From positions 124,001-188,000 of the forward strand of contig NZ_JARXIA010000007.1 of NCBI RefSeq assembly GCF_031127875.1: 64,000 bases of DNA, given 5' to 3'. This document shows positions 1 through 64,000 of this stretch, piece after piece. A program made the translations under genes and the position numbers. Each line of letters starts with the position of its first letter. Positions within the stretch are counted from its first letter, which is position 1. The notes below the pieces were generated by a model. The model searched no databases, was not told where the DNA came from, and was given only the letters and a program-made list of their open reading frames with translations. This DNA is from Pelagicoccus sp. SDUM812005. Its GTDB lineage: Bacteria; Verrucomicrobiota; Verrucomicrobiia; Opitutales; Opitutaceae.

Positions 1-91
1 CGCTCAGGTCTTTTTCCTCGGGGCGGAGGTAGCCAAGGCGGTTAGGGAGAGAGGCGAGTCTAAAGAGGCAGGGGCCGTGATAAAACGCTGA
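1..91 (+). CDS. C-terminal fragment of a YihY/BrkB-like inner-membrane protein (partial at window edge)
   Basis: An open frame enters from the left edge (first full codon at base 2) and stops at TGA 89-91. The 29 visible residues include AQVFFLGAEVAKAVRERG, which resembles the end of the last membrane segment of YihY/BrkB (UPF0761) proteins, where a Q-x-x-x-x-GAE pattern is common. The tail after it is short and charged. Only this end is visible, so the family call rests on one motif and could be wrong. It ends 89 bases before the GH13 gene on the same strand. Confidence 0.5.
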   Translation, partial: AQVFFLGAEVAKAVRERGESKEAGAVIKR

Positions 92-117
92 AGATTTTCG
101 AGCTTGGGACCGGTGGC

Positions 118-133
118 TGGCGCAGTTTGGGCG
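118..133 (+). promoter_or_regulatory. weak sigma54-like -24/-12 element before the GH13 gene
   Basis: TGGC and GC are separated as GG-N10-GC (TGGCGCAGTTTGGGCG). The -24 half is good, but the -12 half reads GGGC instead of TTGC. The predicted start of transcription lies about 37 bases before the ATG at 181. Weak on its own; listed because similar and stronger elements recur through the window. Confidence 0.25.
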
Positions 134-180
134 AAAGAAGCTCAACGGGCGATGGTCGCTCGCGTTAACACCTTTATAAA

Positions 181-1986
181 ATGAGTGAAACCTTGGAATC
201 GGAATTACCTTTGGGGGCGAGCGTGCTTGACGAAGGCGTATATTTTAAAGTCTGGGCGCCGCACGCGAAGGCGGTGTCCGTAGTCGGCGACTGGAACGAT
301 TGGAATCCAGACGCGGATCCCATGGCTCAGCGCGAGCATGGCAACTGGGATTGCCTGTGCGCGGAGGCGCGGGACGGATCTGAATACAAGTTCGCGATCG
401 ATACGGGGGATTCCGTTATGCAAAAGATAGACCCGCGCGCTCGGAAAGTAACGAATTCCGTCGGCAACGCGGTGGTGTACGCGGACTGTTTCGATTGGGA
501 GGACGATGCTTACGAATTGCCGCCTTTGAACCAGCTCGTTATCTACGAGCTGCATGCTCGAAGCTTTTGTGGTGAGGATGGGGAAGGGAAGGCGACCTTG
601 GACGAGGTTTGCGCCAAGCTCGACCATCTGCAGCGCTTGGGCGTGAACGCGATCGAGCTGATGCCGGTGGCGGAGTTCGCGGGCGATTTGTCCTGGGGCT
701 ACAATCCTAGCCATCCGTACGCGGTGGAGAGTAGCTACGGCGGGCCGGATGGATTGAAGCGCCTGGTGAAGGAGGCCCATCGCCGTAATATTGGCGTCGT
801 GCTCGACGTGGTTTATAATCATTTCGGACCGAGCGACTTGGATCTCTGGCAATTCGATGGTTGGGAGGAAAACGGCCAAGGCGGTATCTACTTTTATAAC
901 GATTGGAAGGCTGAAACGCCCTGGGGACAGACGCGTCCGGACTATGGCCGTGGCGAGGTGCGACAATATATCCGGGATAACGCGCTGATGTGGCTGGAGG
1001 AGTTCCGCATCGATGGCTTGCGCTACGATATGACGCTTTTCATGCGCAGCGTGAGGGCGGACGGGGCGGAGGAGCTTCCCGACGGGTTCGACCTGCTGAG
1101 ATGGATCAACAAGGATGCCAGGAGCTTGCCCCAGAACAAGGTGTTGATTGCGGAAGACCTGCAGAACGAACCCAGCCTGACGGAGGATATCGAGCATGGC
1201 GGAGGCGGGTTTCATGCCCAGTGGGATGCGGCTTTCGTCCACCCGATACGGGCCGTATTGATCGAGGCCGATGACGCGTCCCGTTCCATGCCCGCGGTCG
1301 CGGATGCCTTGCTCAGCCGCTTCAATGGCGATGCGTTTCGCCGTGTGGTGTATACGGAATCCCATGACGAGGTCGCTAACGGGCAGGCTCGTGTTACCCA
1401 CGAGATCGACGCGGAGAACGAGACTGGCTTCCACGCGAGCGCGCGAGCCTCGCTCGGCATTGGCTTAACCTTAACGGCCCCAGGGGTTCCGATGTTGTTC
1501 CAAGGGCAGGAGTTCTTGGAGGAAGGATGGTTTTCGGACGACCATCCGCTTCACTGGTCTAAGCTGGAAGAGGCGGAAGGGATGATGGCCTTGGTGCAGG
1601 ATCTGGTTTCCTTGCGCTTGAACAAGGCGGGCCAGGCCATTGGCTTGCAAGGTCAGGGCATCGAAATTTTGCACTGCAACGATATCGACAAAGTGGTTGC
1701 GTACCACCGTTGGCAGGACCATGGGGAGGGAGACGACGTGGTGGTTGTCGTGAACTTCAGCCACGAGGAGAAGAGCGATTATCAGCTTGGTTTCCCTGCT
1801 GCGGGAAAGTGGAGATGCTTGATGAATTCGGCCGCTGAAAAATATCATCGAAGCAAGGCGTTTTCGAGCCAAGGTGACCTCGAAGCAGGTGGAGAAGCTT
1901 ACGGGGATGCGGCGGCGAGCGCAGCCATAGCTATCGCCCCTTATTCCTTCCAAATTTATTCTTTGGAAGCGTTGAAGGAAGGGTAA
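181..1986 (+). CDS. GH13 alpha-glucan enzyme with N-terminal CBM48 (branching-enzyme / trehalohydrolase-like)
   Basis: 601 residues. An N-terminal CBM48/E-set domain (about 15-105, with FKVWAPHAKAVSVVGDWNDW) is followed by a GH13 barrel. The four GH13 regions are visible: DVVYNH (209-214), DGLRYD with nucleophile D283, IAED with acid E325, and ESHDE with D396. A beta-sandwich tail follows. The SHDE form of region IV resembles glycogen branching enzymes; the overall length and the CBM48 also fit malto-oligosyltrehalose trehalohydrolase. No treY or glg gene is visible nearby, so the exact reaction on alpha-1,4-glucan is left open. The product is probably cytoplasmic, as no signal peptide is seen. 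A hairpin with T-run follows at 2053. Confidence 0.85.
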   Translation: MSETLESELPLGASVLDEGVYFKVWAPHAKAVSVVGDWNDWNPDADPMAQREHGNWDCLCAEARDGSEYKFAIDTGDSVMQKIDPRARKVTNSVGNAVVYADCFDWEDDAYELPPLNQLVIYELHARSFCGEDGEGKATLDEVCAKLDHLQRLGVNAIELMPVAEFAGDLSWGYNPSHPYAVESSYGGPDGLKRLVKEAHRRNIGVVLDVVYNHFGPSDLDLWQFDGWEENGQGGIYFYNDWKAETPWGQTRPDYGRGEVRQYIRDNALMWLEEFRIDGLRYDMTLFMRSVRADGAEELPDGFDLLRWINKDARSLPQNKVLIAEDLQNEPSLTEDIEHGGGGFHAQWDAAFVHPIRAVLIEADDASRSMPAVADALLSRFNGDAFRRVVYTESHDEVANGQARVTHEIDAENETGFHASARASLGIGLTLTAPGVPMLFQGQEFLEEGWFSDDHPLHWSKLEEAEGMMALVQDLVSLRLNKAGQAIGLQGQGIEILHCNDIDKVVAYHRWQDHGEGDDVVVVVNFSHEEKSDYQLGFPAAGKWRCLMNSAAEKYHRSKAFSSQGDLEAGGEAYGDAAASAAIAIAPYSFQIYSLEALKEG

Positions 1987-2052
1987 GGTTTTATTATATC
2001 TCAAATTCGCTGCCCTGCTATTTGGCAAGAGCAGCGAGTTTGTAGAGTCGAG

Positions 2053-2087
2053 GCCGGGAGTTCCTTTTGCGAGGCTCCCGGCGTTTT
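2053..2087 (+). terminator. Rho-independent terminator of the GH13 gene
   Basis: GCCGGGAG at 2053-2060 pairs with CTCCCGGC at 2075-2082 and is followed by a T-rich run (GTTTTTG). Confidence 0.8.
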
Positions 2088-2162
2088 TGTGCATTCTTGG
2101 GGCGGGTGGGAGCTTCTTGTATTGAGGAAGTGGATATACTGAAATAACGGTAGGGCGGAAAC

Positions 2163-2189
2163 GGAAAAAGCCCGGCGAGGCCGGGCTTT
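2163..2189 (-). terminator. Terminator for the PA2169-type gene (minus strand)
   Basis: AAAGCCCGGC (2167-2176) pairs with GCCGGGCTTT (2180-2189) around a 3-base loop. Read on the minus strand the stem ends in five T, as expected for termination of the gene at 2247-2711. It may work in both directions between the convergent genes. Confidence 0.8.
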
Positions 2190-2246
2190 GGTGGAGACCG
2201 GAGCCAGACGTTTATCGGTTCCGATAGCGTTTATTTTCGTTTCGCT

Positions 2247-2711
2247 CTATTTGCCGCAGGCACGTTTTAGCTCGGCTCTGTTGTTGACGATATCTCCCTT
2301 GAGGTCAGCGATCGCTTTGCGGGTTTCGGGATCGATGGCGTCCAGTTTGCTGAGGGTTTCGTCGACGTACTCGAGCAGCTTGCTTTCGCCGCGCAGGGCT
2401 TCTTCGCAAATCGCTTCCGATGAGTTGCTGTCGGTGAATAGATCTTTTACGGAGATGAGGGCTCGGTGGGCGGCTCCCTTGATGGAACCGTCGCTCTTCC
2501 AGTCTTCTCCGATGCATTGAAGGCGACTGTTCAGGGCGATGGCGTGGTTTTCGCGGGCCGACTTCATTGCGAGAAACTGATGGGAGTCGACATCGGGCGT
2601 CTTGCTCGACTTTTCAGCAGCCTTTTCGAAGCCTTTGATGGAATCGTTGACGTGCGAAACGAGGGTTTCGAGTTGGGAGGCGAGTTCCTTTTGCGGGTTG
2701 ATGGTATTCAT
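2247..2711 (-). CDS. PA2169-like four-helix-bundle protein (DUF2383)
   Basis: 154 residues from the ATG at 2711 (MNTINPQKE); upstream in-frame residues look non-coding. The sequence is all-helical and soluble. It has the layout of the PA2169/DUF2383 family: a first helix LETLVSHVNDSIKGFEKAAE, a central AHRALISVKDLF segment, then an EE-rich segment (EAICEEALRGESKLLEYVDE) and a final RAELKRAC helix. The family has a ferritin-like fold and no proven activity. It is often found near stress genes, which fits this window. A terminator lies downstream at 2163-2189. No convincing -24/-12 element was found upstream. Confidence 0.75.
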   Translation of the reverse strand: MNTINPQKELASQLETLVSHVNDSIKGFEKAAEKSSKTPDVDSHQFLAMKSARENHAIALNSRLQCIGEDWKSDGSIKGAAHRALISVKDLFTDSNSSEAICEEALRGESKLLEYVDETLSKLDAIDPETRKAIADLKGDIVNNRAELKRACGK

Positions 2712-2806
2712 GATCGTTATAGTGTTTATGTTATGGATTGTATAGCGGGGCGTTGTGGTTGGTGGAGCCACGCTGTTTCGATATAAAATTTGCCTTTATA
2801 GGGAAA

Positions 2807-2835
2807 GACCGCGCTTGAGCGGATCAAGCGCGGTC
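2807..2835 (-). terminator. Terminator of the outer-membrane barrel gene
   Basis: A 12-bp perfect stem, GACCGCGCTTGA / TCAAGCGCGGTC, with a 5-base loop. On the minus strand it is followed by CTTTCCCT. Confidence 0.75.
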
Positions 2836-2894
2836 TGGTTGAGGGTGCTTTCCTCTGTAACAAGAGTTAGAATTCCAAGGTGGGGTAGAGTCGT

Positions 2895-3869
2895 TTAGAA
2901 GCGGTAGGCCGCTCCGAAAGTGAGGCTGTCGGATTCGACTTCGCCTGGATCGTCGAAGTTGTCGGCGTCGCTCAGGTCATACTCGTTGTTGGCGTAGCGA
3001 GCGTGCAGGCTGAATCGCTCTGTCGCGAACCATTCTGCGAAGATGCCAGCTCCGTCGCGGATTGCGGTACGGGAGGCGAGGTAGGGGCGACCGCCGAGGT
3101 CGTCGGCGTCGGAGTAGGAGATCCCGATACCGAGGTTGCGAGAAGGATAGTAGGTTGCCTTCAAACCGTAGACTTCGCCGCTGCTTTCGAGGCCTTGGTC
3201 GTCAAGTTCGTCGAACTGAGCGACTTGTAGGTCGATGAAGTAGAGGTTGCCCTCGAGGCTGAAGCCGGTGTTGTCCGTGAAGGACATGTAGTGCTTGAAT
3301 GCGACGCCGATCGTATCGCTGCTAGATTCGACGAAAGAGTCCTCCGTGCGATTCTTGTAGTCGATAGCGGAATACACGACTCCGACTGTGGTGTTCTCTG
3401 CCACGTACTTACCGACCGATAGGGAGTACCCGTCGAAATCAGGTTGGTAGCGGAAGATGCCTGAGGTGAAATCGCCAGAAATATCGGTGTTAGCGTTGGT
3501 GTAACCAAGGTTTGCATACCAACCGGTCTCAGGATTTACCCAGAGGCCGTTGATGGTATAAGCGTCGAGGTCTACAACGTTGTCGATATCGTCATCGAGC
3601 TCCCGAATGTTAAGGCGGAGGTCGAGGGACGAGGCGCGTTGCGTGAAGGCGAGTTCGCGGTAGGCGTCACCGCCGGTTGCGTAATCGATAGGCGTAAAAT
3701 AGTATACAGCGCCGAAGTCGATATTGTCTTCGTTTAGCTTAGAGTCCTCGAGGTCGGTGTCCCGAGTTGTATAATCGAGGTTTGTTTCCCAAGAGTAGGA
3801 GCTCGTTTGGGCAACGCAGAAAGGTGCCGCAACGAGAGCTGCCAAGGTAGTGATGTGTTTTGTTTTCAT
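2895..3869 (-). CDS. Putative outer-membrane beta-barrel protein (porin-like)
   Basis: 324 residues from the ATG at 3869. It begins with a signal peptide (MKTKHITTLAALVAAPFCVAQT). The mature part is a run of alternating hydrophobic/polar strands rich in Y, G, D and N, such as GWYANLGYTNANTDISG and GLKATYYPSRNLGIGISYSD, and it ends in an aromatic residue (FGAAYRF). That terminal Phe is the usual signal for outer-membrane barrel assembly. Length and composition suit a 12-16-strand barrel; the substrate is unknown. A strong sigma54-like promoter lies at 3972-3988 and a hairpin terminator at 2807. It stands alone, divergent from the kinase at 4369. Confidence 0.75.
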   Translation of the reverse strand: MKTKHITTLAALVAAPFCVAQTSSYSWETNLDYTTRDTDLEDSKLNEDNIDFGAVYYFTPIDYATGGDAYRELAFTQRASSLDLRLNIRELDDDIDNVVDLDAYTINGLWVNPETGWYANLGYTNANTDISGDFTSGIFRYQPDFDGYSLSVGKYVAENTTVGVVYSAIDYKNRTEDSFVESSSDTIGVAFKHYMSFTDNTGFSLEGNLYFIDLQVAQFDELDDQGLESSGEVYGLKATYYPSRNLGIGISYSDADDLGGRPYLASRTAIRDGAGIFAEWFATERFSLHARYANNEYDLSDADNFDDPGEVESDSLTFGAAYRF

Positions 3870-3971
3870 GTATGTTTCAGTTTGTGGTTTGTGGTTTGAC
3901 GCTCTGATACATCGATTATTCGTGGGGGCACTTACCAAGGCGCCATGTTATAGTTTGAGGTGATCCCGATT

Positions 3972-3988
3972 TGCAGAGCTCGCGCCAA
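3972..3988 (-). promoter_or_regulatory. sigma54-like promoter of the outer-membrane barrel gene
   Basis: Minus-strand TTGGCGCGAGCTCTGCA, with GG-N10-GC spacing and a full TTGGCGCG -24 half. The predicted transcript starts near 3961, about 92 bases before the ATG. Confidence 0.6.
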
Positions 3989-4368
3989 GTGTATCGAGAT
4001 TATGGAAACGCTTTTTGTTAAAATATTGTAAGATGTTAACTGTGAGCTGGATGGGCGAGGATCGCTGGGGCGGCTTTCGCGTTCGTTCCGAAGATGCGAC
4101 GGGGGTGCCACCGATAGAAGAGGGTCGGCGCTTTTCCATTTTGCTATGGAAGGGCTGCAGGATGCACCTCCGGGTTAGGTCGCTTCCGATCCGCTATAGG
4201 CGCTACTCCCATATGTTAGAAAAAAGTCGACATTGGGAGCGATTCGAACGGTTTTGGGGGAGCGTCTTATTTATAGAAACTGGATATGAGGGAAGGATAT
4301 GAGGGCGTCGTCGTAGACGACGAGAACCGAGAGAGCGTGGCTTTTCGCCAACGAAACAAGTCATTCTC
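3989..4368. other. Intergenic region between divergent barrel and kinase genes
   Basis: 380 bases without a convincing gene. A frame at 4015-4302 lacks any recognisable domain and has no ribosome site. A short perfect hairpin (CGTCGTC-GTA-GACGACG) lies at 4306-4322, 47 bases before the kinase start. Confidence 0.5.
4306..4322. repeat. 7-bp hairpin upstream of the REC-kinase gene
   Basis: A perfect inverted repeat CGTCGTC-GTA-GACGACG in the kinase leader. It has no T-run, so it is more likely a leader structure or protein site than a terminator. Confidence 0.4.
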
Positions 4369-5490
4369 ATGAAGCGTTCGGAGGAAGAGGAAGCGCTTGC
4401 TATGCAGTCTACGAGACTGCTTTTAATTGGAGACGACGTGTCGGACCGGAAGCGGATCGAGGACCTCCTCGCGAGGGCTCCCCGCGATCGGTATGCGATC
4501 GATTGGGCGTGCTCAACGGAGGAGCTCCCGGATTGCGTGCGGAACTGCCGTTACGACGCGATTTTGATCGACCATCGCTTGGAGTCGCAAGGGGTGGAGG
4601 CCTTGGTCACGGAGCTGGAGGCTCTCTGCGACCAGACCGCGGTAATTGTTTTGACGGATGGGGACCTTTCGGATGCGGAGGAGGCGGTGTGCCGGATGCC
4701 GGTCGACTTCCTGCTGAGCAAGAAGGAGCTTTCGGTTGATGGCTTGGATCGAGCGGTGCGCTACGCCATTCGCAACCGGGACCAACAGATGCGGCTGCGG
4801 AATTTCGCGCGGCTGGTGGCCCATGACTTGAAGGGGCCCTTGGGCAACGTGCGCAGCGCGGCGGAGATGTTGGCCATGCTTTTGCCGGATTTGTCGGGCG
4901 ACCCTCGCGAACTGCTGGAGGTGTTGCGGAGCGATTGCGAGAACCTGGAGTCTACCTTGGAGGCGTTGCACGAGTATTCGGCGTCGCAGGGCGGTCGCCT
5001 CGAGTCCAAGACGATCCCGCTCCAGCAGGTTTTGCAGGCGGCTTTATGCAACTTGGGAATGCCGGATGCCCTCGAGGAGGGGAAAGTGGTCTGCGAGGGG
5101 TTGCCGAGCGTGGCGGTCGACGCGGGGCTTTTCACTCAAGTATTCCAAAACCTGATACGCAACGCCTTGCAGTATAACGCGAGTTCGAAGCCGTCGGTGC
5201 GAATCAGCGCGGTTTCGGCGTTGGGGTGCTGCGAGTTGAAGTTTGCGGACAATGGGATCGGGGTCGACCCGCGGAAGGCCAAGGACGTGTTTCGGCCGAT
5301 GTATCGGCTCCACGGCACTGCGGCCTACGAGGGCACGGGGCTGGGCTTGACGGTTTGCAAGGGAATCGTGGAGCGGCACGGGGGCAGGATTTGGCTGGAG
5401 TCCAGCGGGATAGAGGGCGAAGGGAGCACGGTCTACATTCGACTCGTGGTGGCCCCGGATAGCCAAGCTTCCTCGACAGCGGAAGGCTGA
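4369..5490 (+). CDS. Cytosolic receiver-histidine kinase (REC-HisKA-HATPase)
   Basis: 373 residues; a start at the second ATG (4402, MQSTRLLLIGDD) is equally possible. An N-terminal receiver domain (about 14-130) has phospho-acceptor D68 in AILIDHRL, T96 and K118. It is joined by a helix to a kinase core with H152 in VAHDLKGPL. The ATP-binding domain follows: N-box NLIRNALQYN, G1 DNGIGVD and G2 GTGLGLTVCKGIVERHGG. No membrane segment or PAS domain is present, so the input is probably a phosphoryl group or partner protein acting on the receiver. No cognate regulator is adjacent; the stand-alone receiver at 29981 and the sigma54 activator at 49193 are possible partners within the window. Confidence 0.88.
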   Translation: MKRSEEEEALAMQSTRLLLIGDDVSDRKRIEDLLARAPRDRYAIDWACSTEELPDCVRNCRYDAILIDHRLESQGVEALVTELEALCDQTAVIVLTDGDLSDAEEAVCRMPVDFLLSKKELSVDGLDRAVRYAIRNRDQQMRLRNFARLVAHDLKGPLGNVRSAAEMLAMLLPDLSGDPRELLEVLRSDCENLESTLEALHEYSASQGGRLESKTIPLQQVLQAALCNLGMPDALEEGKVVCEGLPSVAVDAGLFTQVFQNLIRNALQYNASSKPSVRISAVSALGCCELKFADNGIGVDPRKAKDVFRPMYRLHGTAAYEGTGLGLTVCKGIVERHGGRIWLESSGIEGEGSTVYIRLVVAPDSQASSTAEG

Positions 5491-5626
5491 AGGGCGAGGG
5501 CCTGGTGGGTGGCGCTTGGCGCTATCCTTGCAGAAGTCGGAGGCGAATCGCCCCGCTCCGATTGGGCCCCGTGGTGGCCGAGCGTTTGTTTCCGTTTGGA
5601 GAGGGGCGGCTGAAGCTCATGCCGTT

Positions 5627-6739
5627 ATGAAGAATCGTTTCTCCAAGTATCTTTCGGGCGCTTCGCGCCGCAAACGGGGGCTGGCGATAGGCCTGCTGGC
5701 TCTGCTGCTGGTTTTGCTGGGGGCCCGGGTCCTGGCGCCCAGTTTGATTCGGAACCACGTAAATGGGGTGCTGAGCGATCTGGACGGCTATAACGGCTCG
5801 ATCGAGGACATCGATCTGTCGCTCATTCGTGGTGCGTACCGCGTGGACGGTTTGATTTTGAACAAGGAGCACGGGGGAGCGGAGCAGCCGTTTCTGGAGG
5901 TGCGTTCCATGGATTTATCCGTGGAGTGGCTGGCGCTTTTCAAGGGGGCGCTGGTGGGCGAGCTGGTCTTGGAGGAGCCGAAGCTTTCGCTTGTCGTCTC
6001 CGATCGGAAGGAGCGCGAGCAGTTGGGCGACGAGGGGAATTGGGTGGAGACGGTGCAAGCTCTGTTTCCCTTTACCCTGAACCGCTTCGAGGTGAAGGAC
6101 GGCGCGGTCGATTGGGCGTTGGAGGAGGACAGCCCGCTGGGGGCGGTTGCGGTGAGGAAGCTCAACGGCGTGGCGTCCGATATCACCAACGTGGACCGGA
6201 AGCAGGGCGAAGCCTTGCCTTCCCAGGTGCGGGCCAGCGGCTTGCTGGGGGAAGGGGCTCCCATGGAGTTGGAGGGAAGCTTCGACCTTTTGGCCGAGTC
6301 TTTGGAGATGAATTTGGACTTCCAGTGCGAGTCGATCCACCTGCCTTACCTGAATCCGATATTGGAAAACTACGCCAACATCGACGTGCGCAGCGGGACC
6401 TTGGGAATCTTCGTGGAGTGGGCGGTGTCGTCTGGGGAGGTCGATGGCTACGTCAAGTTCCTGGCGCGGGATATCGACGTGTTCCAGTTGGGCAAGGAGG
6501 GAGGGAATCCGCTCTCGGCCCTGTGGGACGCTTTCGCTGGCTTCTTGATCACGATCACCGAGAACAGGTCGAAGGACCAATTCGCGGCCAAGGTGCCGTT
6601 TAAGGGAAAGACCTCCGACTTGAAGGCGGGGGTGCTCCCGACGATCGGCTCGCTGCTGCAAAACGCTTTCGTTAGGGCCCTGGAGGGCGACGTGGACGGA
6701 AGCGTGAGCTTGGCGGACCTGCAAGCGGAGGGCGACTAG
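5627..6739 (+). CDS. DUF748/AsmA-like envelope protein
   Basis: 370 residues from the ATG at 5627 (MKNRFSKYLSG); an upstream TTG start at 5516 would add an unlikely extension. One N-terminal membrane helix (GLAIGLLALLLVLLGARVLAP) is followed by a long periplasmic beta-rich part with DUF748 features: DLSLIRGAYRVDGLILNK, LEVRSMDLSVEWLALFKGALVGELVLEEPKL, and a late GVLPTIGSLLQNAF segment. DUF748 proteins are AsmA-like and are thought to bridge the envelope; no reaction is known. It follows the kinase by 136 bases and may be co-transcribed. Confidence 0.75.
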   Translation: MKNRFSKYLSGASRRKRGLAIGLLALLLVLLGARVLAPSLIRNHVNGVLSDLDGYNGSIEDIDLSLIRGAYRVDGLILNKEHGGAEQPFLEVRSMDLSVEWLALFKGALVGELVLEEPKLSLVVSDRKEREQLGDEGNWVETVQALFPFTLNRFEVKDGAVDWALEEDSPLGAVAVRKLNGVASDITNVDRKQGEALPSQVRASGLLGEGAPMELEGSFDLLAESLEMNLDFQCESIHLPYLNPILENYANIDVRSGTLGIFVEWAVSSGEVDGYVKFLARDIDVFQLGKEGGNPLSALWDAFAGFLITITENRSKDQFAAKVPFKGKTSDLKAGVLPTIGSLLQNAFVRALEGDVDGSVSLADLQAEGD

Positions 6740-6790
6740 GCGAGCGCTGGCAGGCCGAAGGCGTCTGGCGTCTTGCAGGTTGGCCTATTC

Positions 6791-8470
6791 TTACTGGGCG
6801 GCGATCGAAGCTCCCAAGCGCAGGTAGCTCGGCTGTCCGTGGGTGGGCGTGGTTTGCAAGGTGAGCGTCCAGTAGCCTGCCTGGCTGGTGGATTCTTCCG
6901 CGCTCAGGCCGAGGTCGAAGGCGGTGGCCCCGACGATTTCCCATGCTCCGTCTTGGAATTGCAGCTGGGCGTCGCTCCAGGTCTGCAGGTCGCGGGACGT
7001 CTGAATGGAGACGGAGCCGCGTTGCTTGGCCGGGTAAGCGGAAAGTGAGTAGGTGAGGCCGTTGCCGGTGTTCGCCTGCGGCGCTTTGAAGTCAAGGAGT
7101 TCGCCGGCGGTTTCCGGTTCGTCCGTAGCGAGGGTGAACTCGAGGAGATTGTTGAGTCCGTCGCCATCGGCGTCGCGATCCGGTCCAGTCACACCCAATT
7201 CTGTTTGGCTGGGATAGGCGACGGAGAGCCAGTCGCGGTAGGCTTGGGGCATGTCGAGCGCGTAGTTGGCGATGGCGGAGGTGTTGCCCTGGATGGTGAG
7301 GGTCGTGGTCGTCGAGGGATCGGAGGTTTCGCCGATGGCCCAGGACTCGAATCCGTAGCCGGTGCGTGGGGAGGCGGTCAGGGTGACGACGTCGCCCTCG
7401 GCGTAGTAGTCTTTGCGGGGGGAGATGTCGACGGACCCGAAGTTCGACCTGACGGCGAGCTGGTAAATTTCGTTGGTAGCGGTGGCGCTCAGCGAAGCGG
7501 TGGTGGCGCTTTCGCCGCGGTCGTTGACGGAGGTGATCCAGTAATAGTAGGTGCGGCCGGGGGTGACGAAGCCGTCGGTATAGGTGGTGGAGCGAACTTG
7601 GTCGCTGCGGAGGGTGGCGGTCGAAAAGTCGTTGGTTTCGGAGCGGTACACTGCGTAGCGGGCTGCCGTGGTCTCCGCTTGCCAGCTAAGCTGGATGCGT
7701 CGCGGGAGGCGTTCGTTGACGACGAGCGGAACGGTGGGCGTCACTGGCAGGGGGATTTCGCGGGTGATGGAGATGCTGGAGGCCAGGGAGTTGCGTTGGG
7801 TCTCGTTGAAGGCGTCCCACGTGAGTCGGGCGCCTTGCGGAGTGTTGGAGACGCCGAGGTTCGCGTCCCAGGCGACGGCGGGAGCTTTGCTGACGGGGCC
7901 GAGGTCCGCGATGAGGGATTGGGAAAAGGGGTCGTAGGCAAGGATTTCCGCGGTTTCGTCGGAGTCAGCCTTCCAGAGCCGGTTCTTGAGGATCAGCTGC
8001 ACGGTGAGGCGCGGTTGCTGGCCGGGCGAGAGGGTGAGGGTTTCGCTCTTCACGTGGTCGCCCTGTTCCGGCCAAACGATCTGGGCGTTGGCTGGCGCGT
8101 CGTCGTCGAGCAGGTAGAAGGTGCCGCTCAGGGTGGTTTGTTGCGTGTAGAAGACGAGGTCGGTGACTTCGTCGGAGGAGGTGCGAGGCAGGAAGACTTC
8201 CGCGTCGTAGTTGCCCCCGAAGACTTTGATGGGGGTCGCGGTGCCGCCCGAGGCTCGCACGAAGTAGTGGTAGCTGGCTCCGTGCTCGCTGGCGGTTGGG
8301 TCCACGAACTCGGTTTGCGTCGTGACCCCGACGAGCGTGGCGTTCGCGGGGTCGCTATCCACGCTGCGTCGCACCTCGTAGGCGATGGTGGGATCGGCGT
8401 AGCTGGTGTTGAGCGCGGCGCTGAGGGAGAAGGTTGCGATGATGGTGGCGAAGGAGAGTCGTGGGGACAT
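6791..8470 (-). CDS. Secreted multidomain protein with fibronectin-III and InlB-type repeat domains
   Basis: 559 residues. It starts with a signal peptide (MSPRLSFATIIATFSLSAALNTSYA). Fibronectin-III-like strands follow, including a clear module with ARYAVYRSETNDFSTA and TYYYWITSVNDRGES. Next is an InlB-type repeat (DYYAEGDVVTLTASPRTGYGFESW) and a calcium-binding spacer of the thrombospondin-3 type (DRDADGDGLNNLLEF). The C-terminal sandwich resembles those at the ends of secreted Verrucomicrobiota proteins. No catalytic domain is visible, so adhesion or polymer binding is more likely than hydrolysis. It is transcribed alone. Confidence 0.75.
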   Translation of the reverse strand: MSPRLSFATIIATFSLSAALNTSYADPTIAYEVRRSVDSDPANATLVGVTTQTEFVDPTASEHGASYHYFVRASGGTATPIKVFGGNYDAEVFLPRTSSDEVTDLVFYTQQTTLSGTFYLLDDDAPANAQIVWPEQGDHVKSETLTLSPGQQPRLTVQLILKNRLWKADSDETAEILAYDPFSQSLIADLGPVSKAPAVAWDANLGVSNTPQGARLTWDAFNETQRNSLASSISITREIPLPVTPTVPLVVNERLPRRIQLSWQAETTAARYAVYRSETNDFSTATLRSDQVRSTTYTDGFVTPGRTYYYWITSVNDRGESATTASLSATATNEIYQLAVRSNFGSVDISPRKDYYAEGDVVTLTASPRTGYGFESWAIGETSDPSTTTTLTIQGNTSAIANYALDMPQAYRDWLSVAYPSQTELGVTGPDRDADGDGLNNLLEFTLATDEPETAGELLDFKAPQANTGNGLTYSLSAYPAKQRGSVSIQTSRDLQTWSDAQLQFQDGAWEIVGATAFDLGLSAEESTSQAGYWTLTLQTTPTHGQPSYLRLGASIAAQ

Positions 8471-8530
8471 GGTAATTTCAGTTAGGCGAGCGGATGTGCG
8501 GAGAGGGATACCTCGTGGGGAGGATGGTTC

Positions 8531-9010
8531 TCAGCCGCAGAGGGCGTAGGAGTCGGAGGCTTTGGCCTGCTCGTTTTCCCGGTCCTTGGCGGTGTGGTCC
8601 GAATTCAGTTCTCCCGAGGTGGCTTGCCAGGATTCCAGCAGGTCGGAGTCGAGATCGAGCAGCTCCTCGTTTTGCTGGACAGCCGCGAAGAGCTGGGCGT
8701 CCGAATTTCTGAGGAAATCCAGGGCGAGGCTCGCTTCCAGGCCGAAGATGCAGGAGCGCGGGTCGTTCAAGAAGGGGCCAGCGTTTTCCTGCTTGCTTGC
8801 GAGCTGGGCCTGCTCTTGCGACGAAAGCTGGTCGAAGAGGTGGCGCTCGACTACGGAGTAGGTAAGGCGCAGCTTTGCGAGGGCGGCCGCCTCCGGTAGG
8901 AAGCGGTATTCGTAGTAGGCTTTGCCGAAGCAATCCTGCCCGGCGCGAAGAGATTTCAGCAGCTGGGCGATGTATTCAAAGTGTTGTGATAGCGAGTCGT
9001 GAGTTTTCAT
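8531..9010 (-). CDS. Helical cytosolic protein of unknown function
   Basis: 159 residues from the ATG at 9010 (MKTHDSLSQHFEYIAQLLKSL). I do not recognise it. It is predicted all-alpha, acidic and without signal or membrane segments; it has isolated cysteines (QDCFGKAYYEY, RSCIFGLEAS) and a C-terminal ALCG. Such small helical proteins are often ferritin-like or stress proteins, but no metal-binding pattern is evident. A -24/-12-like element lies immediately upstream (9024-9039), with its GC only 15 bases from the start codon. Confidence 0.6.
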   Translation of the reverse strand: MKTHDSLSQHFEYIAQLLKSLRAGQDCFGKAYYEYRFLPEAAALAKLRLTYSVVERHLFDQLSSQEQAQLASKQENAGPFLNDPRSCIFGLEASLALDFLRNSDAQLFAAVQQNEELLDLDSDLLESWQATSGELNSDHTAKDRENEQAKASDSYALCG

Positions 9011-9023
9011 GGTTGGCTCCAGT

Positions 9024-9039
9024 CGCATTTTGTATGCCA
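9024..9039 (-). promoter_or_regulatory. sigma54-like element abutting the start at 9010
   Basis: Minus-strand TGGCATACAAAATGCG, with GG-N10-GC spacing. The C of the -12 pair is 15 bases from the ATG, so the predicted leader would be about 3 bases. Confidence 0.4.
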
Positions 9040-9241
9040 GTTAATTGAATCTCGCTTCAGGACCGGCGGTAGGCGGGTGGGATGGGGGCGTTCCCGTGGG
9101 AGGGCCGATTCGGCGCCCGTTTTAGGGAGGCGTTTTGCAACGATAGCCTTGGATGTGTTGCATTCTGCAAACGAGCGCAGCTGCTTTCAATTGCTTGCCC
9201 CCTTGAGGCGAGGTTGGCGCGAAACCTGAAGAGGGGGTGGT

Positions 9242-9439
9242 ATGGATAACCGATCTACTAAATTCCTTATCAGTCTATTTGCAGTTCTCGCTTCCGCTCT
9301 CTTTTTCGTCGGTTGCGCGGATGACAACCATCTCGAGGACGCCGCCGAAAGCACGGGCGACGCCATCGAAGATGCCGCAGAGAGCACGAAGGATGCTGCA
9401 GAGGACGCAGCGGACGAAGTGAAGGATGCGACGAACTAG
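9242..9439 (+). CDS. Small lipoprotein with DA-rich repeats (entericidin-like composition)
   Basis: 65 residues. The signal peptide ends in a lipobox (LASALFFVGC), giving a mature lipoprotein of about 40 residues made of short repeated units (DAAESTGDAIEDAAESTKDA). The mature part is highly acidic and probably helical. This resembles small stress-induced lipoproteins of the entericidin/OsmB type in size and layout, but the repeat is its own. A GGGGGTGG stretch precedes the ATG. A TTGGCGCG box with a degenerate -12 half sits at 9214-9230, and a strong terminator lies at 9480. Confidence 0.8.
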   Translation: MDNRSTKFLISLFAVLASALFFVGCADDNHLEDAAESTGDAIEDAAESTKDAAEDAADEVKDATN

Positions 9440-9479
9440 TCGCCCGGCCCTGAACCGACTCCTGTAAACCTTCTATTAC

Positions 9480-9521
9480 AAGCGCCCCGCCTTGCATTAG
9501 CAGGTCGGGGCGCTTTTTTTG
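9480..9521 (+). terminator. Rho-independent terminator of the small lipoprotein gene
   Basis: AAGCGCCCCG (9480-9489) pairs with CGGGGCGCTT (9506-9515) and runs into a long T stretch. Confidence 0.88.
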
Positions 9522-9606
9522 TGTTATCGTCTTTTTGGTGCGGGAAGCGTCTTCCGCAAGCTATTCGCTGCGGTCGCGCGTTTTCGGTGGGGAATTATAT
9601 ATAACT

Positions 9607-10008
9607 TTATATATCCCAACCGCCCCAGAGCGTGGGCGGGGCGATCTCGACGCTATTGCCTGCGGGGTCCCGCACGTATATCGAGTATCCGCCTTCGCTC
9701 CAGTCGTGTTTCGTTTCGATGGATATATTGTGCTTCGTGAAATGATCGAGCCAGCGGGGTAGGTCTTCGATCTTGGAGGCGAAGGCGAGGTGGCCATCGC
9801 CGACGCTGCCGTGGGCAGGGATCTCGCGTCCGGTTTCGCTGCTTTGGGCTGGGTTGAAGATGATCAAGGCGCTGGATTCCAGGCGGAAGACGAGGAAGAG
9901 CTCTGAGCTTCGCTGCAGTTCGAGCCCCAATACGTCGCGATAGAACCAGAGGGCGGAGTCGAGGTCCTCCGCATAGAGGATGGTTTCGAATATACGTGTA
10001 GCTTTCAT
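9607..10008 (-). CDS. VOC-family (glyoxalase/dioxygenase-fold) protein
   Basis: 133 residues, the length of a single VOC protein with two beta-alpha-beta-beta-beta modules. Visible motifs are ILYAEDLDSALWFYRDVLGLEL near the start, GHLAFASKIEDLPRWLDHF at the second metal-binding position, and YVRDPAGNSVEIAPP at the end, where the glutamate is a usual metal ligand. The substrate cannot be told; relatives act on glyoxal adducts, catechols or antibiotics such as fosfomycin and bleomycin. It is divergent from topoisomerase IB across a gap of about 160 bases that carries two -24/-12-like elements. Confidence 0.85.
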   Translation of the reverse strand: MKATRIFETILYAEDLDSALWFYRDVLGLELQRSSELFLVFRLESSALIIFNPAQSSETGREIPAHGSVGDGHLAFASKIEDLPRWLDHFTKHNISIETKHDWSEGGYSIYVRDPAGNSVEIAPPTLWGGWDI

Positions 10009-10094
10009 AGGTCGTTTAGGTGGTTGCTCGCGGGAGGCGATTCGCTGGCTGTTGAGGGACGGGCGGGGTCATTGTTATTCGTGTGGGGTACTAT

Positions 10095-10111
10095 TGCTAG
10101 ATTGGCGCCAA
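10095..10111 (-). promoter_or_regulatory. sigma54-like promoter of the VOC gene
   Basis: Minus-strand TTGGCGCCAATCTAGCA with GG-N10-GC spacing. The predicted start is about 75 bases from the ATG at 10008. The -24 half is embedded in the palindrome GATTGGCGCCAATC (10100-10113). Confidence 0.5.
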
Positions 10112-10139
10112 TCGCAAACAACGGCGGCGAGGCCGCGCA

Positions 10140-10156
10140 TTGGTACGGAACTAGCA
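10140..10156 (+). promoter_or_regulatory. sigma54-like element abutting the topoisomerase IB start
   Basis: TTGGTACGGAACTAGCA with GG-N10-GC spacing. The C of the -12 pair lies 15 bases before the ATG at 10170. Confidence 0.5.
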
Positions 10157-10169
10157 AGTGGCTATCCTT

Positions 10170-11204
10170 ATGAGCTCGACCGACTTGCCGCGAGGCTTGC
10201 GCTACTCCACCGATTCCGCTCGGGGCTGTACGCGGCGTCGCTGCGGGCGCGGCTTTGCCTATTACGATCCGGAGGGGAAGCATATCCGAGAAATGGATAC
10301 GTTGCAGCGCTTTCGGGCTTTGGCGGTTCCGCCCGCTTATGTGGACGTGTGGTTGTGCGTGGACCCGCGAGGGCACCTGCAGGCGACGGGAAGGGACGCT
10401 CGGGGCAGGAAGCAGTATCGCTACCATGAAGCCTATCGGGCCTACCGGGAGTCGCTCAAGTTCACCCGTTTGGCTGACTTCGGGGCGGCCTTGGGAGGAA
10501 TTCGAAGAGGAGCCAATCGCGTCCTGCGCCGGAGCGATCCGGGGGAGAAGGCGTACGCCTGCGCCTTGGTGGTGAAGCGATTGGACGCGACTGGATTTCG
10601 AGTGGGCTGCGAGCGCTACCTGAGGGAGAACCGTACGCGGGGGATGCTGACCTTGACCACTGGAAATCTCGAGGTCGACAACGCGGCGGGGCGAATGGAG
10701 TTCGACTTTCGGGCCAAGGGAGGAAAGCGGGTGAAGCGGCAAGTGGAGCGACGGCATTTGGCTCGCTGCGTACGGCGTTTGCAGGAGCTGCCCGGGCAAC
10801 GGATTTTCGTGTATCGCAACGGTATGGGAGAGTGGAGCGACTTGTGTAGCGAGGACGTGAACGCGTTCCTGGGCGAGCTCGCGGGGCAGCCGTTTTCCGC
10901 TAAGGACTTTAGGACCTGGATCGGTACCCGCGAAGCGGCGGCAGTTTTGGCGAAGCTTGACCCGGACGAGCTAGGCTTGGGCGAGGCGTGGCAGCGGGCT
11001 ATTTCCTCCGCGGCGGAGACCTTGGGCAATACGAAGGCGGTGGCGCGGAAGTCCTACGTGCATCCTGCTCTCGAAGATGAGGAGGCCTGGACGTTTTTTC
11101 GCGCGGCCGAGCAGAAGGGAGGGGCGTCGACGCGGCGCGGCTTGTCGCGGGAGGAGTGTACCTTAGTCGACTTCTTGGAAGGCTGGGGAGGGAAGAACGC
11201 TTAG
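10170..11204 (+). CDS. DNA topoisomerase IB (poxvirus/bacterial type)
   Basis: 344 residues from the ATG at 10170 (MSSTDLPRG); a GTG at 10158 is also in frame. The enzyme relaxes supercoils through a 3'-phosphotyrosine intermediate. The active-site set is complete for a bacterial TopIB: R144 (GFRVGCERY), K183 (AKGGK), R248 (KDFRTW), N287 (LGNTKAV, where eukaryotes have His) and nucleophile Y296 (RKSYVHP). Topoisomerase IB is a sporadic extra in bacteria, often in stress or DNA-repair contexts. It is divergent from the VOC gene. The nearby element at 10140 would give an almost leaderless message. Confidence 0.92.
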   Translation: MSSTDLPRGLRYSTDSARGCTRRRCGRGFAYYDPEGKHIREMDTLQRFRALAVPPAYVDVWLCVDPRGHLQATGRDARGRKQYRYHEAYRAYRESLKFTRLADFGAALGGIRRGANRVLRRSDPGEKAYACALVVKRLDATGFRVGCERYLRENRTRGMLTLTTGNLEVDNAAGRMEFDFRAKGGKRVKRQVERRHLARCVRRLQELPGQRIFVYRNGMGEWSDLCSEDVNAFLGELAGQPFSAKDFRTWIGTREAAAVLAKLDPDELGLGEAWQRAISSAAETLGNTKAVARKSYVHPALEDEEAWTFFRAAEQKGGASTRRGLSREECTLVDFLEGWGGKNA

Positions 11205-11294
11205 GTCACTCGGCGGGTGCAAGCTGCAGCGAGGGGAGTGCGGGAAGCAACCGCTCGGGACCCTTCCGGCTGGAACTGGGGGGTAAAGGGGGCG

Positions 11295-11310
11295 TGGCGC
11301 ATCTTGTGCA
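11295..11310 (+). promoter_or_regulatory. sigma54-like element abutting the start at 11323
   Basis: TGGCGCATCTTGTGCA with GG-N10-GC spacing. The C of the -12 pair is 14 bases before the ATG. Confidence 0.45.
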
Positions 11311-11322
11311 AGGGTTGGGAGC

Positions 11323-11847
11323 ATGGGAATCAGGAGCGTCTTTATCATTCTGCTTATCGCTTGCGGAGCCTTGTTTGCCGGCAGCTTGTTTAAGCAGGAG
11401 CAAGCCGTGCGCACGGTTCCGAGCGATTTAGGCTTTGACGAAACGGTGCAGGTCTTCGAGAAGCGCTTAGCGGACGGAGGTTTTAAGGTATTGGCCCGCT
11501 GGGACCAAGCACTGCCGGAGGAGGAATACGCTCGCGATAGCCTTGTGTATGTCTTCGGCCGCCCCAGCGGAGTGGACGCGGAGGGTTGGACGCTGGTGGA
11601 CGATCCGAAAACGGTGTTGATTTGGTCTTCCGAAGAAGGACAGACACTGCTCTCTGCGGAGTGGAGCTCGCTGGATACGGATGCGGTAGTCGCGTCGCTC
11701 CGTCGTTCGGAAGCGGATACGAAGTTTTTCGAAACGATAGAAATGCAACCCTTGGTCGCGAATATCGGCCCCGACGAATTGAAGGAGAAACGTGCACCCG
11801 GGCCGCCGACCAGCCCAAGCGGCCTGTCGGTGGCTCAATCTGACTAA
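11323..11847 (+). CDS. Membrane-anchored periplasmic protein of unknown function
   Basis: 174 residues. One N-terminal hydrophobic helix (SVFIILLIACGALFAGSLF) acts as anchor or uncleaved signal. The rest is a soluble alpha/beta domain (DLGFDETVQVFEKRLADGGFKVLARWDQ), faintly like DUF302 proteins, in which a similar 'v-x-x-l-x-x-x-L-x-x-x-G-F' start occurs; this likeness is too weak for a family call. The C-terminus is Pro/Ser-rich. It lies 26 bases before the persulfide dioxygenase gene, so it may head the sulfur cassette. Confidence 0.6.
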   Translation: MGIRSVFIILLIACGALFAGSLFKQEQAVRTVPSDLGFDETVQVFEKRLADGGFKVLARWDQALPEEEYARDSLVYVFGRPSGVDAEGWTLVDDPKTVLIWSSEEGQTLLSAEWSSLDTDAVVASLRRSEADTKFFETIEMQPLVANIGPDELKEKRAPGPPTSPSGLSVAQSD

Positions 11848-11873
11848 GCAAAACAAGGAAGGAACCTCGAACC

Positions 11874-13292
11874 ATGGCATTGATTGTTGAACCAATATAT
11901 TCTGGCGGGATCGCCCAGCTATCGTATTTGATAGGCGACGACTCGGAAGGAGTGGCGGCGGTGATCGACCCACGTCCGGATTGCGATGTTTACATGGAGC
12001 TAGCCCGTTCCAAGGGCTTAGCGATACGCGATATTTTCGAGACGCATATACACGCGGACTTCATGAGCGGCGCTCGCGAGCTGGCCAGCCGTCTGGGAGG
12101 GGCGGTACCGATCCGCGTCAGTGGAGAAGGGGGTGCCTCCTATGGATTTGGAGTGGAGAAGATTTCCGACAAGGATGAATTTCAGCTGGGAGAGATGCGT
12201 ATCCAGGTACGGCATACACCGGGGCATACGCCGGAGCACGTGTCCTTCTTGGTTTTCGAGGGGGATGACGAATCGCCTTTTGCCGTTTTTTCCGGAGATA
12301 CCCTGTTTGTCGATTCCGTCGGGCGTCCCGACCTGCTGGGCGAGGACGAAACCGAGGAGCTCGCGGAGCAATTGTACCAGAGTATCCACGGGTTTTATAA
12401 AGAACTGCCGGATGGAGTCCTCTTGTATCCCGGCCATGGAGCAGGGTCGGCCTGCGGTCCGGACATCGGTAACCGCATGTTTTCGACAATCGGATTCGAA
12501 AAGGAGCACAACGCCTATTTTGCCTGTGAGAGTAAGGAAGACTTCGTGAAGAAGGTATTGGATGCGGCTCCGGAAGAACCGCGTCACTATCGGCCTATGA
12601 AGAAGCTCAATTCTGAAGGGCCGCCGATCATGGGAGGTTATCCGCCTGCCGAGGCCATGACCGTGGAAGCCTTTTCAAGCGCCTGCGAAAATAAGGGTAA
12701 CGTAATTTTGGATACGAGAAGTCCTTTGGCGTTCGGAAGCGGACATATCGCGGGATCGCTCAACATCGAGCTGCGAGGCGAAATGTCGGTTTGGTCTGGC
12801 TGGATGCTCGAATTTAACGATCCGATTTACTTAGTACTGGAACGGGACGAGGACTTGGAGACGGCCCTCTCGCATCTTTGGCGTACGGGGCATACCAATG
12901 TCATCGGCTATTTGGCCGGCGGCCTCGAAGCTTGGCTTCTCGACGGCAAGAAAGTCGACCAGGTCGAAATTATCGACGTGCATCGTCTTCACGACCTGGT
13001 AGGGGAAATCCAAATTCTCGACGTGCGTTCGGAATCCGAGCGCAAGGGCGGGTTCGTCCCTGAGTCGGAGCACTTGTTCGTGCCGAAGGTTCGGGAGGAG
13101 GCAGCCTCCTTGCTGGACAAGAAGCGCCCGGTGGCGACCTACTGCGCGTCGGGCTCTCGAGCTAGCGTCGCGGCAAGCGTGTTGAAGCAGGAAGGATTTG
13201 AGTCGGTAATGACGGTTCCTGGCAGCTGGAGCGCTTGGACTGAAGCGGGCTTCGAGGTGGCCAAGAACGAGCGACGTCTGGCATCGGTATGA
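11874..13292 (+). CDS. Persulfide dioxygenase-rhodanese fusion (ETHE1-like MBL plus two rhodanese domains)
   Basis: 472 residues. The N-terminal metallo-beta-lactamase domain (1-250) carries THIHADF (H58, H60, D62), GHTPEHVSF, SGDTLF and PGHG, the iron-binding pattern of ETHE1-type persulfide dioxygenases, which oxidise glutathione persulfide to sulfite. Two rhodanese modules follow (about 265-355 and 365-465). The first has no catalytic Cys and seems structural (VIGYLAGGLEAW). The second has YCASGSRASVAAS with an active-loop Cys and could transfer sulfane sulfur. The order matches bacterial CstB/SdoR-like fusions. Its stop overlaps the next gene by 4 bases, so both belong to one sulfur operon. 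Confidence 0.88.
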   Translation: MALIVEPIYSGGIAQLSYLIGDDSEGVAAVIDPRPDCDVYMELARSKGLAIRDIFETHIHADFMSGARELASRLGGAVPIRVSGEGGASYGFGVEKISDKDEFQLGEMRIQVRHTPGHTPEHVSFLVFEGDDESPFAVFSGDTLFVDSVGRPDLLGEDETEELAEQLYQSIHGFYKELPDGVLLYPGHGAGSACGPDIGNRMFSTIGFEKEHNAYFACESKEDFVKKVLDAAPEEPRHYRPMKKLNSEGPPIMGGYPPAEAMTVEAFSSACENKGNVILDTRSPLAFGSGHIAGSLNIELRGEMSVWSGWMLEFNDPIYLVLERDEDLETALSHLWRTGHTNVIGYLAGGLEAWLLDGKKVDQVEIIDVHRLHDLVGEIQILDVRSESERKGGFVPESEHLFVPKVREEAASLLDKKRPVATYCASGSRASVAASVLKQEGFESVMTVPGSWSAWTEAGFEVAKNERRLASV

Positions 13293-13882
13293 AGGTATTG
13301 AATACGGCTTTCGTAGGAGGGAGCGTATTGGTGGCGGTGCCGCTTTGCGCCGCAGACTCTACCTTGGCGAAAACGTATGGGGCGCCTGCTTGGTCGCCTT
13401 ATCTTGTTGGCGCTTTGATCGGGTTGCTCGTTTGCTTGAGCCTGCTTGCCGTGGGCAAGTCGATCGGGGCTTCGTCCGCCTATGCCGCGCTCGGGGGGCT
13501 GCTGGGGCGCGGGATCTTCGGGCGGCGCTTGGAGAAGACGGATTATTATCGGAAGAACCCGCCGCGTTTCGGCTACAGCCTGGTCTTCCTGTTGAGCGTG
13601 ATTGCGGGCGCCTTTCTGGCAAGTTGGCAGGGAGGGGAGTTGCGCGGAGAGATGTTGCCCGAGTTTTGGGTGGCGTTGTTTGGCAGCGACTCGCTGGGCT
13701 TGCGTTTTGTTTGGGCCACCTTGGGAGGCGTTTTGCTCTCCTTCGGGGCTCGCATGGCAGGAGGTTGTACGAGTGGTCATGGGATTAGCGGCGCGCTGCA
13801 ACTGAACGCGGTGTCCTGGCTCGCGTTGATTTGCTTCTTCATAGGAGGAGTGGTTGCAGCCCATTTAATCTATCCAATATAG
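13289..13882 (+). CDS. YeeE/YedE-family sulfur-compound transporter, first half (PmpA-like)
   Basis: 197 residues with four to five membrane helices. It holds the family hallmark GARMAGGCTSGHGISG with the conserved Cys, thought to pass thiosulfate or sulfide-level sulfur. The protein is about half the length of a full YeeE; the second half is encoded separately at 14637. The start ATG overlaps the dioxygenase stop. The product probably moves sulfane or thiosulfate sulfur across the inner membrane for the dioxygenase. Confidence 0.85.
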   Translation: MKVLNTAFVGGSVLVAVPLCAADSTLAKTYGAPAWSPYLVGALIGLLVCLSLLAVGKSIGASSAYAALGGLLGRGIFGRRLEKTDYYRKNPPRFGYSLVFLLSVIAGAFLASWQGGELRGEMLPEFWVALFGSDSLGLRFVWATLGGVLLSFGARMAGGCTSGHGISGALQLNAVSWLALICFFIGGVVAAHLIYPI

Positions 13883-13893
13883 GGATTTTTGTA

Positions 13894-14634
13894 ATGAAGA
13901 AAAAAGCGAAGCTGTACCGTATGGTTATGTCGGACCATTTGTGTCCATGGGGCATAAAAGCGAAGGATTTGCTGAAGCGAAACGGTTACGAAGTAGAGGA
14001 TCACCCCTTGCGCAGCAGCGAGGAGGTGGAGGCCTTCAAGAAGGCCCATGATTGCGATGAGACGCCGCAAGTTTTCTTGGGCGACGATCGATTGGGTGGC
14101 TACGACGAATTGCGCGAGCACTTGGGCAAGAAGCCCGATCCCAAGGAGGGTACCACTTACCAGCCGGTGCTGGCCGTCTTTTTTGTAACCCTGCCCATGG
14201 CGTTGGTGACGTGCTGGGCGCTGAGGGGAGAACTTGCTGTTATCAGAACCTTGGAGCTCTTTATCGCTTATAGCATGTGCGTGTTGGGGATTTTGAAGCT
14301 GCAGGACCTGCTCTCGTTTGCTACTGGCTTCGTGCAGTACGATCTCGTGGCCCGGCGCTATGTTCCCTATTCCTATGTGTATCCCTATGTGGAGGCGGGA
14401 GCCGGGGTTCTGATGATTGGCGGTCTGCTGACCTGGGTAGCTGCTCCAGCGGCATTGGTGGTCAGCTCGATCGGAGCGATATCCGTCATAAAGGCAGTTT
14501 ATATCGAGAAGCGCGACCTTAACTGCGCCTGTGTGGGCGGAGGGAGCAGTGTTCCGCTAGGTTTCATTTCGCTCACGGAAAACCTGATGATGATAGCCAT
14601 GTCCATCTGGATGATGGCGAAACAGTTTTATTGA
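13894..14634 (+). CDS. Glutaredoxin-MauE/DoxX-like fusion membrane protein
   Basis: 246 residues from the ATG at 13894 (MKKKAKLYRM). Residues 1-80 are a glutaredoxin fold with a monothiol site HLCPWGIKA, a cis-Pro TPQVF and GGYDEL. Residues 90-246 form four membrane helices of the MauE/DoxX redox type, with a loop Cys pair, LNCACVGGGSSVPLG. It is placed between the two YeeE halves, so a role in passing electrons or sulfane sulfur to or from the transported sulfur compound is likely, but inferred. It ends 2 bases before the next start, so the genes are co-transcribed. Confidence 0.78.
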   Translation: MKKKAKLYRMVMSDHLCPWGIKAKDLLKRNGYEVEDHPLRSSEEVEAFKKAHDCDETPQVFLGDDRLGGYDELREHLGKKPDPKEGTTYQPVLAVFFVTLPMALVTCWALRGELAVIRTLELFIAYSMCVLGILKLQDLLSFATGFVQYDLVARRYVPYSYVYPYVEAGAGVLMIGGLLTWVAAPAALVVSSIGAISVIKAVYIEKRDLNCACVGGGSSVPLGFISLTENLMMIAMSIWMMAKQFY

Positions 14635-14636
14635 GG

Positions 14637-15155
14637 ATGAGTGGTTCCAAGATTATAAAGGCGATTCTCTTTGGCCTCGTATTTGGCTTTCTGTTACAGA
14701 AAGGGGGCGTGGCAAAGTTCCACATTTTGGTGGGAGCTTTGCTGCTGGAGGACTTCACGGTCGTAAAGATCATGCTGACGGCAGTACTGGTGGGAATGCT
14801 CGGGCAGCTTTGGCTTAAGCGGCGTGGATGGATCGAAACGGAGGCAGAGCCGTTTCGTTGGCGCCGGGCCTTGGTAGGGGGCTTGATCTTCGGGGTCGGC
14901 TTCGCCTTCAGCGGCTATTGTCCCGGAACGGGCGCCGCGGCTTTGGGGCAGCTGAACGGGGATGCCTTGTTCATGGCTCTGGGCATGATCGTGGGAGCCT
15001 GGGTTTTCACTTTGTTTTCCGATGGTATTTCCCAGTGGGAGAGCGGAAAGAAGTTGTATCTTTACGACGTCGTGAAGGTGCCGGAAGCCGCCTTTACGCT
15101 TCGTTTCGCTGGAGCCCTGCTAGGGGTGCTCCTGCTTCTTTCCTTGGCGAGCTAG
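14637..15155 (+). CDS. YeeE/YedE-family sulfur-compound transporter, second half (PmpB-like)
   Basis: 172 residues from the ATG at 14637, two bases after the stop of the fusion gene. Four membrane helices are visible, with the family motif FAFSGYCPGTGAAALGQ, which holds the second conserved Cys of the pore. It complements the half-protein encoded at 13289. It ends the sulfur operon; a small CAAGGT/ACCTTG hairpin lies at 15180-15196 without a T-run. Confidence 0.85.
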   Translation: MSGSKIIKAILFGLVFGFLLQKGGVAKFHILVGALLLEDFTVVKIMLTAVLVGMLGQLWLKRRGWIETEAEPFRWRRALVGGLIFGVGFAFSGYCPGTGAAALGQLNGDALFMALGMIVGAWVFTLFSDGISQWESGKKLYLYDVVKVPEAAFTLRFAGALLGVLLLLSLAS

Positions 15156-15610
15156 CGCGTATTTTGTCTGCGATTAGCTCAAGGTAGACGACCTTGCTCG
15201 GGAGGTGGAAGGCCGTTTGGCAATACGAGTGCCGGTAGGGTGCCGTATCTTCGGATACATGAACTCTACGATGGTGGGGGTGGAGCTGTCGCGCTCCCGG
15301 TAGGAGCGAGAATGGGCGACGAGGATGCCCGGTCTGTTCCCTTTGCTGCCGTGGCGAGCTATGCCCGAGGTGGCAGGTAGGCGAACGCTGCTGCAGGCTT
15401 TTGCTTCTGGTGGGTGCGGACGGGATGCCCTGCAGGGTGCGAGGACCCGAAAAAAAGCTCATCACTAAAAGCAGTGGGATAGCCGCTTACCTGTAGGGTC
15501 GTCGCTTGCTTGCGACGTGCCGCAGATCCCTGCATTGATATCTCGCATTGCTGCGTGACAGCGAGCGCCAGCCCTACACTCGAGAGCGTTTTCCCGCAAA
15601 ATGGTGATGA
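15156..15610. other. Palindrome-rich intergenic region (REP-like)
   Basis: 455 bases with no convincing gene. It holds several inverted repeats: 15180-15196 (CAAGGT/ACCTTG), 15292-15308 (CGCTCC/GGAGCG), 15428-15437 (CCCTGCAGGG) and a larger nested structure at 15492-15578. The density of palindromes suggests remnants of REP-type elements between the sulfur operon and the convergent VPDSG-CTERM gene. Confidence 0.5.
15492..15578. repeat. REP-like nested inverted repeat
   Basis: TGTAGGG at 15492 mirrors CCCTACA at 15572-15578. Inside it, GTCGC-TTGCTT-GCGAC forms a hairpin and TCGC...GCGA a second one. The outer ends are imperfect beyond seven bases. No second copy was seen in the window. Confidence 0.45.
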
Positions 15611-15646
15611 ACAAAAAAAAGGCCGTATGGGAAAATCCCATACGGC
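15611..15646 (-). terminator. Terminator of the VPDSG-CTERM gene
   Basis: A perfect 11-bp stem GCCGTATGGGA / TCCCATACGGC with an AAA loop; on the minus strand it is followed by eight T. Confidence 0.9.
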
Positions 15647-15682
15647 TTGTTGTTACCGATGAAGGTATAGAGCGTTTCGCGA

Positions 15683-16255
15683 TTAGGCGGTCTTGCTCTT
15701 GAAGCGGCGTTGGATGGAGATGAGGCCGATCAAACCGAGTCCGAGAAGAGCGGCGGTGGAGCTGCTGTCAGGGACGGTGGCGGTCGTGAAGGAGAATCCG
15801 GCGAATCCGAGATCGGTTTGCGAAGCGTTACCGGTGGTGGTCAGCGAGAACTGGCCCATGGTGTCTTCGTAACCGGAGATCATTGCCGTGCCGGTACCTG
15901 AGACTGCGAGCTGGTACAGGCTGCCTGTGAGTGCGGTGCGGCTGACCGTGGCGATGGAGTTTACCACAAAAGAGTAGTCGACGCTTCCGATGCTGAACTT
16001 CCAGAGTTCCCCAAAAGTGGGAGTCGTGAAGTCCAGGGGCATGAAGGTGACGGGCGTGAGGCCAGTCCCGAGGTAGTCTCCGGTCTGGGTTCCCTGGGAA
16101 ACCTTCGCGTTGCTAAACGAATCGAAGGAAGTTGCGCTGGGAACGGGAGCATCGAGGCTGGTGGATCCGTCGAAGGCAATGCTGCCGTCGATCTTGACGG
16201 CGAAAGCAGCGGGAATAGCTGCGATGGCGATAGTGGCGAGCAATAATTTTTTCAT
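15683..16255 (-). CDS. VPDSG-type PEP-CTERM sorted extracellular protein
   Basis: 190 residues from the ATG at 16255. It begins with a signal peptide (MKKLLLATIAIAAIPAAFAV) and has a beta-rich Ser/Thr/Gly-rich body. It ends with the tripartite sorting tail: VPDSSSTAALL, a hydrophobic helix (GLGLIGLISI) and a basic tail (QRRFKSKTA). This is the Verrucomicrobiota VPDSG variant of PEP-CTERM, a substrate for an exosortase, which is not in this window. The function of the mature protein, possibly part of exopolymer or envelope, is unknown. A sigma54-like promoter lies at 16375-16391, in line with the known sigma54 control of PEP-CTERM genes elsewhere. Confidence 0.82.
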   Translation of the reverse strand: MKKLLLATIAIAAIPAAFAVKIDGSIAFDGSTSLDAPVPSATSFDSFSNAKVSQGTQTGDYLGTGLTPVTFMPLDFTTPTFGELWKFSIGSVDYSFVVNSIATVSRTALTGSLYQLAVSGTGTAMISGYEDTMGQFSLTTTGNASQTDLGFAGFSFTTATVPDSSSTAALLGLGLIGLISIQRRFKSKTA

Positions 16256-16704
16256 AGAATATAGCGAGTTGTATACGTGTTGGTTATTGTTGTTGTTGTT
16301 TTTGAATGATCCGTAGCGTACGGCTGGCACAGAGCTTCCCCTTGGTCCGGTGGGCTTCTGATCCATTGCTCTATTGCAGAAGCCCTGCCAGATTGATGCT
16401 TGGAGTTTTTGCGTAGTTGACGCGGTTCTGTAAGTGTCACATGAAGAAGAGGATGTGCTGCTGACGGCCCTCCTCTGTTTTCAGAAAATATTTATTGTAA
16501 GGGAAAGCCGGATACGATTAAGGGGGCGAAACGCCTAGGTGCGGCTGGGCGGTCCCAGTTAGGGAAGCGAGAGGGAGTCGGGCGCCGCTCGGACCGGGGA
16601 CTTTTGCAATGTTGCCAGTCTCACTTTGCATTTTCGGCTTTGAGGGGAAGGGGGTGGGCGTTCTGGGAGAGTCTTGGCGCGAAACTTTCGGCGTCGATTT
16701 GGCA
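16256..16704. other. Intergenic region between VPDSG-CTERM and glutamate-synthase-like genes
   Basis: 449 bases without a gene. It holds the minus-strand -24/-12 element at 16375-16391. On the plus strand a TTGGCGCGAAAC box lies at 16675-16686 before the next gene, but its -12 half (TTTC) is not a match. Confidence 0.5.
16375..16391 (-). promoter_or_regulatory. sigma54-like promoter of the VPDSG-CTERM gene
   Basis: Minus-strand TGGCAGGGCTTCTGCA with GG-N10-GC spacing. The predicted start is about 109 bases before the ATG at 16255. Confidence 0.5.
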
Positions 16705-18189
16705 ATGAGAAAAGGGTTCATCTATTGCAGCGCTTTGCTCACCGTCACCCTGCTTGTCGGTGGTTTTTGGGTACAATGGATTTGGTTCTTGCTGCTCGTC
16801 GTGCTTCCGTTGGTCGCTCTCGGGTTCTACGACCTGTTGCAGCGGAAGCATACCGTCTTGAGGAACTTTCCTCTGCTCGGACATTTCCGATACCTCTTCG
16901 AGGAGATATCGCCCGAAATCCAGCAATACTTTATAGAGCGCCACACTGATGGGACTCCGATATCGAGGAACCACCGCAGCGTCGTCTATAAGCGGGCCAA
17001 GGATCGGCCGGCGACTCATCCGTTCGGAACGGAGCGCGATCCGTACTCGGCCCGTTACGTTGGGCTCAGGCATTCCTTGTATCCACGGTCTCCGCTCGAG
17101 GAAGGCTTTCGCGTTACCATTGGCGGGCCTGATTGTCGTAAGCCCTACGCGGCGTCTCTCTTAAATATATCGGCGATGAGTTTCGGATCTATCAGCGACC
17201 GGGCGATCCTAGCGATGGGCAAGGGGGCGAAGGAAGGTGGATTTTATCAGAACACGGGGGAGGGCTCGGTGAGCGAATACCATGTGGAGGCAGGCGGGGA
17301 TTTGGTGTGGCAAATTGGAACGGGCTATTTCGGCTGCCGGACCCCGGAGGGGGGATTCGATGCGGAGGCCTTTCGGGAGAAGGCGAACTGGGAGGTAGTT
17401 AAGATGGTAGAGCTGAAGCTTTCGCAGGGAGCGAAGCCGGGCCATGGCGGGGTATTGCCCAAGGAAAAGAACAATGCGGAGATCGCTCGGATTCGCATGG
17501 TGGAACCAGGCACCACGGTGGAGTCTCCGCAAGGCCATCGGGAGTTTCGGGACGCGGAGGGACTGTTACGCTTTATCGCGAAGTTGCGTCGCTTGAGCGG
17601 AGGCAAGCCGATTGGCATAAAGCTCTGTATCGGCCGGGAGGAGGAATTCAGGTCGCTTTGCGAGACGATGGTTCGGAGGGGATCGTATCCGGACTTTATA
17701 ACGGTGGACGGAGCGGAGGGAGGAACGGGAGCGGCTCCCTTGGAGTTCACGGATTCGGTGGGAATGCCTCTGGAGCCGGCCCTTCGTTTCGTTCGCCACA
17801 CGTTGGTGGACTTGGGCATCCGCGAGCGGATCAAGGTGATTGCGAGCGGGAAGATCGTAACCGCTTTCGATATCGTGCGGGTCTTGGCGTATGGGGCGGA
17901 CCTATGCAATTCGGCTCGCGCCTTCATGTTGGCCACAGGCTGTATCCAAGCCTTGCGTTGCAATACGAATCGCTGCCCGACGGGAGTGACTACTCTCGAT
18001 CCGCGGCTGACCGCGGGCTTAGTGGTTGAGGATAAGTACAAGCGGGTGGCGAACTTTCACCGGAATACCTTGCGAGCGGCAAGGGAGTTGATGGCGGGAT
18101 GCGGGGTAAGCCATCCACGGGAGTTGGACGAATCCGTTTTTCTGCGAGGCGTCGAGTGGCAACATCTGGGGGGAAGCGGGGTTGGCTAG
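16705..18189 (+). CDS. FMN-binding glutamate synthase-family protein with N-terminal membrane helices
   Basis: 494 residues from the ATG at 16705 (MRKGFIYCSALL); a longer start at 16609 is possible. Two N-terminal hydrophobic helices precede a GltS-type FMN/Fe-S barrel: LLNISAMSFGSISDRAI, KGAKEGGFYQNTGEGSVSEYH, GAKPGHGGVLP, TVDGAEGGTGAAPLEF and a cysteine cluster CIQALRCNTNRCPTGVTT of the [3Fe-4S] type. It lacks the amidotransferase and GlnE domains, so it is not a full glutamate synthase. Relatives are called FMN-binding glutamate synthase-family proteins; their electron partner and substrate are unclear. The membrane anchor would place it near the quinone pool. Confidence 0.85.
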   Translation: MRKGFIYCSALLTVTLLVGGFWVQWIWFLLLVVLPLVALGFYDLLQRKHTVLRNFPLLGHFRYLFEEISPEIQQYFIERHTDGTPISRNHRSVVYKRAKDRPATHPFGTERDPYSARYVGLRHSLYPRSPLEEGFRVTIGGPDCRKPYAASLLNISAMSFGSISDRAILAMGKGAKEGGFYQNTGEGSVSEYHVEAGGDLVWQIGTGYFGCRTPEGGFDAEAFREKANWEVVKMVELKLSQGAKPGHGGVLPKEKNNAEIARIRMVEPGTTVESPQGHREFRDAEGLLRFIAKLRRLSGGKPIGIKLCIGREEEFRSLCETMVRRGSYPDFITVDGAEGGTGAAPLEFTDSVGMPLEPALRFVRHTLVDLGIRERIKVIASGKIVTAFDIVRVLAYGADLCNSARAFMLATGCIQALRCNTNRCPTGVTTLDPRLTAGLVVEDKYKRVANFHRNTLRAARELMAGCGVSHPRELDESVFLRGVEWQHLGGSGVG

Positions 18190-18290
18190 GAATGCCTGCG
18201 AAGTGCAAAGCACAGCGGCGTGGGTGCATTTCGCATCGGGGTGGCGGCGGGGCTCGGCTTGGTACGAAGTTATATAGCGATGGATCGCGC

Positions 18291-18306
18291 TGGCCTGATA
18301 TTTGCA
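18291..18306 (+). promoter_or_regulatory. sigma54-like promoter of the ACIII-caa3 operon
   Basis: TGGCCTGATATTTGCA with GG-N10-GC spacing and a perfect TTTGCA -12 half. The predicted start at about 18317 gives a 41-base leader to the ATG at 18358. Confidence 0.55.
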
Positions 18307-18357
18307 GAAACGGAGCTCTTCGAATCTCGATGTTCTGCAACATGAAGTGATAGCCCG

Positions 18358-19002
18358 ATGCCTCCCCCTTTCACTCCAGCTCAAGACCAATGGCTCCGCA
18401 ACGCCTTCAGGCTGTTTATTGCGGGAGTGGTGTTGTTGGGCGTTACTGGATTCGCCTGGAAGCAATGGGATTTCGATCCCGAGCAAGGGCTGCCGGTGGA
18501 TCAGCCGGTTCCCTTCAGCCATCGGCACCACGTCACGGATATGGGGATCTCGTGTCGCTACTGTCACAGCGACGTGGATACGTCGGCCTTTGCGGGCATG
18601 CCCGACACGCAAACCTGCATGAGCTGCCATTCGCAGTTGTGGACGGAAGCGGAGGTCCTGCAACCGGTGCGAGACAGTTTTCGAAGTGGAAAGCCGATCG
18701 AATGGCAGCGGGTGCACGATTTGGCGGACTTCGTGTATTTCGACCATAGCGTTCACCTTGCCCACGGAATAGACTGTCGCAGTTGCCATGGGGATGTTGC
18801 GGATATGCCGCAGGTTTGGCGGGAGGAGAGGTTTTCTATGGAGTGGTGCCTCGACTGTCACAGGGATGACGGGGCTTCCCAAGGGCTGCAGCCGCGTGGG
18901 GGCGGTGATTTGTTCGAGGGAGCAGCGGTCCCGCACGCAGAAGCAAGCGAGAGAGGGCACCCCTTGAGCCGGATGGAAAATTGTTCCGTATGCCACCGAT
19001 GA
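18358..19002 (+). CDS. actA: Alternative complex III multiheme cytochrome c subunit ActA
   Basis: 214 residues. An N-terminal membrane helix (LFIAGVVLLGVTGFAW) anchors a periplasmic cytochrome with five CxxCH haem sites: CRYCH, CMSCH, CRSCH, CLDCH and CSVCH. This is the pentahaem ActA subunit of alternative complex III, which passes electrons from the quinol-oxidising core to the cytochrome c acceptors. The stop TGA overlaps the ATG of actB. It is the first gene of a twelve-gene respiratory operon. Confidence 0.9.
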   Translation: MPPPFTPAQDQWLRNAFRLFIAGVVLLGVTGFAWKQWDFDPEQGLPVDQPVPFSHRHHVTDMGISCRYCHSDVDTSAFAGMPDTQTCMSCHSQLWTEAEVLQPVRDSFRSGKPIEWQRVHDLADFVYFDHSVHLAHGIDCRSCHGDVADMPQVWREERFSMEWCLDCHRDDGASQGLQPRGGGDLFEGAAVPHAEASERGHPLSRMENCSVCHR

Positions 19003-21815
19003 ATACGAATCGCAAGCAGGACGAGTTTGGTTTTGATCTGGCGGCCTTGCCGGAAGGAGTTTCGCGGCGGAGTTTCGTGAAATGGATGGGAGCTTCGCTT
19101 GCGGTGGCCAGCTTCAGCGGCTGCGTGAGGGCTCCGCGCGAGGAGATCCTGCCGCACGTCAAGGCGCCTGAGTACCGAGTGCCCGGCAAGGCGAAGCGCT
19201 ATGCGACTGTTTTGAATAGAGGAGGGAGCGCGATGGGAGTGGTCGTTTCCCAGATCGAAGGCCGGCCGCAATTGATAGAAGGGAATACGCTGCACCCCGC
19301 GAGCCTGGGTGGACTGGACGCGGCGGCCCAGGCGGAAATCCTGAACCTTTACGATGCTGCGCGGTTGCGTCGCATAAGGGAGGGAGGTGCGGAGCGCTCC
19401 AGGGAGGAATGGAGAGCGTCGCTGCGCCAGGCGGCCGCTGCCGCGAGCGAGACAGGCGGGCAGGGATTCGGGTTGGTGCTGCCGCGTTTGGCGTCCCCAT
19501 CGCTGGCGTCGCTCGTGGAGGACGTTCGGCAGCGGCTGCCGGAGATTCGTTTGTATCAAAATGAGGAATACGAGGACGAGTGGCTTGTCGACGAAGAGGG
19601 CCGGGCTTTGCTCGCGGTTCCGGATCTTGGGCAAGCGCGTTGGGTGCTGTCATTCGATTCGGACTTTTTGAGCGATCCCGAGTTGGGACCGCGTCTGACC
19701 CGCGACTTTGCGAAGCGTCGCGAAGCCGCTGACGATCCGCTGGCGCTTTACGTGTACGAGCCGGCTCCGAGCTTGACGGGTGGCAAGGCGACGCGGCGAC
19801 GGGCATTGGCATTGAATGCGATCGAGTCCTTGGCCTTGGCCCTTGCGAACGGACTTGAAGGCAGAAGCGATCCGGCCGGAGGGGTGGAGCTTGGGCCCGA
19901 CTACGAAAGCCTGTTGAAGCGCTTGAGGGATACGGGGCAGGGGGCAGTAGCCCTGGCCGGGGGGCGGCTTTCTAGGGAAGGCCAGGAAGCGGTGGCCCGT
20001 ATTAATCGTGCCCTTGGTCCGGAAGGAAGAGGAGTGGTGTACCGGAGGCGAGACGATCTATTGGAAACTCCGCTAGGAGGCCGTAGGGCCTTGCAGGACG
20101 ACCTGCGAGCGGGACGCCTCGAGCGTCTTCTTTGCCTAGGCGCCAATCCGCTGCGTCGCTTAGAGAAAGATGATTCTGTAATTGAAGAAAGGATACGCAC
20201 CCTTGTGTGGAGCGCCAGTTTGGCGCTGCGGAGCAACGAAACGGAAGCGCGCTTGCGCTGGTCGGTGCCGCAGGCCCATGAATTGGAAGCCTGGGGTGAT
20301 GGCGTTAGCTACGAGGGTACGGTTAGCATTCAGCAGCCTCTGATCGCTCCGCTTTTCGGCGGGGAAAGCGCTTTGGACGTGTTGGCGACCCTAGCCGGAA
20401 AGTCGGATCCGGACGCCTACGAATGGGTGAAGGGTTTTTGGCGCGATCGCTACAGCGGCTCCGATTACGAAGGGTTCTGGCGAGAGTCCTTGGTTAACGG
20501 TGTTTTGGACGTAGCGCAGATCGATTTTTCTGCTCGAAGGAGCAGCCGGCCCCAGTTGGGAGCGGCGGATACGAAGGTCCGCCGAGAGGAGGGGCGCCCT
20601 TGGGAGTTGCTATCGCAGCCTGAACCCGCGCGCGAAAGGGAGTCCAGCTTTCGAAACGCGTGGTTGCAGGAACTCCCGCATCCCATCAGCAAGCAGGCGT
20701 GGGGGAATTCGCTTTGGCTCTCGCCTTCGCTCGCGAAGGAACTGGGGGTCGTCGCGGGGGATTGGATACGCGTTTCGTGGGACGAGGGAACGTTGGAAGG
20801 ACCGGCCCTGCCGTTGCAGGGCATGGCGACGGATTCGATAGCCCTGCCGCGTGGATACGGGAGGACTCTGGACGAGGGCGAGGGACCGGTGGGATTCGGC
20901 GACGCGTCACTGGAACGCCGGAAGCGAATCCGTCTCAAGGGGATTGAAAAGGTAAGCAAGAGGGAGCGTTTGGCCTTGGCGCAGCTCCCTGCGACGCAAG
21001 AGCCCGGGCTATTCGAACCGAAGGAGCAGGGAGCCAAGGGCCATGGTCAGGAAGCTAAGCGACGCAGCCTGTATCCGGATTATCAATATAGAGGCTACGC
21101 TTGGGGGATGGTGATCGATCTTGACGCTTGTACGGGCTGCAGCGCTTGCATGATCGCCTGCCAAGCGGAGAACAATATCCCGACCGTAGGCAAGGAGCAG
21201 TTCTCGATGGGGCGAGAGATGAACTGGATACGGCTGGAGCGCTATTTTAGCGAGGCGGATGCGGAGGGCGACTCGAAGCCTGTTTTCCAGCCTGTGGCCT
21301 GTATGCACTGCGAAAAGGCTCCTTGCGAGGTGGTCTGTCCGGTGGCGGCGACCACGCACAGCAGCGAGGGGGTGAACGAGATGACCTACAATCGTTGCGT
21401 TGGGACGCGCTACTGTTCCAACAACTGCCCTTATCGGGCTCGTCGCTTCAATTTCTTCGATTATCGGAAGGAGGATCCCGAGGTCGCTCGGCTGCAGTTC
21501 AATCCCAACGTGACGGTGCGGTCTCGGGGAGTGATGGAGAAGTGTACCTACTGTATCCAAAGGATCGAGGCCTCGAGAATTCGGGCGATTCGCGAAAATC
21601 GAAGGATCAAGGATGGCGAGATCGTTACGGCTTGCCAATCGATCTGCCCGGCTGAAGCGATTGTGTTTGGGGATATCAACGATCCGGCTAGCGAAGTATC
21701 CAAGAAGAGGATGCGGGAGGACCGTTACGTGTTGTTGGAAGAAGAGGATACCCGTCCGCGTACCAGTTACCTGCCGGTGCGTCGCCGGGAAAGGGAGGAG
21801 GGTAGCCTAGGATGA
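18999..21815 (+). CDS. actB: Alternative complex III molybdopterin-like / iron-sulfur subunit ActB
   Basis: 938 residues from the ATG at 18999. A Tat-type signal with SRRSFVKWMGASLAVASFSGC is present. Residues about 60-680 resemble a molybdopterin oxidoreductase that has lost cofactor residues, as in other ActB proteins. The C-terminal ferredoxin-like part (about 700-920) holds four cysteine clusters: CTGCSACMIAC, CMHCEKAPCEVVCP, CVGTRYCSNNCPYR and CTYCIQ with CQSICP. It forms the electron wire between the quinol site in ActC and the ActA haems. The start overlaps actA and the stop overlaps actC by 4 bases each. Confidence 0.92.
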   Translation: MNTNRKQDEFGFDLAALPEGVSRRSFVKWMGASLAVASFSGCVRAPREEILPHVKAPEYRVPGKAKRYATVLNRGGSAMGVVVSQIEGRPQLIEGNTLHPASLGGLDAAAQAEILNLYDAARLRRIREGGAERSREEWRASLRQAAAAASETGGQGFGLVLPRLASPSLASLVEDVRQRLPEIRLYQNEEYEDEWLVDEEGRALLAVPDLGQARWVLSFDSDFLSDPELGPRLTRDFAKRREAADDPLALYVYEPAPSLTGGKATRRRALALNAIESLALALANGLEGRSDPAGGVELGPDYESLLKRLRDTGQGAVALAGGRLSREGQEAVARINRALGPEGRGVVYRRRDDLLETPLGGRRALQDDLRAGRLERLLCLGANPLRRLEKDDSVIEERIRTLVWSASLALRSNETEARLRWSVPQAHELEAWGDGVSYEGTVSIQQPLIAPLFGGESALDVLATLAGKSDPDAYEWVKGFWRDRYSGSDYEGFWRESLVNGVLDVAQIDFSARRSSRPQLGAADTKVRREEGRPWELLSQPEPARERESSFRNAWLQELPHPISKQAWGNSLWLSPSLAKELGVVAGDWIRVSWDEGTLEGPALPLQGMATDSIALPRGYGRTLDEGEGPVGFGDASLERRKRIRLKGIEKVSKRERLALAQLPATQEPGLFEPKEQGAKGHGQEAKRRSLYPDYQYRGYAWGMVIDLDACTGCSACMIACQAENNIPTVGKEQFSMGREMNWIRLERYFSEADAEGDSKPVFQPVACMHCEKAPCEVVCPVAATTHSSEGVNEMTYNRCVGTRYCSNNCPYRARRFNFFDYRKEDPEVARLQFNPNVTVRSRGVMEKCTYCIQRIEASRIRAIRENRRIKDGEIVTACQSICPAEAIVFGDINDPASEVSKKRMREDRYVLLEEEDTRPRTSYLPVRRREREEGSLG

Positions 21816-23155
21816 ACCAGGGGGCGAAGGAATCGGCGGCCAGATTGGACAGTCTGATCCTAGGGCTTGTATTCGGAGCTCGGAGACGGGTTGGCTGGTG
21901 GGCTGCTTTGGCTGTCTCGCTCGGGCTGCTGGGCTTGTTTGTGGTCTCCATCGCGATGGTCGTGGGGCGGGGAATCGGAGTGTGGGGCTTGAACGTGCCG
22001 GTGGCCTGGGGCTTCGCTATCGTTAACTTCGTTTGGTGGATCGGTATTGGTCATGCGGGTACGTTTATTTCCGCGATCCTATTCGTTTCGGAACAGTCTT
22101 GGCGGGCGAGTATCAATCGGTTTACGGAAGCGATGACATTGTTCGCGGTCGCCTGCGCGGGGGTGTTCCCGCTTCTGCACCTGGGTCGTATCGGCGTGTG
22201 GTATTACCTTTTGCCTTATCCCAACGATCAAGGCCTGTGGCCTCAGTGGCGGAGCCCCTTAATGTGGGACTTCATAGCGATCTTAAGCTATGGGACCGTG
22301 TCGGCTCTGTTTTGGTTTTTAGGGCTAGTGCCGGACCTGGCTCGCTTTCGGGACCGCGCCCCCAAGCTGTGGCAGCGGCGGGTGTTTGGATTGCTGGCTT
22401 TAGGCTGGCGAGGGTCGTCGTCGCAGTGGATTCGTTACGGACAAGCCTACTTACTCTTAGGCGGCTTAGCCACGGCCTTGGTCGTCTCGGTCCACAGCAT
22501 CGTCAGCATGGATTTCGCGATATCGCTCAATCCCGGCTGGCACTCGACAATCTTTCCGCCGTATTTCGTGGCGGGCGCGATCTTTTCCGGTTTCGCCATG
22601 GTGGTGACCTTGCTGGTTCCGTTGCGTCGCATGCTGGGGCTCGGGGAGTGGATCACGCTGCGTCACTTCGACAACATGGGTAAGATCCTACTGCTGACCT
22701 CGCTGGTGGTGACCCATGGGTATTTCATGGAGGCCTACCTCGCCTGGCATAGTGGGGATCCGCAGGAAATGGAGCTGCTCAGGCAGCGGTTGAGCGGGGA
22801 TGCGTCCGCGGTTTTTTGGGCAACGATCGTATTCAATTCTTTGTTACCCCAAATCTTGTGGGCGTCTTCGGTAAGGAGAAACCTAGGGCTGCTTTTCGTT
22901 CTTTCCCTGCTGATCAATGTGGGGATGTGGCTGGAGCGCTACTTGATCGTGGTGTCGACGCTGGAGCAGCGTTTCCTGCCGGCGAGTTGGGGCGCATTTA
23001 GCGGCAGCTTTTGGGATTGGGGCTTGTTCGTAGGCAGCTTCGGTTTGTTCTTCACCTTGTTGCTGCTTTTCGTGCGGGCGCTGCCGGTGGTGTCGCTGCA
23101 TGAGATGAAGGAGCACCTTGCTCACGAAACGAAGGAAGGGGGGAGCGATGGGTAA
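21812..23155 (+). CDS. actC: Alternative complex III quinol-binding membrane subunit ActC (NrfD-like)
   Basis: 447 residues with about ten membrane helices of the NrfD/PsrC family. The helix NVPVAWGFAIVNFVWWIGIGHAGTFISAIL carries the conserved His near the quinol pocket; a second signature is WHSTIFPPYFVAGAIFSGFAMVVTL. It oxidises menaquinol or ubiquinol and hands electrons to ActB. Residue positions known to matter (H in IGHAGTF, D in SMDFAISLNPGWHST) are present. It overlaps actD by 8 bases. Confidence 0.92.
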   Translation: MNQGAKESAARLDSLILGLVFGARRRVGWWAALAVSLGLLGLFVVSIAMVVGRGIGVWGLNVPVAWGFAIVNFVWWIGIGHAGTFISAILFVSEQSWRASINRFTEAMTLFAVACAGVFPLLHLGRIGVWYYLLPYPNDQGLWPQWRSPLMWDFIAILSYGTVSALFWFLGLVPDLARFRDRAPKLWQRRVFGLLALGWRGSSSQWIRYGQAYLLLGGLATALVVSVHSIVSMDFAISLNPGWHSTIFPPYFVAGAIFSGFAMVVTLLVPLRRMLGLGEWITLRHFDNMGKILLLTSLVVTHGYFMEAYLAWHSGDPQEMELLRQRLSGDASAVFWATIVFNSLLPQILWASSVRRNLGLLFVLSLLINVGMWLERYLIVVSTLEQRFLPASWGAFSGSFWDWGLFVGSFGLFFTLLLLFVRALPVVSLHEMKEHLAHETKEGGSDG

Positions 23156-23702
23156 GGAAGAACGGATTTCCTTCGATTCGGGAATCATGGCTCGCTTCGA
23201 AGCGGAGAGAGACTTGAAGGCGGCCTGTTCCGCCTGCGAGGAGCTTGGGGTCGGGCCTTGGGAGGCCTTCACTCCGTATGGGGTGGATGGTATCGAAAAA
23301 CCGGGTACGGAATCGGCGAAGCGATCGGTATCCAAAGGTGTGCTAGTAGGGGCTTGCTTGGCGTTGGCGATTGGATACGCGCTCTTTTATTATTCGTCGG
23401 TTGTCGACTATCCGTATCGAGTGGGCGGGAGACCGGTCCACAGTTGGCCGGCCTTTGTGCCGATGCTGTTCGAGCTCGCGGTTTTAGGGGGCGCGTTGAC
23501 GGCGGTTGGCTTAGCGCTTTTCGGAAACGGCATGCCCGCTTGGGCCCATCCGGTTTTCTACTTTAAGGGGATGGAAGACGTTACGGGCGAAGGATTGTTT
23601 CTGTGGGTGAGTTGCGAGCGGGAAGGCGACTTCGAGCAAGTGGAGTCGCTGCTGAGGGAAGCGCGGGCGCTGTCCTGGGAGAGAAAGGAGCACGGAAAAT
23701 GA
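23148..23702 (+). CDS. actD: Alternative complex III subunit ActD (DUF3341)
   Basis: 184 residues from the ATG at 23148. An N-terminal soluble domain with MARFEAERDLKAACSACEELG and the family's FTPYGVDG motif is followed by two membrane helices (GVLVGACLALAIGYALFYYSS and FVPMLFELAVLGGALTAVGLALF), then a cytosolic tail with FLWVSCEREGDFEQVESLL. This is the standard ActD/DUF3341 layout. It is structural in the complex. It overlaps the actE start as ATGA. Confidence 0.9.
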   Translation: MGKEERISFDSGIMARFEAERDLKAACSACEELGVGPWEAFTPYGVDGIEKPGTESAKRSVSKGVLVGACLALAIGYALFYYSSVVDYPYRVGGRPVHSWPAFVPMLFELAVLGGALTAVGLALFGNGMPAWAHPVFYFKGMEDVTGEGLFLWVSCEREGDFEQVESLLREARALSWERKEHGK

Positions 23703-24256
23703 AGGCGATGCTGCATGCTGCGACCTATCTGTGGGTCGGACTTTTCATGATGGCTTGCGCGCAGGAGATGCGGGACCAGCCGTATCTGGAGCCGATGGAG
23801 AGGAGTTCGTTCTTTGAGGATGGCATGGGGTCGCGACCGGCTGTGCCCGGTACGGTGTCGCGGGAGGAAGGGCGCTACTCTGTCGAGACGCTGACTGGGA
23901 AGCGTGGAGATGCCTTCCTCGAGGAAACGCCGTTAGCGGTTGACCGATCCCGTCTGCAGCGAGGCCGGGAGCTCTATGCTATTTATTGCGTCCCTTGCCA
24001 TGGAGATTTGGGAAAAGGCGATGGAGCGGTGGTTGCCAGAGGCTTTCCTGCTCCGCCATCCCTTTTATTGCCGCGTCTTCGAGAAGCGAGGGACGGATAC
24101 TTGTATCATGTCATTACGAATGGATACGGGATTATGTATCCTTATGGAAACCGTATCGAGGTAGAGGATAGGTGGGCTATCGTGTCGTATTTGCGAGTCT
24201 TGCAGCGAGCTGGGTCCATCGCGGAAAAAAGGAGGGATCAAGGTGCAGGAAATTGA
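23699..24256 (+). CDS. actE: Alternative complex III monohaem cytochrome c lipoprotein ActE
   Basis: 185 residues from the ATG at 23699. A lipoprotein signal ends at LFMMAC. One haem site CVPCHG is followed by GDGAVVARGF and a C-terminal YPYGNRIEVEDRWAIVSYLR helix, with Met ligand candidates in GIMYPY. It is the monohaem cytochrome of alternative complex III facing the periplasm, a likely exit point for electrons to the caa3 oxidase encoded downstream. It overlaps actF by 14 bases. Confidence 0.9.
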   Translation: MKAMLHAATYLWVGLFMMACAQEMRDQPYLEPMERSSFFEDGMGSRPAVPGTVSREEGRYSVETLTGKRGDAFLEETPLAVDRSRLQRGRELYAIYCVPCHGDLGKGDGAVVARGFPAPPSLLLPRLREARDGYLYHVITNGYGIMYPYGNRIEVEDRWAIVSYLRVLQRAGSIAEKRRDQGAGN

Positions 24257-25289
24257 AGTTCCAGAAAGGCCGTTGTCGGTAATGAAAGGTGTTTGGGGCG
24301 CGAGCTGCTTCGGATTTATGTTTCTCGTTCTCGGGACAGTGATCGGGCTGCTGGGAGCGGTGGATTTGGCGTCCGCCTATTTGGTTGCCCTGTGTTTTTG
24401 GATACAGGTCAGTGGAGGGTGTTTGGCGCTGAGCTTGATTTGGGGAGTGGGCGGCGGCCGTTGGGGTCAGTTGTTTGCTAAGGAGATGGCGGCTAGCCGT
24501 TGGACATGGCTTCCGCTGCTGGCTTTGCTGGTGCCGGTGCTGCTCTGGAGCGGAGCTTTGTATGGATTGGAGGATAGCGAGGTTTGGGGCTGGGGAGCTC
24601 GAAGTGTCGCTTACCTCGGCGTTCTTGCTGTCCTCGCTTGGGTTGCGGGCAGGCGAGCGGATGCGCGTTGGCGTTGGAGCGGGCCTGGCCTGGTAGTTGT
24701 GGCCTTGGTTTTCTCGTTGATCGCTGTCGATTGGATGATGTCGCTCACGCCGCATTTCCATTCCTCAATCTTTCCCTTCATTTGGTTCTCCGATTCCATG
24801 CTGGGGGCCTTGGCTTGGTTGGCGTTCTGGCGCATGGGCGGGGATCCGCAGGGAAGCGAGGTGGCTCGCTATCAGTTTGGGAAGCTGCTTTTCGCTGCCG
24901 TCTTTTTCTGGGGATACATTGCGGTGTCGCAGTGGATTATCGTTTGGAGCGCCGATTTACCCAGCGAGGCCCGCTGGTATTTGGACCGGACGAGTGGGGC
25001 TTGGTTGGGAGTGACGCTCGCGGTGGCGCTCTTGAGGTTTGCGCTGCCCTTTGCTCTGTTGCTGTCCGCATCGCTAAAACGTTCGGCTCGCACGAGCGCC
25101 TGGGTTGGCGGGCTGGTGTTGCTGTCGCAATTCATGGCGGCGGGGTGGATGGTATTGCCGTCGCTGGAAGGCGGGGCGGGCGAATTTGGCTTGGCCTTGC
25201 TGCTTGCGATTGGCATGGGCGGGATTTGGTCTTGCGCCTGGCTTTACGGCAGGTGGGCTCAGACGAGAAAGGAGGCGGGCGCCTCGTGA
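24243..25289 (+). CDS. actF: Alternative complex III membrane subunit ActF (NrfD-like)
   Basis: 348 residues starting at GTG 24243. About ten membrane helices in two repeats resemble the second NrfD-like subunit of ACIII. Typical are SLIAVDWMMSLTPHFHSSIFPFIWFSDS and KLLFAAVFFWGYIAVSQWIIVWSADLPSEARWY. It is proposed to support proton movement across the membrane along with ActC. The stop overlaps the GTG of the next small gene as GTGA. Confidence 0.88.
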   Translation: MQEIEVPERPLSVMKGVWGASCFGFMFLVLGTVIGLLGAVDLASAYLVALCFWIQVSGGCLALSLIWGVGGGRWGQLFAKEMAASRWTWLPLLALLVPVLLWSGALYGLEDSEVWGWGARSVAYLGVLAVLAWVAGRRADARWRWSGPGLVVVALVFSLIAVDWMMSLTPHFHSSIFPFIWFSDSMLGALAWLAFWRMGGDPQGSEVARYQFGKLLFAAVFFWGYIAVSQWIIVWSADLPSEARWYLDRTSGAWLGVTLAVALLRFALPFALLLSASLKRSARTSAWVGGLVLLSQFMAAGWMVLPSLEGGAGEFGLALLLAIGMGGIWSCAWLYGRWAQTRKEAGAS

Positions 25290-25573
25290 CGAAGCCTTAC
25301 GAAGTGGACGAGGACCGGACAGGGCTTTTCGCTTGGAGCGTGGGGGCTAGCTTTGCGCTGATCGCAGTGGCTGTCGTCGTCTCGTGGATACTTGTATCGT
25401 TTCACGATCTGGAGCCGGAGGCCCTTGACGAAAGCGAAGCTCCGGTGTGGGCGAGCGAAGGGCGCCGCACCGCAACGTCGGCTGTAGCGGACGGGGACGA
25501 GCGGGCTCTTGAGGCTGCGATGGAGGAGATCGCCGCGGAAGCGGAGAACGCGAGAAAGGGGGAGCGAAAGTGA
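25286..25573 (+). CDS. Small single-pass membrane protein in the respiratory operon (unknown)
   Basis: 95 residues from GTG 25286, overlapping the actF stop by 4 bases and the SCO1 start by 4 bases. It has one membrane helix (FALIAVAVVVSWILVSF) and an acidic, Ala/Glu-rich C-terminal tail (AVADGDERALEAAMEEIAAEAENARK). No family is recognised. The placement between ACIII and SCO1/caa3 suggests a small structural or assembly subunit, perhaps linking the two complexes; this is inference from position. Confidence 0.7.
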   Translation: MTKPYEVDEDRTGLFAWSVGASFALIAVAVVVSWILVSFHDLEPEALDESEAPVWASEGRRTATSAVADGDERALEAAMEEIAAEAENARKGERK

Positions 25574-26310
25574 GGCAGCTATTGATCGCTTTCGTTTGCT
25601 TCTTGTGTATGGGAGCATCGGTGAGGGAGCCGGAGGAGTCGCGTCCGCTGAAGGGAGCGGTGGTCGATTCGGAGGGGCGAGAGGCCGAGCTGTCGGAGAT
25701 TTTGGGAGGCAAGCCTTCGCTCCTGATGTTGGGGTATCTGGATTGTCCGCACCTTTGTAGTTGGTCTTTGGCTACGATATGTCGTTCGGTTACCGAATTG
25801 CGGGAGGAGGTCGGTCGAGACTTTCGGGTGGTCTTTCTGAGCCTCGATCCGGATGAGTCGCTGGAGGAATTGGCCGCTGAACGGAGGCGCTTGGAGCGAC
25901 GTTACGGTCGCGGGAACGGATCGGGGTGGCGTTTCTTGAAGGCGGAGGAGGCTGTCGTAAGGCAGGTGGCGAGTCAGGTCGGTTTTGGATACGAAGCGAT
26001 AGACGGTGGAGATTTCTCGCATCCGGCGGCCTTTTTCGTGGTGGATCCGCAAGGAGTTGCGCAGGAGGCCTTTTACGGGCTGGAACTGCCTGCGGCGCGC
26101 TTGGCGGAGGCCTTCGAGGCGGCGAACTCGGGAGACGAACGAAGCTGGGGCGAGGCCTTTTTGATGCTTTGCAAGAAGTACAATCCTTTGACAGGTGGCT
26201 ACGGTCGTGAAGTGGAGGCGACCTTGAGAGTGGGCGGGGGGCTGACGCTTCTGGGACTCCTCTTAGGGGGCTATTGGACATCGAGGTGGAGGAGGCGTCG
26301 CTGGAAATGA
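25570..26310 (+). CDS. SCO1/SenC-family copper chaperone for caa3 oxidase
   Basis: 246 residues from GTG 25570. A signal sequence precedes a thioredoxin-like fold with the copper-binding CPHLC (LGYLDCPHLCSWSLA) and the distal His in GGDFSHPAAFFV. A C-terminal membrane helix (GGGLTLLGLLLGGYW) is present, which is unusual for SCO1 but common for SCO-like genes in ACIII operons. Its role is to deliver copper to the CuA site of the downstream CoxB. Overlaps its neighbours by 4 bases on both sides. Confidence 0.88.
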   Translation: MRQLLIAFVCFLCMGASVREPEESRPLKGAVVDSEGREAELSEILGGKPSLLMLGYLDCPHLCSWSLATICRSVTELREEVGRDFRVVFLSLDPDESLEELAAERRRLERRYGRGNGSGWRFLKAEEAVVRQVASQVGFGYEAIDGGDFSHPAAFFVVDPQGVAQEAFYGLELPAARLAEAFEAANSGDERSWGEAFLMLCKKYNPLTGGYGREVEATLRVGGGLTLLGLLLGGYWTSRWRRRRWK

Positions 26311-27263
26311 AGCCGGGAGTTGTCATGTTTGCATGGTTGCCGGAGCAGGCCTCCACGGTCGCAGGGGAAGTGGATCGCTTGTTCCTGTGGATGTTGGCAT
26401 TCTGCGTCCTCATTCTCGTGCTGACAGTGGCGTTGGTGGTGGGATTTTGCGTCAAGTACCGCAGCTCCAAGAAACGCGACTCGGAGGAAGAATTGTTGGA
26501 GGGGGCGAAGCAGCGGCGCTTGGAGTACCTTTGGATCGTGGCGGCGACGGTGGTTTTTCTCGGATTCTTCGGCTGGTCGGCGAATTTGTACTTTCGCATG
26601 TTCAAGCCGTACGAGGATCCGCTGCGAATTTATGTGGTGGGAAAGCAGTGGATGTGGAAGGCCCAGCATGAGACGGGTCGGGGCGAGATCAACGAGCTGC
26701 ATGTGCCGGTGGGAACGCCGGTGGAGTTGGTCATGAGTTCCCAGGACGTGATCCACTCGTTTTTCGTTCCCGCGTTTCGGCTGAAGCATGACGTTTTGCC
26801 GGGGCGGTACACGCGTATCCACTTCACCGCTACGAAGGAGGGGAGCTACGAACTGTTTTGCGCGGAGCTGTGCGGTACGGAGCATTCCGAGATGATAGGG
26901 CGGATCGTGGTGCTCTCGGAGGAGGGCTACGAAGCGTGGCAGGGAAGGTCTGGTGGGGCGGGACGCTTCGCCGAGAAGGGACGGCAGCTTTATGAGAACC
27001 TCGGCTGCGCGGGATGCCATGAGCCTGGGCGCCTGGTCCCTGCTCCCCCTCTGGACGAGGTGTATGGGCGTTCGGTGGCCTTGGCCAGCGGCGCTAGGGT
27101 CGAGGCGGACCGGCAGTATTTGAGGGATGCGATTCTAGCGCCGAACCAGGAAGTGGTGGCGGGGTTTGAAGCGGTGATGCCCTCCTATCGGGAGCAGTTG
27201 GAGAACGAGGATATAGACGCTTTGGTGGCGTACTTGGTGGAGAAGGGGGCAGCGCATGAGTGA
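26307..27263 (+). CDS. coxB: caa3 cytochrome oxidase subunit II with fused cytochrome c
   Basis: 318 residues from the ATG at 26307. Two membrane helices are followed by the cupredoxin CuA domain with IHSFFVPAF and [12 protein letters not shown] (the Cys, Cys, His, Met ligands). A C-terminal cytochrome c domain carries CAGCHE and a distal Met in VMPSYREQL. The fused cytochrome marks a caa3-type oxidase taking electrons directly from the complex III equivalent. Part of the ACIII operon; stop overlaps coxA by 8 bases. Confidence 0.93.
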
Positions 27264-28875
27264 GGCAGCGGAGACTAACTACCTAACGGCTGGAAGCAGC
27301 TTACGTTCTTGGCTGCTGACGCGGGACCACAAGCGAATCGCGATTCTGTACGCGATCTCCATCACGGCCTTTTTCCTCGTCGGTGGGGTGGCGGCAGTTT
27401 TGATGCGCTTGGAGCTGGCCACGCCTGGTGGCGATTTAGTGGCCTCGGCTACTTACAACCGACTCTTCACCTTGCATGGAGTGATCATGGTATGGTTTTT
27501 TCTGATACCTTCGATTCCGTCGGTGTTGGGGAACTTTTTGGTTCCCTTGATGATAGGGGCCCGCGACTTGGCCTTTCCTCGCCTCAATCTGGCAAGCTGG
27601 TATGTATTCATGGCAGGGGGCGTTCTGGCGTTGGGGGCTATCTTTGCGGGTGGCGTGGACACGGGGTGGACGTTCTATACGCCGTACAGCAGTACCTACT
27701 CGAACGGGTATGTGGTGGCGATGGTGGCGGGCGTGTTTATCGCTGGATTTTCGTCCATTTTTACGGGTATCAACTTTATGGTTACGATCCACGCCATGCG
27801 AGTGAAGGGCATGGGTTGGTTTCAGATGCCGCTTTTCCTGTGGTCGATGTATTCGACCAGCCTGATCATGGTCTTGGCGACGCCGGTGTTGGCGATCACC
27901 TTGGCGCTGCTGGCGATCGAGCGGGTGGGCGGGATCGGGATCTTCGATCCTGCCATCGGGGGCGATCCCCTGTTGTTCCAGCACTTGTTTTGGTTTTATT
28001 CGCATCCGGCGGTTTACATTATGATCCTTCCCGGGATGGGAGTGGTTAGTGAGTTGATCGCTTGCTTTTCGAGGAATCGAATTTTTGGATACAAGTTTGT
28101 GGCGCTCTCGAGCGTAGCCATTGCGGCTTTGGGATTCTTGGTGTGGGGGCATCACATGTTCGTGAGCAGCCAGTCCGTGGTGGCGAGTCTGGTCTTTTCG
28201 CTCTTGAGTTTCTTGGTAGCGGTTCCTTCGGCGGTGAAGGTATTGAATTGGACGGCGACTTTGTATCGAGGTCGAATCGTCTTTTCGGCCCCGATGCTGT
28301 ACGCGATCGGTTTCATTGGCCTGTTTACTTTGGGCGGTTTGACGGGCTTGATTTTGGCGGCGGTCGCGGTCGACGTGCATGTGCATGACACTTATTTTGT
28401 GGTGGCACATTTTCACTATATCATGGTGGGCGGAATGTTGATGGCCTACCTGGGAGGCTTGCATTTTTGGTGGCCGAAAATAACGGGCAAGCAGTACTCG
28501 AGGCGTTGGGGGCGGGTGTCGGCGGTCCTGGTCTTCCTAGGCTTTAACCTGACCTTCATGCCGCAGTTCGTGCTGGGCTACCTGGGAATGCCGCGGCGGT
28601 ACCACATCTACGCGGAGCAGTTCCAGCTGCTGAACCTTTGTTCGTCTGCCGGGGCGGTGATTCTGGGGCTCGGTTATTTGCTTCCGTTGTGCTATCTGCT
28701 GCATTCGCTCTTTTGCGGGAAGCCCGCGGGAAGCAATCCTTGGTCGGCGACCGGCTTGGAATGGCAGACGGCTTCGCCGCCTCCCGAGCATAATTTCAAC
28801 GGCAGGCCCTCGAGTCCCGGCGAACCGTATCGCTACGATCGGATGGGCAAGGAAGGAGGGAGCGCGGAAGCATGA
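27256..28875 (+). CDS. coxA: caa3 cytochrome oxidase subunit I, A2-type
   Basis: 539 residues with twelve helices. Haem and copper ligands are visible: [26 protein letters not shown] with the His-Tyr crosslink, [10 protein letters not shown] (CuB His pair), and [16 protein letters not shown] (haem ligands). The D-channel glutamate of A1-type oxidases is replaced by the YS motif (WFYSHPAVY), so this is an A2-type oxidase as in Rhodothermus and Thermus caa3. It reduces oxygen to water while pumping protons. Overlaps the next gene by 4 bases. Confidence 0.94.
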
Positions 28876-29546
28876 AGGCTGCAGGCGTGAAGGAAGCGGA
28901 GCTGCAGGCGCAGTTCGACGATGCTGGCCAGCAGGAGCGAGCCAGCGCCCTGGGGATGTGGATATTTTTGGCGACGGAGGTACTCTTCTTCGGGGTGCTT
29001 TTCGTGGGCTATACGGTTTACCGGCTGGCTTATCCGGAGGCCTTCGTTTGGGGAAGCGGCCATCTGGATCTGCGCTTGGGGACCTTGAATACGGCGGTGT
29101 TGCTGGGCAGCAGCTATCTGGTGGCCCTCGGGGCTTTGACGGCGTCGGGCAAGGGAACGTCGCGAAGGGCTCGGCTCTTCTTCGGGGCGGCCGCTTTGCT
29201 CGGTTGCCTGTTCCTGGCGGTTAAGGGGATGGAGTGGTACCACGTATGGGAGGAAGGGCTGTTTCCAGGACGCGGCTCCAGTTCGAATTCGTTTCAGGAA
29301 GGCGCAGAAGGGGGGCGGCTCTTTTTCGGATTTTATTACGTGATGACGGGCCTGCATGCCTTGCATGTGTTGATAGGGGTGTGCGTGCTGGCGGTCATGG
29401 CTGGCGTGGGAGGTCCGCTGGGCTGGAGGCGTCGCATCGGCAATCGGACCGCCTGGGAATTGGCAGGGCTGTACTGGCATTTTGTGGATATCGTGTGGCT
29501 GTTTCTTTTTCCACTGTTGTATTTGATCGAAAGGAGCGGGGGATGA
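28872..29546 (+). CDS. coxC: caa3 cytochrome oxidase subunit III
   Basis: 224 residues with five to six membrane helices. Characteristic segments: [45 protein letters not shown], and [24 protein letters not shown]. The helix count is on the short side of the family. It stabilises proton uptake by subunit I. Overlaps coxA upstream and coxD downstream by 4 bases. Confidence 0.93.
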
Positions 29547-29797
29547 AGCGTTTGACCTATGCGTTTCTTGCATTGCTGCTTCTGCTCGGGGTCTCGGTGT
29601 GGATCGCGACCTTGCCCTTGGGGGCGCTGGGCTGGCCGGCGGGGGTAGCGATCGCCCTCTTGAAGGCCCTAGTGGTGGTCGGGGTCTTCATGGAGTACCG
29701 GCGGCAAAGCTGGGAGTCGAGGGCGGCTGCTTGGGCGGGGGGAGTGTGGCTGCTTTTCCTCCTGGCTCTGGTGTTGGTGGACTTGGGAACGCGTTAG
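29543..29797 (+). CDS. coxD: caa3 cytochrome oxidase subunit IV (COX4_pro-like)
   Basis: 84 residues with three short membrane helices (LTYAFLALLLLLGVSVWIA, GVAIALLKALVVVGVFMEY, WAGGVWLLFLLALVLVDL). The middle helix with ALLKALVVVGVFME matches bacterial oxidase subunit IV. It ends the ACIII-caa3 operon. No clear terminator was seen after it. Confidence 0.88.
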   Translation: MKRLTYAFLALLLLLGVSVWIATLPLGALGWPAGVAIALLKALVVVGVFMEYRRQSWESRAAAWAGGVWLLFLLALVLVDLGTR

Positions 29798-29900
29798 GCG
29801 AGCGGGCGGGAGGGGGCCGAGCGGGCGATTGGTGTTCCGCTACCCGGAGAAAGGAGGCTTGAGACCTAGAGCGTTAAAGCTTTGTTCTGCTCCAAGGAAG

Positions 29901-29916
29901 CGGGATGCAGATTGCA
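29901..29916 (+). promoter_or_regulatory. weak sigma54-like element before the response regulator
   Basis: CGGGATGCAGATTGCA has GG-N10-GC spacing and a perfect TTGCA, but the -24 half lacks TGGC. Confidence 0.25.
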
Positions 29917-29980
29917 ACTTTCTCGATCGTTCGTTACGGATCTGTTGACCTGCGAGGGGAGCGCGGGTTTGTTTTGAACT

Positions 29981-30400
29981 GTGTCAAGCTCTGTGAGGAA
30001 TCCAAATGCGGAAAGCGCCGCTGTCGCTAACCGTACTAAAGGTAAACGTGTTTTGTTGGTTGAGGATAATATCAACCAACAGCGGATGTGCATTCTAGCC
30101 TTCCGGTGCAAGTTTCCGCATCACGAGATGAAGGCGGCGAGCACGGGTCGCGAAGCGTTGCGCATCGCGAAGGACTTTTCGCCCGAAGTGGTTTTGGTGG
30201 ATTTCGGTTTGCCCGATATGGATGGCTCCGAGTTGGGCAAGCTCCTGCGGGAAGATGCGGGCTTGGAGAACGCGGTTTTCATTTCGCTGTCCGGCAGCGG
30301 CGAACCCGAGGATTTTCAACGGAGCGAGGCTGCAGGCTATGTGAAGCATGTCGTGAAACCGCCCGATTTGGACGAATTGGAGCGAGGCTTCTGGGCCTAG
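29981..30400 (+). CDS. Stand-alone receiver-domain response regulator
   Basis: 139 residues from GTG 29981; the exact start is uncertain. A single receiver domain with VLLVEDN, phospho-acceptor Asp in VVLVDFGLPDMDG, conserved Ser/Thr in FISLSGSG and Lys in VVKPP. No output domain is present, so it works by protein contact or as a phosphorelay shuttle. A partner kinase is not adjacent; candidates in the window are the kinases at 4369 and 53779. The next gene is convergent. Confidence 0.85.
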   Translation: MSSSVRNPNAESAAVANRTKGKRVLLVEDNINQQRMCILAFRCKFPHHEMKAASTGREALRIAKDFSPEVVLVDFGLPDMDGSELGKLLREDAGLENAVFISLSGSGEPEDFQRSEAAGYVKHVVKPPDLDELERGFWA

Positions 30401-30490
30401 GGAGAATCCGTAGGGACCGTTTGGATACGAACCGGCGGTTGCTCGACTGCTCACGTAAGGGCGGAAGTGTAGGCCGAAGCGCGCCCAAAC

Positions 30491-30519
30491 GAAAATAGCC
30501 GAGTCCTAGGACTCGGCTA
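30491..30519 (-). terminator. Terminator between convergent regulator and BON genes
   Basis: A perfect 24-bp palindrome (TAGCCGAGTCCT / AGGACTCGGCTA) at 30496-30519. On the minus strand it is followed by TTTTC, so it mainly ends the BON gene transcript. Confidence 0.75.
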
Positions 30520-30547
30520 CGGGAAAGTTCGTTGAGGACTTCCTATC

Positions 30548-31414
30548 TTAGTACTTGCGGACCTTGATGGAGTTCTCGATCTGGAGGTCGCTGTTTTCCT
30601 CGGCGAGCTCGGCGGCGCGCTTCTTGGCTTCTTCGCTCTTTACGGTACCCTTCAGGACGATGCGGTCATCCTTTTTCTCGACCGTTACGCTGGCGAGATC
30701 GGTAGCGTTGTCGCCGGAGATGAGGGCGCCGCGAACGAGGGTGACGTCGTCGTCGAAGGATTGCTTGGCGCTGTAGTAGCCTTGGCTGTCGTCAGCGCTG
30801 TCGAAGTCGATGGGCTCTTGCTCTGCGAGGGCAACGACTTGGCTCTTGGTGGAAGCGAGCGTGAAGCGTTCCTTGCGGGCGTCCCAGGAGAGCTCGTTGG
30901 CAGGAACAGCGACGATGTCGTCACCGATGCCGAATAGTCCGCCTACGGAGATAAAGGCCGTGACGCGGCCCTGGCCCTGCATGGACTGGCTTCGCATGGA
31001 CGACTGGCTCTGCATGGATTGGTCTAGTTCGCCCCACTGGCTGTTGGCGTCAGGCAGGTGCGTTCCCTTGTTTTCCTTCCGATCCTTGTCCATGTGACCC
31101 TTGTTGAGGGAAGAGGGAAGGCCGCTGATGCCGATGTCGGCGATGTCGCCGATCTTTTCGCCTGCGTTGTCGTACACGGAGGCTCCGATGAGGTCCTTAG
31201 CGGTGACTTGACGATCGAGCGAGTCTTGCGTCACGCGGTGCATGCGCTGCGATCCCATGGCGCTCTGGTCGTGGCGGTCGTACTGCGAGTGGGCGCTCGC
31301 TTGCTTGCTTTGGTCGTTACGGTTGTATTTCGAGGAATCGTCCTTTGCGGCGAATCCTGTCGTTGCGATTGCGGTTGCTGCGATTGTCGCAGGAATGATG
31401 TGTGAGATTTTCAT
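30548..31414 (-). CDS. Periplasmic PRC-barrel and BON-domain protein (OsmY-like)
   Basis: 288 residues from the ATG at 31414. A signal peptide (MKISHIIPATIAATAIATTGFA) is followed by a Gln/Ser/Asp-rich linker. A PRC-barrel-like segment (LIGASVYDNAGEKIGDIADIGI...FISVGGLFGIGDDIVAVPANEL) is interrupted by a low-complexity insertion of SMQSQS-type repeats. A C-terminal BON domain (VTLVRGALISGD...VTVEKKDDRIVLKGTVKSEEAKKRA) binds membranes or lipids in relatives such as OsmY. This is a typical envelope stress protein. A very good sigma54-like element lies at 31490-31506. Confidence 0.82.
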   Translation of the reverse strand: MKISHIIPATIAATAIATTGFAAKDDSSKYNRNDQSKQASAHSQYDRHDQSAMGSQRMHRVTQDSLDRQVTAKDLIGASVYDNAGEKIGDIADIGISGLPSSLNKGHMDKDRKENKGTHLPDANSQWGELDQSMQSQSSMRSQSMQGQGRVTAFISVGGLFGIGDDIVAVPANELSWDARKERFTLASTKSQVVALAEQEPIDFDSADDSQGYYSAKQSFDDDVTLVRGALISGDNATDLASVTVEKKDDRIVLKGTVKSEEAKKRAAELAEENSDLQIENSIKVRKY

Positions 31415-31489
31415 GTTCAGTTGGTTATTATTTACAGATAATATAGTTTCAGTTTCGGGATCCGATAGGATCGATTCCGAGAACCCTAT

Positions 31490-31506
31490 TGCTAGCATCG
31501 CGCCAA
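31490..31506 (-). promoter_or_regulatory. sigma54-like promoter of the BON-domain gene
   Basis: Minus-strand TTGGCGCGATGCTAGCA with GG-N10-GC spacing and the full TTGGCGCG box. The predicted leader is about 65 bases. Confidence 0.6.
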
Positions 31507-32039
31507 GTATCATTCCGTGCCGCTAGGCCCTCTGCTATATAGTAGAAACTTATATTTGCTAAAGGCGCCGGGAGCGGATGCATGCTTTTCGCATGCGTGT
31601 TCCCTCTATTTTGGTGCGCTTTGCGAAGGGGAAACACTTTATTGTACCCGGATAAACAATGAGGTCGCCGCTTTACGCGGATCGAGGTAAAAGGGGGCAG
31701 CGTTGGCAGGGGGCGCGGAATTTCAAGGCGGCGGTGAAGCGAAAGGGTTTACCGGGCGTTCCGCCGCGCCGGGGTTGTCTCGGAACCTTGCTAGGTCGCG
31801 CTCCTAGGTCAGGTCACGAGCTTTGTATCGAAACACCGCTGGCCTCTGGAATGGGCGCCTCGTTTCGCCGCGAGCTTGGTAAGTGCGAGATGCAATAAGG
31901 AAAGTGGCAATTTGTTACCCGTAAGCGGCTAGCTTCGAGGGTGCGGACTGGGAAGGCATTTTTTTGTTCGCGCGTTATTCCTTTGTTAAGGGGGCTGGTG
32001 GGGGCGCTGACTGAGAAGGAAACCGGCGTATAGGGGATT

Positions 32040-32055
32040 TGGCGCGATTTTTGTA
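32040..32055 (+). promoter_or_regulatory. degenerate sigma54-like element before the gene at 32133
   Basis: TGGCGCGATTTTTGTA. The -24 half is perfect, but the -12 half reads TTGT instead of TTGC. Confidence 0.3.
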
Positions 32056-32132
32056 GTTAAGCGGGCCCTCGACTTTGGCATGCCTCCAAGGTCTGGGATT
32101 TCCTGTACCAACTAACCATCAACCCAACGCGA

Positions 32133-32525
32133 ATGAACCTACTACGCTCGTCGGCTTGCAGCACTCCAGAAATCGATATCCGCAATAAAGATCGGGGACG
32201 GATGGCGCCCCCGTACAGTCGTGAAACGCGCATCCGAAGCTTGTCGGATTGCGTCGCTTGGATCGTCAGGATCGCGAAAGCGTTGGAGAAGGAGTTCTGG
32301 TTGCCGTTCGCGTTGCGCGGGGCGATTCTCGAAGGCATTGCCAGCTTGCGCCGACTGGCTGACGATGGCGGCTTGAGTCGTTCGAAGGCGATCGAGATCG
32401 TGGGCCAGTTGAAGTCCTGCTGCTTATTTTACAAGGACTTGTTCGGCCACTCGCAGACCTTGAACCTCGTGAGCGAGCTCGCCGATGAGGTCGCCATGCA
32501 GGAGAAGTGGTCCTTTTCGAACTAG
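32133..32525 (+). CDS. Small helical protein, paralogue of the protein at 60727
   Basis: 130 residues, no known family. It is helical and soluble, with an extended basic N-terminus. Its core (LEKEFWLPFALRGAILEGIA and onward, about residues 50-103) lines up without gaps with the protein at 60727-61122 (LDQENWLPRELKQNVRAGCA) over 53 positions with about 17 identities, including W-L-P, G/A pairs, L-S, and a C-x-x-Y. The two thus form a small family. Function unknown; both sit next to possible -24/-12 elements and stress genes. Confidence 0.65.
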   Translation: MNLLRSSACSTPEIDIRNKDRGRMAPPYSRETRIRSLSDCVAWIVRIAKALEKEFWLPFALRGAILEGIASLRRLADDGGLSRSKAIEIVGQLKSCCLFYKDLFGHSQTLNLVSELADEVAMQEKWSFSN

Positions 32526-32572
32526 GAGCCAGCGAGGAACACGATAGGGCGGGCCGGAAGCCTGTGGCTTGA

Positions 32573-33079
32573 ATGGATGTTCTGATAGAGGTAGCGAGCG
32601 TCGAGGAGCAGATCGTTCTCCTGCTTAAGGTTTTCGGAGCCATGGCCCTTGGCGGAGTCATCGGCCTGGAGCGGGAGCTCAACGATCGGCCGGCGGGATT
32701 TAGAACTCACATGCTCGTCGCGGGCGCCTCGTCCGTGTTGGTCAACGTGGGTGAATACCTGGTGCGATGGTACGCGCAGGACGGGCTCTCGGAGCTGGTG
32801 GAGGCGGATCCGTTCCGAACGATCGGGGCGGTGGTGACCGGGATCGCGTTTCTAGGGGCGGGCACCATCATCCAAAAGGAGAAGAAGATGACGGTGCATG
32901 GTTTGACCACGGCGGCCTCCCTTCTTTTCTGCGGGACGATCGGCATCGCGTCCGCGGTGAACCTTTGGGTGTTCGCGGTGGCGCTGACCTTGTCCAGCGT
33001 AGTGTTGCTGCGGTTGTTGCATCGCTTCGAAGGGTGGCTGCTGAAGAAGAAAAAGGCGCCGCTGGATAAGTCGTTATAG
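32573..33079 (+). CDS. MgtC/SapB-family membrane protein
   Basis: 168 residues with four membrane helices. The family signatures are complete: GAMALGGVIGLERELNDRPAGFRTHMLVAGASSVLV and RTIGAVVTGIAFLGAGTIIQKEKKMTVHGLTTAASLLFCGTIGIA. It lacks the C-terminal ACT-like domain of Salmonella MgtC, so it is a short SapB-type form. Such proteins help survival in low magnesium or stress by acting on ATP synthase or phosphate uptake. It starts 48 bases after the preceding gene. Confidence 0.88.
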   Translation: MDVLIEVASVEEQIVLLLKVFGAMALGGVIGLERELNDRPAGFRTHMLVAGASSVLVNVGEYLVRWYAQDGLSELVEADPFRTIGAVVTGIAFLGAGTIIQKEKKMTVHGLTTAASLLFCGTIGIASAVNLWVFAVALTLSSVVLLRLLHRFEGWLLKKKKAPLDKSL

Positions 33080-33099
33080 CATTTGTTTGGATCCCCTAG

Positions 33100-33115
33100 T
33101 GGCGCGGCATTTGCA
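33100..33115 (+). promoter_or_regulatory. sigma54-like promoter of the DJ-1/PfpI gene
   Basis: TGGCGCGGCATTTGCA, with GG-N10-GC spacing and both halves near perfect. The predicted leader to the ATG at 33191 is about 65 bases. Confidence 0.65.
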
Positions 33116-33190
33116 GGCTTTGTAGCGACCTTTAACGGATGGATTCCGTGGGTCGATAACTAGAAATATAGAATGGGAGAATATAATACT

Positions 33191-33745
33191 ATGATTGAAT
33201 TATCAGGAACGAAGGTGGCCCTTTTAGTGGCTGACGGATTTGAGCAGGTTGAGTTCGTGGATCCTAAGGCAGCCTTGGAAAAGGCTGGCTCCACGGTGGA
33301 AGTCATTTCTCTCGAGGAGGGAGAGGTGCAAGGAGTGAATCACGGCGAAAAGGCGGATCGCTTCCCCGTGGACAAGGTATTGTCCAGCTCGAGCGAAGCG
33401 AGCTACGCCGCCCTCCTGCTACCAGGCGGAGTCATGAATCCAGATACCTTGAGAGCGAAGCCGGAAGTATTGAATTTCGTGCGATTGTTTTTCGAGCACG
33501 ACAAGCCGGTCTACGCTATCTGTCACGGGCCTCAGATCCTGGTCAGCGCCAATGTGGTGCGGGGCCGCAAGATGACTGGATACCACTCGATAGAAGCCGA
33601 CCTCAGGAATGCGGGAGCGCAATGGGTGGACGACTCGGTAGTGGTCGATGGTAATTTGGTGACGAGCCGTAATCCGGACGATCTTCCCGATTTTTGTCGG
33701 GCCATCGTGGAGCACTTGGCTGATCACCTCGCTGCGTATCGCTAG
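33191..33745 (+). CDS. DJ-1/PfpI-family protein (YhbO-like deglycase/chaperone fold)
   Basis: 184 residues from the ATG at 33191, which has GGGAG before it; an ATG at 33173 is also in frame. Features of the class I glutamine-amidotransferase-like fold are visible: VALLVADGFEQVEF with the conserved Glu, YAALLLPGGVMNPD, and the nucleophile elbow AICHGPQIL with Cys and His. Homologues (YhbO, YraA, PfpI) act as deglycases or stress chaperones on glyoxal-damaged molecules, a fit to the adjacent stress genes and the VOC protein. Strong -24/-12 element upstream. Confidence 0.9.
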   Translation: MIELSGTKVALLVADGFEQVEFVDPKAALEKAGSTVEVISLEEGEVQGVNHGEKADRFPVDKVLSSSSEASYAALLLPGGVMNPDTLRAKPEVLNFVRLFFEHDKPVYAICHGPQILVSANVVRGRKMTGYHSIEADLRNAGAQWVDDSVVVDGNLVTSRNPDDLPDFCRAIVEHLADHLAAYR

Positions 33746-33858
33746 GCCAATAGAATTGCCGTAGGGCGAAACGGGTCCGAGCGGATGCGTTTCGCGTCTC
33801 TTTGCGGGGGCGTGAGCCCGTGGCATCAAGTTTGGAAGAGGTAAAGGGGGAGATGGAG

Positions 33859-34176
33859 ATGAAGGACAAGGAAGGTCAAGAGATCGATATCGATCTGGAA
33901 AACGGCGAGCGTATTCGAATTGCGAGTACGCATATCGGCGAGCCCGAGAAGGCCTTGGTGGTGGAGCGGGCTATGGAGCTGGCAGCACTCGAAAGCCGCC
34001 CCGGAGCTCCGGAGAGCGAAGATTTCGAGAAGGCCGCCAAGGAATTGAGCGTGGATGCGCGCGTTATGGATAGAGGGGGATCTGTCGATTTGGATGGGAG
34101 CGGGTCGGGCTTGGGTTCGACGCAGGTGCTCAACCAAGGCGATGGAGCGGATCCCGAAATCCATTCAGGGAAGTAA
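33859..34176 (+). CDS. Small acidic protein before transaldolase (unknown)
   Basis: 105 residues from the ATG at 33859, which has AAAGGGGGAG 6-8 bases before it; an ATG at 33853 is too close to that site. The N-terminal half is a regular strand-helix-like segment (EIDIDLENGERIRIASTHIGEPEKALVVERAMELAAL) and the tail is Gly/Ser/Asp-rich. No family recognised. It ends 22 bases before transaldolase and is likely in one transcript with it. Confidence 0.5.
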   Translation: MKDKEGQEIDIDLENGERIRIASTHIGEPEKALVVERAMELAALESRPGAPESEDFEKAAKELSVDARVMDRGGSVDLDGSGSGLGSTQVLNQGDGADPEIHSGK

Positions 34177-34198
34177 TGAAAAAGGAGATACAAGTAAG

Positions 34199-35356
34199 AT
34201 GATGAATTCGGAAGGAATCGATACGGTTCGCTTGTGGAAGCTAGCGGAGTGTGGACAGAGCTATTGGCTAGACAATTTGACGCGAGAGATGTTGCACAAT
34301 GGAGAATTGTCCGCTCGCATCCAAGGAGAGGGCCTGCGAGGCATAACCAGCAATCCCAAAACGTTTTCGGACTCGGTACGATCTGGGACCTTGTACAACG
34401 AGGAGATCGAAAGCCTCGTGGCCAAGGGCGAATCCAGCGAGTCGATTTACGAAGCCCTGATGGTCTCGGACGTGCAACGCGCCTGTGATGAATTCGAGAA
34501 TTTGTATCGGGATACGGAGGGCCGGGACGGCTATGTCAGTATTGAAGTCGACCCGCGCTTGGCTCGGGAAGCCGAAGCGACCCTCGTGGCAGCGAGAGGT
34601 CTTTGGAAGAAGGTGAATCGCCCGAATGCGATGATAAAGATCCCAGCCACCGTAGACTGCCTTCCGACGATCGAAGAAGCCTTGGTAGAGGGGATCAACG
34701 TAAACATCACGCTCATCTTTTCCGTATCTCGGTATCGCGAGGTTGCGGCGTGTTACCTGCGGGCTTTGAGGCGCCGGGAAAAGGAGGGCCGCGAAGTGGA
34801 TCGCCTCGCCTCGGTGGCGAGCTTTTTCCTGAGCCGGGTCGACGCCAAGGTCGACGGGCTTTTGGAGGCGGCTGCCGTTTCGCCCTCCGAATTGGAGCTT
34901 GCCGAGGCCTTGCGGGGCAAGGCGGCGATCGCTCTGGCTCGAACCGCGTATTCGGATTTCAAGGATTTGAGGGAAGGAAACGCTTGGAAGGACGCCCTTG
35001 AGTCTAAGGGTGCCAGGCCGCAGCGATTGTTGTGGGCGAGCACCTCCGTGAAGGATGATCGGTATCCGGAAAGTTACTACGTAGACGCGCTCGTTGGAAA
35101 GGAAACGGTGAATACCATGCCGGAATCCACAGCGGAGGCCTTCGCGAAGCTGGGAACGGTGGAGAAGGACGCGATCGAGCGGCGCGACGAAGAACCTGAA
35201 GGCGTTTTCGAAAAGCTTTGCAGTTTGGGAATCGACCTTGAAGCGGTGGCCCAGGACTTGGAGGAAGAGGGGATCCAGAAGTTTGTGGATGCCTTCGAGG
35301 AAGGGTTGCTCAGCGTGACGCGGCAAGCTAAGCAAGTAAGGGGCGACGCTGTCTAG
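34199..35356 (+). CDS. tal: Transaldolase
   Basis: 385 residues from the ATG at 34199 (a second ATG follows directly); AAAGGAGA lies 11-18 bases upstream. It moves a dihydroxyacetone unit between sugar phosphates in the pentose phosphate pathway. Motifs of the long (Tal subfamily with about 360-390 residues) form are present: GITSNPKTFSDSV, YVSIEVDPRLA, the Schiff-base Lys in NAMIKIPAT, NVNITLIFSVSRY and VASFFLSRVDAKVD. With phosphoketolase (39067) it can route pentose and hexose phosphates to acetyl phosphate. A strong terminator follows. Confidence 0.92.
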   Translation: MMNSEGIDTVRLWKLAECGQSYWLDNLTREMLHNGELSARIQGEGLRGITSNPKTFSDSVRSGTLYNEEIESLVAKGESSESIYEALMVSDVQRACDEFENLYRDTEGRDGYVSIEVDPRLAREAEATLVAARGLWKKVNRPNAMIKIPATVDCLPTIEEALVEGINVNITLIFSVSRYREVAACYLRALRRREKEGREVDRLASVASFFLSRVDAKVDGLLEAAAVSPSELELAEALRGKAAIALARTAYSDFKDLREGNAWKDALESKGARPQRLLWASTSVKDDRYPESYYVDALVGKETVNTMPESTAEAFAKLGTVEKDAIERRDEEPEGVFEKLCSLGIDLEAVAQDLEEEGIQKFVDAFEEGLLSVTRQAKQVRGDAV

Positions 35357-35392
35357 GATAGGGAGCGTCAACCTTCATCGTCAAAGTCGCAG

Positions 35393-35434
35393 AAGCCGAC
35401 TTCCCCGCGTAAAGGGGAAGTCGGCTTTGCTTTG
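35393..35434 (+). terminator. Terminator of the transaldolase transcript
   Basis: A 14-bp stem (AAGCCGACTTCCCC / GGGGAAGTCGGCTT) with a 7-base loop is followed by TTGCTTTG. It lies between convergent genes and may serve both. Confidence 0.8.
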
Positions 35435-35441
35435 AATGGGT

Positions 35442-36335
35442 TTAGAGTTGTTTCCGTCCGCCCGTCACTCCGTAGATTTCGGAGGTGATGTAGCTCGCTT
35501 CCTCGGAGGCGAGGAAGACATAGACAGGAGCCAGCTCGGCGGGTTGGGCGGGTCGCCCGAAGAGGGTGTTCTTCCCGAAGGATTCGACGGCATCGGGCGG
35601 CATGGTAGCGGGAATGAGCGGAGTCCAGACCGGGCCGGGCGCCACGGCGTTAACGCGGATTCCCTTATCGATGAGCTCTTGGGCGAGCGACTGGGTGAAG
35701 TTCGCGATGGCAGCCTTGGTCGCGGCGTAGGGCGCGAGGTACGAGCTCGGCGAGAACGCTTGGATAGAGGTCGTATTGATAATGGAACTACCCGGCCTCA
35801 TGTGAGGAACCGCGGACTGGGTGAGGTGGAAAAAGGCTTCGATATTGGTTTTGAATACATGGCGAATATCGTCCTCGGGTATTTCCTGGATGGATTCGTA
35901 GGTTTTTTGGAAGGCAGCGTTGTTGACGAGGATGTCGATGCGTCCGAATTGCTCGACCACTTGTTCGACGGCGGAAACGCAATTGGCTTTTTCGCTTTGG
36001 TCGGAGCGAATGGGCAGGGCTTTGCGGCCGCTGTCGATGATCAGGTTTTCGGTGGCGCGGGCGTCTTCGTCCTCGCTCAAGTAGGTGAAGGCGACGTCGG
36101 CTCCCTCGCGGGCGTAGGCGATCGCGATGGCCCGGCCGATACCGCTGTCGCCTCCGGTTATGAGGGCGACGCGTCCTGACAGCTTTTCGCAGCCGCGGTA
36201 GGTCTCTTCCCCGTGGTCTGCCTTGGGCTGCATTTCGTATTCGCTCCCGGGCATTTCTTGCGTGCTGGAAGGAAAGTCCGGTCGGGGATGTTTCGTGTTT
36301 GGATCTTTGTTGGGTTGAGGGTCCTGAGTTTGCAT
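35442..36335 (-). CDS. SDR-family oxidoreductase, GS39/YghA-like
   Basis: 297 residues. A Pro/Gln-rich N-terminal extension (about 50 residues, including DFPSSTQEMPGSEYEM) precedes a Rossmann fold: ALITGGDSGIGRAIAIAYAREGADV, NNAAFQ, the catalytic Ser in NTTSIQAF, and Y-x-x-x-K in YAATKAAIANF. The extended form is that of general stress protein 39/YghA, short-chain dehydrogenases of unknown aldehyde or alcohol substrate. Convergent with transaldolase. Confidence 0.9.
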   Translation of the reverse strand: MQTQDPQPNKDPNTKHPRPDFPSSTQEMPGSEYEMQPKADHGEETYRGCEKLSGRVALITGGDSGIGRAIAIAYAREGADVAFTYLSEDEDARATENLIIDSGRKALPIRSDQSEKANCVSAVEQVVEQFGRIDILVNNAAFQKTYESIQEIPEDDIRHVFKTNIEAFFHLTQSAVPHMRPGSSIINTTSIQAFSPSSYLAPYAATKAAIANFTQSLAQELIDKGIRVNAVAPGPVWTPLIPATMPPDAVESFGKNTLFGRPAQPAELAPVYVFLASEEASYITSEIYGVTGGRKQL

Positions 36336-36399
36336 GGTTGTTAGCTATTGCTTTGGTTGGATTAAATAGGTTGCCGCGAGGCGGTTGCGTTTGGTCCGT

Positions 36400-36618
36400 T
36401 TAGGCTTTTCGCTGAGGCGTCGAGGGGGAATTGCGTTGGGCGCTTTGACGCTTCGTCTTGGGAAGCGGTTGGGCCCCTTCGTCTTGGGGCTTGTCGAAGG
36501 TGACGCCGCGCTCGAAGGGAGTGCGTTCGTGGGGTCGCTTTCTTTGCTTGAGAAAGGAAGCGACGACGATTGCGATTGCTATAAAAGCGAGGACTGCGAA
36601 GACGTGCCAAGTGAACAT
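36400..36618 (-). CDS. Small single-pass membrane protein (unknown)
   Basis: 72 residues: an N-terminal membrane helix (VFAVLAFIAIAIVVASFLKQ) then a basic, Pro/Gln-rich cytosolic tail (KRPHERTPFERGVTFDKPQD). The helix plus charged tail is plausible for a real gene, but there is no family. It lies upstream of the SDR gene and downstream of the gene at 36662, all on the minus strand, so the three may share a transcript. Confidence 0.5.
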   Translation of the reverse strand: MFTWHVFAVLAFIAIAIVVASFLKQRKRPHERTPFERGVTFDKPQDEGAQPLPKTKRQSAQRNSPSTPQRKA

Positions 36619-36661
36619 AATGCGTAGGGGTTGATGAGCTGGGTGCGTTGTAGCGATTCAG

Positions 36662-37096
36662 TTATTCCTTGGTTTGACCCACTGCCGTCGCGTATTCCTG
36701 TACGGTTTCGTAGGCGTCGTCACGCAGGGCCAACCAATTTTTCGGGTCCGCGTCCTCGAGTGCTGAAACCTTTTGGTTTGCCTCCTTGCGCAGGGATTCG
36801 ATTTCTTGCGAAGGCTGTTCGGGAGCGGTTTGGTCCAGCTTGTCCAAGGTGAGTCGCAAGGCGGCGATTTCATTGTTCCGATCTTGCGGGGCTAGCTCGG
36901 AGTTCTCTCCTTGTGGCTGCTGGGCGGGGGCTTCGTTGGCTACCGAAGCGGCATTGGCTTCAGCGGTAGGGGAGGGCTCTCCTTGCTCTGGGTCGGCGGT
37001 CGCTGCTCGGTAGATCATATTGGCGCCCACCATGACAATGGCAGCGAGGGCGACAGGGAGGGCGATTCTCTTTACGTATCTATTAAGTTCTTTCAC
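36662..37096 (-). CDS. Membrane-anchored Glu/Gln/Ala-rich protein (unknown)
   Basis: 144 residues. One N-terminal membrane helix (RIALPVALAAIVMVGANMIY) is followed by a low-complexity linker (Pro, Ala, Glu, Asn) and a C-terminal helical domain (IAALRLTLDKLDQTAPEQPS...NWLALRDDAYETVQEYATAVG). No known family. It resembles small stress-linked envelope proteins in layout only. Confidence 0.6.
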   Translation of the reverse strand: MKELNRYVKRIALPVALAAIVMVGANMIYRAATADPEQGEPSPTAEANAASVANEAPAQQPQGENSELAPQDRNNEIAALRLTLDKLDQTAPEQPSQEIESLRKEANQKVSALEDADPKNWLALRDDAYETVQEYATAVGQTKE

Positions 37097-37292
37097 GGTT
37101 CTACAAGGTTGATCGTTTTGGTTTTATGCTTTGCTTTCCCAGTAGCTAAATCGGCGCCGATCGATGCGATGATGCCTTAAAATGCGATAGAACGGATTTC
37201 TATTTGGGCATTGTTATAGGGTAAGGATACGCCGCTAGCGAGGGAGAGAGGTGTTGTATCTAGAGCCCTTGCGTATTGCGAAGCGGAGACTG

Positions 37293-37308
37293 TGGCATCG
37301 TATTAGCT
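37293..37308 (+). promoter_or_regulatory. sigma54-like element abutting the start at 37321
   Basis: TGGCATCGTATTAGCT with GG-N10-GC spacing. The C of the -12 pair is 14 bases before the ATG. Confidence 0.4.
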
Positions 37309-37320
37309 AGGTGTAAGGCT

Positions 37321-37476
37321 ATGGGAGAAGAAGAACGAAAAGCTAGAAAACTGGGTATCCCTTTGATCTTAGTCGGAATGGGGCTGATTGTGCTGTATTT
37401 CATTGCCCATCAGCTCCTGATTGAGCCGAACGAACCGGATCACGTGGAGCCGGCGCCTGTAACGGAAGGGCGTTGA
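37321..37476 (+). CDS. Small single-pass membrane protein (unknown)
   Basis: 51 residues from the ATG at 37321: a charged start (MGEEERKARKLG), one membrane helix (IPLILVGMGLIVLYFIAHQLL) and an acidic Pro-rich end (EPNEPDHVEPAPVTEGR). It has no known family. The sigma54-like element directly upstream supports it being real. It precedes NDH-2 by 124 bases. Confidence 0.5.
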   Translation: MGEEERKARKLGIPLILVGMGLIVLYFIAHQLLIEPNEPDHVEPAPVTEGR

Positions 37477-37491
37477 TATAGCTTAAGATCG

Positions 37492-37554
37492 GGGCGGCTG
37501 TTCCTGTTGCAATGTGTCGTAGCAAGAAGGCGTTTTGCACTGGATCAGCCGCCC
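37492..37554. repeat. Inverted repeat between small membrane gene and NDH-2
   Basis: GGGCGGCTG (37492-37500) mirrors CAGCCGCCC (37546-37554) with a 45-base spacer. No T-run follows. It could be an attenuator-like leader structure of NDH-2. Confidence 0.3.
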
Positions 37555-37600
37555 TTAGGTTAAGCTAAACATTAAACCAGCAACGAGGAGCCACGGTGAT

Positions 37601-38917
37601 ATGGAAGGCGTAAGAAAAAGGATATTAGTTTTAGGGGGCGGATTTGGAGGGCTTGCGTTCGTCAAAGCCTTTGATTGCCCCGGCGTAGAGATAACGCTCA
37701 TCGACAAGGAGAACCATCACCTCTTCCAGCCTCTTCTTTACCAAGTCGCTACGGCGGGACTTGCTGCTCCCGATATAGCGGAGCCTTTGAGGACTCTTTT
37801 TTCCAAGCGGAAAGAAGTGCAGGTCTTGATGGATGAGGTGCGGGACATCGATCTGGAAAAGAGTTTGGTAAGGACCCCGCATCAGAGCCTGAGCTACGAC
37901 TATCTCGTGATTGCCCTAGGCGGGCGCACCAATTACTTCGGCAAGGATGATTGGGAGAAGCACGCTTCCGGACTGAAAACCTTGGCCGACGCTCACCGGA
38001 TTCGCAACGAAGTGCTCGGCGCCTTCGAGATGGCCGAAAACCTTGCGGAGGACAACGCGGAACGGCGTAGGTTGATGAGCGCCGTGGTTATCGGCGGAGG
38101 TCCAACGGGCGTGGAGATGGCGGGGGCTTTGGCGGAATTGACACATCGGTACTTCAGGAGGGATTTTCGTCGAATCAATCCGAAGCAGGCTCGCGTAATC
38201 TTGGTCGATGTTGCGGATCGCGTTTTGCCGATGTATTCAGAATCTCTGTCAGCCAGCGCTAAGCGTCAGCTGGAGGGGCTCGGTGTGCAAGTGATGACAG
38301 GCAAGAAGGTGGAGGATATCCAAGCCCGCAAGGTGGTATTGGAAGATTTTGAGATCGAAGCGGAGAACATCATTTGGACGGCTGGAGTTTCCGCGAATCC
38401 GGTGGTGGAGAAACTTGATACGCCGAAAGCGAAGGGAGGTCGCTTGAAGGTGGAGCCTGACTGCAGCTTGCCGGGGTACGCGAACGTCTTTGCGATCGGG
38501 GACATCGCTGCCTTGGAAGATGCGAAAGGGAAGCAGGTGCCGGGGGTGGCTCCGGCGGCAATCCAGATGGCGAAGCATGCAGCGAAACTCATCCAGGCGG
38601 AGATAACGAGGGGCCGCAGCCAAGGCGAGGCCGCAGAGCGCGAGTCCTTCGTGTACAGGGACAAGGGGCAGATGGCTACGATTGGGAGGAGCCGAGCGGT
38701 GGCATCTGCCATGGGGCGCGAGTTTTCCGGTTTTGTGGCCTGGTTCGCTTGGCTGGCAATTCACTTGGTCACCTTGGTGGGAATGAGGAATCGCCTTTCT
38801 GTATTTATGAAGTGGATATACAAGTACGTGCAGAATAAGCCGGGGGCCCGGATTATCTGGCGTGCGGCGCCGGGTCGCGTGGAGGTCGAGCGGACGAGCG
38901 ATCGCCTGGTGCTGTAG
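37601..38917 (+). CDS. ndh: Type II NADH:quinone oxidoreductase
   Basis: 438 residues. It oxidises NADH and reduces quinone without proton pumping. The FAD-binding motif is LVLGGGFGGLAFVKAF, the NADH site AVVIGGGPTGVEMAGALAEL, and a late FAD contact is VFAIGDIAALED. The C-terminal part contains hydrophobic and amphipathic helices for membrane attachment (GFVAWFAWLAIHLVTLVG). It would feed electrons to the ACIII-caa3 chain. It is convergent with phosphoketolase; a MITE-like repeat lies between them. Confidence 0.92.
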   Translation: MEGVRKRILVLGGGFGGLAFVKAFDCPGVEITLIDKENHHLFQPLLYQVATAGLAAPDIAEPLRTLFSKRKEVQVLMDEVRDIDLEKSLVRTPHQSLSYDYLVIALGGRTNYFGKDDWEKHASGLKTLADAHRIRNEVLGAFEMAENLAEDNAERRRLMSAVVIGGGPTGVEMAGALAELTHRYFRRDFRRINPKQARVILVDVADRVLPMYSESLSASAKRQLEGLGVQVMTGKKVEDIQARKVVLEDFEIEAENIIWTAGVSANPVVEKLDTPKAKGGRLKVEPDCSLPGYANVFAIGDIAALEDAKGKQVPGVAPAAIQMAKHAAKLIQAEITRGRSQGEAAERESFVYRDKGQMATIGRSRAVASAMGREFSGFVAWFAWLAIHLVTLVGMRNRLSVFMKWIYKYVQNKPGARIIWRAAPGRVEVERTSDRLVL

Positions 38918-38964
38918 AGAACCGTGGTCGCAGGGTTGCTTGAATGGTGGCTTTTCGCGCCCGC

Positions 38965-39069
38965 TAGAGCGTTTTTCGTTTAGTTAGCCGTACTGTGTGA
39001 TGAGGGAAACGCGGCGTGCCCGGCGGTCCCGCCCTACCTTATGCGAAAGATGAAACGAAATATGCTCTA
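38965..39069. mobile_element. MITE-like element with terminal inverted repeats, copy A
   Basis: 105 bases. The left end TAGAGCGTTTTTCGTTT and right end AAACGAAATATGCTCTA are inverted repeats, each flanked by or including TA, as in Tc1/mariner-IS630-type elements. The middle (CCGTACTGTGTGATGAGG and GCGGCGTGCC) matches copy B at 55504. This copy has about 18 extra bases (39021-39038). Its right TIR provides the TAG stop of the phosphoketolase gene on the minus strand. No transposase is encoded. Confidence 0.7.
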
Positions 39070-41448
39070 AGCAGGGTTTTTAGCTCGGAAGTCGGAAACC
39101 TCCGGCATGTCGGCGCCGTGGAGGCGAATGTAGTTTGCATGGCGGTCGAGGTGCAAGGCGGCGAAATCGGCGAGGCGGTTGGCGTCGGAATGGTCCGGGA
39201 GGGCGTGGGCAACTGCGTTCATTAAGCTGTATCGATCCAGCTTGTTGCTTACCAGCATGTCGAAGGGAGTGGTGGTGCCTCCTTCCTCCAAGTAGCCGTG
39301 AACGTCGAAGCGTCGGTTGTTGCGGCGCTCGTGGAGAAGTTGATGGACGAGGCTCGGGTAGCCATGGAAAGCGAATACCACCGGAACGTCCTTTGGAAAG
39401 AGGGCTTCGAATGCGGCGTGGCTCTTGCCGTTGATATACTGATCCGAATGTTGGATACAAAGGAGGTCGACGATGTTGATAACGCTGAAGCGGATGTTGG
39501 GGGCTTGTTGCTTGAGCAACGCGGCGCAGGCGATCGTTTCGAGAGTCGGCACGTCGCCGGCGCAGGCGAGCACGATCTCTGGCGTTTCGTCCTCGTTGAG
39601 GTTCCCCGCCCAGCCGATGCGTCCGAGGCCTTCTTGGCAATGGGCTTGGGCCTCCTCCGGACCGAACCAGAGGGGAGCGTCCTTTTTGCCGGTGACGATT
39701 GCGTTGATGGAATTGCGGCTGCCGAGGCAGTGGGCGACGGTGTATAGGAGGGTATTGGCGTCGGGTGGCAGGTAGATGTGGGTGAGTCCGGCCTTTTGGT
39801 TGAGCAGATGGTTCAGGAAGCCGGGGGCCTGGTGGGTGAAGCCGTTATGGTCCTGTTGCCAGACGTGGGAGGAGAGCAAGTAGTTGAGCGACGCGAGCGG
39901 CGTTCTCCACTTGGTCTCCTTGCTGACTTTGATCCATTTCGCGTATTGGTTGACCATGGAGTCGACGATGTGGATGAAGGCTTCGTAGCTTGAGAAAAGG
40001 CCGTGGCGGCCGGTGAGCAGGTAACCTTCTAGCCATCCCTGACACAGGTGTTCACTGAGAGCTTCCATGACGCGACCCTTGGGAGCGAGGTCCGTATCGC
40101 CTTCCTCCGGTTTGCGCATCCACACCCGATCGGTGTTTTCGAATACGGGGTCGAGGCGGTTCGACTCGAACTCGTCTGGCGAGAAAATGCGGAAATTGTC
40201 AGGATTATTGGATACGACATCGCGTAGATAGATCCCAACGGTTTGGGAGGGATTCGCGGAAGCTTGGCCCGGCTCGGAGAGAGGCTTGGCGTGGGCGCCG
40301 AGGTCGGGAAGGATCAGGTCCGTCAGAGCGTTGCCTCCGTTCGTCTCCGGGCAGAGGCTCATGGCCAGCCCTTCGGGAGGGAGGTTTGCCTGCACGAGTT
40401 CGCTGGGGACCCCGTGGTCGTCGAAGAGTTCGTCGGGGCGGTAGCTTTGCAGCCAGGTCGCCAGTTGCTCCAGTTGGGTCCTATCGCTGTGGACGTCGGC
40501 TAGGGGAACTTGGTGGGAGCGGTAGGAGCCTTCTACCGGTTGGCCGTCGAGCGACTGGGGACCGGTCCATCCCTTCGGCGTTCGCAGGATGATCAAGGGC
40601 CAGCGAGGGCGTTGGCCGGGCTGGCGGTTGGCGGCCTGCTCGCGGATCGCCTTAATGTTCTGGAAGCATTGGTCGAGGGTCTGGGCCATGGTTTGGTGCA
40701 TGGCTGCGGGCTGGTCGCCTTCGACGAAGCGCGGTTCGTAGCCGTAGCCGCGAAACAGGTGTTCGAGCTCCTCCGCGCTTAGGGCGGAGAAGAGGGAAGG
40801 GCTGGCGATCTTGTATTCGTTGAGATGGAGGATTGGCAGGACGGCGCCGTCGCACTGAGGGTTCAGGAACTTGTTGGCGTGCCAGGAGGTGGCGGTCGGG
40901 CCCGTTTCCGCTTCTCCGTCGCCGACCACGCAAACTGCGACCAGATCGGGCTTGTCGAGCACGGCCCCGAAGGCATGGGCGAGAGCGTAGCCGAGTTCGC
41001 CGCCTTCGTGGATCGATCCCGGCGTGTAGGGCGAAACGTGGCTGGAAGATCCGCCGGGCCATGAGAAGGCTGTAACCAGCTTTTCCACGCCTTCTGCGCG
41101 GTAGGGAAAATCGGGATACGTCATTTCGTAGGCGCGATCCAGGAAGGCGCAGGCGTTGACGGCGGCCCCGCCGTGTCCGGGACCGGCCAGGAAGAGGCAG
41201 CGGGATTCGGTCTTGCGGATGACGCGGTTGAGGTGGGCGTAGATAAAGGTGAGGCCGGGGCAGGTGCCCCAGTGGCCAAGGAGTCGGGGCTTGAGCTGGT
41301 GAGGAGCAAGAGGCTCTCGCAGCAAAGAGTTTTCTTTAAGGTAGATTTGGGCGGCCGAAAGGAAGTTGGCTGCTCTCCAGTAGGAATCGACGGGCGCGAG
41401 CTCGTTTTGCAGCTTATTTGTTTCGCATGATTCAGACGTAGCGGACAT
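39067..41448 (-). CDS. xfp: Phosphoketolase (xylulose-5-P / fructose-6-P)
   Basis: 793 residues, the usual phosphoketolase length. It splits xylulose-5-phosphate or fructose-6-phosphate with phosphate to give acetyl phosphate. TPP and family motifs: GHWGTCPGLTFIYAHLNR, GPGHGGAAVNACAFLD, SWPGGSSSHVSPYTPGSIHEGGELGYALAHAFGA, and VVGDGEAETGPTATSWHANKFLN. C-terminal domains read NIVDLLCIQ and YLEEGGTTTPFDML. With transaldolase and pyruvate oxidase it allows acetate or acetyl-P overflow. The last codon is adjacent to the repeat at 38965. Its promoter element lies almost at the start codon. Confidence 0.95.
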   Translation of the reverse strand: MSATSESCETNKLQNELAPVDSYWRAANFLSAAQIYLKENSLLREPLAPHQLKPRLLGHWGTCPGLTFIYAHLNRVIRKTESRCLFLAGPGHGGAAVNACAFLDRAYEMTYPDFPYRAEGVEKLVTAFSWPGGSSSHVSPYTPGSIHEGGELGYALAHAFGAVLDKPDLVAVCVVGDGEAETGPTATSWHANKFLNPQCDGAVLPILHLNEYKIASPSLFSALSAEELEHLFRGYGYEPRFVEGDQPAAMHQTMAQTLDQCFQNIKAIREQAANRQPGQRPRWPLIILRTPKGWTGPQSLDGQPVEGSYRSHQVPLADVHSDRTQLEQLATWLQSYRPDELFDDHGVPSELVQANLPPEGLAMSLCPETNGGNALTDLILPDLGAHAKPLSEPGQASANPSQTVGIYLRDVVSNNPDNFRIFSPDEFESNRLDPVFENTDRVWMRKPEEGDTDLAPKGRVMEALSEHLCQGWLEGYLLTGRHGLFSSYEAFIHIVDSMVNQYAKWIKVSKETKWRTPLASLNYLLSSHVWQQDHNGFTHQAPGFLNHLLNQKAGLTHIYLPPDANTLLYTVAHCLGSRNSINAIVTGKKDAPLWFGPEEAQAHCQEGLGRIGWAGNLNEDETPEIVLACAGDVPTLETIACAALLKQQAPNIRFSVINIVDLLCIQHSDQYINGKSHAAFEALFPKDVPVVFAFHGYPSLVHQLLHERRNNRRFDVHGYLEEGGTTTPFDMLVSNKLDRYSLMNAVAHALPDHSDANRLADFAALHLDRHANYIRLHGADMPEVSDFRAKNPA

Positions 41449-41459
41449 GCGGCCGAATT

Positions 41460-41476
41460 TGCAGTTTTCGGGCCAA
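41460..41476 (-). promoter_or_regulatory. sigma54-like element abutting the phosphoketolase start
   Basis: Minus-strand TTGGCCCGAAAACTGCA with GG-N10-GC spacing. The C of the -12 pair is 13 bases before the ATG at 41448, with no other in-frame start near. Confidence 0.55.
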
Positions 41477-41555
41477 GTGAAGGGCTCCGTTTACGAGCCT
41501 AGGGGCATTCGCGAAAGGACTGCATTGCGCAGCGAAGGACGAAGGCGAGGGAGGC

Positions 41556-41571
41556 TGGCGCGGGGACTGCG
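41556..41571 (+). promoter_or_regulatory. sigma54-like element abutting the ExoD start
   Basis: TGGCGCGGGGACTGCG with GG-N10-GC spacing. The C of the -12 pair is 15 bases before the ATG at 41585. It is divergent from the phosphoketolase element 80 bases away. Confidence 0.5.
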
Positions 41572-41584
41572 AGGGAAGCAAGCT

Positions 41585-42181
41585 ATGGAAAATGCGATTT
41601 GCGATGAACCACCGAAGGGTCTGGAGGAGATGCTGGATCGGCTGATCGAGGCGGCAGACTCGGGGGAGTCGGTGACGGTGGAGTCGATGATGGAAGCCGT
41701 GGGACGGCGGTCCTTCGGGCCGATCGTGCTGTTGGTAGGGCTGGTCGCGATGTCTCCCTTGAGCGGCATACCGACGATTCCCTCGATCCTAGGGATCGTG
41801 GTGGTGTTGGTAGCGGGACAGCTATTGGTGGGACGAAAGCATTTTTGGATACCGAAGCGCCTGCTGCGGCGTTCGATTCCCTCCGACAAGTTCGCGAAGG
41901 CCTTGAAGGTGTTGCTGCCCGCCGGACGCTTCGTGGACCGATTTCTCAGGCCGAGACTGACTTTTCTAACCCGTGGTGGCGGGGCTTACTTGATGGCGGT
42001 GCTGTGCGTGTTGGTGGGGGCTACTATGCCGCCCTTGGAGCTGCTACCCTTTTTGGCGACGACGGCGGGCGCGGCTTTGACGGCCTACGGACTCGCCTTG
42101 ATCGCCCATGACGGGATGCTCGCTCTGGTCGCCATCGGAGCGACCTTTGGAGTGGGATACCTTGCGGTGAGCGCCCTGTAG
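41585..42181 (+). CDS. ExoD-family membrane protein
   Basis: 198 residues from the ATG at 41585. An N-terminal helical segment (LEEMLDRLIEAADSGESVTVESMMEAVGRRSFGPIVLLVGL) and four to five membrane helices follow the ExoD pattern: MSPLSGIPTIPSILGIVVVLVAGQLLVGRKHFWIPKRLLRR and a late PPLELLPFLATTAGAALTAYGLALIAHDG. ExoD was linked to exopolysaccharide production and alkaline tolerance in rhizobia; the mechanism is unknown. Divergent from phosphoketolase. Confidence 0.87.
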   Translation: MENAICDEPPKGLEEMLDRLIEAADSGESVTVESMMEAVGRRSFGPIVLLVGLVAMSPLSGIPTIPSILGIVVVLVAGQLLVGRKHFWIPKRLLRRSIPSDKFAKALKVLLPAGRFVDRFLRPRLTFLTRGGGAYLMAVLCVLVGATMPPLELLPFLATTAGAALTAYGLALIAHDGMLALVAIGATFGVGYLAVSAL

Positions 42182-42201
42182 AGGGGGGCGATCGTGTTTC
42201 G

Positions 42202-42582
42202 CTAAAAGACCTTGGAGAAGGCGGAGCGGTGTTTGGCCACGAAGGCGTAGGCCCGTTCGCTCAGGGCCGCGAATCGGGGCGAACTGCGGTACCAGCGGTC
42301 CAGGAAGCGAAGTCGGGCGCTCTGCAGAGAGCGGAAGGCGGCCGCGGCGCCGGAGTAGATGTATCCATTTGGTTCGAACAGGTAGATGCGTTTCTGGAAA
42401 TCGGGTCGGTAGGGCCCCGTCTTGGGATAGCCGCCGCTTTGGTAGGTACAGTCGTCGATCGCTCCCTTGGTCCAACGGCGCCAGGTGCGGACGCAGCGTT
42501 TGCAGAATCCGCAGTCGCCGTCCCACACCAGCAGCGGGCGTTCGAGCTGGGGGAAGGTGTACTTTTTTTCGGATACAGTCAT
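42202..42582 (-). CDS. DCC-family thiol-disulfide oxidoreductase-like protein (DUF393)
   Basis: 126 residues. The DCC signature is LVWDGDCGFCKRCVRTWRRW, with the CxxC pair after DGD. YLFEPNGYIYSGAAAAFRSLQSAR and RFLDRWYRSSPRFAALSERAYAFVAKHR are family-typical. The fold is thioredoxin-like, but substrates are unknown. Convergent with ExoD. Confidence 0.88.
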   Translation of the reverse strand: MTVSEKKYTFPQLERPLLVWDGDCGFCKRCVRTWRRWTKGAIDDCTYQSGGYPKTGPYRPDFQKRIYLFEPNGYIYSGAAAAFRSLQSARLRFLDRWYRSSPRFAALSERAYAFVAKHRSAFSKVF

Positions 42583-42613
42583 TGCAAGGCGGCGGTCTGG
42601 CAGGGATATGGGC

Positions 42614-42629
42614 CGCAGAAGCTGCGCCA
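42614..42629 (-). promoter_or_regulatory. sigma54-like promoter of the DCC gene
   Basis: Minus-strand TGGCGCAGCTTCTGCG with GG-N10-GC spacing. The predicted leader is about 20 bases. Confidence 0.45.
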
Positions 42630-42803
42630 GCGTTTTAGGGCGACAAGCCCTAGGAGTTGCGAGCGAACTGAGAGGTCGGCGTGGCTAATCGCATCTTAGC
42701 GGCTTCGCTTTTATGCGATTTGCATTGCGGGCGGAGCGAGCGGGCTTGGCGCTGCGGGGGCGAATGGAAGGCTCTTGAGAATGAAGGCGGGGCGGAAGGA
42801 GGT

Positions 42804-42819
42804 TGGCATCGTAAATGCG
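42804..42819 (+). promoter_or_regulatory. sigma54-like element abutting the start at 42831
   Basis: TGGCATCGTAAATGCG with GG-N10-GC spacing. The C of the -12 pair is 13 bases before the ATG. Confidence 0.45.
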
Positions 42820-42830
42820 TATCGCTGGGG

Positions 42831-43346
42831 ATGAACAACGCGGATGAACTTAAGGGGCTCGTAGTGAAGGCGAACGAATTGTTGTGCCACGAACGAGCGG
42901 CAATCGAGGTTTACAGCCTGGCAGTAACCCTATTGGGCAGGGACTTGGGTTCGCCCGATTACGACGCGTTGCTGCAGCTGCACCAGGACCGGGCGGACTG
43001 CTTGATCGAATTGATCCAGCGAAACGGCGCCGAGCCAAGGTTGGAGGAAGTGGGCTGGAATCGTCCCCGTTCCGCGGTGTTGTGCGCGGCCACCTTGTAC
43101 GACAGCGAGCCGCCTCAAGGTCAATTGCGCGAGTTCGAGTGCGAGATCGACGAGGCATGCCGCAAGGCTGCGGAGTTGCTCGGCGGGAGCTCGCAGTTGG
43201 GCCAGCTGTTGGGCGAGGACCTGTTTGTTGCAGGCGCAACGCTCGAATTGCTGGACGTCGTTGGCTTTCCGGAATCCGCCAAAGGGGCGAAGGGAAAAAG
43301 GAAGGCGAAGGAAGCGAAGGTTCCGGCCGAAGGATCGGTCGCTTAA
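42831..43346 (+). CDS. Helical-bundle protein (DUF2383/PA2169-like composition)
   Basis: 171 residues from the ATG at 42831 (MNNADELKGLVVKANELLCHERAAIEVYSLAVTLLG). The layout is an all-helical bundle: LDELVVKANELLCHER, DYDALLQLHQDRADCLIELIQR, then AVLCAATLYDSEPPQGQLREFECEIDEACRKAAELLGG. The order (helix, DR-x-x-x-L-x-x-x-I-x-x-NGAEPR, E-E helix) suggests a ferritin-like DUF2383 relative, though weakly. The tail is Lys/Ala-rich (KGAKGKRKAKEAKVPAEG), as in some nucleic acid- or envelope-binding proteins. Likely a stress protein by context. Confidence 0.6.
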   Translation: MNNADELKGLVVKANELLCHERAAIEVYSLAVTLLGRDLGSPDYDALLQLHQDRADCLIELIQRNGAEPRLEEVGWNRPRSAVLCAATLYDSEPPQGQLREFECEIDEACRKAAELLGGSSQLGQLLGEDLFVAGATLELLDVVGFPESAKGAKGKRKAKEAKVPAEGSVA

Positions 43347-43439
43347 CGAAAGTTCCCCATCCGCAAGGCGGGCGGGAAGAATATCCTATCTACTAACGTG
43401 CAACCTAAACCTATTATTATCATGTTTATTCATCAACTT

Positions 43440-44030
43440 ATGAAACGTTCTACCTGGCTGCGCTTCGCAGGCGCCTCTGCTGTTGCGGGAGCCGCCCTGT
43501 TGGCGGGCTGCAAGGGAGAACCTGTTAACGATCCTGTGAGCTCAGATGATGTGGACCCGAAGGTGCGTCGCATTGCGGAAGCTCGCTTGTCGCCTACGGA
43601 AGGAAATACGGCGGAGGGAGTCGTGACTTTCGTGCAGGAATCCGAGGGAATCCGGGTGATCGCGGATATACGAAATCTTTCTGTGAACGGCCGACATGGA
43701 TTCCACATTCATGAAACGGGTGACTGCTCGGCGCCGGACGCGAGTTCGGCAGGAGGGCACTTCAACCCGAATAACGAAACGCACGCCGGCCCGATGGCCG
43801 ACAAGCGTCACGTGGGAGACCTGGGCAATCTGGAAACCACCGAAGCGGGAAGCGCTATGTACGTGCGAGTGGACGAACATCTGCGCTTCGATGGTCCGGC
43901 TTCCATCATCGGCAAGGCCGTGGTGGTGCACGCCAACGCGGACGACTACCAGTCGCAACCTTCCGGCAATGCCGGACCGCGCATTGCCTGCGGCGTGATC
44001 GAATGGGTAGAAAAGCCCGAAGGGGAATAG
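43440..44030 (+). CDS. sodC: Cu/Zn superoxide dismutase, lipoprotein form
   Basis: 196 residues from the ATG at 43440; in-frame ATGs at 43422 and upstream would extend the signal. The signal peptide ends in a lipobox (LLAGC). SOD motifs: HGFHIHETGDC (Cu ligands), GGHFNPNNETHAGP with bridging and Zn ligands, RHVGDLGNL, and VVVHANADDY; the disulfide partner is RIACGVIEW. It dismutates periplasmic superoxide. A terminator follows. Confidence 0.92.
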   Translation: MKRSTWLRFAGASAVAGAALLAGCKGEPVNDPVSSDDVDPKVRRIAEARLSPTEGNTAEGVVTFVQESEGIRVIADIRNLSVNGRHGFHIHETGDCSAPDASSAGGHFNPNNETHAGPMADKRHVGDLGNLETTEAGSAMYVRVDEHLRFDGPASIIGKAVVVHANADDYQSQPSGNAGPRIACGVIEWVEKPEGE

Positions 44031-44164
44031 GGCAAGGGAACATGATTATCTCTGATGTATGATGACGTTGCTCTGCGCCTCCGCGTTCGTTAGGGGCGAA
44101 TGCGGCGCGTGCTGGAGCGACAGTTGAGCAAAGGTTGCTGCAAAAGCGCAGCGTTACCTAAAAG

Positions 44165-44199
44165 AGCCCGTCGACGTGAGTCGGCGGGCTTTCGTTTTT
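44165..44199 (+). terminator. Rho-independent terminator downstream of sodC
   Basis: AGCCCGTCGAC (44165-44175) pairs with GTCGGCGGGCT (44180-44190), one G-T wobble, then TTCGTTTTT. Confidence 0.82.
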
Positions 44200-44253
44200 A
44201 GCGTATTCTGCTGGATGCTAGAGATGTGTCGCCCCTCGGTGATTTATTATTAA

Positions 44254-44288
44254 TAAAAAAGCCCTGTCTCCGTTTGGGAGACAGGGCT
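44254..44288 (-). terminator. Terminator of the YciE-like gene
   Basis: AGCCCTGTCTCC (44260-44271) pairs with GGAGACAGGGCT (44277-44288). On the minus strand it runs into TTTTTTATTA. Confidence 0.88.
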
Positions 44289-44311
44289 CTGAGTTGGATT
44301 TTGCGATTAGA

Positions 44312-44803
44312 TTATTGGTCGTTCGCGACGAGGTTGGCCTCGCCGATAGCGGCTCGGCTGAGGATCTCGTCGGCGGCCTTTTCTTCCTCGAGGGTTTCGT
44401 GCAGGAGGACGAATGCTTCGTCGTGCCCCATTTGCTTGGCCCAGGTGCAGAGGCAGCCGTAGGTGGCGATTTCGTAGTGCTCGATCTTTTGACCGGCGCA
44501 GACGATAGCGGCGTCGATCGCGGACGAGCCTTCGAAGTCGGAGAGCAGTTCCTCGGCTTCCTTTATCAAGCCCTTGGTCGCCTCGCAGGTATTGCGCTTT
44601 GCCTCGATGTCGAGGCTGGTGAATACCTTTTCGAGTCGGTTTACCTGCTCTTGCGTTTCGGCGAGGTGTTGCTCGAGTCCCGAACGCAGTTCCTCGGATT
44701 GGGCTGCTTTGATCTTTTTCGGCAAGGCCTCGAGGATGCGATGTTCCGCGTCGTAGGCGTCGCGGAGTTGGTCGATGAATAGTTCGTGTAGTTTAGTGTC
44801 CAT
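44312..44803 (-). CDS. YciE/DUF892 ferritin-like protein
   Basis: 163 residues, standard YciE length. Signatures: LHELFIDQLRDAYDAEHRILEALPKKIKAA, LEQHLAETQEQVNRLEKVF, and IDAAIVCAGQKIEHYEIATYGCLCTWA with the E-x-x-H-Y-E metal site, plus LLHETLEEEKAADEIL. These form a dimeric four-helix bundle with a di-iron site. YciE in E. coli belongs to the stationary-phase stress group. A moderately good -24/-12 element lies at 44874-44889. Confidence 0.92.
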   Translation of the reverse strand: MDTKLHELFIDQLRDAYDAEHRILEALPKKIKAAQSEELRSGLEQHLAETQEQVNRLEKVFTSLDIEAKRNTCEATKGLIKEAEELLSDFEGSSAIDAAIVCAGQKIEHYEIATYGCLCTWAKQMGHDEAFVLLHETLEEEKAADEILSRAAIGEANLVANDQ

Positions 44804-44873
44804 AGCTTTTACTTTATGATTCCTTAGTTGGTTTCTGCTTGTCCCTAGGGTTTAGGGAGTGAGCTTGACGCTT

Positions 44874-44889
44874 TGCATACGCCATGCCG
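44874..44889 (-). promoter_or_regulatory. sigma54-like promoter of the YciE-like gene
   Basis: Minus-strand CGGCATGGCGTATGCA with GG-N10-GC spacing; the first base is C rather than T. The predicted leader is about 60 bases. Confidence 0.4.
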
Positions 44890-45102
44890 CAGGGAAGGGG
44901 CGGGGAGCCGGTGAGACGGCGAACTTTTTTTAGAGGCATTATCGCAGGCCGCGAGGGAGATGGAGACCGTGCCATTCTGCAGATGCTCGCTGTGCGGTTT
45001 GCATACTGGGTCCGGGGTCGCATGGGGCTTGTTATAAGCGTTGCGTGAGGGGAGGAGGCGTGGAGCTGCGGAGCTTTGGGAGTCGGGGCGCGTTTGGGAA
45101 AA

Positions 45103-45119
45103 TTGGCAACGAACCTGCA
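45103..45119 (+). promoter_or_regulatory. sigma54-like promoter of pyruvate oxidase
   Basis: TTGGCAACGAACCTGCA with GG-N10-GC spacing. The predicted start at about 45130 leaves a 26-base leader containing AAAGGAAGGAA before the ATG at 45156. Confidence 0.65.
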
Positions 45120-45155
45120 GAAAGGTTTTAGGAAATATAAAAGGAAGGAATCAGT

Positions 45156-46913
45156 ATGAGTAAAACCACGGCAGCGGACGTAATGATAGAGTGCTTGATA
45201 GATTGGGGGGTCGATATCGTGTTCGGCATGCCCGGCGATGGCATAAATGGTTTGATGGAAGCCCTGCGAACGCGTGAGGATAAAATACGTTTTATTCAGG
45301 TGCGGCATGAAGAGGCGGCCGCATTTATGGCGGTCGGATACGCCAAGTATACGGGACGGCTTGGGGTCTGCCTGGCAACCTCCGGACCGGGCGGAATCCA
45401 TCTCCTGAACGGTTTGTACGACGCGAAGCTGGATGGCGCTCCGGTGCTGGCCATTACGGGGCATCACTTCCATGATTTGATCGACCAGCATTCCCAGCAG
45501 GATGTAAACTTGGACAAGGTTTTCATGGACGTGGCGGTCTATAATACCCGTATAATGGGACCGAAGCATGTGGAAGGGGTCACGCACCTGGCCTGTCGAA
45601 ACGCCCTCGCGAAGCGAGGTGTGGCCCATATCAATTTCGCAGTCGATTTTCAGTCTATGCCCTTGGCGGCGGACACGGCTTCGAAGCGAAACGTGGATCG
45701 GTATTACCTCGCGAGGACGGGGCAGCGCCGGGAATTGCCTGCGGAGGAGCAGCTACGGAAAGCGGCTGCGGTTTTGAACAGCGGCAAGAAGGTTGTTATC
45801 CTCGCGGGGCAGGGAGCTCTGGGAGCGACCGACGAGCTGATCGCGATCGCTGAAAAGCTGGGCGCTCCTATTGTGAAAGCGCTTTTGGGTAAGGCCTGCG
45901 TGCCTGACGACCATCCCATGACCACGGGCGGTATCGGTCTTTTGGGTACGCTTCCATCGGAGGAGGCGATGCAAAATTGCGATACGCTCTTCATCGTGGG
46001 CAGCTCGTTTCCGTATATGGAATTTTTGCCGAAGGCGACGCAGGCGAAATGCGTGCAGATCGATATCGATGCGACGCGAATTGGTCTGCGTTTCCCGGCG
46101 GATGTCGGTTTGCTGGGAGACAGCGCCCGAACCTTAGCGGCTCTCCTGCCGCTGGTAGAGGAAAAGCAGGATCGCTCCTTCCTCGAGAAGGCTCAGAAGG
46201 CTAGCGCCGCATGGTGGGAACTGATGCAAAAGCGGGGCGAGCGCGAAGACGTTCCCATGAAACCGCAGGTCGTTGCTTGGGAGCTCGGAAAGCGGCTCGA
46301 GGAAAACGCGGTGGTAAGTTCCGACTCCGGCACGATCACTTCCTGGTGGGCGCGGCAGATCCAGGCCAAGCGAGGCCAGCTGTTCTCCCTTTCCGGCACT
46401 TTGGCGTCTATGGCGAACGGATTGCCGTACACCATTGCGGCGCAGCTCGCGTATCCAGATCGTCAATGCGTGGCCTTCGTGGGCGACGGTGGATTTTCGA
46501 TGTTGATGGCTGAGTTCGCAACTGCCGTTCGCTACCGTTTGCCGATTAAGATTATCGTTATTTCCAACAACACGTTGGGTCAGATCAAGTGGGAGCAGAT
46601 GGTATTTCTCGGAAACCCGGAATACGGCTGCGACCTGCATCCGATCGACTTCGCGAAGTTTGCGGAAGCCTGTGGCGGCAGAGGATTCAGGATCGAGGAT
46701 CCGAAGGATTGTGGGCGTGTGCTCGACGAGGCGTTCGCGGTGGATGGCCCAGTGGTGATCGACGCGGTCGTCGATAAGCAGGAGCCGCCCTTGCCGGCTA
46801 AGATTGAGTTCGAGCAGGCGAAGCACTTTGCGGTGTCTATGGCGCGTGGAGAGAAGTATCGCTCCAGCATTATCAAGACAGTCGCCAAAAATCGTATCAA
46901 AGAAATGGTTTAA
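45156..46913 (+). CDS. poxB: TPP-dependent pyruvate oxidase / pyruvate:quinone dehydrogenase-like enzyme
   Basis: 585 residues, the length of PoxB. TPP features: the activating Glu in RHEEAAAF, GDGGFSMLMAEFATAVRY with VISNN (GDG-N motif), and SDSGTITSWW. The central FAD-type domain (VILAGQGALGATDELIAIAEKLGAPIV) is present. The C-terminus has a basic amphipathic end (RGEKYRSSIIKTVAKNRIKEMV), as needed for membrane binding in PoxB. It converts pyruvate to acetate (or acetyl-P) with electrons to quinone. AAGGAAGGAA precedes the start. Operon with the baeRF gene. Confidence 0.88.
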   Translation: MSKTTAADVMIECLIDWGVDIVFGMPGDGINGLMEALRTREDKIRFIQVRHEEAAAFMAVGYAKYTGRLGVCLATSGPGGIHLLNGLYDAKLDGAPVLAITGHHFHDLIDQHSQQDVNLDKVFMDVAVYNTRIMGPKHVEGVTHLACRNALAKRGVAHINFAVDFQSMPLAADTASKRNVDRYYLARTGQRRELPAEEQLRKAAAVLNSGKKVVILAGQGALGATDELIAIAEKLGAPIVKALLGKACVPDDHPMTTGGIGLLGTLPSEEAMQNCDTLFIVGSSFPYMEFLPKATQAKCVQIDIDATRIGLRFPADVGLLGDSARTLAALLPLVEEKQDRSFLEKAQKASAAWWELMQKRGEREDVPMKPQVVAWELGKRLEENAVVSSDSGTITSWWARQIQAKRGQLFSLSGTLASMANGLPYTIAAQLAYPDRQCVAFVGDGGFSMLMAEFATAVRYRLPIKIIVISNNTLGQIKWEQMVFLGNPEYGCDLHPIDFAKFAEACGGRGFRIEDPKDCGRVLDEAFAVDGPVVIDAVVDKQEPPLPAKIEFEQAKHFAVSMARGEKYRSSIIKTVAKNRIKEMV

Positions 46914-46938
46914 TATAAAAAAAAGGAGTTTTAGAATT

Positions 46939-48120
46939 ATGAATGCTATTAAAAATGAAAAGTCGCGCAGTGTTGCGGATTACTTGGAAGAACGAAACAA
47001 GCCGAACGAGGGGTGCCTGACTGTCGCCTTCGCTTGCGAAGGGGGCGGAAAGAATTACCAGCTGCACGCCAAGCGCTTGAAGAACCTGCTTAAGGAGCGG
47101 ATCAGCGATTGGGAGCGTAAGGATGTTTTCTCGGAGGTACGGGAAGGAATCCTGGAACAGGGAAAGCGATTGGCGGAGAACGGCGACCTCTGGAGTGGCG
47201 ACTACGAAGGCGTTTGTATACACGTATCGGATACGGAGGCGAATCTGATTAAGCTCTCGCGAGCGCCCCGCGAGGGATGTTGGGACGGGCATCGCTACCG
47301 TTTCCGTCCGGCAGCCGAGGGATTGGCGAGCCGACGGGAAATGTTAGCGTTGAGCTTGAGCTTCAAGAATCCGAAGCTGTATTCCTACGATGGAGAATCT
47401 GCGAGCGTGAGCGGCGAGATCGAATTGCCGGAAAGCGTGTATTCGTTCTCTGACGACGAAGTTTTGGACCAAGGTCAGCGCGCGCACGTGCGTCGCACGG
47501 GATCAGCCGGGGAGGGGGCTTCGCCGCAAATGGCCCGCCAAGGCGTGTCGCATGAGCAGTCGCAGCGGGACCTGAACGAGCCGGTTTTCCTGCGCGAGGT
47601 GAAGCATGCCTTGGAGTCGTGGGAAGAGGCGCGGTCGCTGCCGCTGGTGGTGATCGGCGACGAGTCGATCGTGTCGGAATTCCGCAAGCTCTACCGCCAT
47701 GCTCAAGGAGATTTCCACACGGTTACGGACGAGCAGTCGCATCCTGACGAACGTGCGGTGGCCCGGATCTGCGCCCGGATCAGCCGGGAGGAATTCGCCA
47801 AGGAAACGGATAACGTTTTGCAGGAACTGAAGTCAGTCGATCCGGAGAACGACTTGTTCAACACCAACGTGAAGGAGATCGTGCGGGCGGCGGAAAGCGG
47901 CCGCGTGGCGGCTTGCGTCTTGGCGCGTGACGCTGAGATTTGGCTGAAGCGCGGCGGATTCGACGAACTGAAGTCCGCTTCCGCGGAAGATGGGCTCGAG
48001 GCTTTCGAGGCGCTCGACTGCATCTTTTGCGAGCTGGTCCGCAAGGGCGCAGAGGTCGCGGTGGTGGACGAGGAGAAGGTGCCCGGAGGGAAGTCCTTGG
48101 CGGCGCTTTTCCGCTGGTAG
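46939..48120 (+). CDS. baeRF-type (bacterial archaeo-eukaryotic release factor-like) protein
   Basis: 393 residues from the ATG at 46939, preceded by AAAAAAGGAG. Three-part layout like eRF1-related bacterial proteins: an N-terminal domain (ECL...GCLTVAFACEGGGKNYQLHAKRLKNLLKERI), a central domain with PLVVIGDESIVSEFRKLY, and a C-terminal alpha/beta domain (IVRAAESGRVAACVLARDAEIWL...VPGGKSLAALFRW). The final AALFRW fits the family's A-A-x-x-R-Y/W end. Members are proposed to act on stalled ribosomes; none of the classical GGQ is visible. It is 25 bases behind pyruvate oxidase, so co-transcribed. Confidence 0.72.
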   Translation: MNAIKNEKSRSVADYLEERNKPNEGCLTVAFACEGGGKNYQLHAKRLKNLLKERISDWERKDVFSEVREGILEQGKRLAENGDLWSGDYEGVCIHVSDTEANLIKLSRAPREGCWDGHRYRFRPAAEGLASRREMLALSLSFKNPKLYSYDGESASVSGEIELPESVYSFSDDEVLDQGQRAHVRRTGSAGEGASPQMARQGVSHEQSQRDLNEPVFLREVKHALESWEEARSLPLVVIGDESIVSEFRKLYRHAQGDFHTVTDEQSHPDERAVARICARISREEFAKETDNVLQELKSVDPENDLFNTNVKEIVRAAESGRVAACVLARDAEIWLKRGGFDELKSASAEDGLEAFEALDCIFCELVRKGAEVAVVDEEKVPGGKSLAALFRW

Positions 48121-48141
48121 CCTGGCGGAGACTGATACGCG

Positions 48142-49173
48142 GTGAGCCAGCTCCTGGGAGGGTCTTTGCTTGCGAGCGTGGTCGTTTTCGCGATCTGCGC
48201 AGGCGTTATCGGGTACTTCGGGAGCCGGCTCGCGATATTGGCCGATCAGTTGGCGGATCGCACCGGGATCGGCGAAGCTTTGATGGGCGGGGTGGTGCTT
48301 GGGGCGGTCACCTCGCTCTCGGGGAGCGTCTTGTCGGTGAGCGCCGCATGGAGTGGCGACGCGGATTTGGCGCTGGGAAATGCTCTGGGAGGCATGGGCG
48401 CCCAGATGCTTTTTCTGGTGGTGGCGGACGTTTGCTACCGCGGGGTGAACCTCGAACACGCCGCGGCATCGGTGGAGAACATGATGCAGGGAGCGCTGCT
48501 GGTGTGCATGCTCTCGCTGCTATTGCTGGCGTCCTACGGACCGGAGTGGACGGTGTGGGGGGTGCATCCGGCTACGCCCTTGCTGTTGGTCGCGTACGTG
48601 GGTGGGATGGTATTGGTCAATCGTTCCAAGACGGACCCCATGTGGAAGCCGGTTCGCACTAGGGATACGCGGACGGACGAGCCGGAGTTGAGCAATCAGT
48701 CGTTGGAGTTGCGCAGCCTTTGTTTCCGCTTTGCGGGCCTGGCCATCGTTTTGGCGGTGGCGGGTTGGGCTATGCAGCGAGCGGCTTCGAGCATCGTGGA
48801 AGTGTCCGGAATGAACGTATTGATAATGGGGATACTGTTGACCTCGGTGGCGACTTCCTTGCCCGAGCTGGTTACTTCGGTGGCTGCGGTGAGGCGAGGG
48901 GCTTTGACCTTGGCGGTCAGCGGGATCTTGGGCGGGAATGCCTACGACTCGCTGTTCGCGGCTTTTTCCGACATAGCGTACCGCTCCGGCTCGATCTACC
49001 ACGAGATGTCCCCGACTCTCAGCTTTTGGATAGCCGTGAACCTGTGCATGAGCGGGATCCTGATCATGGGCTTGCTCTCGCGCGAGCGCCGCGGGGTGGT
49101 GCGGATCGGCTTCGAGAGCGTAGGGGTCGGCTTGCTGTACTTGCTGGGAGTGGTGGCCCTGGTAATCGATTGA
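48142..49173 (+). CDS. Sodium/calcium exchanger-family (CaCA) cation antiporter
   Basis: 343 residues from GTG 48142. About ten membrane helices form two inverted repeats. Alpha-repeat motifs: GAVTSLSGSVLSVSAAWSGDADLALGNALGG in the first half and TSVATSLPELVTSVAAVRRGALTLAVSGILGGNAYDSLF in the second, which has the classic S-x-P-E and GN motifs. The first repeat lacks the usual Glu (TSLSGS instead of T-S-x-P-E), so ion choice may differ. It is placed 21 bases after the baeRF gene. Confidence 0.85.
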   Translation: MSQLLGGSLLASVVVFAICAGVIGYFGSRLAILADQLADRTGIGEALMGGVVLGAVTSLSGSVLSVSAAWSGDADLALGNALGGMGAQMLFLVVADVCYRGVNLEHAAASVENMMQGALLVCMLSLLLLASYGPEWTVWGVHPATPLLLVAYVGGMVLVNRSKTDPMWKPVRTRDTRTDEPELSNQSLELRSLCFRFAGLAIVLAVAGWAMQRAASSIVEVSGMNVLIMGILLTSVATSLPELVTSVAAVRRGALTLAVSGILGGNAYDSLFAAFSDIAYRSGSIYHEMSPTLSFWIAVNLCMSGILIMGLLSRERRGVVRIGFESVGVGLLYLLGVVALVID

Positions 49174-49192
49174 GGAGCGGGCGGCTCCGGAA

Positions 49193-50563
<1,371 letters not shown>

Positions 50564-50598
50564 GAAGGAATAGGAGGATACTTAAAGAAAAGGAGCAG

Positions 50599-50628
50599 GC
50601 GTGCCGATAACTTTCGTTCCCGGCACGC
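50599..50628 (-). terminator. Likely terminator of the DUF1328 gene
   Basis: GCGTGCCG (50599-50606) pairs with CGGCACGC (50621-50628). On the minus strand it is followed by a CTCCTTTTCTTT run. Confidence 0.5.
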
Positions 50629-50658
50629 TCATTCGGTTCATTGCTAGTGTGACCGCTC

Positions 50659-50832
50659 TCAGCGGGGCGTTTTTCCGCGGATGGCGCCGGCTGCGAAAGA
50701 TACTACAAGCAGTACGAGGAATACGAAGAAGAGTATCTTCGCGACGCCTGCCGCTGCTCCGGCGATTCCGGTGAATCCGAGCAAGCCTGCGATGATCGCG
50801 ACGACGAGAAAAGTAAGTGTCCAAGATAACAT
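50659..50832 (-). CDS. DUF1328 (YtjA-like) small hydrophobic membrane protein
   Basis: 57 residues read from the ATG at 50832: [20 protein letters not shown], then a Gly/Ala-rich stretch ([20 protein letters not shown]) and a second helix ending GAIRGKTPR. This is the complete DUF1328/YtjA pattern of two membrane helices with [10 protein letters not shown] in between. The function is unknown. Upstream lies a near-perfect -24/-12 element (50877-50893). Confidence 0.88.
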
Positions 50833-50876
50833 AGTTTTGTGGGTTAGGTGGTTGGTTTTAGGTTCGGGCTTATGTT

Positions 50877-50893
50877 TGCGATTTCCGCGCCAA
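50877..50893 (-). promoter_or_regulatory. sigma54-like promoter of the DUF1328 gene
   Basis: Minus-strand TTGGCGCGGAAATCGCA with GG-N10-GC spacing and full TTGGCGCG box; predicted leader about 34 bases. Confidence 0.6.
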
Positions 50894-50991
50894 GTCCTTT
50901 GGCGATAGGGCGAACGGAGCCTGTGGAGGGGGAGCGGAGGTGACTTTGGGAGGCGAATTTTTTAGGAGGCCGCAAAGCAGGTTTTTGCGTG

Positions 50992-51046
50992 GTGCAAAAT
51001 GCACTGCGGAAGTGCAAATCGCATTTAAATTTTCGTGCATTTTGTA
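50992..51046. promoter_or_regulatory. GTGCA-repeat region upstream of rsbR
   Basis: GTGCA-AAA-TGCAC (50992-51004), then GTGCAAATCGCAT (51012-51024) and CGTGCATTTT (51035-51044). An A/T-rich TATAAA lies at 51045-51050. This may be an operator plus core promoter for the stressosome operon; no -24/-12 pair fits here. Confidence 0.3.
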
Positions 51047-51100
51047 TAAAGACAGTTGGACAATGCTCTCGCTTTTTGTAGGTCTTTGCTCATTGGGATT

Positions 51101-51943
51101 ATGAAAAAAATTATGGAATTACTATCGGGCGACGTTTCGGGTGTATTGTCGAAATGGATATCACTTCAGCGTAACGATGAGAGCAGTTCGCTTTCTATTC
51201 CGGAAGACGAGGTGGTTTCGCAATCGACTGATTTCTTCAAGCTGTTCGTGCGGGCAGTAGCGTCGGGCAAGACGGATATAAACGATCCGGCATGGGACGA
51301 GACCTTGACGATGCTGCGGGAGGTCGCGATCTATCGCGGCCAGCGCGGGTTGAAGCCGGCGGAGACGGCGACCTTCGTGCTTTCCTTGAAGGAGGCGCTT
51401 TTCGAGGTCTTGTTGGAGAAGGGACGTTCCAAGAATTTGCTGGAGGACCTTTGGAGCGTGACGGTGTGCGTGGACAAGCTCGGCTTGTTCGTGATGAGCA
51501 TCTTTATCGAGAAGCGCGAGGACGTTATCGAGCGCCAGCAGGAAGAGCTGCTAGAGGTATCGACTCCGGTGGTCGAGCTGTGGGACGGAGTGCTGGCCTT
51601 GCCGGTGATCGGGACCTTGGACAGTTCCCGGGCCCAGGTGGTGATGGAAGGTTTGCTGGACGCGATCGTACAGTTCGAAGCGAAGATCGCGATCATCGAC
51701 ATCACGGGCGTGCCGGCGGTGGATACGCAGACGGCGCAGCACCTCTTGAAGACGGTGACGGCTGCGGAGCTGATGGGAGCGGAGTGCTACATCAGCGGAG
51801 TGCGTCCCCAGATCGCCCAGACGATCGTGCAGCTGGGGCTGGACCTGGGAGGGATGCAGACGAAGGGCTCGCTCATGAGCGCCTTCCAGCAGTCTCTGAA
51901 TCGGCTAGGTTTGAGTATCCAAAAAATTGATAACAAGGGTTAG
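51101..51943 (+). CDS. rsbR: RsbR-like stressosome sensor (STAS co-antagonist)
   Basis: 280 residues from the ATG at 51101. An N-terminal helical sensor domain (1-150) without Fe-haem ligands is followed by a STAS domain (157-275) with IDITGVPAVDTQTAQHLL. T209 and T241 align with the two phosphothreonines of Bacillus RsbRA. The SGVRPQIAQTIVQLGLDLG motif matches as well. RsbR and RsbS form the stressosome particle that holds RsbT until stress signals arrive. First gene of rsbR-rsbS-rsbT-(ATPase-PP2C)-kinase. Confidence 0.9.
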   Translation: MKKIMELLSGDVSGVLSKWISLQRNDESSSLSIPEDEVVSQSTDFFKLFVRAVASGKTDINDPAWDETLTMLREVAIYRGQRGLKPAETATFVLSLKEALFEVLLEKGRSKNLLEDLWSVTVCVDKLGLFVMSIFIEKREDVIERQQEELLEVSTPVVELWDGVLALPVIGTLDSSRAQVVMEGLLDAIVQFEAKIAIIDITGVPAVDTQTAQHLLKTVTAAELMGAECYISGVRPQIAQTIVQLGLDLGGMQTKGSLMSAFQQSLNRLGLSIQKIDNKG

Positions 51944-51963
51944 GGAGGGTAGCTCGAAAATTG

Positions 51964-52338
51964 ATGCAGAACAACATTCCTATTTTGAAGCTGGGCGACT
52001 TCCTCCTCGTGACGATCCAGATGGACGTGCACGATCGGACGGCCTTGCAGCTGCAGGACGACTTGACCAACGAAATTTCGAAGCGTCGCTCCAAGGGAGT
52101 GTTGATTGATATTTCGAACCTGGAGGTAGTGGATTCTTTCATGGGGCGGGTCTTGTCTGACATTGCCTCGATGGCTAAGGTCTTGGACGCGGAGACGGTG
52201 GTGGTGGGGATGCGTCCCGCGGTCGCCATGACGTTGGTGGAGCTCGGCCTCTCGCTTCCCAGCGTGGTCACTGCCTTGAACTTGGAGCGAGGAATGGAGC
52301 TATTGACGCAGCGTCTGGGAAGAAAGGGTAATGGGTAA
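51964..52338 (+). CDS. rsbS: RsbS-like stressosome scaffold (STAS antagonist)
   Basis: 124 residues from the ATG at 51964, a single STAS domain. The phospho-acceptor S58 lies in DISNLEVVDSFMGRVLSDIA, the same place as S59 of Bacillus RsbS. MRPAVAMTLVELGL is the typical final helix. It sequesters RsbT; phosphorylation by RsbT releases it. Its stop overlaps rsbT by 8 bases. Confidence 0.92.
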   Translation: MQNNIPILKLGDFLLVTIQMDVHDRTALQLQDDLTNEISKRRSKGVLIDISNLEVVDSFMGRVLSDIASMAKVLDAETVVVGMRPAVAMTLVELGLSLPSVVTALNLERGMELLTQRLGRKGNG

Positions 52339-52741
52339 CGAGGAGAGCTTTCGTGAGTCCCTGCGGTTGCGGAGCGATAAAGATGTGAGCAAGGCGCGAG
52401 TGTTGATATCGCAATGGGCGGTGCGGCAAGAGTTTAGCGTTATCGAAAGGACTCGGGCGATGACTGCGGTGAGCGAGATCGCGCGCAATTGCGTGGTTTA
52501 CGCGGGCGGCGGCACTATGTACGTGAGCTCTCTCTATCACGAGGGAGCTCCTGGCTTCCGTATCCAGATTGTGGATCAGGGGCCGGGGATTCCGGATGTG
52601 GACCAGTCCATGAAGCGGGGCTACAGTACCGGTGGCGGTCTGGGGCTCGGAATGGAAGGGGCCCGCAACCTGTGCCGCGCCTTTCGGGTGGAGAGCAATG
52701 CGGGAGCGGGGACTACCATCACGATGGACTACTGGAAATGA
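52331..52741 (+). CDS. rsbT: RsbT-like switch kinase
   Basis: 136 residues, a lone GHKL ATPase. N-box AVSEIARNCVVYAGGG with E49 and N53, then IVDQGPGIPDVDQSMKRGYSTGGGLGLG with the G1 and G2 boxes. In Bacillus it phosphorylates RsbR and RsbS and then turns on RsbU. No RsbU is here; the next genes carry similar ATPase domains, which are the probable partners. Overlaps the next gene by 4 bases. Confidence 0.92.
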   Translation: MGNEESFRESLRLRSDKDVSKARVLISQWAVRQEFSVIERTRAMTAVSEIARNCVVYAGGGTMYVSSLYHEGAPGFRIQIVDQGPGIPDVDQSMKRGYSTGGGLGLGMEGARNLCRAFRVESNAGAGTTITMDYWK

Positions 52742-53769
52742 AACCGGGATCGTTGATTGAAATTGAAGAGAAGAGCCGAATCTCGCAAGCGCGGCGCCGG
52801 GCGAAGGCAGCGGCGAAGGCGCTAGGCTTTTCGGAGGTCGATCGCGAACGGGTGGGGATAGCGGTCACGGAGGCGGTCGCGAACGTGCTCAGGCACGCGG
52901 GGCGTGGGCATTTCTTGTTGCAGCCCTTGGAGGAGGCTGAGGAGTTGGCCGCGATCGTATGGGATGAGGGGCCGGGGATTTCGAATCTTGGCCAGTGCAT
53001 GAGCGACGGGTACTCGTCGGCCGGCGGGCAGGGCATAGGGCTGGGGGCGATGAAGCGCCAGTCCGATACCTTCGATCTTTATTCGCCGCCGGAGGGCGGC
53101 CTGGTGGTGGCGATGAGCTTTCGCAAACGATGCTCTTTGAAACCTGAAACGCCTCCAAAGCGTGCATTGTGGGATGCGTTTGCGACGTGCCTGCCGATGC
53201 CGGGACAAACCGTTTCGGGGGATGCGTGGGCGATTCGGGAGTGGACCCGGGGCCTCAAGATCCTGCTGGTCGACGGGCTAGGCCACGGGCCGAAGGCGAA
53301 TTTGGCAGCGAGCCGGGCGGTGGACTGCTTTTCCGAGGTGTATGCGGAGGATGGCGAGTCCGTAATGCTTGCCCTGAATGAAGCTCTCAGGGGAACGCGT
53401 GGCGCGGTTGCTGCGGTTGCTGAAGTGGATAGGCTGTCAGGGACAGTTCGATACACCGGTATGGGCAACATCTACGGACGATTATTTACAGCTACTGAGT
53501 CTACGCAGCTGCTCTCCATGAGTGGAACGATTGGTTACCACATGAGGGCGCCGCGCAGCTTCGAGTACCCGTGGACGGAAGACAGCATGATCGTGATGCA
53601 CTCGGACGGGGTCGGGAGCCGGTGGGATTTCTCGAAGTTTCCAGGACTGGCGTTTTCCCGCAGTTCGCTGGTCGCCGGAGTGCTGGCAGGAGGATTTCGC
53701 AAGCTTTCGGACGACAGTTCGATCGTTTGCGTCAAGTTGCGGGCGGAAGAGGAGGGAATCGCCTCCTAG
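52738..53769 (+). CDS. ATPase-PP2C fusion (RsbX-like phosphatase with RsbT/W-like ATPase)
   Basis: 343 residues from the ATG at 52738. Residues 1-130 are a GHKL ATPase (AVTEAVANVLRHAGRG, WDEGPGISNLGQCMSDGYSSAGGQGIGLG). Residues 140-343 are a SpoIIE/PP2C phosphatase with SGDAWAI, LLVDGLGHGPKANLAAS and SDDSSIVCVKL metal-site motifs. The phosphatase part corresponds to RsbX, which resets phosphorylated RsbR and RsbS. The extra ATPase may bind the stressosome or a partner. ATGA overlap with rsbT. Confidence 0.88.
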   Translation: MKPGSLIEIEEKSRISQARRRAKAAAKALGFSEVDRERVGIAVTEAVANVLRHAGRGHFLLQPLEEAEELAAIVWDEGPGISNLGQCMSDGYSSAGGQGIGLGAMKRQSDTFDLYSPPEGGLVVAMSFRKRCSLKPETPPKRALWDAFATCLPMPGQTVSGDAWAIREWTRGLKILLVDGLGHGPKANLAASRAVDCFSEVYAEDGESVMLALNEALRGTRGAVAAVAEVDRLSGTVRYTGMGNIYGRLFTATESTQLLSMSGTIGYHMRAPRSFEYPWTEDSMIVMHSDGVGSRWDFSKFPGLAFSRSSLVAGVLAGGFRKLSDDSSIVCVKLRAEEEGIAS

Positions 53770-53778
53770 CGAGTTAAG

Positions 53779-55428
53779 ATGCCGCACAACGCTGCCAGTC
53801 GCTACACGCTTGTCTCCTCGCTGATCGACAGCGAGGAAGACCTCGCTGCGAGTCGCCGCTGGGCCAAGCTGATCGCGGAGAAGCTGGGCTTGGACCCGTC
53901 TACCCAGACCCGCCTTTCCACGGCGGTGTCCGAGGTTTCCAGGAACGCCCTGAGCTATGGCGGCGGCGGGCGAATCGTTTTCCAGCTCGATACGATTAGC
54001 AATCCGCAGGAGCTGGCTGTTTTCGTGGAGGACGACGGGACCCAGCCGGACGAGGTGCAGCGTCGCATTCTCTCGCGCAAAGGCTTGGGAGTGGGGCTAT
54101 CAGGGAGCCGCCGCCTCGTTTCCCGTCTGGAGGTGGATGCATCCAAGGGCGGAGGCACCTTGGTGAAGCTTTACTTGACCCTGCCTGATTCGCTGAAGCG
54201 TTTTACCTTGAACGACGCCAGCAACATTCGAGACGAGATCTTGAGTTCGGGGGACCTGAATCCCTTGGCCGAGTTGAAGCGGCAGAACCAGGAGCTCTTG
54301 GCTTCGCTCCAGTTGATCGAGAATCAGAAGCAGAAGCTCGCCCAGTTCAACAAGGAGCTGCGCGAGGCGGAGGAGCGTCAGCGGCGGACGGCGGAGAAGA
54401 TGCAGGCGATCTTGGAGAACCTGCCGGACTCCATCGTGTTGTACGGCCCCGATTGCGAATTTGAATACAGCAACGGCCCGGCCAAGACCTTGGCCAGCTT
54501 GGGGGAGTCGGACGTTCCCTTCGGCTTGGATTCGGTTTTCGAGGAAGCCATCAAGTCGGGAAAGGACTACTTTCCGGAAGGGCCGGGGAGTTTGTTGCAG
54601 GAGAAGGTGAACGGCGAGGACCGTTATTTTCTACCTCGGGTAATTAACTTCCTAGGCTCCGGCGGCACGGCTCGCGGGGCCTTGCTGCTGCTGCGCGACG
54701 TCACGGACATGCGCTTGCTCGACGATCTGAAGATGGACTTGCTCGGAACCTTGAGCCACGAGATCAAGGGGCCGGTGACTTCCATCCGCATGGCGGTGCT
54801 GCTGCTGCTCGACAGGGCTCTGGGCGAGCTGAACGACGATCAAAAGGAACTGGCGGAAACGGCTAAGTCGGAGATCGAGCGCTTGCTGCGTTTGCTGAAC
54901 AACCTGCTGGACGTGCAGCGCTTTTCCAGCGGCGGCTATAGTTTGCAGCGGGTCTATTGTACGGTCGCCGACGTGGTTGCGCGTTCGACTAGCGAAATGC
55001 GCCGGGACGCGGAGAAGCGCGGCATCGCTCTGGAGGACCGCACGGAGCAGTGCTCCACGGAGGACCTTTTCGTCGACCAGGAGCGCATTATATACGCTCT
55101 CAACAACTTGCTCTCGAACGCGATCAAGCATTCGGAGTCGGGGCAGACGGTTACCCTGACTGCCGAGAGGGACGCTTCGGGAAAAAGCATTCGTCTCGGT
55201 GTGAGGGACGAAGGCTCTGGCATTCCCAAGCGCTACCAACAGCTCATCTTCAATCGCTATGCCAAGGCTCCGGGTAACCGGAGGCCGGGGATCGGCCTAG
55301 GGTTGACCATCGCTCGTGACTTTGCTCGGGCCCATGGGGGTGACATCGGTGTCGAGAGCGACGAGGGCAAGGGTAGCCATTTCTATATCGAACTCCCCTT
55401 GGGGCGCGAGGAAGTCCCGGAGGATTGA
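53779..55428 (+). CDS. Histidine kinase with N-terminal RsbT-like ATPase domain and PAS domain
   Basis: 549 residues. Residues 1-135 form an RsbT-like GHKL domain (STAVSEVSRNALSYGGGG with E52 and N56, VEDDGTQPD, KGLGVGLSGSRRLV). A coiled coil (160-210) leads to a PAS domain (about 208-312, ILENLPDSIVLYGPDCEFEY). The kinase core has H327 (GTLSHEIKGPVTSIRMAV), then NNLLSNAIKHS, VRDEGSGIPKRY and GIGLGLTIARDFARAHGG. No membrane segment. It is the last gene of the stressosome operon and probably phosphorylates the sigma54 regulator at 49193. Confidence 0.88.
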   Translation: MPHNAASRYTLVSSLIDSEEDLAASRRWAKLIAEKLGLDPSTQTRLSTAVSEVSRNALSYGGGGRIVFQLDTISNPQELAVFVEDDGTQPDEVQRRILSRKGLGVGLSGSRRLVSRLEVDASKGGGTLVKLYLTLPDSLKRFTLNDASNIRDEILSSGDLNPLAELKRQNQELLASLQLIENQKQKLAQFNKELREAEERQRRTAEKMQAILENLPDSIVLYGPDCEFEYSNGPAKTLASLGESDVPFGLDSVFEEAIKSGKDYFPEGPGSLLQEKVNGEDRYFLPRVINFLGSGGTARGALLLLRDVTDMRLLDDLKMDLLGTLSHEIKGPVTSIRMAVLLLLDRALGELNDDQKELAETAKSEIERLLRLLNNLLDVQRFSSGGYSLQRVYCTVADVVARSTSEMRRDAEKRGIALEDRTEQCSTEDLFVDQERIIYALNNLLSNAIKHSESGQTVTLTAERDASGKSIRLGVRDEGSGIPKRYQQLIFNRYAKAPGNRRPGIGLGLTIARDFARAHGGDIGVESDEGKGSHFYIELPLGREEVPED

Positions 55429-55462
55429 GGCTCGCTGCCGCGGTCCGCGGTGGCAGCAAAAA

Positions 55463-55493
55463 GCCGACGCCCGCAGCGTTGCGGTACGTCGGC
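55463..55493 (+). terminator. Terminator-like hairpin after the stressosome operon
   Basis: GCCGACG (55463-55469) pairs with CGTCGGC (55487-55493). The loop is long and the T-run is absent (CTGAAAAGG follows). Confidence 0.4.
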
Positions 55494-55503
55494 CTGAAAA
55501 GGT

Positions 55504-55589
55504 TAGAGCGTTTTTCGCTTAGTTAATCGTACTGTGTGATAAGGGAGAGGCGGCGTGCCTTATGCGAATGATCAAACGAAAATGCACTA
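55504..55589. mobile_element. MITE-like element with terminal inverted repeats, copy B
   Basis: 86 bases. The left end TAGAGCGTTTTTCGCTT and the right end AAACGAAAATGCACTA are inverted. It shares most of its length with copy A (38965-39069), including CGTACTGTGTGAT and GGCGGCGTGCC, but lacks an 18-base internal stretch. TA at both ends fits a TA target duplication. It lies between convergent genes like copy A. Confidence 0.7.
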
Positions 55590-55601
55590 GCAAATCAGCG
55601 G

Positions 55602-56147
55602 CTAGCTCTGCTTAGCGTTTTCCCCTGCGGACGCTTCTTCGTCGGCGCCGAGTTCCTTCTGGAAGGTATCGGTGGCGGCTTCCGTGGCAGCTTCGGCGGC
55701 GTGCAGGGTCTCGCGCTTCGCTTCTCCCGCTGCGTGGCGGAGCTTTTGTCCCGAGGAAGCCAGAGCTTCCTTTTCCTTGCGGGAACGAGGCAGGGCCATG
55801 CCGATGGCTACGCCGGCGACGACGGCGCCTGCGAGGTAAGCGAGCGGGTGGCGCTCGAAGGAGCTTTGCACTGCTTGTTTCGCTTTGGTCCCTTGCAGGG
55901 CAGCCTGCTCCTTAAGCTCGACGTAGCGCTGCTTGGCGGCTTCGGAAGACTCGGAAATGCGCTGCTTCGTCTTTCCTGCGAATTCGGAAGCGGCAGCTCC
56001 CGCTTGGCTCTTGGCGTCGTGAATCTTGGTGGAGGCCTTCTCCATAATGCCTGGAGATGCGCTCTTCTTGTCGGCGGTCGCGATCTGCTTTTCGCTGTCG
56101 GCCCAATCTTCTTCGTGTGGCAAGGTCGTGGTGGTTTCTTCTCTCAT
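55602..56147 (-). CDS. YqjD/ElaB-like membrane-anchored helical protein
   Basis: 181 residues. A long amphipathic Ala/Glu/Lys-rich helix (MEKASTKIHDAKSQAGAAASEFAGKTKQRI and onward) is followed by a membrane helix (HPLAYLAGAVVAGVAIGMALP) and another acidic helix. The FERHPLAYLAGAVVAGVAIG segment is like DUF883 (YqjD/ElaB/YgaM), which bind ribosomes at the membrane in stationary phase in E. coli. Here the membrane part is central rather than terminal. First of a group of four related genes on the minus strand. Confidence 0.65.
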   Translation of the reverse strand: MREETTTTLPHEEDWADSEKQIATADKKSASPGIMEKASTKIHDAKSQAGAAASEFAGKTKQRISESSEAAKQRYVELKEQAALQGTKAKQAVQSSFERHPLAYLAGAVVAGVAIGMALPRSRKEKEALASSGQKLRHAAGEAKRETLHAAEAATEAATDTFQKELGADEEASAGENAKQS

Positions 56148-56246
56148 GGTCTCGTGGGTTTATTTGGTTATAATATTAATATATTGGGTGGGAGCCTCTA
56201 TAGGCCTCTCGTTGATTTAAGTCGTATTCGAAATCTGGATGCGTCG

Positions 56247-56591
56247 TCAGCGTACCGGAGGTGCGGGGGCTTCTTTCTTTTTGTCCTTGCTCGTGTAGGC
56301 GGCGAAAAGGGCCACGCCGGCCACCAGCGCCAGAAGGGGAAACGGGTTCTCCTTGGTCTTGCGGGTAAACTCCGCAGCGTAGGCCTTGCTCTTCTGGTTG
56401 AGCTTTTCGACGAGTTGCTCGGAGTACTCGTTCACGTACTCTTCCATCAAGCGCTTGGGTTGCAGCTCTTCGCTGATCTCGTCGATGGTGTGGGACATGC
56501 GAGCCCGGGTCGCGGTGATTTGCCTTTGCAATTGCATGCTGCTGCTTTCCTGGGGCTCGTCTCCGGTGCTATTAAAATTTTCTTGTATCAT
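56247..56591 (-). CDS. DUF3618-like membrane-anchored protein
   Basis: 114 residues. An N-terminal helix with LQRQITATRARMSHTIDEISEELQPKRLMEEYV matches the DUF3618 pattern (R-x-x-M-x-x-T-I-D-x-I-x-x-x-L-x-P). A C-terminal membrane helix (FPLLALVAGVALFAAYTS) and a Lys/Pro tail follow. Its start overlaps the end of the holin-X-like gene by 20 bases, so the two are translated from one message. Confidence 0.75.
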   Translation of the reverse strand: MIQENFNSTGDEPQESSSMQLQRQITATRARMSHTIDEISEELQPKRLMEEYVNEYSEQLVEKLNQKSKAYAAEFTRKTKENPFPLLALVAGVALFAAYTSKDKKKEAPAPPVR

Positions 56592-57045
56592 TTTTTATGT
56601 CTCCCGCTTTTCTGGATATCCACTCCGCATGGTCCTCTAGGGTGGCTAGAGTGCGGTCGGGAATCAGGTCTTCTGGCTTTAGGGCTTTCTTGTTCTTCGC
56701 GACGAGTACGCCTCCGACGATTCCAAGCAGGACCGCCAAGCCGAGGGTTGAAACGGCCGCGGCCGCCGGGTAGCTCATGACCTCCGGCGCCAGGAAGTAG
56801 ATAATCGTCAAGTCGATGCCGAGCAGAAGCATGAAGGCGCTGGCCCCTGCGACTACAAAGCCGATCAAGGTTCGGCGCAGTGCGGTGGAGGCGTTGTTGA
56901 CGTTTTCCGCAAGCTCGATTCGCAGCAGCTGGGTGGTGGTCCGCAGCAAGTGCACGAACTCGTCCTTGAGGTCTCCCGCGAGGTCGATGAGGGAGGTCTT
57001 GCCAGATCCTCGCTGCTCGGAGGGGTCTGTGGTTTGGTGTATCAT
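56572..57045 (-). CDS. Phage-holin/YqjE-like (Holin-X) membrane protein
   Basis: 157 residues. Sequence features: an amphipathic start (SLIDLAGDLKDEFVHLLRTTTQLLRIELAENVN), then two membrane helices (LIGFVVAGASAFMLLLGIDLTIIYFLAP and AAVSTLGLAVLLGIVGGVLV), then a charged tail. That layout is YqjE/Holin-X. It is probably not a phage holin but an envelope protein, commonly paired with YqjD-like and DUF3618 genes as here. Confidence 0.78.
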   Translation of the reverse strand: MIHQTTDPSEQRGSGKTSLIDLAGDLKDEFVHLLRTTTQLLRIELAENVNNASTALRRTLIGFVVAGASAFMLLLGIDLTIIYFLAPEVMSYPAAAAVSTLGLAVLLGIVGGVLVAKNKKALKPEDLIPDRTLATLEDHAEWISRKAGDIKNDTRKF

Positions 57046-57065
57046 GGTAACGAAAGAATGTTTTC

Positions 57066-57518
57066 CTAGTTGCTTGTATCGCTCTCGTCTCGGGCGCTGC
57101 AGATCACGCGTCCGGCAAGGAAGCCGACGGCGACGGCTGCGCCGAGAGCGAGGAAAGGTGCGCGGCGTACGCGTTCGGTGGCCTGGTCGGCAAGCTGCTC
57201 CGGCGGCGTGTTCTTGATATAGTCGGCGGAGCTCTTGATCTGCTCGGCAAGGTTGGCGGTGATCTTGGCCGTTTCTTCTTCCGAGTCGGATTCCAAGCTT
57301 TCGGAGGCCTTGTTGAGCGCGGAGTGGTAGCGGCCTAGCTTCTGGGAGAGGCTTTCTTGGGCCTGCTTGCTGAGGGCTTTGGATTTCTTTTCCAAAACTT
57401 CGCGCAGTTCGCGCTTACGCTCTGCGAGCCAGTCGGAGTTCGAGCGCTCCGCGCTATGGGTAGTGTGGTTGCTGTCTTCGATATCCGTTTCTGGCTCAGT
57501 GGTCGTGTTGTGATTCAT
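57066..57518 (-). CDS. YqjD-like membrane-anchored helical protein
   Basis: 150 residues. A charged long helix (SDWLAERKRELREVLEKKSKALSKQAQESLSQKLG...) is followed by a C-terminal membrane helix (APFLALGAAVAVGFLAGRVI). The terminal GFLAGR fits DUF883 proteins (G-F-L-x-G-x-x). It starts the group of four envelope genes on the minus strand (57066, 56572, 56247, 55602). A possible weak -24/-12 element lies at 57605-57620. Confidence 0.72.
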   Translation of the reverse strand: MNHNTTTEPETDIEDSNHTTHSAERSNSDWLAERKRELREVLEKKSKALSKQAQESLSQKLGRYHSALNKASESLESDSEEETAKITANLAEQIKSSADYIKNTPPEQLADQATERVRRAPFLALGAAVAVGFLAGRVICSARDESDTSN

Positions 57519-57908
57519 TTTATTTTTCGATTGGTGGTTTGTTTTAATGAGGGGTGCTAAGCGGGCGCGTCGGCCGCTCTTTGTTTAATACTTGCAATAC
57601 TTTAAGCACAGTGGATGCCGGTGATTTTTGCTATTTGTGTAAGTGTCTCGTGCTGAGTGTTATATATATATGAAATAATTCTGGAGCCAATGGGTGAGGG
57701 AGGGGAGCGACTGCACAAGGCCTCGTTTGGGAGCAGCGTTTTGCATATTGCAATTAGGAGGGGAATTTCCACGAGGCGATCGATGTAGTTGAAGATGGAT
57801 ACGTTGTTTCGTTGAGAGGAGGGAAGAGGGCGTGGGATTGCCTAGGGGGACGGGCGGCGGGAGAGCTTCGCGCTTAAGATCCGTCGCTTGGCGCCGATCT
57901 GTGAGCCT
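57519..57908. other. Intergenic region between divergent YqjD-like and small membrane genes
   Basis: 390 bases without a gene. TATATATATA at 57661-57670 and the weak minus-strand element CGGCATCCACTGTGCT at 57605-57620 are the only structures seen. Confidence 0.45.
57605..57620 (-). promoter_or_regulatory. weak sigma54-like element before the YqjD-like group
   Basis: Minus-strand CGGCATCCACTGTGCT keeps GG-N10-GC spacing but has C for T at the first place and GTGC at -12. Confidence 0.25.
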
Positions 57909-58190
57909 ATGGAAAATGGGTCTGCAGGTCGTTCGCTTCACAGTCGCTCCTTAACCGCTCTGATGGGAGCGGCGCTGCTTTTGGCTGCCTACGTGACGAG
58001 CTCGAGCGTGTGGCTGGACCTGGGCATGGCCCTGCTCGGGGCTGTAGCGTGCCTTGCCGGGCTGAGCGGCAGTTCCCGTTCCTTCCTGCCAAGCCGCAAG
58101 ATGGCTGAGCGGCTGGACGCCGTCCTTTTCGCCGTGAGCGACGGGGTGCAAGCCTTGGACGCTTTGGCGGCTCGCAAGCGATTGTTCTAG
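57909..58190 (+). CDS. Small two-helix membrane protein (unknown)
   Basis: 93 residues from the ATG at 57909. Two hydrophobic helices (ALMGAALLLAAYVTSSSVWL and GMALLGAVACLAGLSG) are followed by a cytosolic tail with MAERLDAVLFAVSDGVQALDALAARKR. No family. It converges with cardiolipin synthase, five bases apart. Confidence 0.5.
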   Translation: MENGSAGRSLHSRSLTALMGAALLLAAYVTSSSVWLDLGMALLGAVACLAGLSGSSRSFLPSRKMAERLDAVLFAVSDGVQALDALAARKRLF

Positions 58191-58195
58191 GCCGG

Positions 58196-59410
58196 CTAGA
58201 GTTGCTCCTTGAAGAGCATCAGGAATTTTCGGGCGATGAGTTTGACGACGTTGGGTCGCTTGATGCTACGGGGATCGATGGGCTCGCTAAGGGCCAAGTC
58301 TTGGGCGAAGTGTTGGTCGAGCGTGGCGGCTAGTTCGCGATCGTGCACGATCATGGCGACTTCGAAGTCTTTCTTGCGCGAGCGTTGGTTAAAGTTGGGG
58401 GAGCCGACGCAGCTGACGGCCTTGTCCACGCGAATGACCTTGGCGTGTATCATGGATCGCTGGTAGCGATATATTTCGATGTTTGGAATGTTGATGAGGC
58501 CTTCTATGCACTCGTCGGCGACGAGGTTCTCGAAGCGCTTGTCGATCTTCTGTCCGGGGAGAAGGATTTGGATGGATACGCCCTGTTCGGCTTTCAGCTT
58601 CAGCAGCTTGAGGGTGGAGGGGCGGATGTTGAAGTAGGGAGTGGTTAGGGTGAGTCGTTTCTTGGCGCCTAGTATCAGAGCTTCGAATACGAGCTCCATC
58701 TCGCTTTGGTGAGTGGCGGGAGCGGAGCGGGCGACGAGTATTTTACTTTTTCCGGGCGAATCCAAGGGGGGCGGGAAGGACTCGAACTCGGGTAGGCGTT
58801 CGCCTTCGATGTCGATCCAGTTGTTCCAGAAGGCGCCGCAGAGTCCGGCTACGGCAGGGCCGACGATGCGGAAATGCGTTTCGCGCCATTCGCTGGAGTC
58901 GTTGGCGTCTCCCTCCCATTCTTCGGCGATGCCGACGCCTCCGGTGAAGCCAACGGTGTTGTCGGTGACGAGTACTTTTCGGTGGGTGCGCTTGTCGTAG
59001 TCCCAGATTCTGAAGCGAAGCGGACGGAACCATTTCACCTGGGCCCCCGCATCCTGCATGCGCTTGACGTAGGATTTGTTTGTCTTGGCGGCTCCGTGGG
59101 CGTCCAGCAGCACTCGAACGGTGACGCCTTCCTGGGCCTTGCGGGCTAGCAGCCGCGAGAATTGGTCGGCGATGTCGCCGGTCCAGTAGACGTAGGTTTC
59201 GAAGAGGATGGACTCTTTTGCGTCGCGGATGGCCTCGAGCATGGCGGGGAAGATCTGGTCGCCGTTGAGGAGCGCTTCGATCTTGTTGCCCGTGGTGAAG
59301 GGGACTCCGATCATGTGCTCGAGGAAGCGGAGTTGGTCGTCGTAGGATCGCGGGTCCGACTGGTCTGAGAGGGTGGTGGCGTTGTCTTCTTGGATTTGTG
59401 GAGGAGGCAT
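58196..59410 (-). CDS. Cardiolipin synthase-like phospholipase D protein (ClsB type)
   Basis: 404 residues from the ATG at 59410; a TTG at 59467 is less likely. It has two HKD motifs of phospholipase D: HRKVLVTDNTVGFTGG and HAKVIRVDKAVSCVGSPNF. Each has the H-x-K-x4-D pattern. There is no N-terminal membrane helix, as in ClsB (YbhO) rather than ClsA. It makes cardiolipin from phosphatidylglycerol and phosphatidylethanolamine or transfers glycerol. Divergent from DUF4112, with starts 46 bases apart. Confidence 0.9.
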   Translation of the reverse strand: MPPPQIQEDNATTLSDQSDPRSYDDQLRFLEHMIGVPFTTGNKIEALLNGDQIFPAMLEAIRDAKESILFETYVYWTGDIADQFSRLLARKAQEGVTVRVLLDAHGAAKTNKSYVKRMQDAGAQVKWFRPLRFRIWDYDKRTHRKVLVTDNTVGFTGGVGIAEEWEGDANDSSEWRETHFRIVGPAVAGLCGAFWNNWIDIEGERLPEFESFPPPLDSPGKSKILVARSAPATHQSEMELVFEALILGAKKRLTLTTPYFNIRPSTLKLLKLKAEQGVSIQILLPGQKIDKRFENLVADECIEGLINIPNIEIYRYQRSMIHAKVIRVDKAVSCVGSPNFNQRSRKKDFEVAMIVHDRELAATLDQHFAQDLALSEPIDPRSIKRPNVVKLIARKFLMLFKEQL

Positions 59411-59429
59411 GCTTGGTTTCGTTGGAAGT

Positions 59430-59445
59430 TGGCGCTGCAGTTGCG
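59430..59445 (+). promoter_or_regulatory. sigma54-like element abutting the DUF4112 start
   Basis: TGGCGCTGCAGTTGCG with GG-N10-GC spacing and perfect TTGC. The C of the -12 pair is 13 bases before the ATG at 59457. GAGAGGGAG lies between. Confidence 0.5.
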
Positions 59446-59456
59446 AGAGGGAGTTT

Positions 59457-59828
59457 ATGATTAGCAAAATTGGAGCGCAGGAGGAGGGGAGCGGGGACGC
59501 TCGGGAGCGTGTATTAGAACGGCTCGATCGTATATCTCGGTTTTACGATTCGGCCTTTGCGATTCCCGGCACCAAATATCGGATTGGCTGGGACAGCATC
59601 TTCGGATTGGTCCCGGGAGTGGGCGACGTGATCGGGGTGGCTCCATTGGCGTATTATATAAAAGTGGCACATCGTTATAATATGGGGACGGGTGTGTACT
59701 TGCGTTTAGTGGCGAATCAGGGAGTGGACTTCCTGCTGGGTAGCGTGCCGTTGGTGGGCGATCTGTTCGATTGGGGGTTCAAGGCCAATGTCAGGAACGC
59801 CAAGATTTTGAGATCCCGTCTGCGTTGA
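59457..59828 (+). CDS. DUF4112-family membrane protein
   Basis: 123 residues from the ATG at 59457, behind GAGAGGGAG. The DUF4112 pattern is complete: LDRISRFYDSAFAIPGTKYRIGWDSIFGLVPGVGDVIGVAPLAYYI followed by LVANQGVDFLLGSVPLVGDLFDWGFKANVRNAKIL. Two amphipathic or membrane helices. Function unknown. Divergent from cardiolipin synthase. Confidence 0.9.
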   Translation: MISKIGAQEEGSGDARERVLERLDRISRFYDSAFAIPGTKYRIGWDSIFGLVPGVGDVIGVAPLAYYIKVAHRYNMGTGVYLRLVANQGVDFLLGSVPLVGDLFDWGFKANVRNAKILRSRLR

Positions 59829-60154
59829 GTGTTAGGTTGCGTCTTTCATTCTTCAGGAAACGCGCCAGATCGAGGAGGACCCTCCGCTTCGAGGGAATGC
59901 CGCCTGCCTGCGGGCGTTACTGCGCGTAAGGCGCTGTGAGTGGTTGGGTGTGAAGTTGCGTTTTGCCCTCTGGAAGGTCTGCGTGGTGCAATGCGCATTC
60001 AGAAAGGACCGGTTTTGCTGGGTGGGGCGGGGTGGCGCGAAACTGGCGAGTGGGAAGGGGCTGCGAATCGATCGCGACCGCTTCGATGCGCGGCAAGGCC
60101 CTTTGGGGATGTTATTCCGAAGGACAGTATAAACCCATTATAGATATTATTCGA
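59829..60154. other. Intergenic region before dps
   Basis: 326 bases without a gene of its own. Two possible -24/-12 elements lie at 59945-59960 (TGGGTGTGAAGTTGCG) and 60033-60048. Confidence 0.45.
60033..60048 (+). promoter_or_regulatory. sigma54-like element upstream of dps
   Basis: TGGCGCGAAACTGGCG with GG-N10-GC spacing and perfect -24 half. The predicted leader is about 95 bases. TGGCGCGAAAC also occurs before the lipoprotein gene (9215) and the FMN protein gene (16675). Confidence 0.4.
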
Positions 60155-60628
60155 ATGAAGAAAAAGACGAAGAAACAGAGCGCTAAGAAAGTTGACCCGG
60201 TAGTGGAGGGATTGCGGCAGGTGGTAGCGGATAGCTACGCCTTGCTCGGTCAGTTGCACCATTGCCACTGGAACGTTACGGGGCCGGGGTTCTTCTCGCT
60301 GCACAACGCGTTCGAGGCTCAGTATACGGAGCTTTTTGCGGCGATCGACGAAATCGCGGAACGCGTACGGGCTCTTGGGAGCAAGGCGCCGGGCGGCTTG
60401 CGTTGCCTTTCCGATATGTCGGAGATCAAGGAGCTCGGCGAGGATGCTTCGGCGAAGGAGATGGTCTCGCACCTGCACGATTCGCATCGGCATGTGATCG
60501 AGAACTTGAAGAAGGTCCGTGACACTGCGGGAGACGCAGGGGACGACCAGACGGAGGATTTGATGATTAGCCGGATCCAGGTGCACGACAAGGCGGCCTG
60601 GATGTTGGGCAGCTACCTTGCGGGCTAG
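60155..60628 (+). CDS. dps: Dps-like ferritin (DNA-binding starvation protein)
   Basis: 157 residues from the ATG at 60155. A Lys-rich N-terminus (MKKKTKKQSAKK) as in DNA-binding Dps. Ferroxidase ligands: H38 (HHCHWNVTG), H50 (FFSLHNAFE), D65 and E69 (AAIDEIAERVRALG). The rest follows the four-helix pattern. It oxidises iron with peroxide and coats DNA in starvation and oxidative stress. An inverted repeat follows at 60660. Confidence 0.92.
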   Translation: MKKKTKKQSAKKVDPVVEGLRQVVADSYALLGQLHHCHWNVTGPGFFSLHNAFEAQYTELFAAIDEIAERVRALGSKAPGGLRCLSDMSEIKELGEDASAKEMVSHLHDSHRHVIENLKKVRDTAGDAGDDQTEDLMISRIQVHDKAAWMLGSYLAG

Positions 60629-60659
60629 TCCCGCGGGAGCTCGAACTTTTAAACGAATT

Positions 60660-60689
60660 GAGGGAAGGCACGGGTGGGTGCCTTCCCTC
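60660..60689 (+). terminator. Terminator-like hairpin after dps
   Basis: GAGGGAAGGCAC (60660-60671) pairs with GTGCCTTCCCTC (60678-60689). No T-run follows (TTAGTG), so efficiency is uncertain. Confidence 0.55.
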
Positions 60690-60726
60690 TTAGTGTCGGA
60701 TAGCGTCTAGTGACGGAAAGTGTTCG

Positions 60727-61122
60727 TTATACGGCGTAGGAGTGAACGGTGTACTCGGGGAGTCGGTCGTTCATTTCCAGGTCGAGGGTACGGATCTGGC
60801 AGAGGGTGCTGGATTGGAGCGTCAGCTCGTCGTAGGGGTAGCAGGCGGAAGCTAGGTTCTCGATGAGCTTGCGGGCCTCGGTATAGCTGAGCTTGCCGGA
60901 GAACTGCACTTCAAGGATCCGCGCGCATCCAGCCCGGACATTTTGTTTCAGTTCGCGTGGTAGCCAGTTTTCCTGGTCGAGCTTGCTGAGGATGAATTTG
61001 ATTCGCTGGGCGAAAGCCTTGGGGGTTGGGATGGTAGTGGTGGTCTTGGGATTCCAAGGGGTGGTGGGTCGCGGGCGCTGAGGGCTCTTTTGGCCGGAGC
61101 TAAGGTTCAAAAAGGCTTTCAT
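60727..61122 (-). CDS. Small helical protein, paralogue of the protein at 32133
   Basis: 131 residues. The Pro/Thr-rich N-terminus is followed by a helical core (LDQENWLPRELKQNVRAGCA) that lines up without gaps with residues 50-103 of the protein at 32133, with about 17 of 53 identities. No known family. Convergent with dps. A -24/-12-like element lies at 61157-61172. Confidence 0.62.
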   Translation of the reverse strand: MKAFLNLSSGQKSPQRPRPTTPWNPKTTTTIPTPKAFAQRIKFILSKLDQENWLPRELKQNVRAGCARILEVQFSGKLSYTEARKLIENLASACYPYDELTLQSSTLCQIRTLDLEMNDRLPEYTVHSYAV

Positions 61123-61156
61123 ATAGTTGCGTGTTGGTTGCTGCGATTTGAAGACT

Positions 61157-61172
61157 TGCGAAGGCTATGCCC
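61157..61172 (-). promoter_or_regulatory. sigma54-like element before the helical gene at 60727
   Basis: Minus-strand GGGCATAGCCTTCGCA has GG-N10-GC spacing but G at the first base; predicted leader about 24 bases. Confidence 0.3.
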
Positions 61173-61389
61173 TCCGAAGTCGGTAGACGGCGATGGGGGC
61201 CGTGTTTTTGTTTACGCCTCCTTTTCAATTTCTGCGCCAATCTATCAAGAGACTGGCGTTTGAGGGCGCGTTTAGAGGGAGAATGAGGGGATTGTAGCCT
61301 AAATCTTTTGTTTAGGTACGTAGTCTCCAGTAGTCCGCGGAGGCAGATTCCGGTGCAATTGGCATCCGGACGCTTGCATATTGAATGCC

Positions 61390-62493
61390 CTACTTGCTGA
61401 GGAGGACGGCCAGGGAATGAGTCCGCTCGAACTCTTGGGCGGCGGACTTGACGGCGACGAGGAGGGGTACGGCCATGATGGCTCCCGGGATGCCCCAAAG
61501 CCAGCCGAGGAAGAGGAGGACGAGGATGATGAAGATGGGATTGATGGTGAAGGAGCGACCCAAGATGAGCGGGGTGACGAAGTTGCCCTCTATCAGGGTG
61601 AGGGCCAGGTAGGCTGCCGGGTAGATGAGGGCGTACTCGAGGGTGTCGGTTATGCTGAAGGAAGCGAAGGTGAGCAGGCAGACTCCGGCCACGGCGCCGA
61701 GGTAGGGAATGAAGTTGAGGGCTCCTGCCAGGACGCCCCAGATGATGGGGTTGGGGAATCCGAGGAGGAAGAGGGCGAGGGACACGCAGGCGCCGAGTCC
61801 GGCGTTGATGAGGGAGACGGTCACCAGGTACTGGGAAACGCTGGATTCGATCTGGCGGGCGGTTTCGATGACTCGCTTCTTGTCGGAGAGCCGCGGGGAG
61901 ATCTCTACGGCGCGCTTGAGCAGGAGGTGTCCGAAGGCGAGCAGGAAGAAGAGCAGGATGAGGGTGGAAATGATGGCCCCGAGGACGATGGGGGTTTGGC
62001 TCAGGATCAGGTTGCCGAGTCCGGATTCCTCCATTTGCACCACCACGGGGCGGTTCTTCTTTTGCCCTTGGGTCATCTCGTTCAGCTGCTCGCTGGCGGC
62101 GTTCATGTTCTCGACGGGGCGCTTGAGGGCTTGGGCGAGCTTGCCCAGCTTGTCGAAGCTTTCCGGCGCGTTTTCGAGCAGGGATACGGCAGGCCCGGAG
62201 AGGGCGAAGATTCCGTAGGCGAAGGCGGCAGTCGCCACGGTGACGACTATGAAGGCGGCCAGGACGCGGGGCACGCGCAGGTGGAGAATCATGCGCACCG
62301 CAGGTGCGAGGGCGTAGCTGAGCAAGAGGGCGGCGAACACGGGCAGCAGGAACCCGCGGGCGACGTAGAGAGTTACGAAGATGATGATGAAGAAGACGAT
62401 TCCGTGGTAGTTGGCCACGATCGGAATGCCTGCAAAATCGTCTTGCTGCTTCGTTGGTGCGCTGGGAGGAGGTGGGGTGGCCGAATCATGCAT
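61390..62493 (-). CDS. AI-2E-family transporter (YdiK/PerM-like)
   Basis: 367 residues with about eight membrane helices in the AI-2E layout: N-terminal IFFIIIFVTLYVARGFLLPVFAALLLSYALAPAVRM, a central extramembrane stretch with helices, and the C-terminal LALFLLGFPNPIIWGVLAGALNFIPYLGAVAG and GNFVTPLILGRSFTINPIFIILVLLFLGWLWGIPGAIMAVPLL. Some members move autoinducer-2 or sodium ions; the substrate here is not known. It is 15 bases behind the glycosyltransferase and probably in one operon. Confidence 0.9.
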   Translation of the reverse strand: MHDSATPPPPSAPTKQQDDFAGIPIVANYHGIVFFIIIFVTLYVARGFLLPVFAALLLSYALAPAVRMILHLRVPRVLAAFIVVTVATAAFAYGIFALSGPAVSLLENAPESFDKLGKLAQALKRPVENMNAASEQLNEMTQGQKKNRPVVVQMEESGLGNLILSQTPIVLGAIISTLILLFFLLAFGHLLLKRAVEISPRLSDKKRVIETARQIESSVSQYLVTVSLINAGLGACVSLALFLLGFPNPIIWGVLAGALNFIPYLGAVAGVCLLTFASFSITDTLEYALIYPAAYLALTLIEGNFVTPLILGRSFTINPIFIILVLLFLGWLWGIPGAIMAVPLLVAVKSAAQEFERTHSLAVLLSK

Positions 62494-62508
62494 CTGATGG
62501 GGGATTGG

Positions 62509-63774
62509 CTAGTCGGTGATGGCGGAGGTTACGGTGGCGGTTTTCACTTTGAGGAGTTGGAGTTCGCCTTCGAGGCTGGCGATGACCTTGTCGAAATTTT
62601 CGATGCCGGTGCCTTCGATCCAGCTCTCGTGGGAGCCGATGCACTCTTGGTAGAGTTCCAAGGCGTGGGCGGCGGTGCTCTGGATGGAGAGTTGGCGAGC
62701 GGTTTCCTGGGCGGCGCTGGCGTATTCCTTGAGTTTGGCGGGAGCGCTGAGGAGTTTGACGAGCGATTGGGTGTACTCCGCTTGCGGGGCGTCTTGGGAC
62801 AGCAGGATGCCGTTTTTTTCGTGCTGCAGCACGTCGGAAACGCCGGGGCCGTCGAGGGCGATGACGGGCGCCCCGCCGGCCATGGCTTCGGCGAGCACGA
62901 GGCCCTGGGTTTCGCTTAAGGAGGCGAACGCGAAAAGATCGAAGCTGGCGTAGGCGTCCGCCAGTTCTTCCCCTTGTAGTGATCCTGTGGGTACGAAACG
63001 TTTCTCAAGCCCTTTGGATTGGAGGAGTTCGCGAATCTGCTCTTCCTCCTCGCCGCTGCCGACCAGGGCGAAGCAGGCTTCAGGAGCGGCGGCGAGCGCT
63101 TCTGCGACTGCTTCCGCCAAGTAGTGCAAGTTTTTCTCTTGGGCGATGCGACCGACGTGGCCGATCAAAGGGGCGTTGTCCGGTATGCCGTAGGCTTGGC
63201 GGAAGCGCTCGCCTTGGCCGTTGGCGAAGAAGTCGACGTCGATGCCGGTAGGCTGTACTCGTACGGGGACGGATACGCCTCGCTCCCGGATCAGTTCCTG
63301 AACGCTCTTGCTGGGCGCCAGGACCATCGAGCAGGCGTTCGCGTAGCCGGTCGCGAGCTCGATTGCGGCTTTCTTGGTGAAGTCGCTGTCGAAGGGCAGG
63401 TAGTTGGTGTACTCTTCGTAGAGGGTGTGGTGGGTGAAGACGATCGGCAGGTTTCTGGTGTAGGCGGAGCGCAGGGCGGTGTCCCCGAGCAGGAAGGGGT
63501 GGTGGGAGTGGATGAGGTCGGGCTCGAAGGCATCGAGCTGGCTGGATACGTTGCCTAGGAAGGGGATTTGGAAAGAGAAGCCGCTGTCGTTGAAGTTGGT
63601 AATGGCGGGTACTCGGTAGACGTTTGTTTCGTCGGGAATGCTTTCTTCGAACTCGGGCGCGATCACGAGGCACTCGTGTCCGAGTTTTCGATACGCTTCG
63701 GCAAAGCTGCTGACGGAGCGCGCAACGCCTCCCACGTGGGGGAGGTAGGTATTGGTAAACATTGCAATTTTCAT
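62509..63774 (-). CDS. GT4-family glycosyltransferase (MgdG/glucosyl-lipid type)
   Basis: 421 residues from the ATG at 63774 (MKIAMFTNTYLPHVGGVARSV). GT-B fold: N-terminal GGVARSVSSFAEAYRKLGHECLVIAP, HSHHPFLLGDTALR, THHTLYEEYTNYLPF, and the nucleotide-sugar part with GHVGRIAQEKNLHYLAEAV and FASLSETQGLVLAEAMAGGAPVIA (E-x7-E motif). It resembles glycolipid synthases and mannosyltransferases of the MgdG/PimB class. The ATG overlaps the stop of the upstream gene as ATGA. Confidence 0.88.
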   Translation of the reverse strand: MKIAMFTNTYLPHVGGVARSVSSFAEAYRKLGHECLVIAPEFEESIPDETNVYRVPAITNFNDSGFSFQIPFLGNVSSQLDAFEPDLIHSHHPFLLGDTALRSAYTRNLPIVFTHHTLYEEYTNYLPFDSDFTKKAAIELATGYANACSMVLAPSKSVQELIRERGVSVPVRVQPTGIDVDFFANGQGERFRQAYGIPDNAPLIGHVGRIAQEKNLHYLAEAVAEALAAAPEACFALVGSGEEEEQIRELLQSKGLEKRFVPTGSLQGEELADAYASFDLFAFASLSETQGLVLAEAMAGGAPVIALDGPGVSDVLQHEKNGILLSQDAPQAEYTQSLVKLLSAPAKLKEYASAAQETARQLSIQSTAAHALELYQECIGSHESWIEGTGIENFDKVIASLEGELQLLKVKTATVTSAITD

Positions 63775-64000
63775 GACTTGAGTACGGGTGAATCTTTTCT
63801 TTCGAGTACGACTTCGAAAAGCGATGTGCCCTGTTTTGAATCGTAACCAGGTATTGAATACTGGATGGTGGGCTGGATTTCCCCTCGAGCAGCGAGGCGG
63901 GTCTTTACGGATACGGCGGATTCGCTGCACTTTTTGATCTCTACGGAGATCGGGCCGTGAGAGGTGGGGAGGTTCTGGATGGAGATCGTCTCTTCGGAAT
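63771..64000 (-). CDS. C-terminal part of an unidentified protein (partial at window edge)
   Basis: An open frame enters on the minus strand from base 64000 and stops at TGA 63771-63773, overlapping the glycosyltransferase start. The visible 75 residues (for example ISVEIKKCSESAVSVKTRLA and PTIQYSIPGYDSKQGTSLFE) look like beta strands. The ATGA overlap makes an operon with the glycosyltransferase likely. No family can be named from this end. Confidence 0.6.
   Translation of the reverse strand, partial: SEETISIQNLPTSHGPISVEIKKCSESAVSVKTRLAARGEIQPTIQYSIPGYDSKQGTSLFEVVLERKDSPVLKS

What the first reader, a model, noticed from the sequence alone, without database searches (positions are those of the whole stretch)
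3972..61172. A dense set of sigma54-like -24/-12 elements in front of stress-type genes
Seen: GG-N10-GC pairs with TGGC at -24 occur upstream of many genes here. The best read TTGGCGCG-N4/5-TGCA or TAGCA: barrel protein (3972), BON protein (31490), DJ-1 (33100), DUF1328 (50877), pyruvate oxidase (45103), phosphoketolase (41460), ACIII operon (18291), VPDSG-CTERM (16375), ExoD (41556), DUF4112 (59430). Weaker ones precede VOC, topoisomerase IB, YciE, DCC, dps and others. Known: sigma54 promoters have TGGCAC-N5-TTGC with this exact spacing, and an NtrC-type activator is encoded at 49193. Inference: these genes form a sigma54 regulon controlling general stress and overflow metabolism, a role usually held by sigmaS or sigmaB.
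Basis: partly seen in the sequence, partly recalled or inferred. Interest (0 to 1): 0.88.

Follow-up and report, generated by a model that had tools for sequence, protein, structure and literature searches.

The report
Stressosome-linked sigma54 stress gene island
A marine bacterium (a Pelagicoccus) appears to switch on a block of some 20 mostly stress-type genes through sigma54 promoters, and the likely switch sits next to a "stressosome", a stress-sensing complex best known for controlling a quite different sigma factor.

Summary
Between genes in the window, strong GG-N10-GC sites (score >=6) number 12 against 0.66 in shuffles and 0-1 at wrong spacings. The cluster runs beyond the window, over about 85 kb of contig C96, and is absent from the rest of that contig. 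Loose matching is no better than chance.

(1) A palindrome, TGCR-N3-YGCA, mostly lies 50-150 bp upstream of the sites and looks like the activator's enhancer; sites and palindromes recur at orthologous genes in two other Pelagicoccus genomes. (2) Divergent to the NtrC-type activator (49193-50563) lies an rsbR-rsbS-rsbT stressosome operon ending in a histidine kinase with an RsbT-like N-terminal domain. rpoN is present; no SigB was found.

Best reading: stressosome -> histidine kinase -> NtrC-type activator -> sigma54 -> local stress and overflow regulon. The promoter layer is well supported; the stressosome link rests on conserved gene neighbourhood. A relative without a full-length match to that kinase still has some such sites, so a paralogous activator may share the regulon. 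All evidence is from sequence.

The parts
49193..50563 (-). NtrC-type sigma54 activator (EBP), 456 aa: REC + sigma54 AAA+ (GAFTGA) + Fis HTH
   Evidence: Pfam PF00072, PF00158 (2.1e-68), PF02954; GAFTGA and HTH alignment; orthologs 87% in G002, 79% in G005
50659..50832 (-). DUF1328 small protein (57 aa), first gene of a probable operon with the EBP
   Evidence: PF07043 3.2e-16; same DUF1328-EBP order at the C74 paralog
50877..50892 (-). -24/-12 site of DUF1328-EBP, score 6.8
   Evidence: conserved in G002 (-56), G005 (-62) and the C74 paralog
50991..51005 (.). Palindrome (candidate EBP enhancer), 15.7 bits
   Evidence: conserved block in 3 species
51011..51025 (.). Second palindrome, 15.8 bits, 20 bp away
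51113..51943 (+). RsbR-like (RsbRD_N + STAS), 276 aa
   Evidence: PF14361, PF01740; solved RsbR chains, both Thr positions kept
51961..52338 (+). RsbS-like (STAS), 125 aa, phospho-Ser position kept
   Evidence: RsbS chain 6qcm 2.3e-32
52331..52741 (+). RsbT-like GHKL kinase, 136 aa, G1 box DQGPG
   Evidence: PF02518/PF13581; SpoIIAB chains
52738..53769 (+). GHKL + SpoIIE (PP2C) phosphatase, 343 aa
   Evidence: PF13581, PF07228
53779..55428 (+). Histidine kinase with N-terminal RsbT-like GHKL domain, 549 aa
   Evidence: PF13581, PF00512, PF02518; degenerate G1 box in 3 species
3972..3987 (-). -24/-12 site, outer-membrane barrel-like gene 2895-3869
   Evidence: 7.0; G002 ortholog 7.0
5517..5532 (+). 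-24/-12 site, DUF748 gene 5627-6739
   Evidence: 6.8; no palindrome
10095..10110 (-). -24/-12 site, glyoxalase/VOC gene
   Evidence: 6.1; no palindrome
10141..10156 (+). -24/-12 site, topoisomerase IB gene
   Evidence: 5.7; no palindrome >=10 bits
11295..11310 (+). -24/-12 site, gene 11323-11847 without Pfam match
   Evidence: 6.6; palindrome only 9.0 bits
16375..16390 (-). -24/-12 site, VPDSG-CTERM gene
   Evidence: 6.1; no palindrome >=10 bits
   Evidence: 5.7; palindrome 15.2 bits; Pfam
18223..18237 (.). Palindrome upstream of 18291
   Evidence: 15.2 bits
31490..31505 (-). -24/-12 site, PRC/BON gene 30548-31414
   Evidence: 6.9; G002 6.6, G005 6.5
31581..31595 (.). Palindrome upstream of 31490
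   Evidence: 11.5 bits
33100..33115 (+). -24/-12 site, DJ-1/PfpI gene
   Evidence: 7.6; G002 5.7; no palindrome within 218 bp
41460..41475 (-). -24/-12 site, phosphoketolase gene 39067-41448
   Evidence: 6.3; G002 6.9; palindrome 13.2 bits
41556..41571 (+). -24/-12 site, ExoD gene
   Evidence: 6.2; G002 only 4.3
42614..42629 (-). -24/-12 site, DCC thiol-disulfide oxidoreductase gene
   Evidence: 5.8; G002 6.1, G005 none
42712..42726 (.). Palindrome upstream of 42614
   Evidence: 16.5 bits
44874..44889 (-). -24/-12 site, DUF892/YciE gene
   Evidence: 5.1 at -86; G002 6.5 at -91, G005 6.0 at -82
45104..45119 (+). -24/-12 site, pyruvate oxidase-like gene
   Evidence: 5.3; G002 5.3
44991..45005 (.). 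Palindrome between 44874 and 45104
   Evidence: 13.1 bits
57740..57754 (.). Strongest palindrome of the window, 16.9 bits, upstream of 57066-57518; no strong -24/-12
   Evidence: G005 ortholog 17.6
59430..59445 (+). -24/-12 site, DUF4112 gene
   Evidence: 6.0; G005 6.2 at 6174; no palindrome
59985..59999 (.). Palindrome upstream of 60033
   Evidence: 13.8 bits
60033..60048 (+). -24/-12 site, Dps/ferritin-like gene
   Evidence: 5.8; Pfam

Best explanation
A local sigma54 stress regulon under a stressosome. The RsbR/RsbS/RsbT complex senses stress and changes the activity of the histidine kinase 53779-55428 through its N-terminal RsbT-like domain. The kinase phosphorylates the NtrC-type activator 49193-50563, which binds TGCR-N3-YGCA palindromes 50-150 bp upstream of -24/-12 promoters and, with RpoN polymerase, switches on some 20-25 transcription units over ~85 kb (PRC/BON, DUF1328, DUF892, Dps, cytochrome, phosphoketolase, pyruvate oxidase, DJ-1 and others), its own operon included. 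Shown by sequence: promoters, palindrome, conservation, domain content, gene order. Inferred: that this activator binds the palindrome, that the kinase is its partner, and that the stressosome controls the kinase.
For: Site excess at exact spacing only. Palindromes >=11 bits in intergenic DNA: 27 in C96:100-200 kb, 0 in C96:1-100 kb and 0 in C96:200-275 kb; TGCRN3YGCA 16 versus 0.62 (maximum 4 of 60 shuffles) in window intergenic DNA, and spacers of 1, 2, 4, 5 give 0-2. The palindrome lies 50-149 bp upstream of GG in 30 of 43 nearby pairs, three genomes pooled, pairs not independent. Held-out genomes: G005:C9 13 in 7.6 kb intergenic at 1-50 kb versus 1 in 7.8 kb at 50-120 kb; G002:C67 15 in 18.5 kb (1-40 kb) versus 2 in 9.2 kb (50-100 kb), with 1 in 3.8 kb between. 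Ortholog upstream regions keep a site in 12 of 16 cases versus 4 of 38 for genes without one, Fisher p 6.6e-6 (an earlier run with other settings and without G002:C125 gave 8 of 12 versus 7 of 35). In the DUF1328-EBP promoter of three species plus the C74 paralog the clearest conserved blocks are the palindrome and the -24/-12. rpoN single copy. Stressosome operon divergent to the EBP in G000, G002 and G005; RsbS Ser, RsbR Thr positions and RsbT G1 box kept. Of three PF04539 sigma hits, the two scanned are a FliA/WhiG type and an unassigned group-2 type; no SigB model passes.
Against: No transcript or binding data. 8 of the 25 upstream regions used to find the palindrome have no copy >=10 bits, and several strong palindromes have no strong -24/-12. 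Palindrome conservation gene by gene is moderate: 12 of 22 ortholog pairs versus 5 of 30. The kinase core is closer to a kinase at C85 (38%) than to the C31 kinase beside the paralogous EBP (32%), so partnership is not shown by kinship. Paralog EBPs with similar HTHs (C74 75%, C31 62%) could act on the same palindrome. G007, whose best match to the kinase covers only the kinase core, has some -24/-12 sites and a palindrome near its own copies of these genes. In 10 other Verrucomicrobiota RsbR neighbourhoods no intact EBP was found adjacent (one, G248, has an EBP-like gene 6 kb away).
Confidence: 0.6

Rival explanations
1. The sites are true sigma54 promoters of a stress regulon, but the signal comes from a conventional kinase through the paralogous activator (C31 type) or the C74 paralog; the stressosome beside the window's activator feeds something else or is only one of several inputs.
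For: The C31-type activator of G000 sits next to a HAMP histidine kinase. Of five C31-type activators, three have the palindrome plus a -24/-12 in front of them (G000; G007 and G001); in G002 only the palindrome and in G005 neither passed the thresholds. G007 has regulated-looking stress genes without a full-length match to the stressosome kinase. HTHs are similar.
Against: The dense island was seen where the stressosome and the 79-87% EBP orthologs are (G000, G002, G005); in the genomes without them only 36-76 kb was looked at. The EBP of the window lies inside the island and carries the same promoter type itself.
Confidence: 0.25
2. Mixed control: most island promoters answer to this activator, while those without palindrome (DJ-1, VPDSG-CTERM, DUF4112, DUF748, VOC, topoisomerase IB) belong to other sigma54 activators.
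For: No palindrome >=10 bits within 218 bp at these six sites; about 12 strong activator genes in the genome; PEP-CTERM genes of Proteobacteria have their own predicted sigma54 activator PrsR (PMC1569441, passages, some from the abstract).
Against: They lie in the same island; a weak or distant enhancer would be missed; DJ-1 (G002) and DUF4112 (G005) sites are conserved in place.
Confidence: 0.4
3. The motif excess is a by-product of base composition or of a repeated element, not promoters.
For: The window is strongly strand-skewed and GG-N10-GC is common; the 3-mismatch search is at chance.
Against: Dinucleotide shuffles, wrong spacings and the rest of the contig do not show it; in the window only 1 of 13 sites >=6 is in coding DNA; conservation at matching positions amid diverged intergenic DNA.
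Confidence: 0.03

Closest known systems
RsbRST stressosome controlling sigmaB (Bacillus, Listeria)
   Same: RsbR-RsbS-RsbT order, STAS and GHKL domains, phospho-Ser/Thr positions
   Different: No SigB-family sigma passing its model among the sigmas scanned; the operon ends in a histidine kinase and is divergent to an NtrC-type activator
Vibrio vulnificus stressosome with two-component output D1/D2 (PMC10014275, passages read)
   Same: RsbRST and phosphatase followed by a two-component system; output thought not to be a sigma factor of the SigB kind
   Different: There the output is thought to be c-di-GMP; here it is a sigma54 activator with a recognisable local regulon
PrsK/PrsR sigma54 regulon of PEP-CTERM genes (PMC1569441, passages read)
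   Same: NtrC-type response regulator, conserved upstream motif plus -24/-12 before many scattered genes
   Different: The EBP fails the PrsR model (TIGR02915 375.7 versus cut-off 502.6); targets are stress and overflow genes; the neighbouring kinase is of another build (PrsK itself was not searched for)
NtrC/AtoC-type two-component activators
   Same: REC-AAA+-HTH architecture, GAFTGA, enhancer-like sites upstream
   Different: Best NCBIfam model AtoC 399.5 is below its cut-off 714; the presumed kinase has an RsbT-like domain as its only N-terminal Pfam domain

Membership tests
sigma54 (-24/-12) promoters | GG-N10-GC spacing with TGGC..TGC context, enriched in front of genes | tested here: met
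sigma54 (-24/-12) promoters | rpoN in the genome | tested here: met
   PF04552 1.8e-59, one copy
sigma54 (-24/-12) promoters | Activator with GAFTGA, and shared sites 50-150 bp upstream | tested here: met
   binding of the one to the other not tested
sigma54 (-24/-12) promoters | Transcript start ~12 nt after the GC, rpoN-dependent | not testable with these tools
   no expression data
RsbRST stressosome | RsbR, RsbS, RsbT genes in order with STAS/GHKL domains | tested here: met
RsbRST stressosome | Phosphorylatable Ser in RsbS and Thr pair in RsbR; intact RsbT ATP site | tested here: met
   alignments to solved chains, G1 box DQGPG; residue roles recalled
RsbRST stressosome | Assembly of the megadalton particle | not testable with these tools
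   no biochemical data
RsbRST-SigB general stress pathway | SigB-family sigma as output | tested here: not met
   three PF04539 hits in the genome; of the two scanned, one passes FliA/WhiG and neither passes SigB or SigBFG; the third, 583 aa, was not scanned and is taken as RpoD from its length
PrsR / PEP-CTERM regulon | EBP passes TIGR02915 | tested here: not met
   375.7 versus 502.6

The most novel reading that the evidence does not exclude
A stressosome whose output is sigma54: RsbRST -> RsbT-domain histidine kinase -> NtrC-type activator -> a clustered general stress and overflow regulon, in which the kinase's RsbT-like domain has lost its ATP-binding box and serves as a docking piece on the stressosome.
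Probability: 0.5. Interest if true: 0.85.

Novelty: new variant of a known kind. Interest (0 to 1): 0.76.

Why it matters
Stressosomes occur in many Gram-negative bacteria without SigB, and what they control there is mostly open. Here the output can be read from DNA: a sigma54 activator, a defined enhancer-like palindrome and a compact set of target promoters conserved in three species. That would join two classic regulatory systems that I have not seen connected, give sigma54 a general-stress role in Verrucomicrobiota, and offer a ready list of reporters for testing stressosome signalling outside the Firmicutes.

Tried and rejected
Loose motif search with 3 mismatches: chance level; so I used weighted scores with fixed GG and GC, intergenic DNA and controls.

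First palindrome guess RTGCANNNTGCRY was a poor whole-genome pattern (35 matches, 29 in the reversed control, both strands added); TGCRWWWYGCA did better (58 versus 27 per strand), but its listing stopped inside C96, so genome-wide places beyond that are not known to me.

PrsR/PEP-CTERM as the regulator: rejected by model cut-off. SigB output: no such sigma found. Kinase kinship as proof of kinase-activator pairing: did not help. The search for related loci for the kinase gave 3 loci, one of them a close relative. Relatives' stressosomes without an adjacent intact activator limit the claim to Pelagicoccus among genomes looked at.

Limits: gene calls are from my own codon-usage script, which misses small genes (DUF1328, DUF4112 and the cytochrome gene were added by hand) and calls only 68% of G002:C67 as coding, so intergenic lengths there are too large. 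The -24/-12 weights come from the recalled consensus; thresholds were chosen by me after seeing scores. The 25 regions for the palindrome were chosen by me, several are divergent pairs sharing upstream DNA, and the matrix was forced to be palindromic and started from the enriched k-mer. Only 1.59 of 6.65 Mb of the genome was scanned in detail. In the conservation count the EBP gene itself was dropped, as it lies behind DUF1328, and genes scoring 4.8-5.5 in G000 are in neither group; the DUF4112 site falls outside the region used. No structure was predicted. Pane-Farre 2005 is not held and was not read; the 2017 review was not looked up. That I found no report of a stressosome acting through sigma54 rests on the listings and passages of PMC9237108, PMC10014275, PMC7522486, PMC4260858, PMC3999984, PMC12316311; several of those listings showed only part of the papers found.

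Full report
What was checked. The window is C96:124001-188000 of a 6.65 Mb genome. The organism is very probably a Pelagicoccus (Verrucomicrobiota): the window's kinase has a 78% relative in Pelagicoccus sp. SDUM812002, and genome G002 of the same genus as the window has a contig of the same length, 101,032 bases, so G002 is probably that strain (inference).

The sites are real. I scored every GG-N10-GC by closeness to the recalled sigma54 consensus TGGCACGN4TTGCW (maximum 7.9). Genes were called with a codon-usage script on 1.59 Mb of the genome, 24% of it. In the window's intergenic DNA there are 12 sites of score >=6 against a mean of 0.66 (maximum 3) in 100 dinucleotide shuffles; spacers of 7, 8, 9, 11, 12 and 13 give 0 or 1. 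For C96:106-195 kb the figures are 19 against 1.0; for the rest of C96, 1 against 1.0; for 720 kb of C31, 9 against 3.8; for C42+C74+C63, 4 against 2.1. Of score >=5.8, 22 intergenic sites lie in C96:100-200 kb and 22 in the other ~1.3 Mb of the five long stretches (the ten 20-kb activator neighbourhoods are not in that table). A strict pattern over the whole genome puts 7 of 26 matches in 84 kb of C96, and four others within about 2 kb of activator domains on other contigs.

An enhancer-like palindrome. Upstream of the sites, the most enriched k-mers, of the type GTGCATTTTGCAT, are 50-75 times more frequent than in other intergenic DNA. A palindromic matrix trained on 25 upstream regions has the core TGCR-N3-YGCA with mostly A/T in the middle; 17 of 25 regions have a copy >=10 bits. 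At >=11 bits there are 27 intergenic copies in C96:100-200 kb and none in C96:1-100 kb or 200-275 kb. The unweighted pattern TGCRN3YGCA occurs 16 times in window intergenic DNA against 0.62 in shuffles; spacers of 1, 2, 4 and 5 give 0-2. The palindrome lies 50-149 bp upstream of GG in 30 of 43 nearby pairs from three genomes, as expected of sigma54 enhancers; these pairs are not independent. Two copies stand 20 bp apart before the DUF1328-EBP operon. Some strong copies have no strong -24/-12 nearby (e.g. 57740, 16.9 bits), which I cannot fully explain.

Conservation. The island is syntenic in G002 (contigs C67 and C125) and partly in G005 (C9). Trained on G000 alone, the palindrome matrix finds 13 intergenic copies in 7.6 kb in the first 50 kb of G005:C9 against 1 in 7.8 kb beyond; in G002:C67 15 in 18.5 kb (1-40 kb) against 2 in 9.2 kb (50-100 kb), with 1 in 3.8 kb between. 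For genes with a site >=5.5 in G000, 12 of 16 ortholog upstream regions have one too; for genes without (<4.8), 4 of 38 (Fisher p 6.6e-6); the opposite strand of the same 16 regions has 3. Orthologs were found for 42 (G002) and 21 (G005) of 84 genes. The four misses are ExoD, the BrkB gene and a PRC gene in G002, and DCC in G005. An earlier run with a longer upstream region and without G002:C125 gave 8 of 12 against 7 of 35 for sites >=5.8, and for palindromes >=11 bits 12 of 22 against 5 of 30. In the DUF1328-EBP promoter, three species and the C74 paralog share most clearly the palindrome, the -24/-12 and the bases before the start codon.

The regulator and its neighbours. The EBP 49193-50563 has REC, AAA+ with GAFTGA, and a Fis HTH. 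rpoN occurs once. Divergent to it lies an operon: RsbR-like 51113-51943, RsbS-like 51961-52338, RsbT-like 52331-52741, a GHKL-SpoIIE phosphatase 52738-53769, and a histidine kinase 53779-55428 whose first 130 residues are a GHKL domain of the RsbT/SpoIIAB kind. RsbS aligns to Listeria RsbS at 2e-32 with the phospho-Ser position kept (chain 9o4r, with Ala at that place, aligns alongside), RsbR keeps both Thr positions, RsbT keeps its G1 box (the roles of these residues are recalled). In the kinase's N-terminal domain the G1 box is degenerate in all three Pelagicoccus species that have it, while in three other Verrucomicrobiota (G100, G112, G248) it is intact; this suggests a docking rather than catalytic role, which is inference. 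A match over the full kinase is found in 3 of 8 genomes of the genus (G000, G002, G005); in the other 5 the best match covers only the kinase core. rsbR itself was not searched in those five.

How widespread. Among 288 Verrucomicrobiota genomes, 11 including G000 have an RsbR match at E <=1e-15. I looked at the 10 others: most have rsbR, rsbT and phosphatase genes together, and 7 of 10 show a kinase beside them, but none has an intact EBP adjacent; G248 has an EBP-like gene about 6 kb off, and G225/G242 have, as the last gene, a response regulator that in G225 carries a degenerate sigma54 AAA domain and a protein kinase domain. The RsbT-like domain fused to the kinase was confirmed by Pfam in G100, G112 and G248, not in G165 or G225; G174 was not scanned.

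Mechanism. Shown by sequence: promoters, palindrome, conservation, domain make-up, gene order. Inferred: the activator binds the palindrome (its own operon carries such sites, as do those of its C74 and C31 paralogs, with similar HTHs); the kinase is its partner (neighbours in three species); the stressosome governs the kinase (shared operon and RsbT-like domain). Against exclusive control by this route: G007 has no full-length match to the stressosome kinase but has -24/-12 sites and a palindrome near its SDR, transaldolase and pyruvate oxidase genes, and possesses a C31-type activator followed by a kinase gene (the HAMP domain was seen in the G000 member). So the sigma54 stress regulon may be older than its link to the stressosome.

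Known work. Stressosomes without SigB and with two-component outputs are known (V. vulnificus, PMC10014275, passages); the 2005 review on RsbRST output modules is cited there but not held. Sigma54 regulons with a matching upstream motif for scattered genes are known for PEP-CTERM genes (PMC1569441, passages). The searches listed in Tried and rejected gave no report of a stressosome acting through sigma54; that is limited to the open-access library and to the rows shown. Hence: new variant of a known kind.

Noticed in passing
G225 (L169:11578-13716 -) and G242 (L172:2603-4711 +): In two other Verrucomicrobiota the stressosome operon ends in a ~700 aa response regulator; in G225 it has REC, a degenerate sigma54 AAA domain and a Ser/Thr kinase domain (Pfam run on G225 only).
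   Followed up: partly
G000:C74:264019-265717 (L038): A paralogous DUF1328-EBP operon (EBP 75% identical) with the same -24/-12 and palindrome, near MlaA/MMPL and PRC-BON genes.
   Followed up: partly
G000:C31:121630 (-), G007:C6:31923 (-), G001:C5:96334 (-), G002:C93:311345 (+), G005:C13:51273 (+): A very similar strong -24/-12 (about TGGCRCGTCCATTGCT) some 7-14 kb from the C31-type activator in five genomes; its gene was not identified.
   Followed up: no
window 57740-57754, 29904, 33784, 61352: Strong palindromes without a strong -24/-12 nearby; perhaps promoters with weaker elements or another role of the activator.
   Followed up: no
window 1-64000: Marked strand asymmetry: GG-N10-GC 713 on + and 273 on -; any motif count here needs strand-aware controls.
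   Followed up: partly
window 53779-54170: The kinase's RsbT-like domain has lost its ATP-binding G1 box in three Pelagicoccus species but not in three other Verrucomicrobiota.
   Followed up: partly
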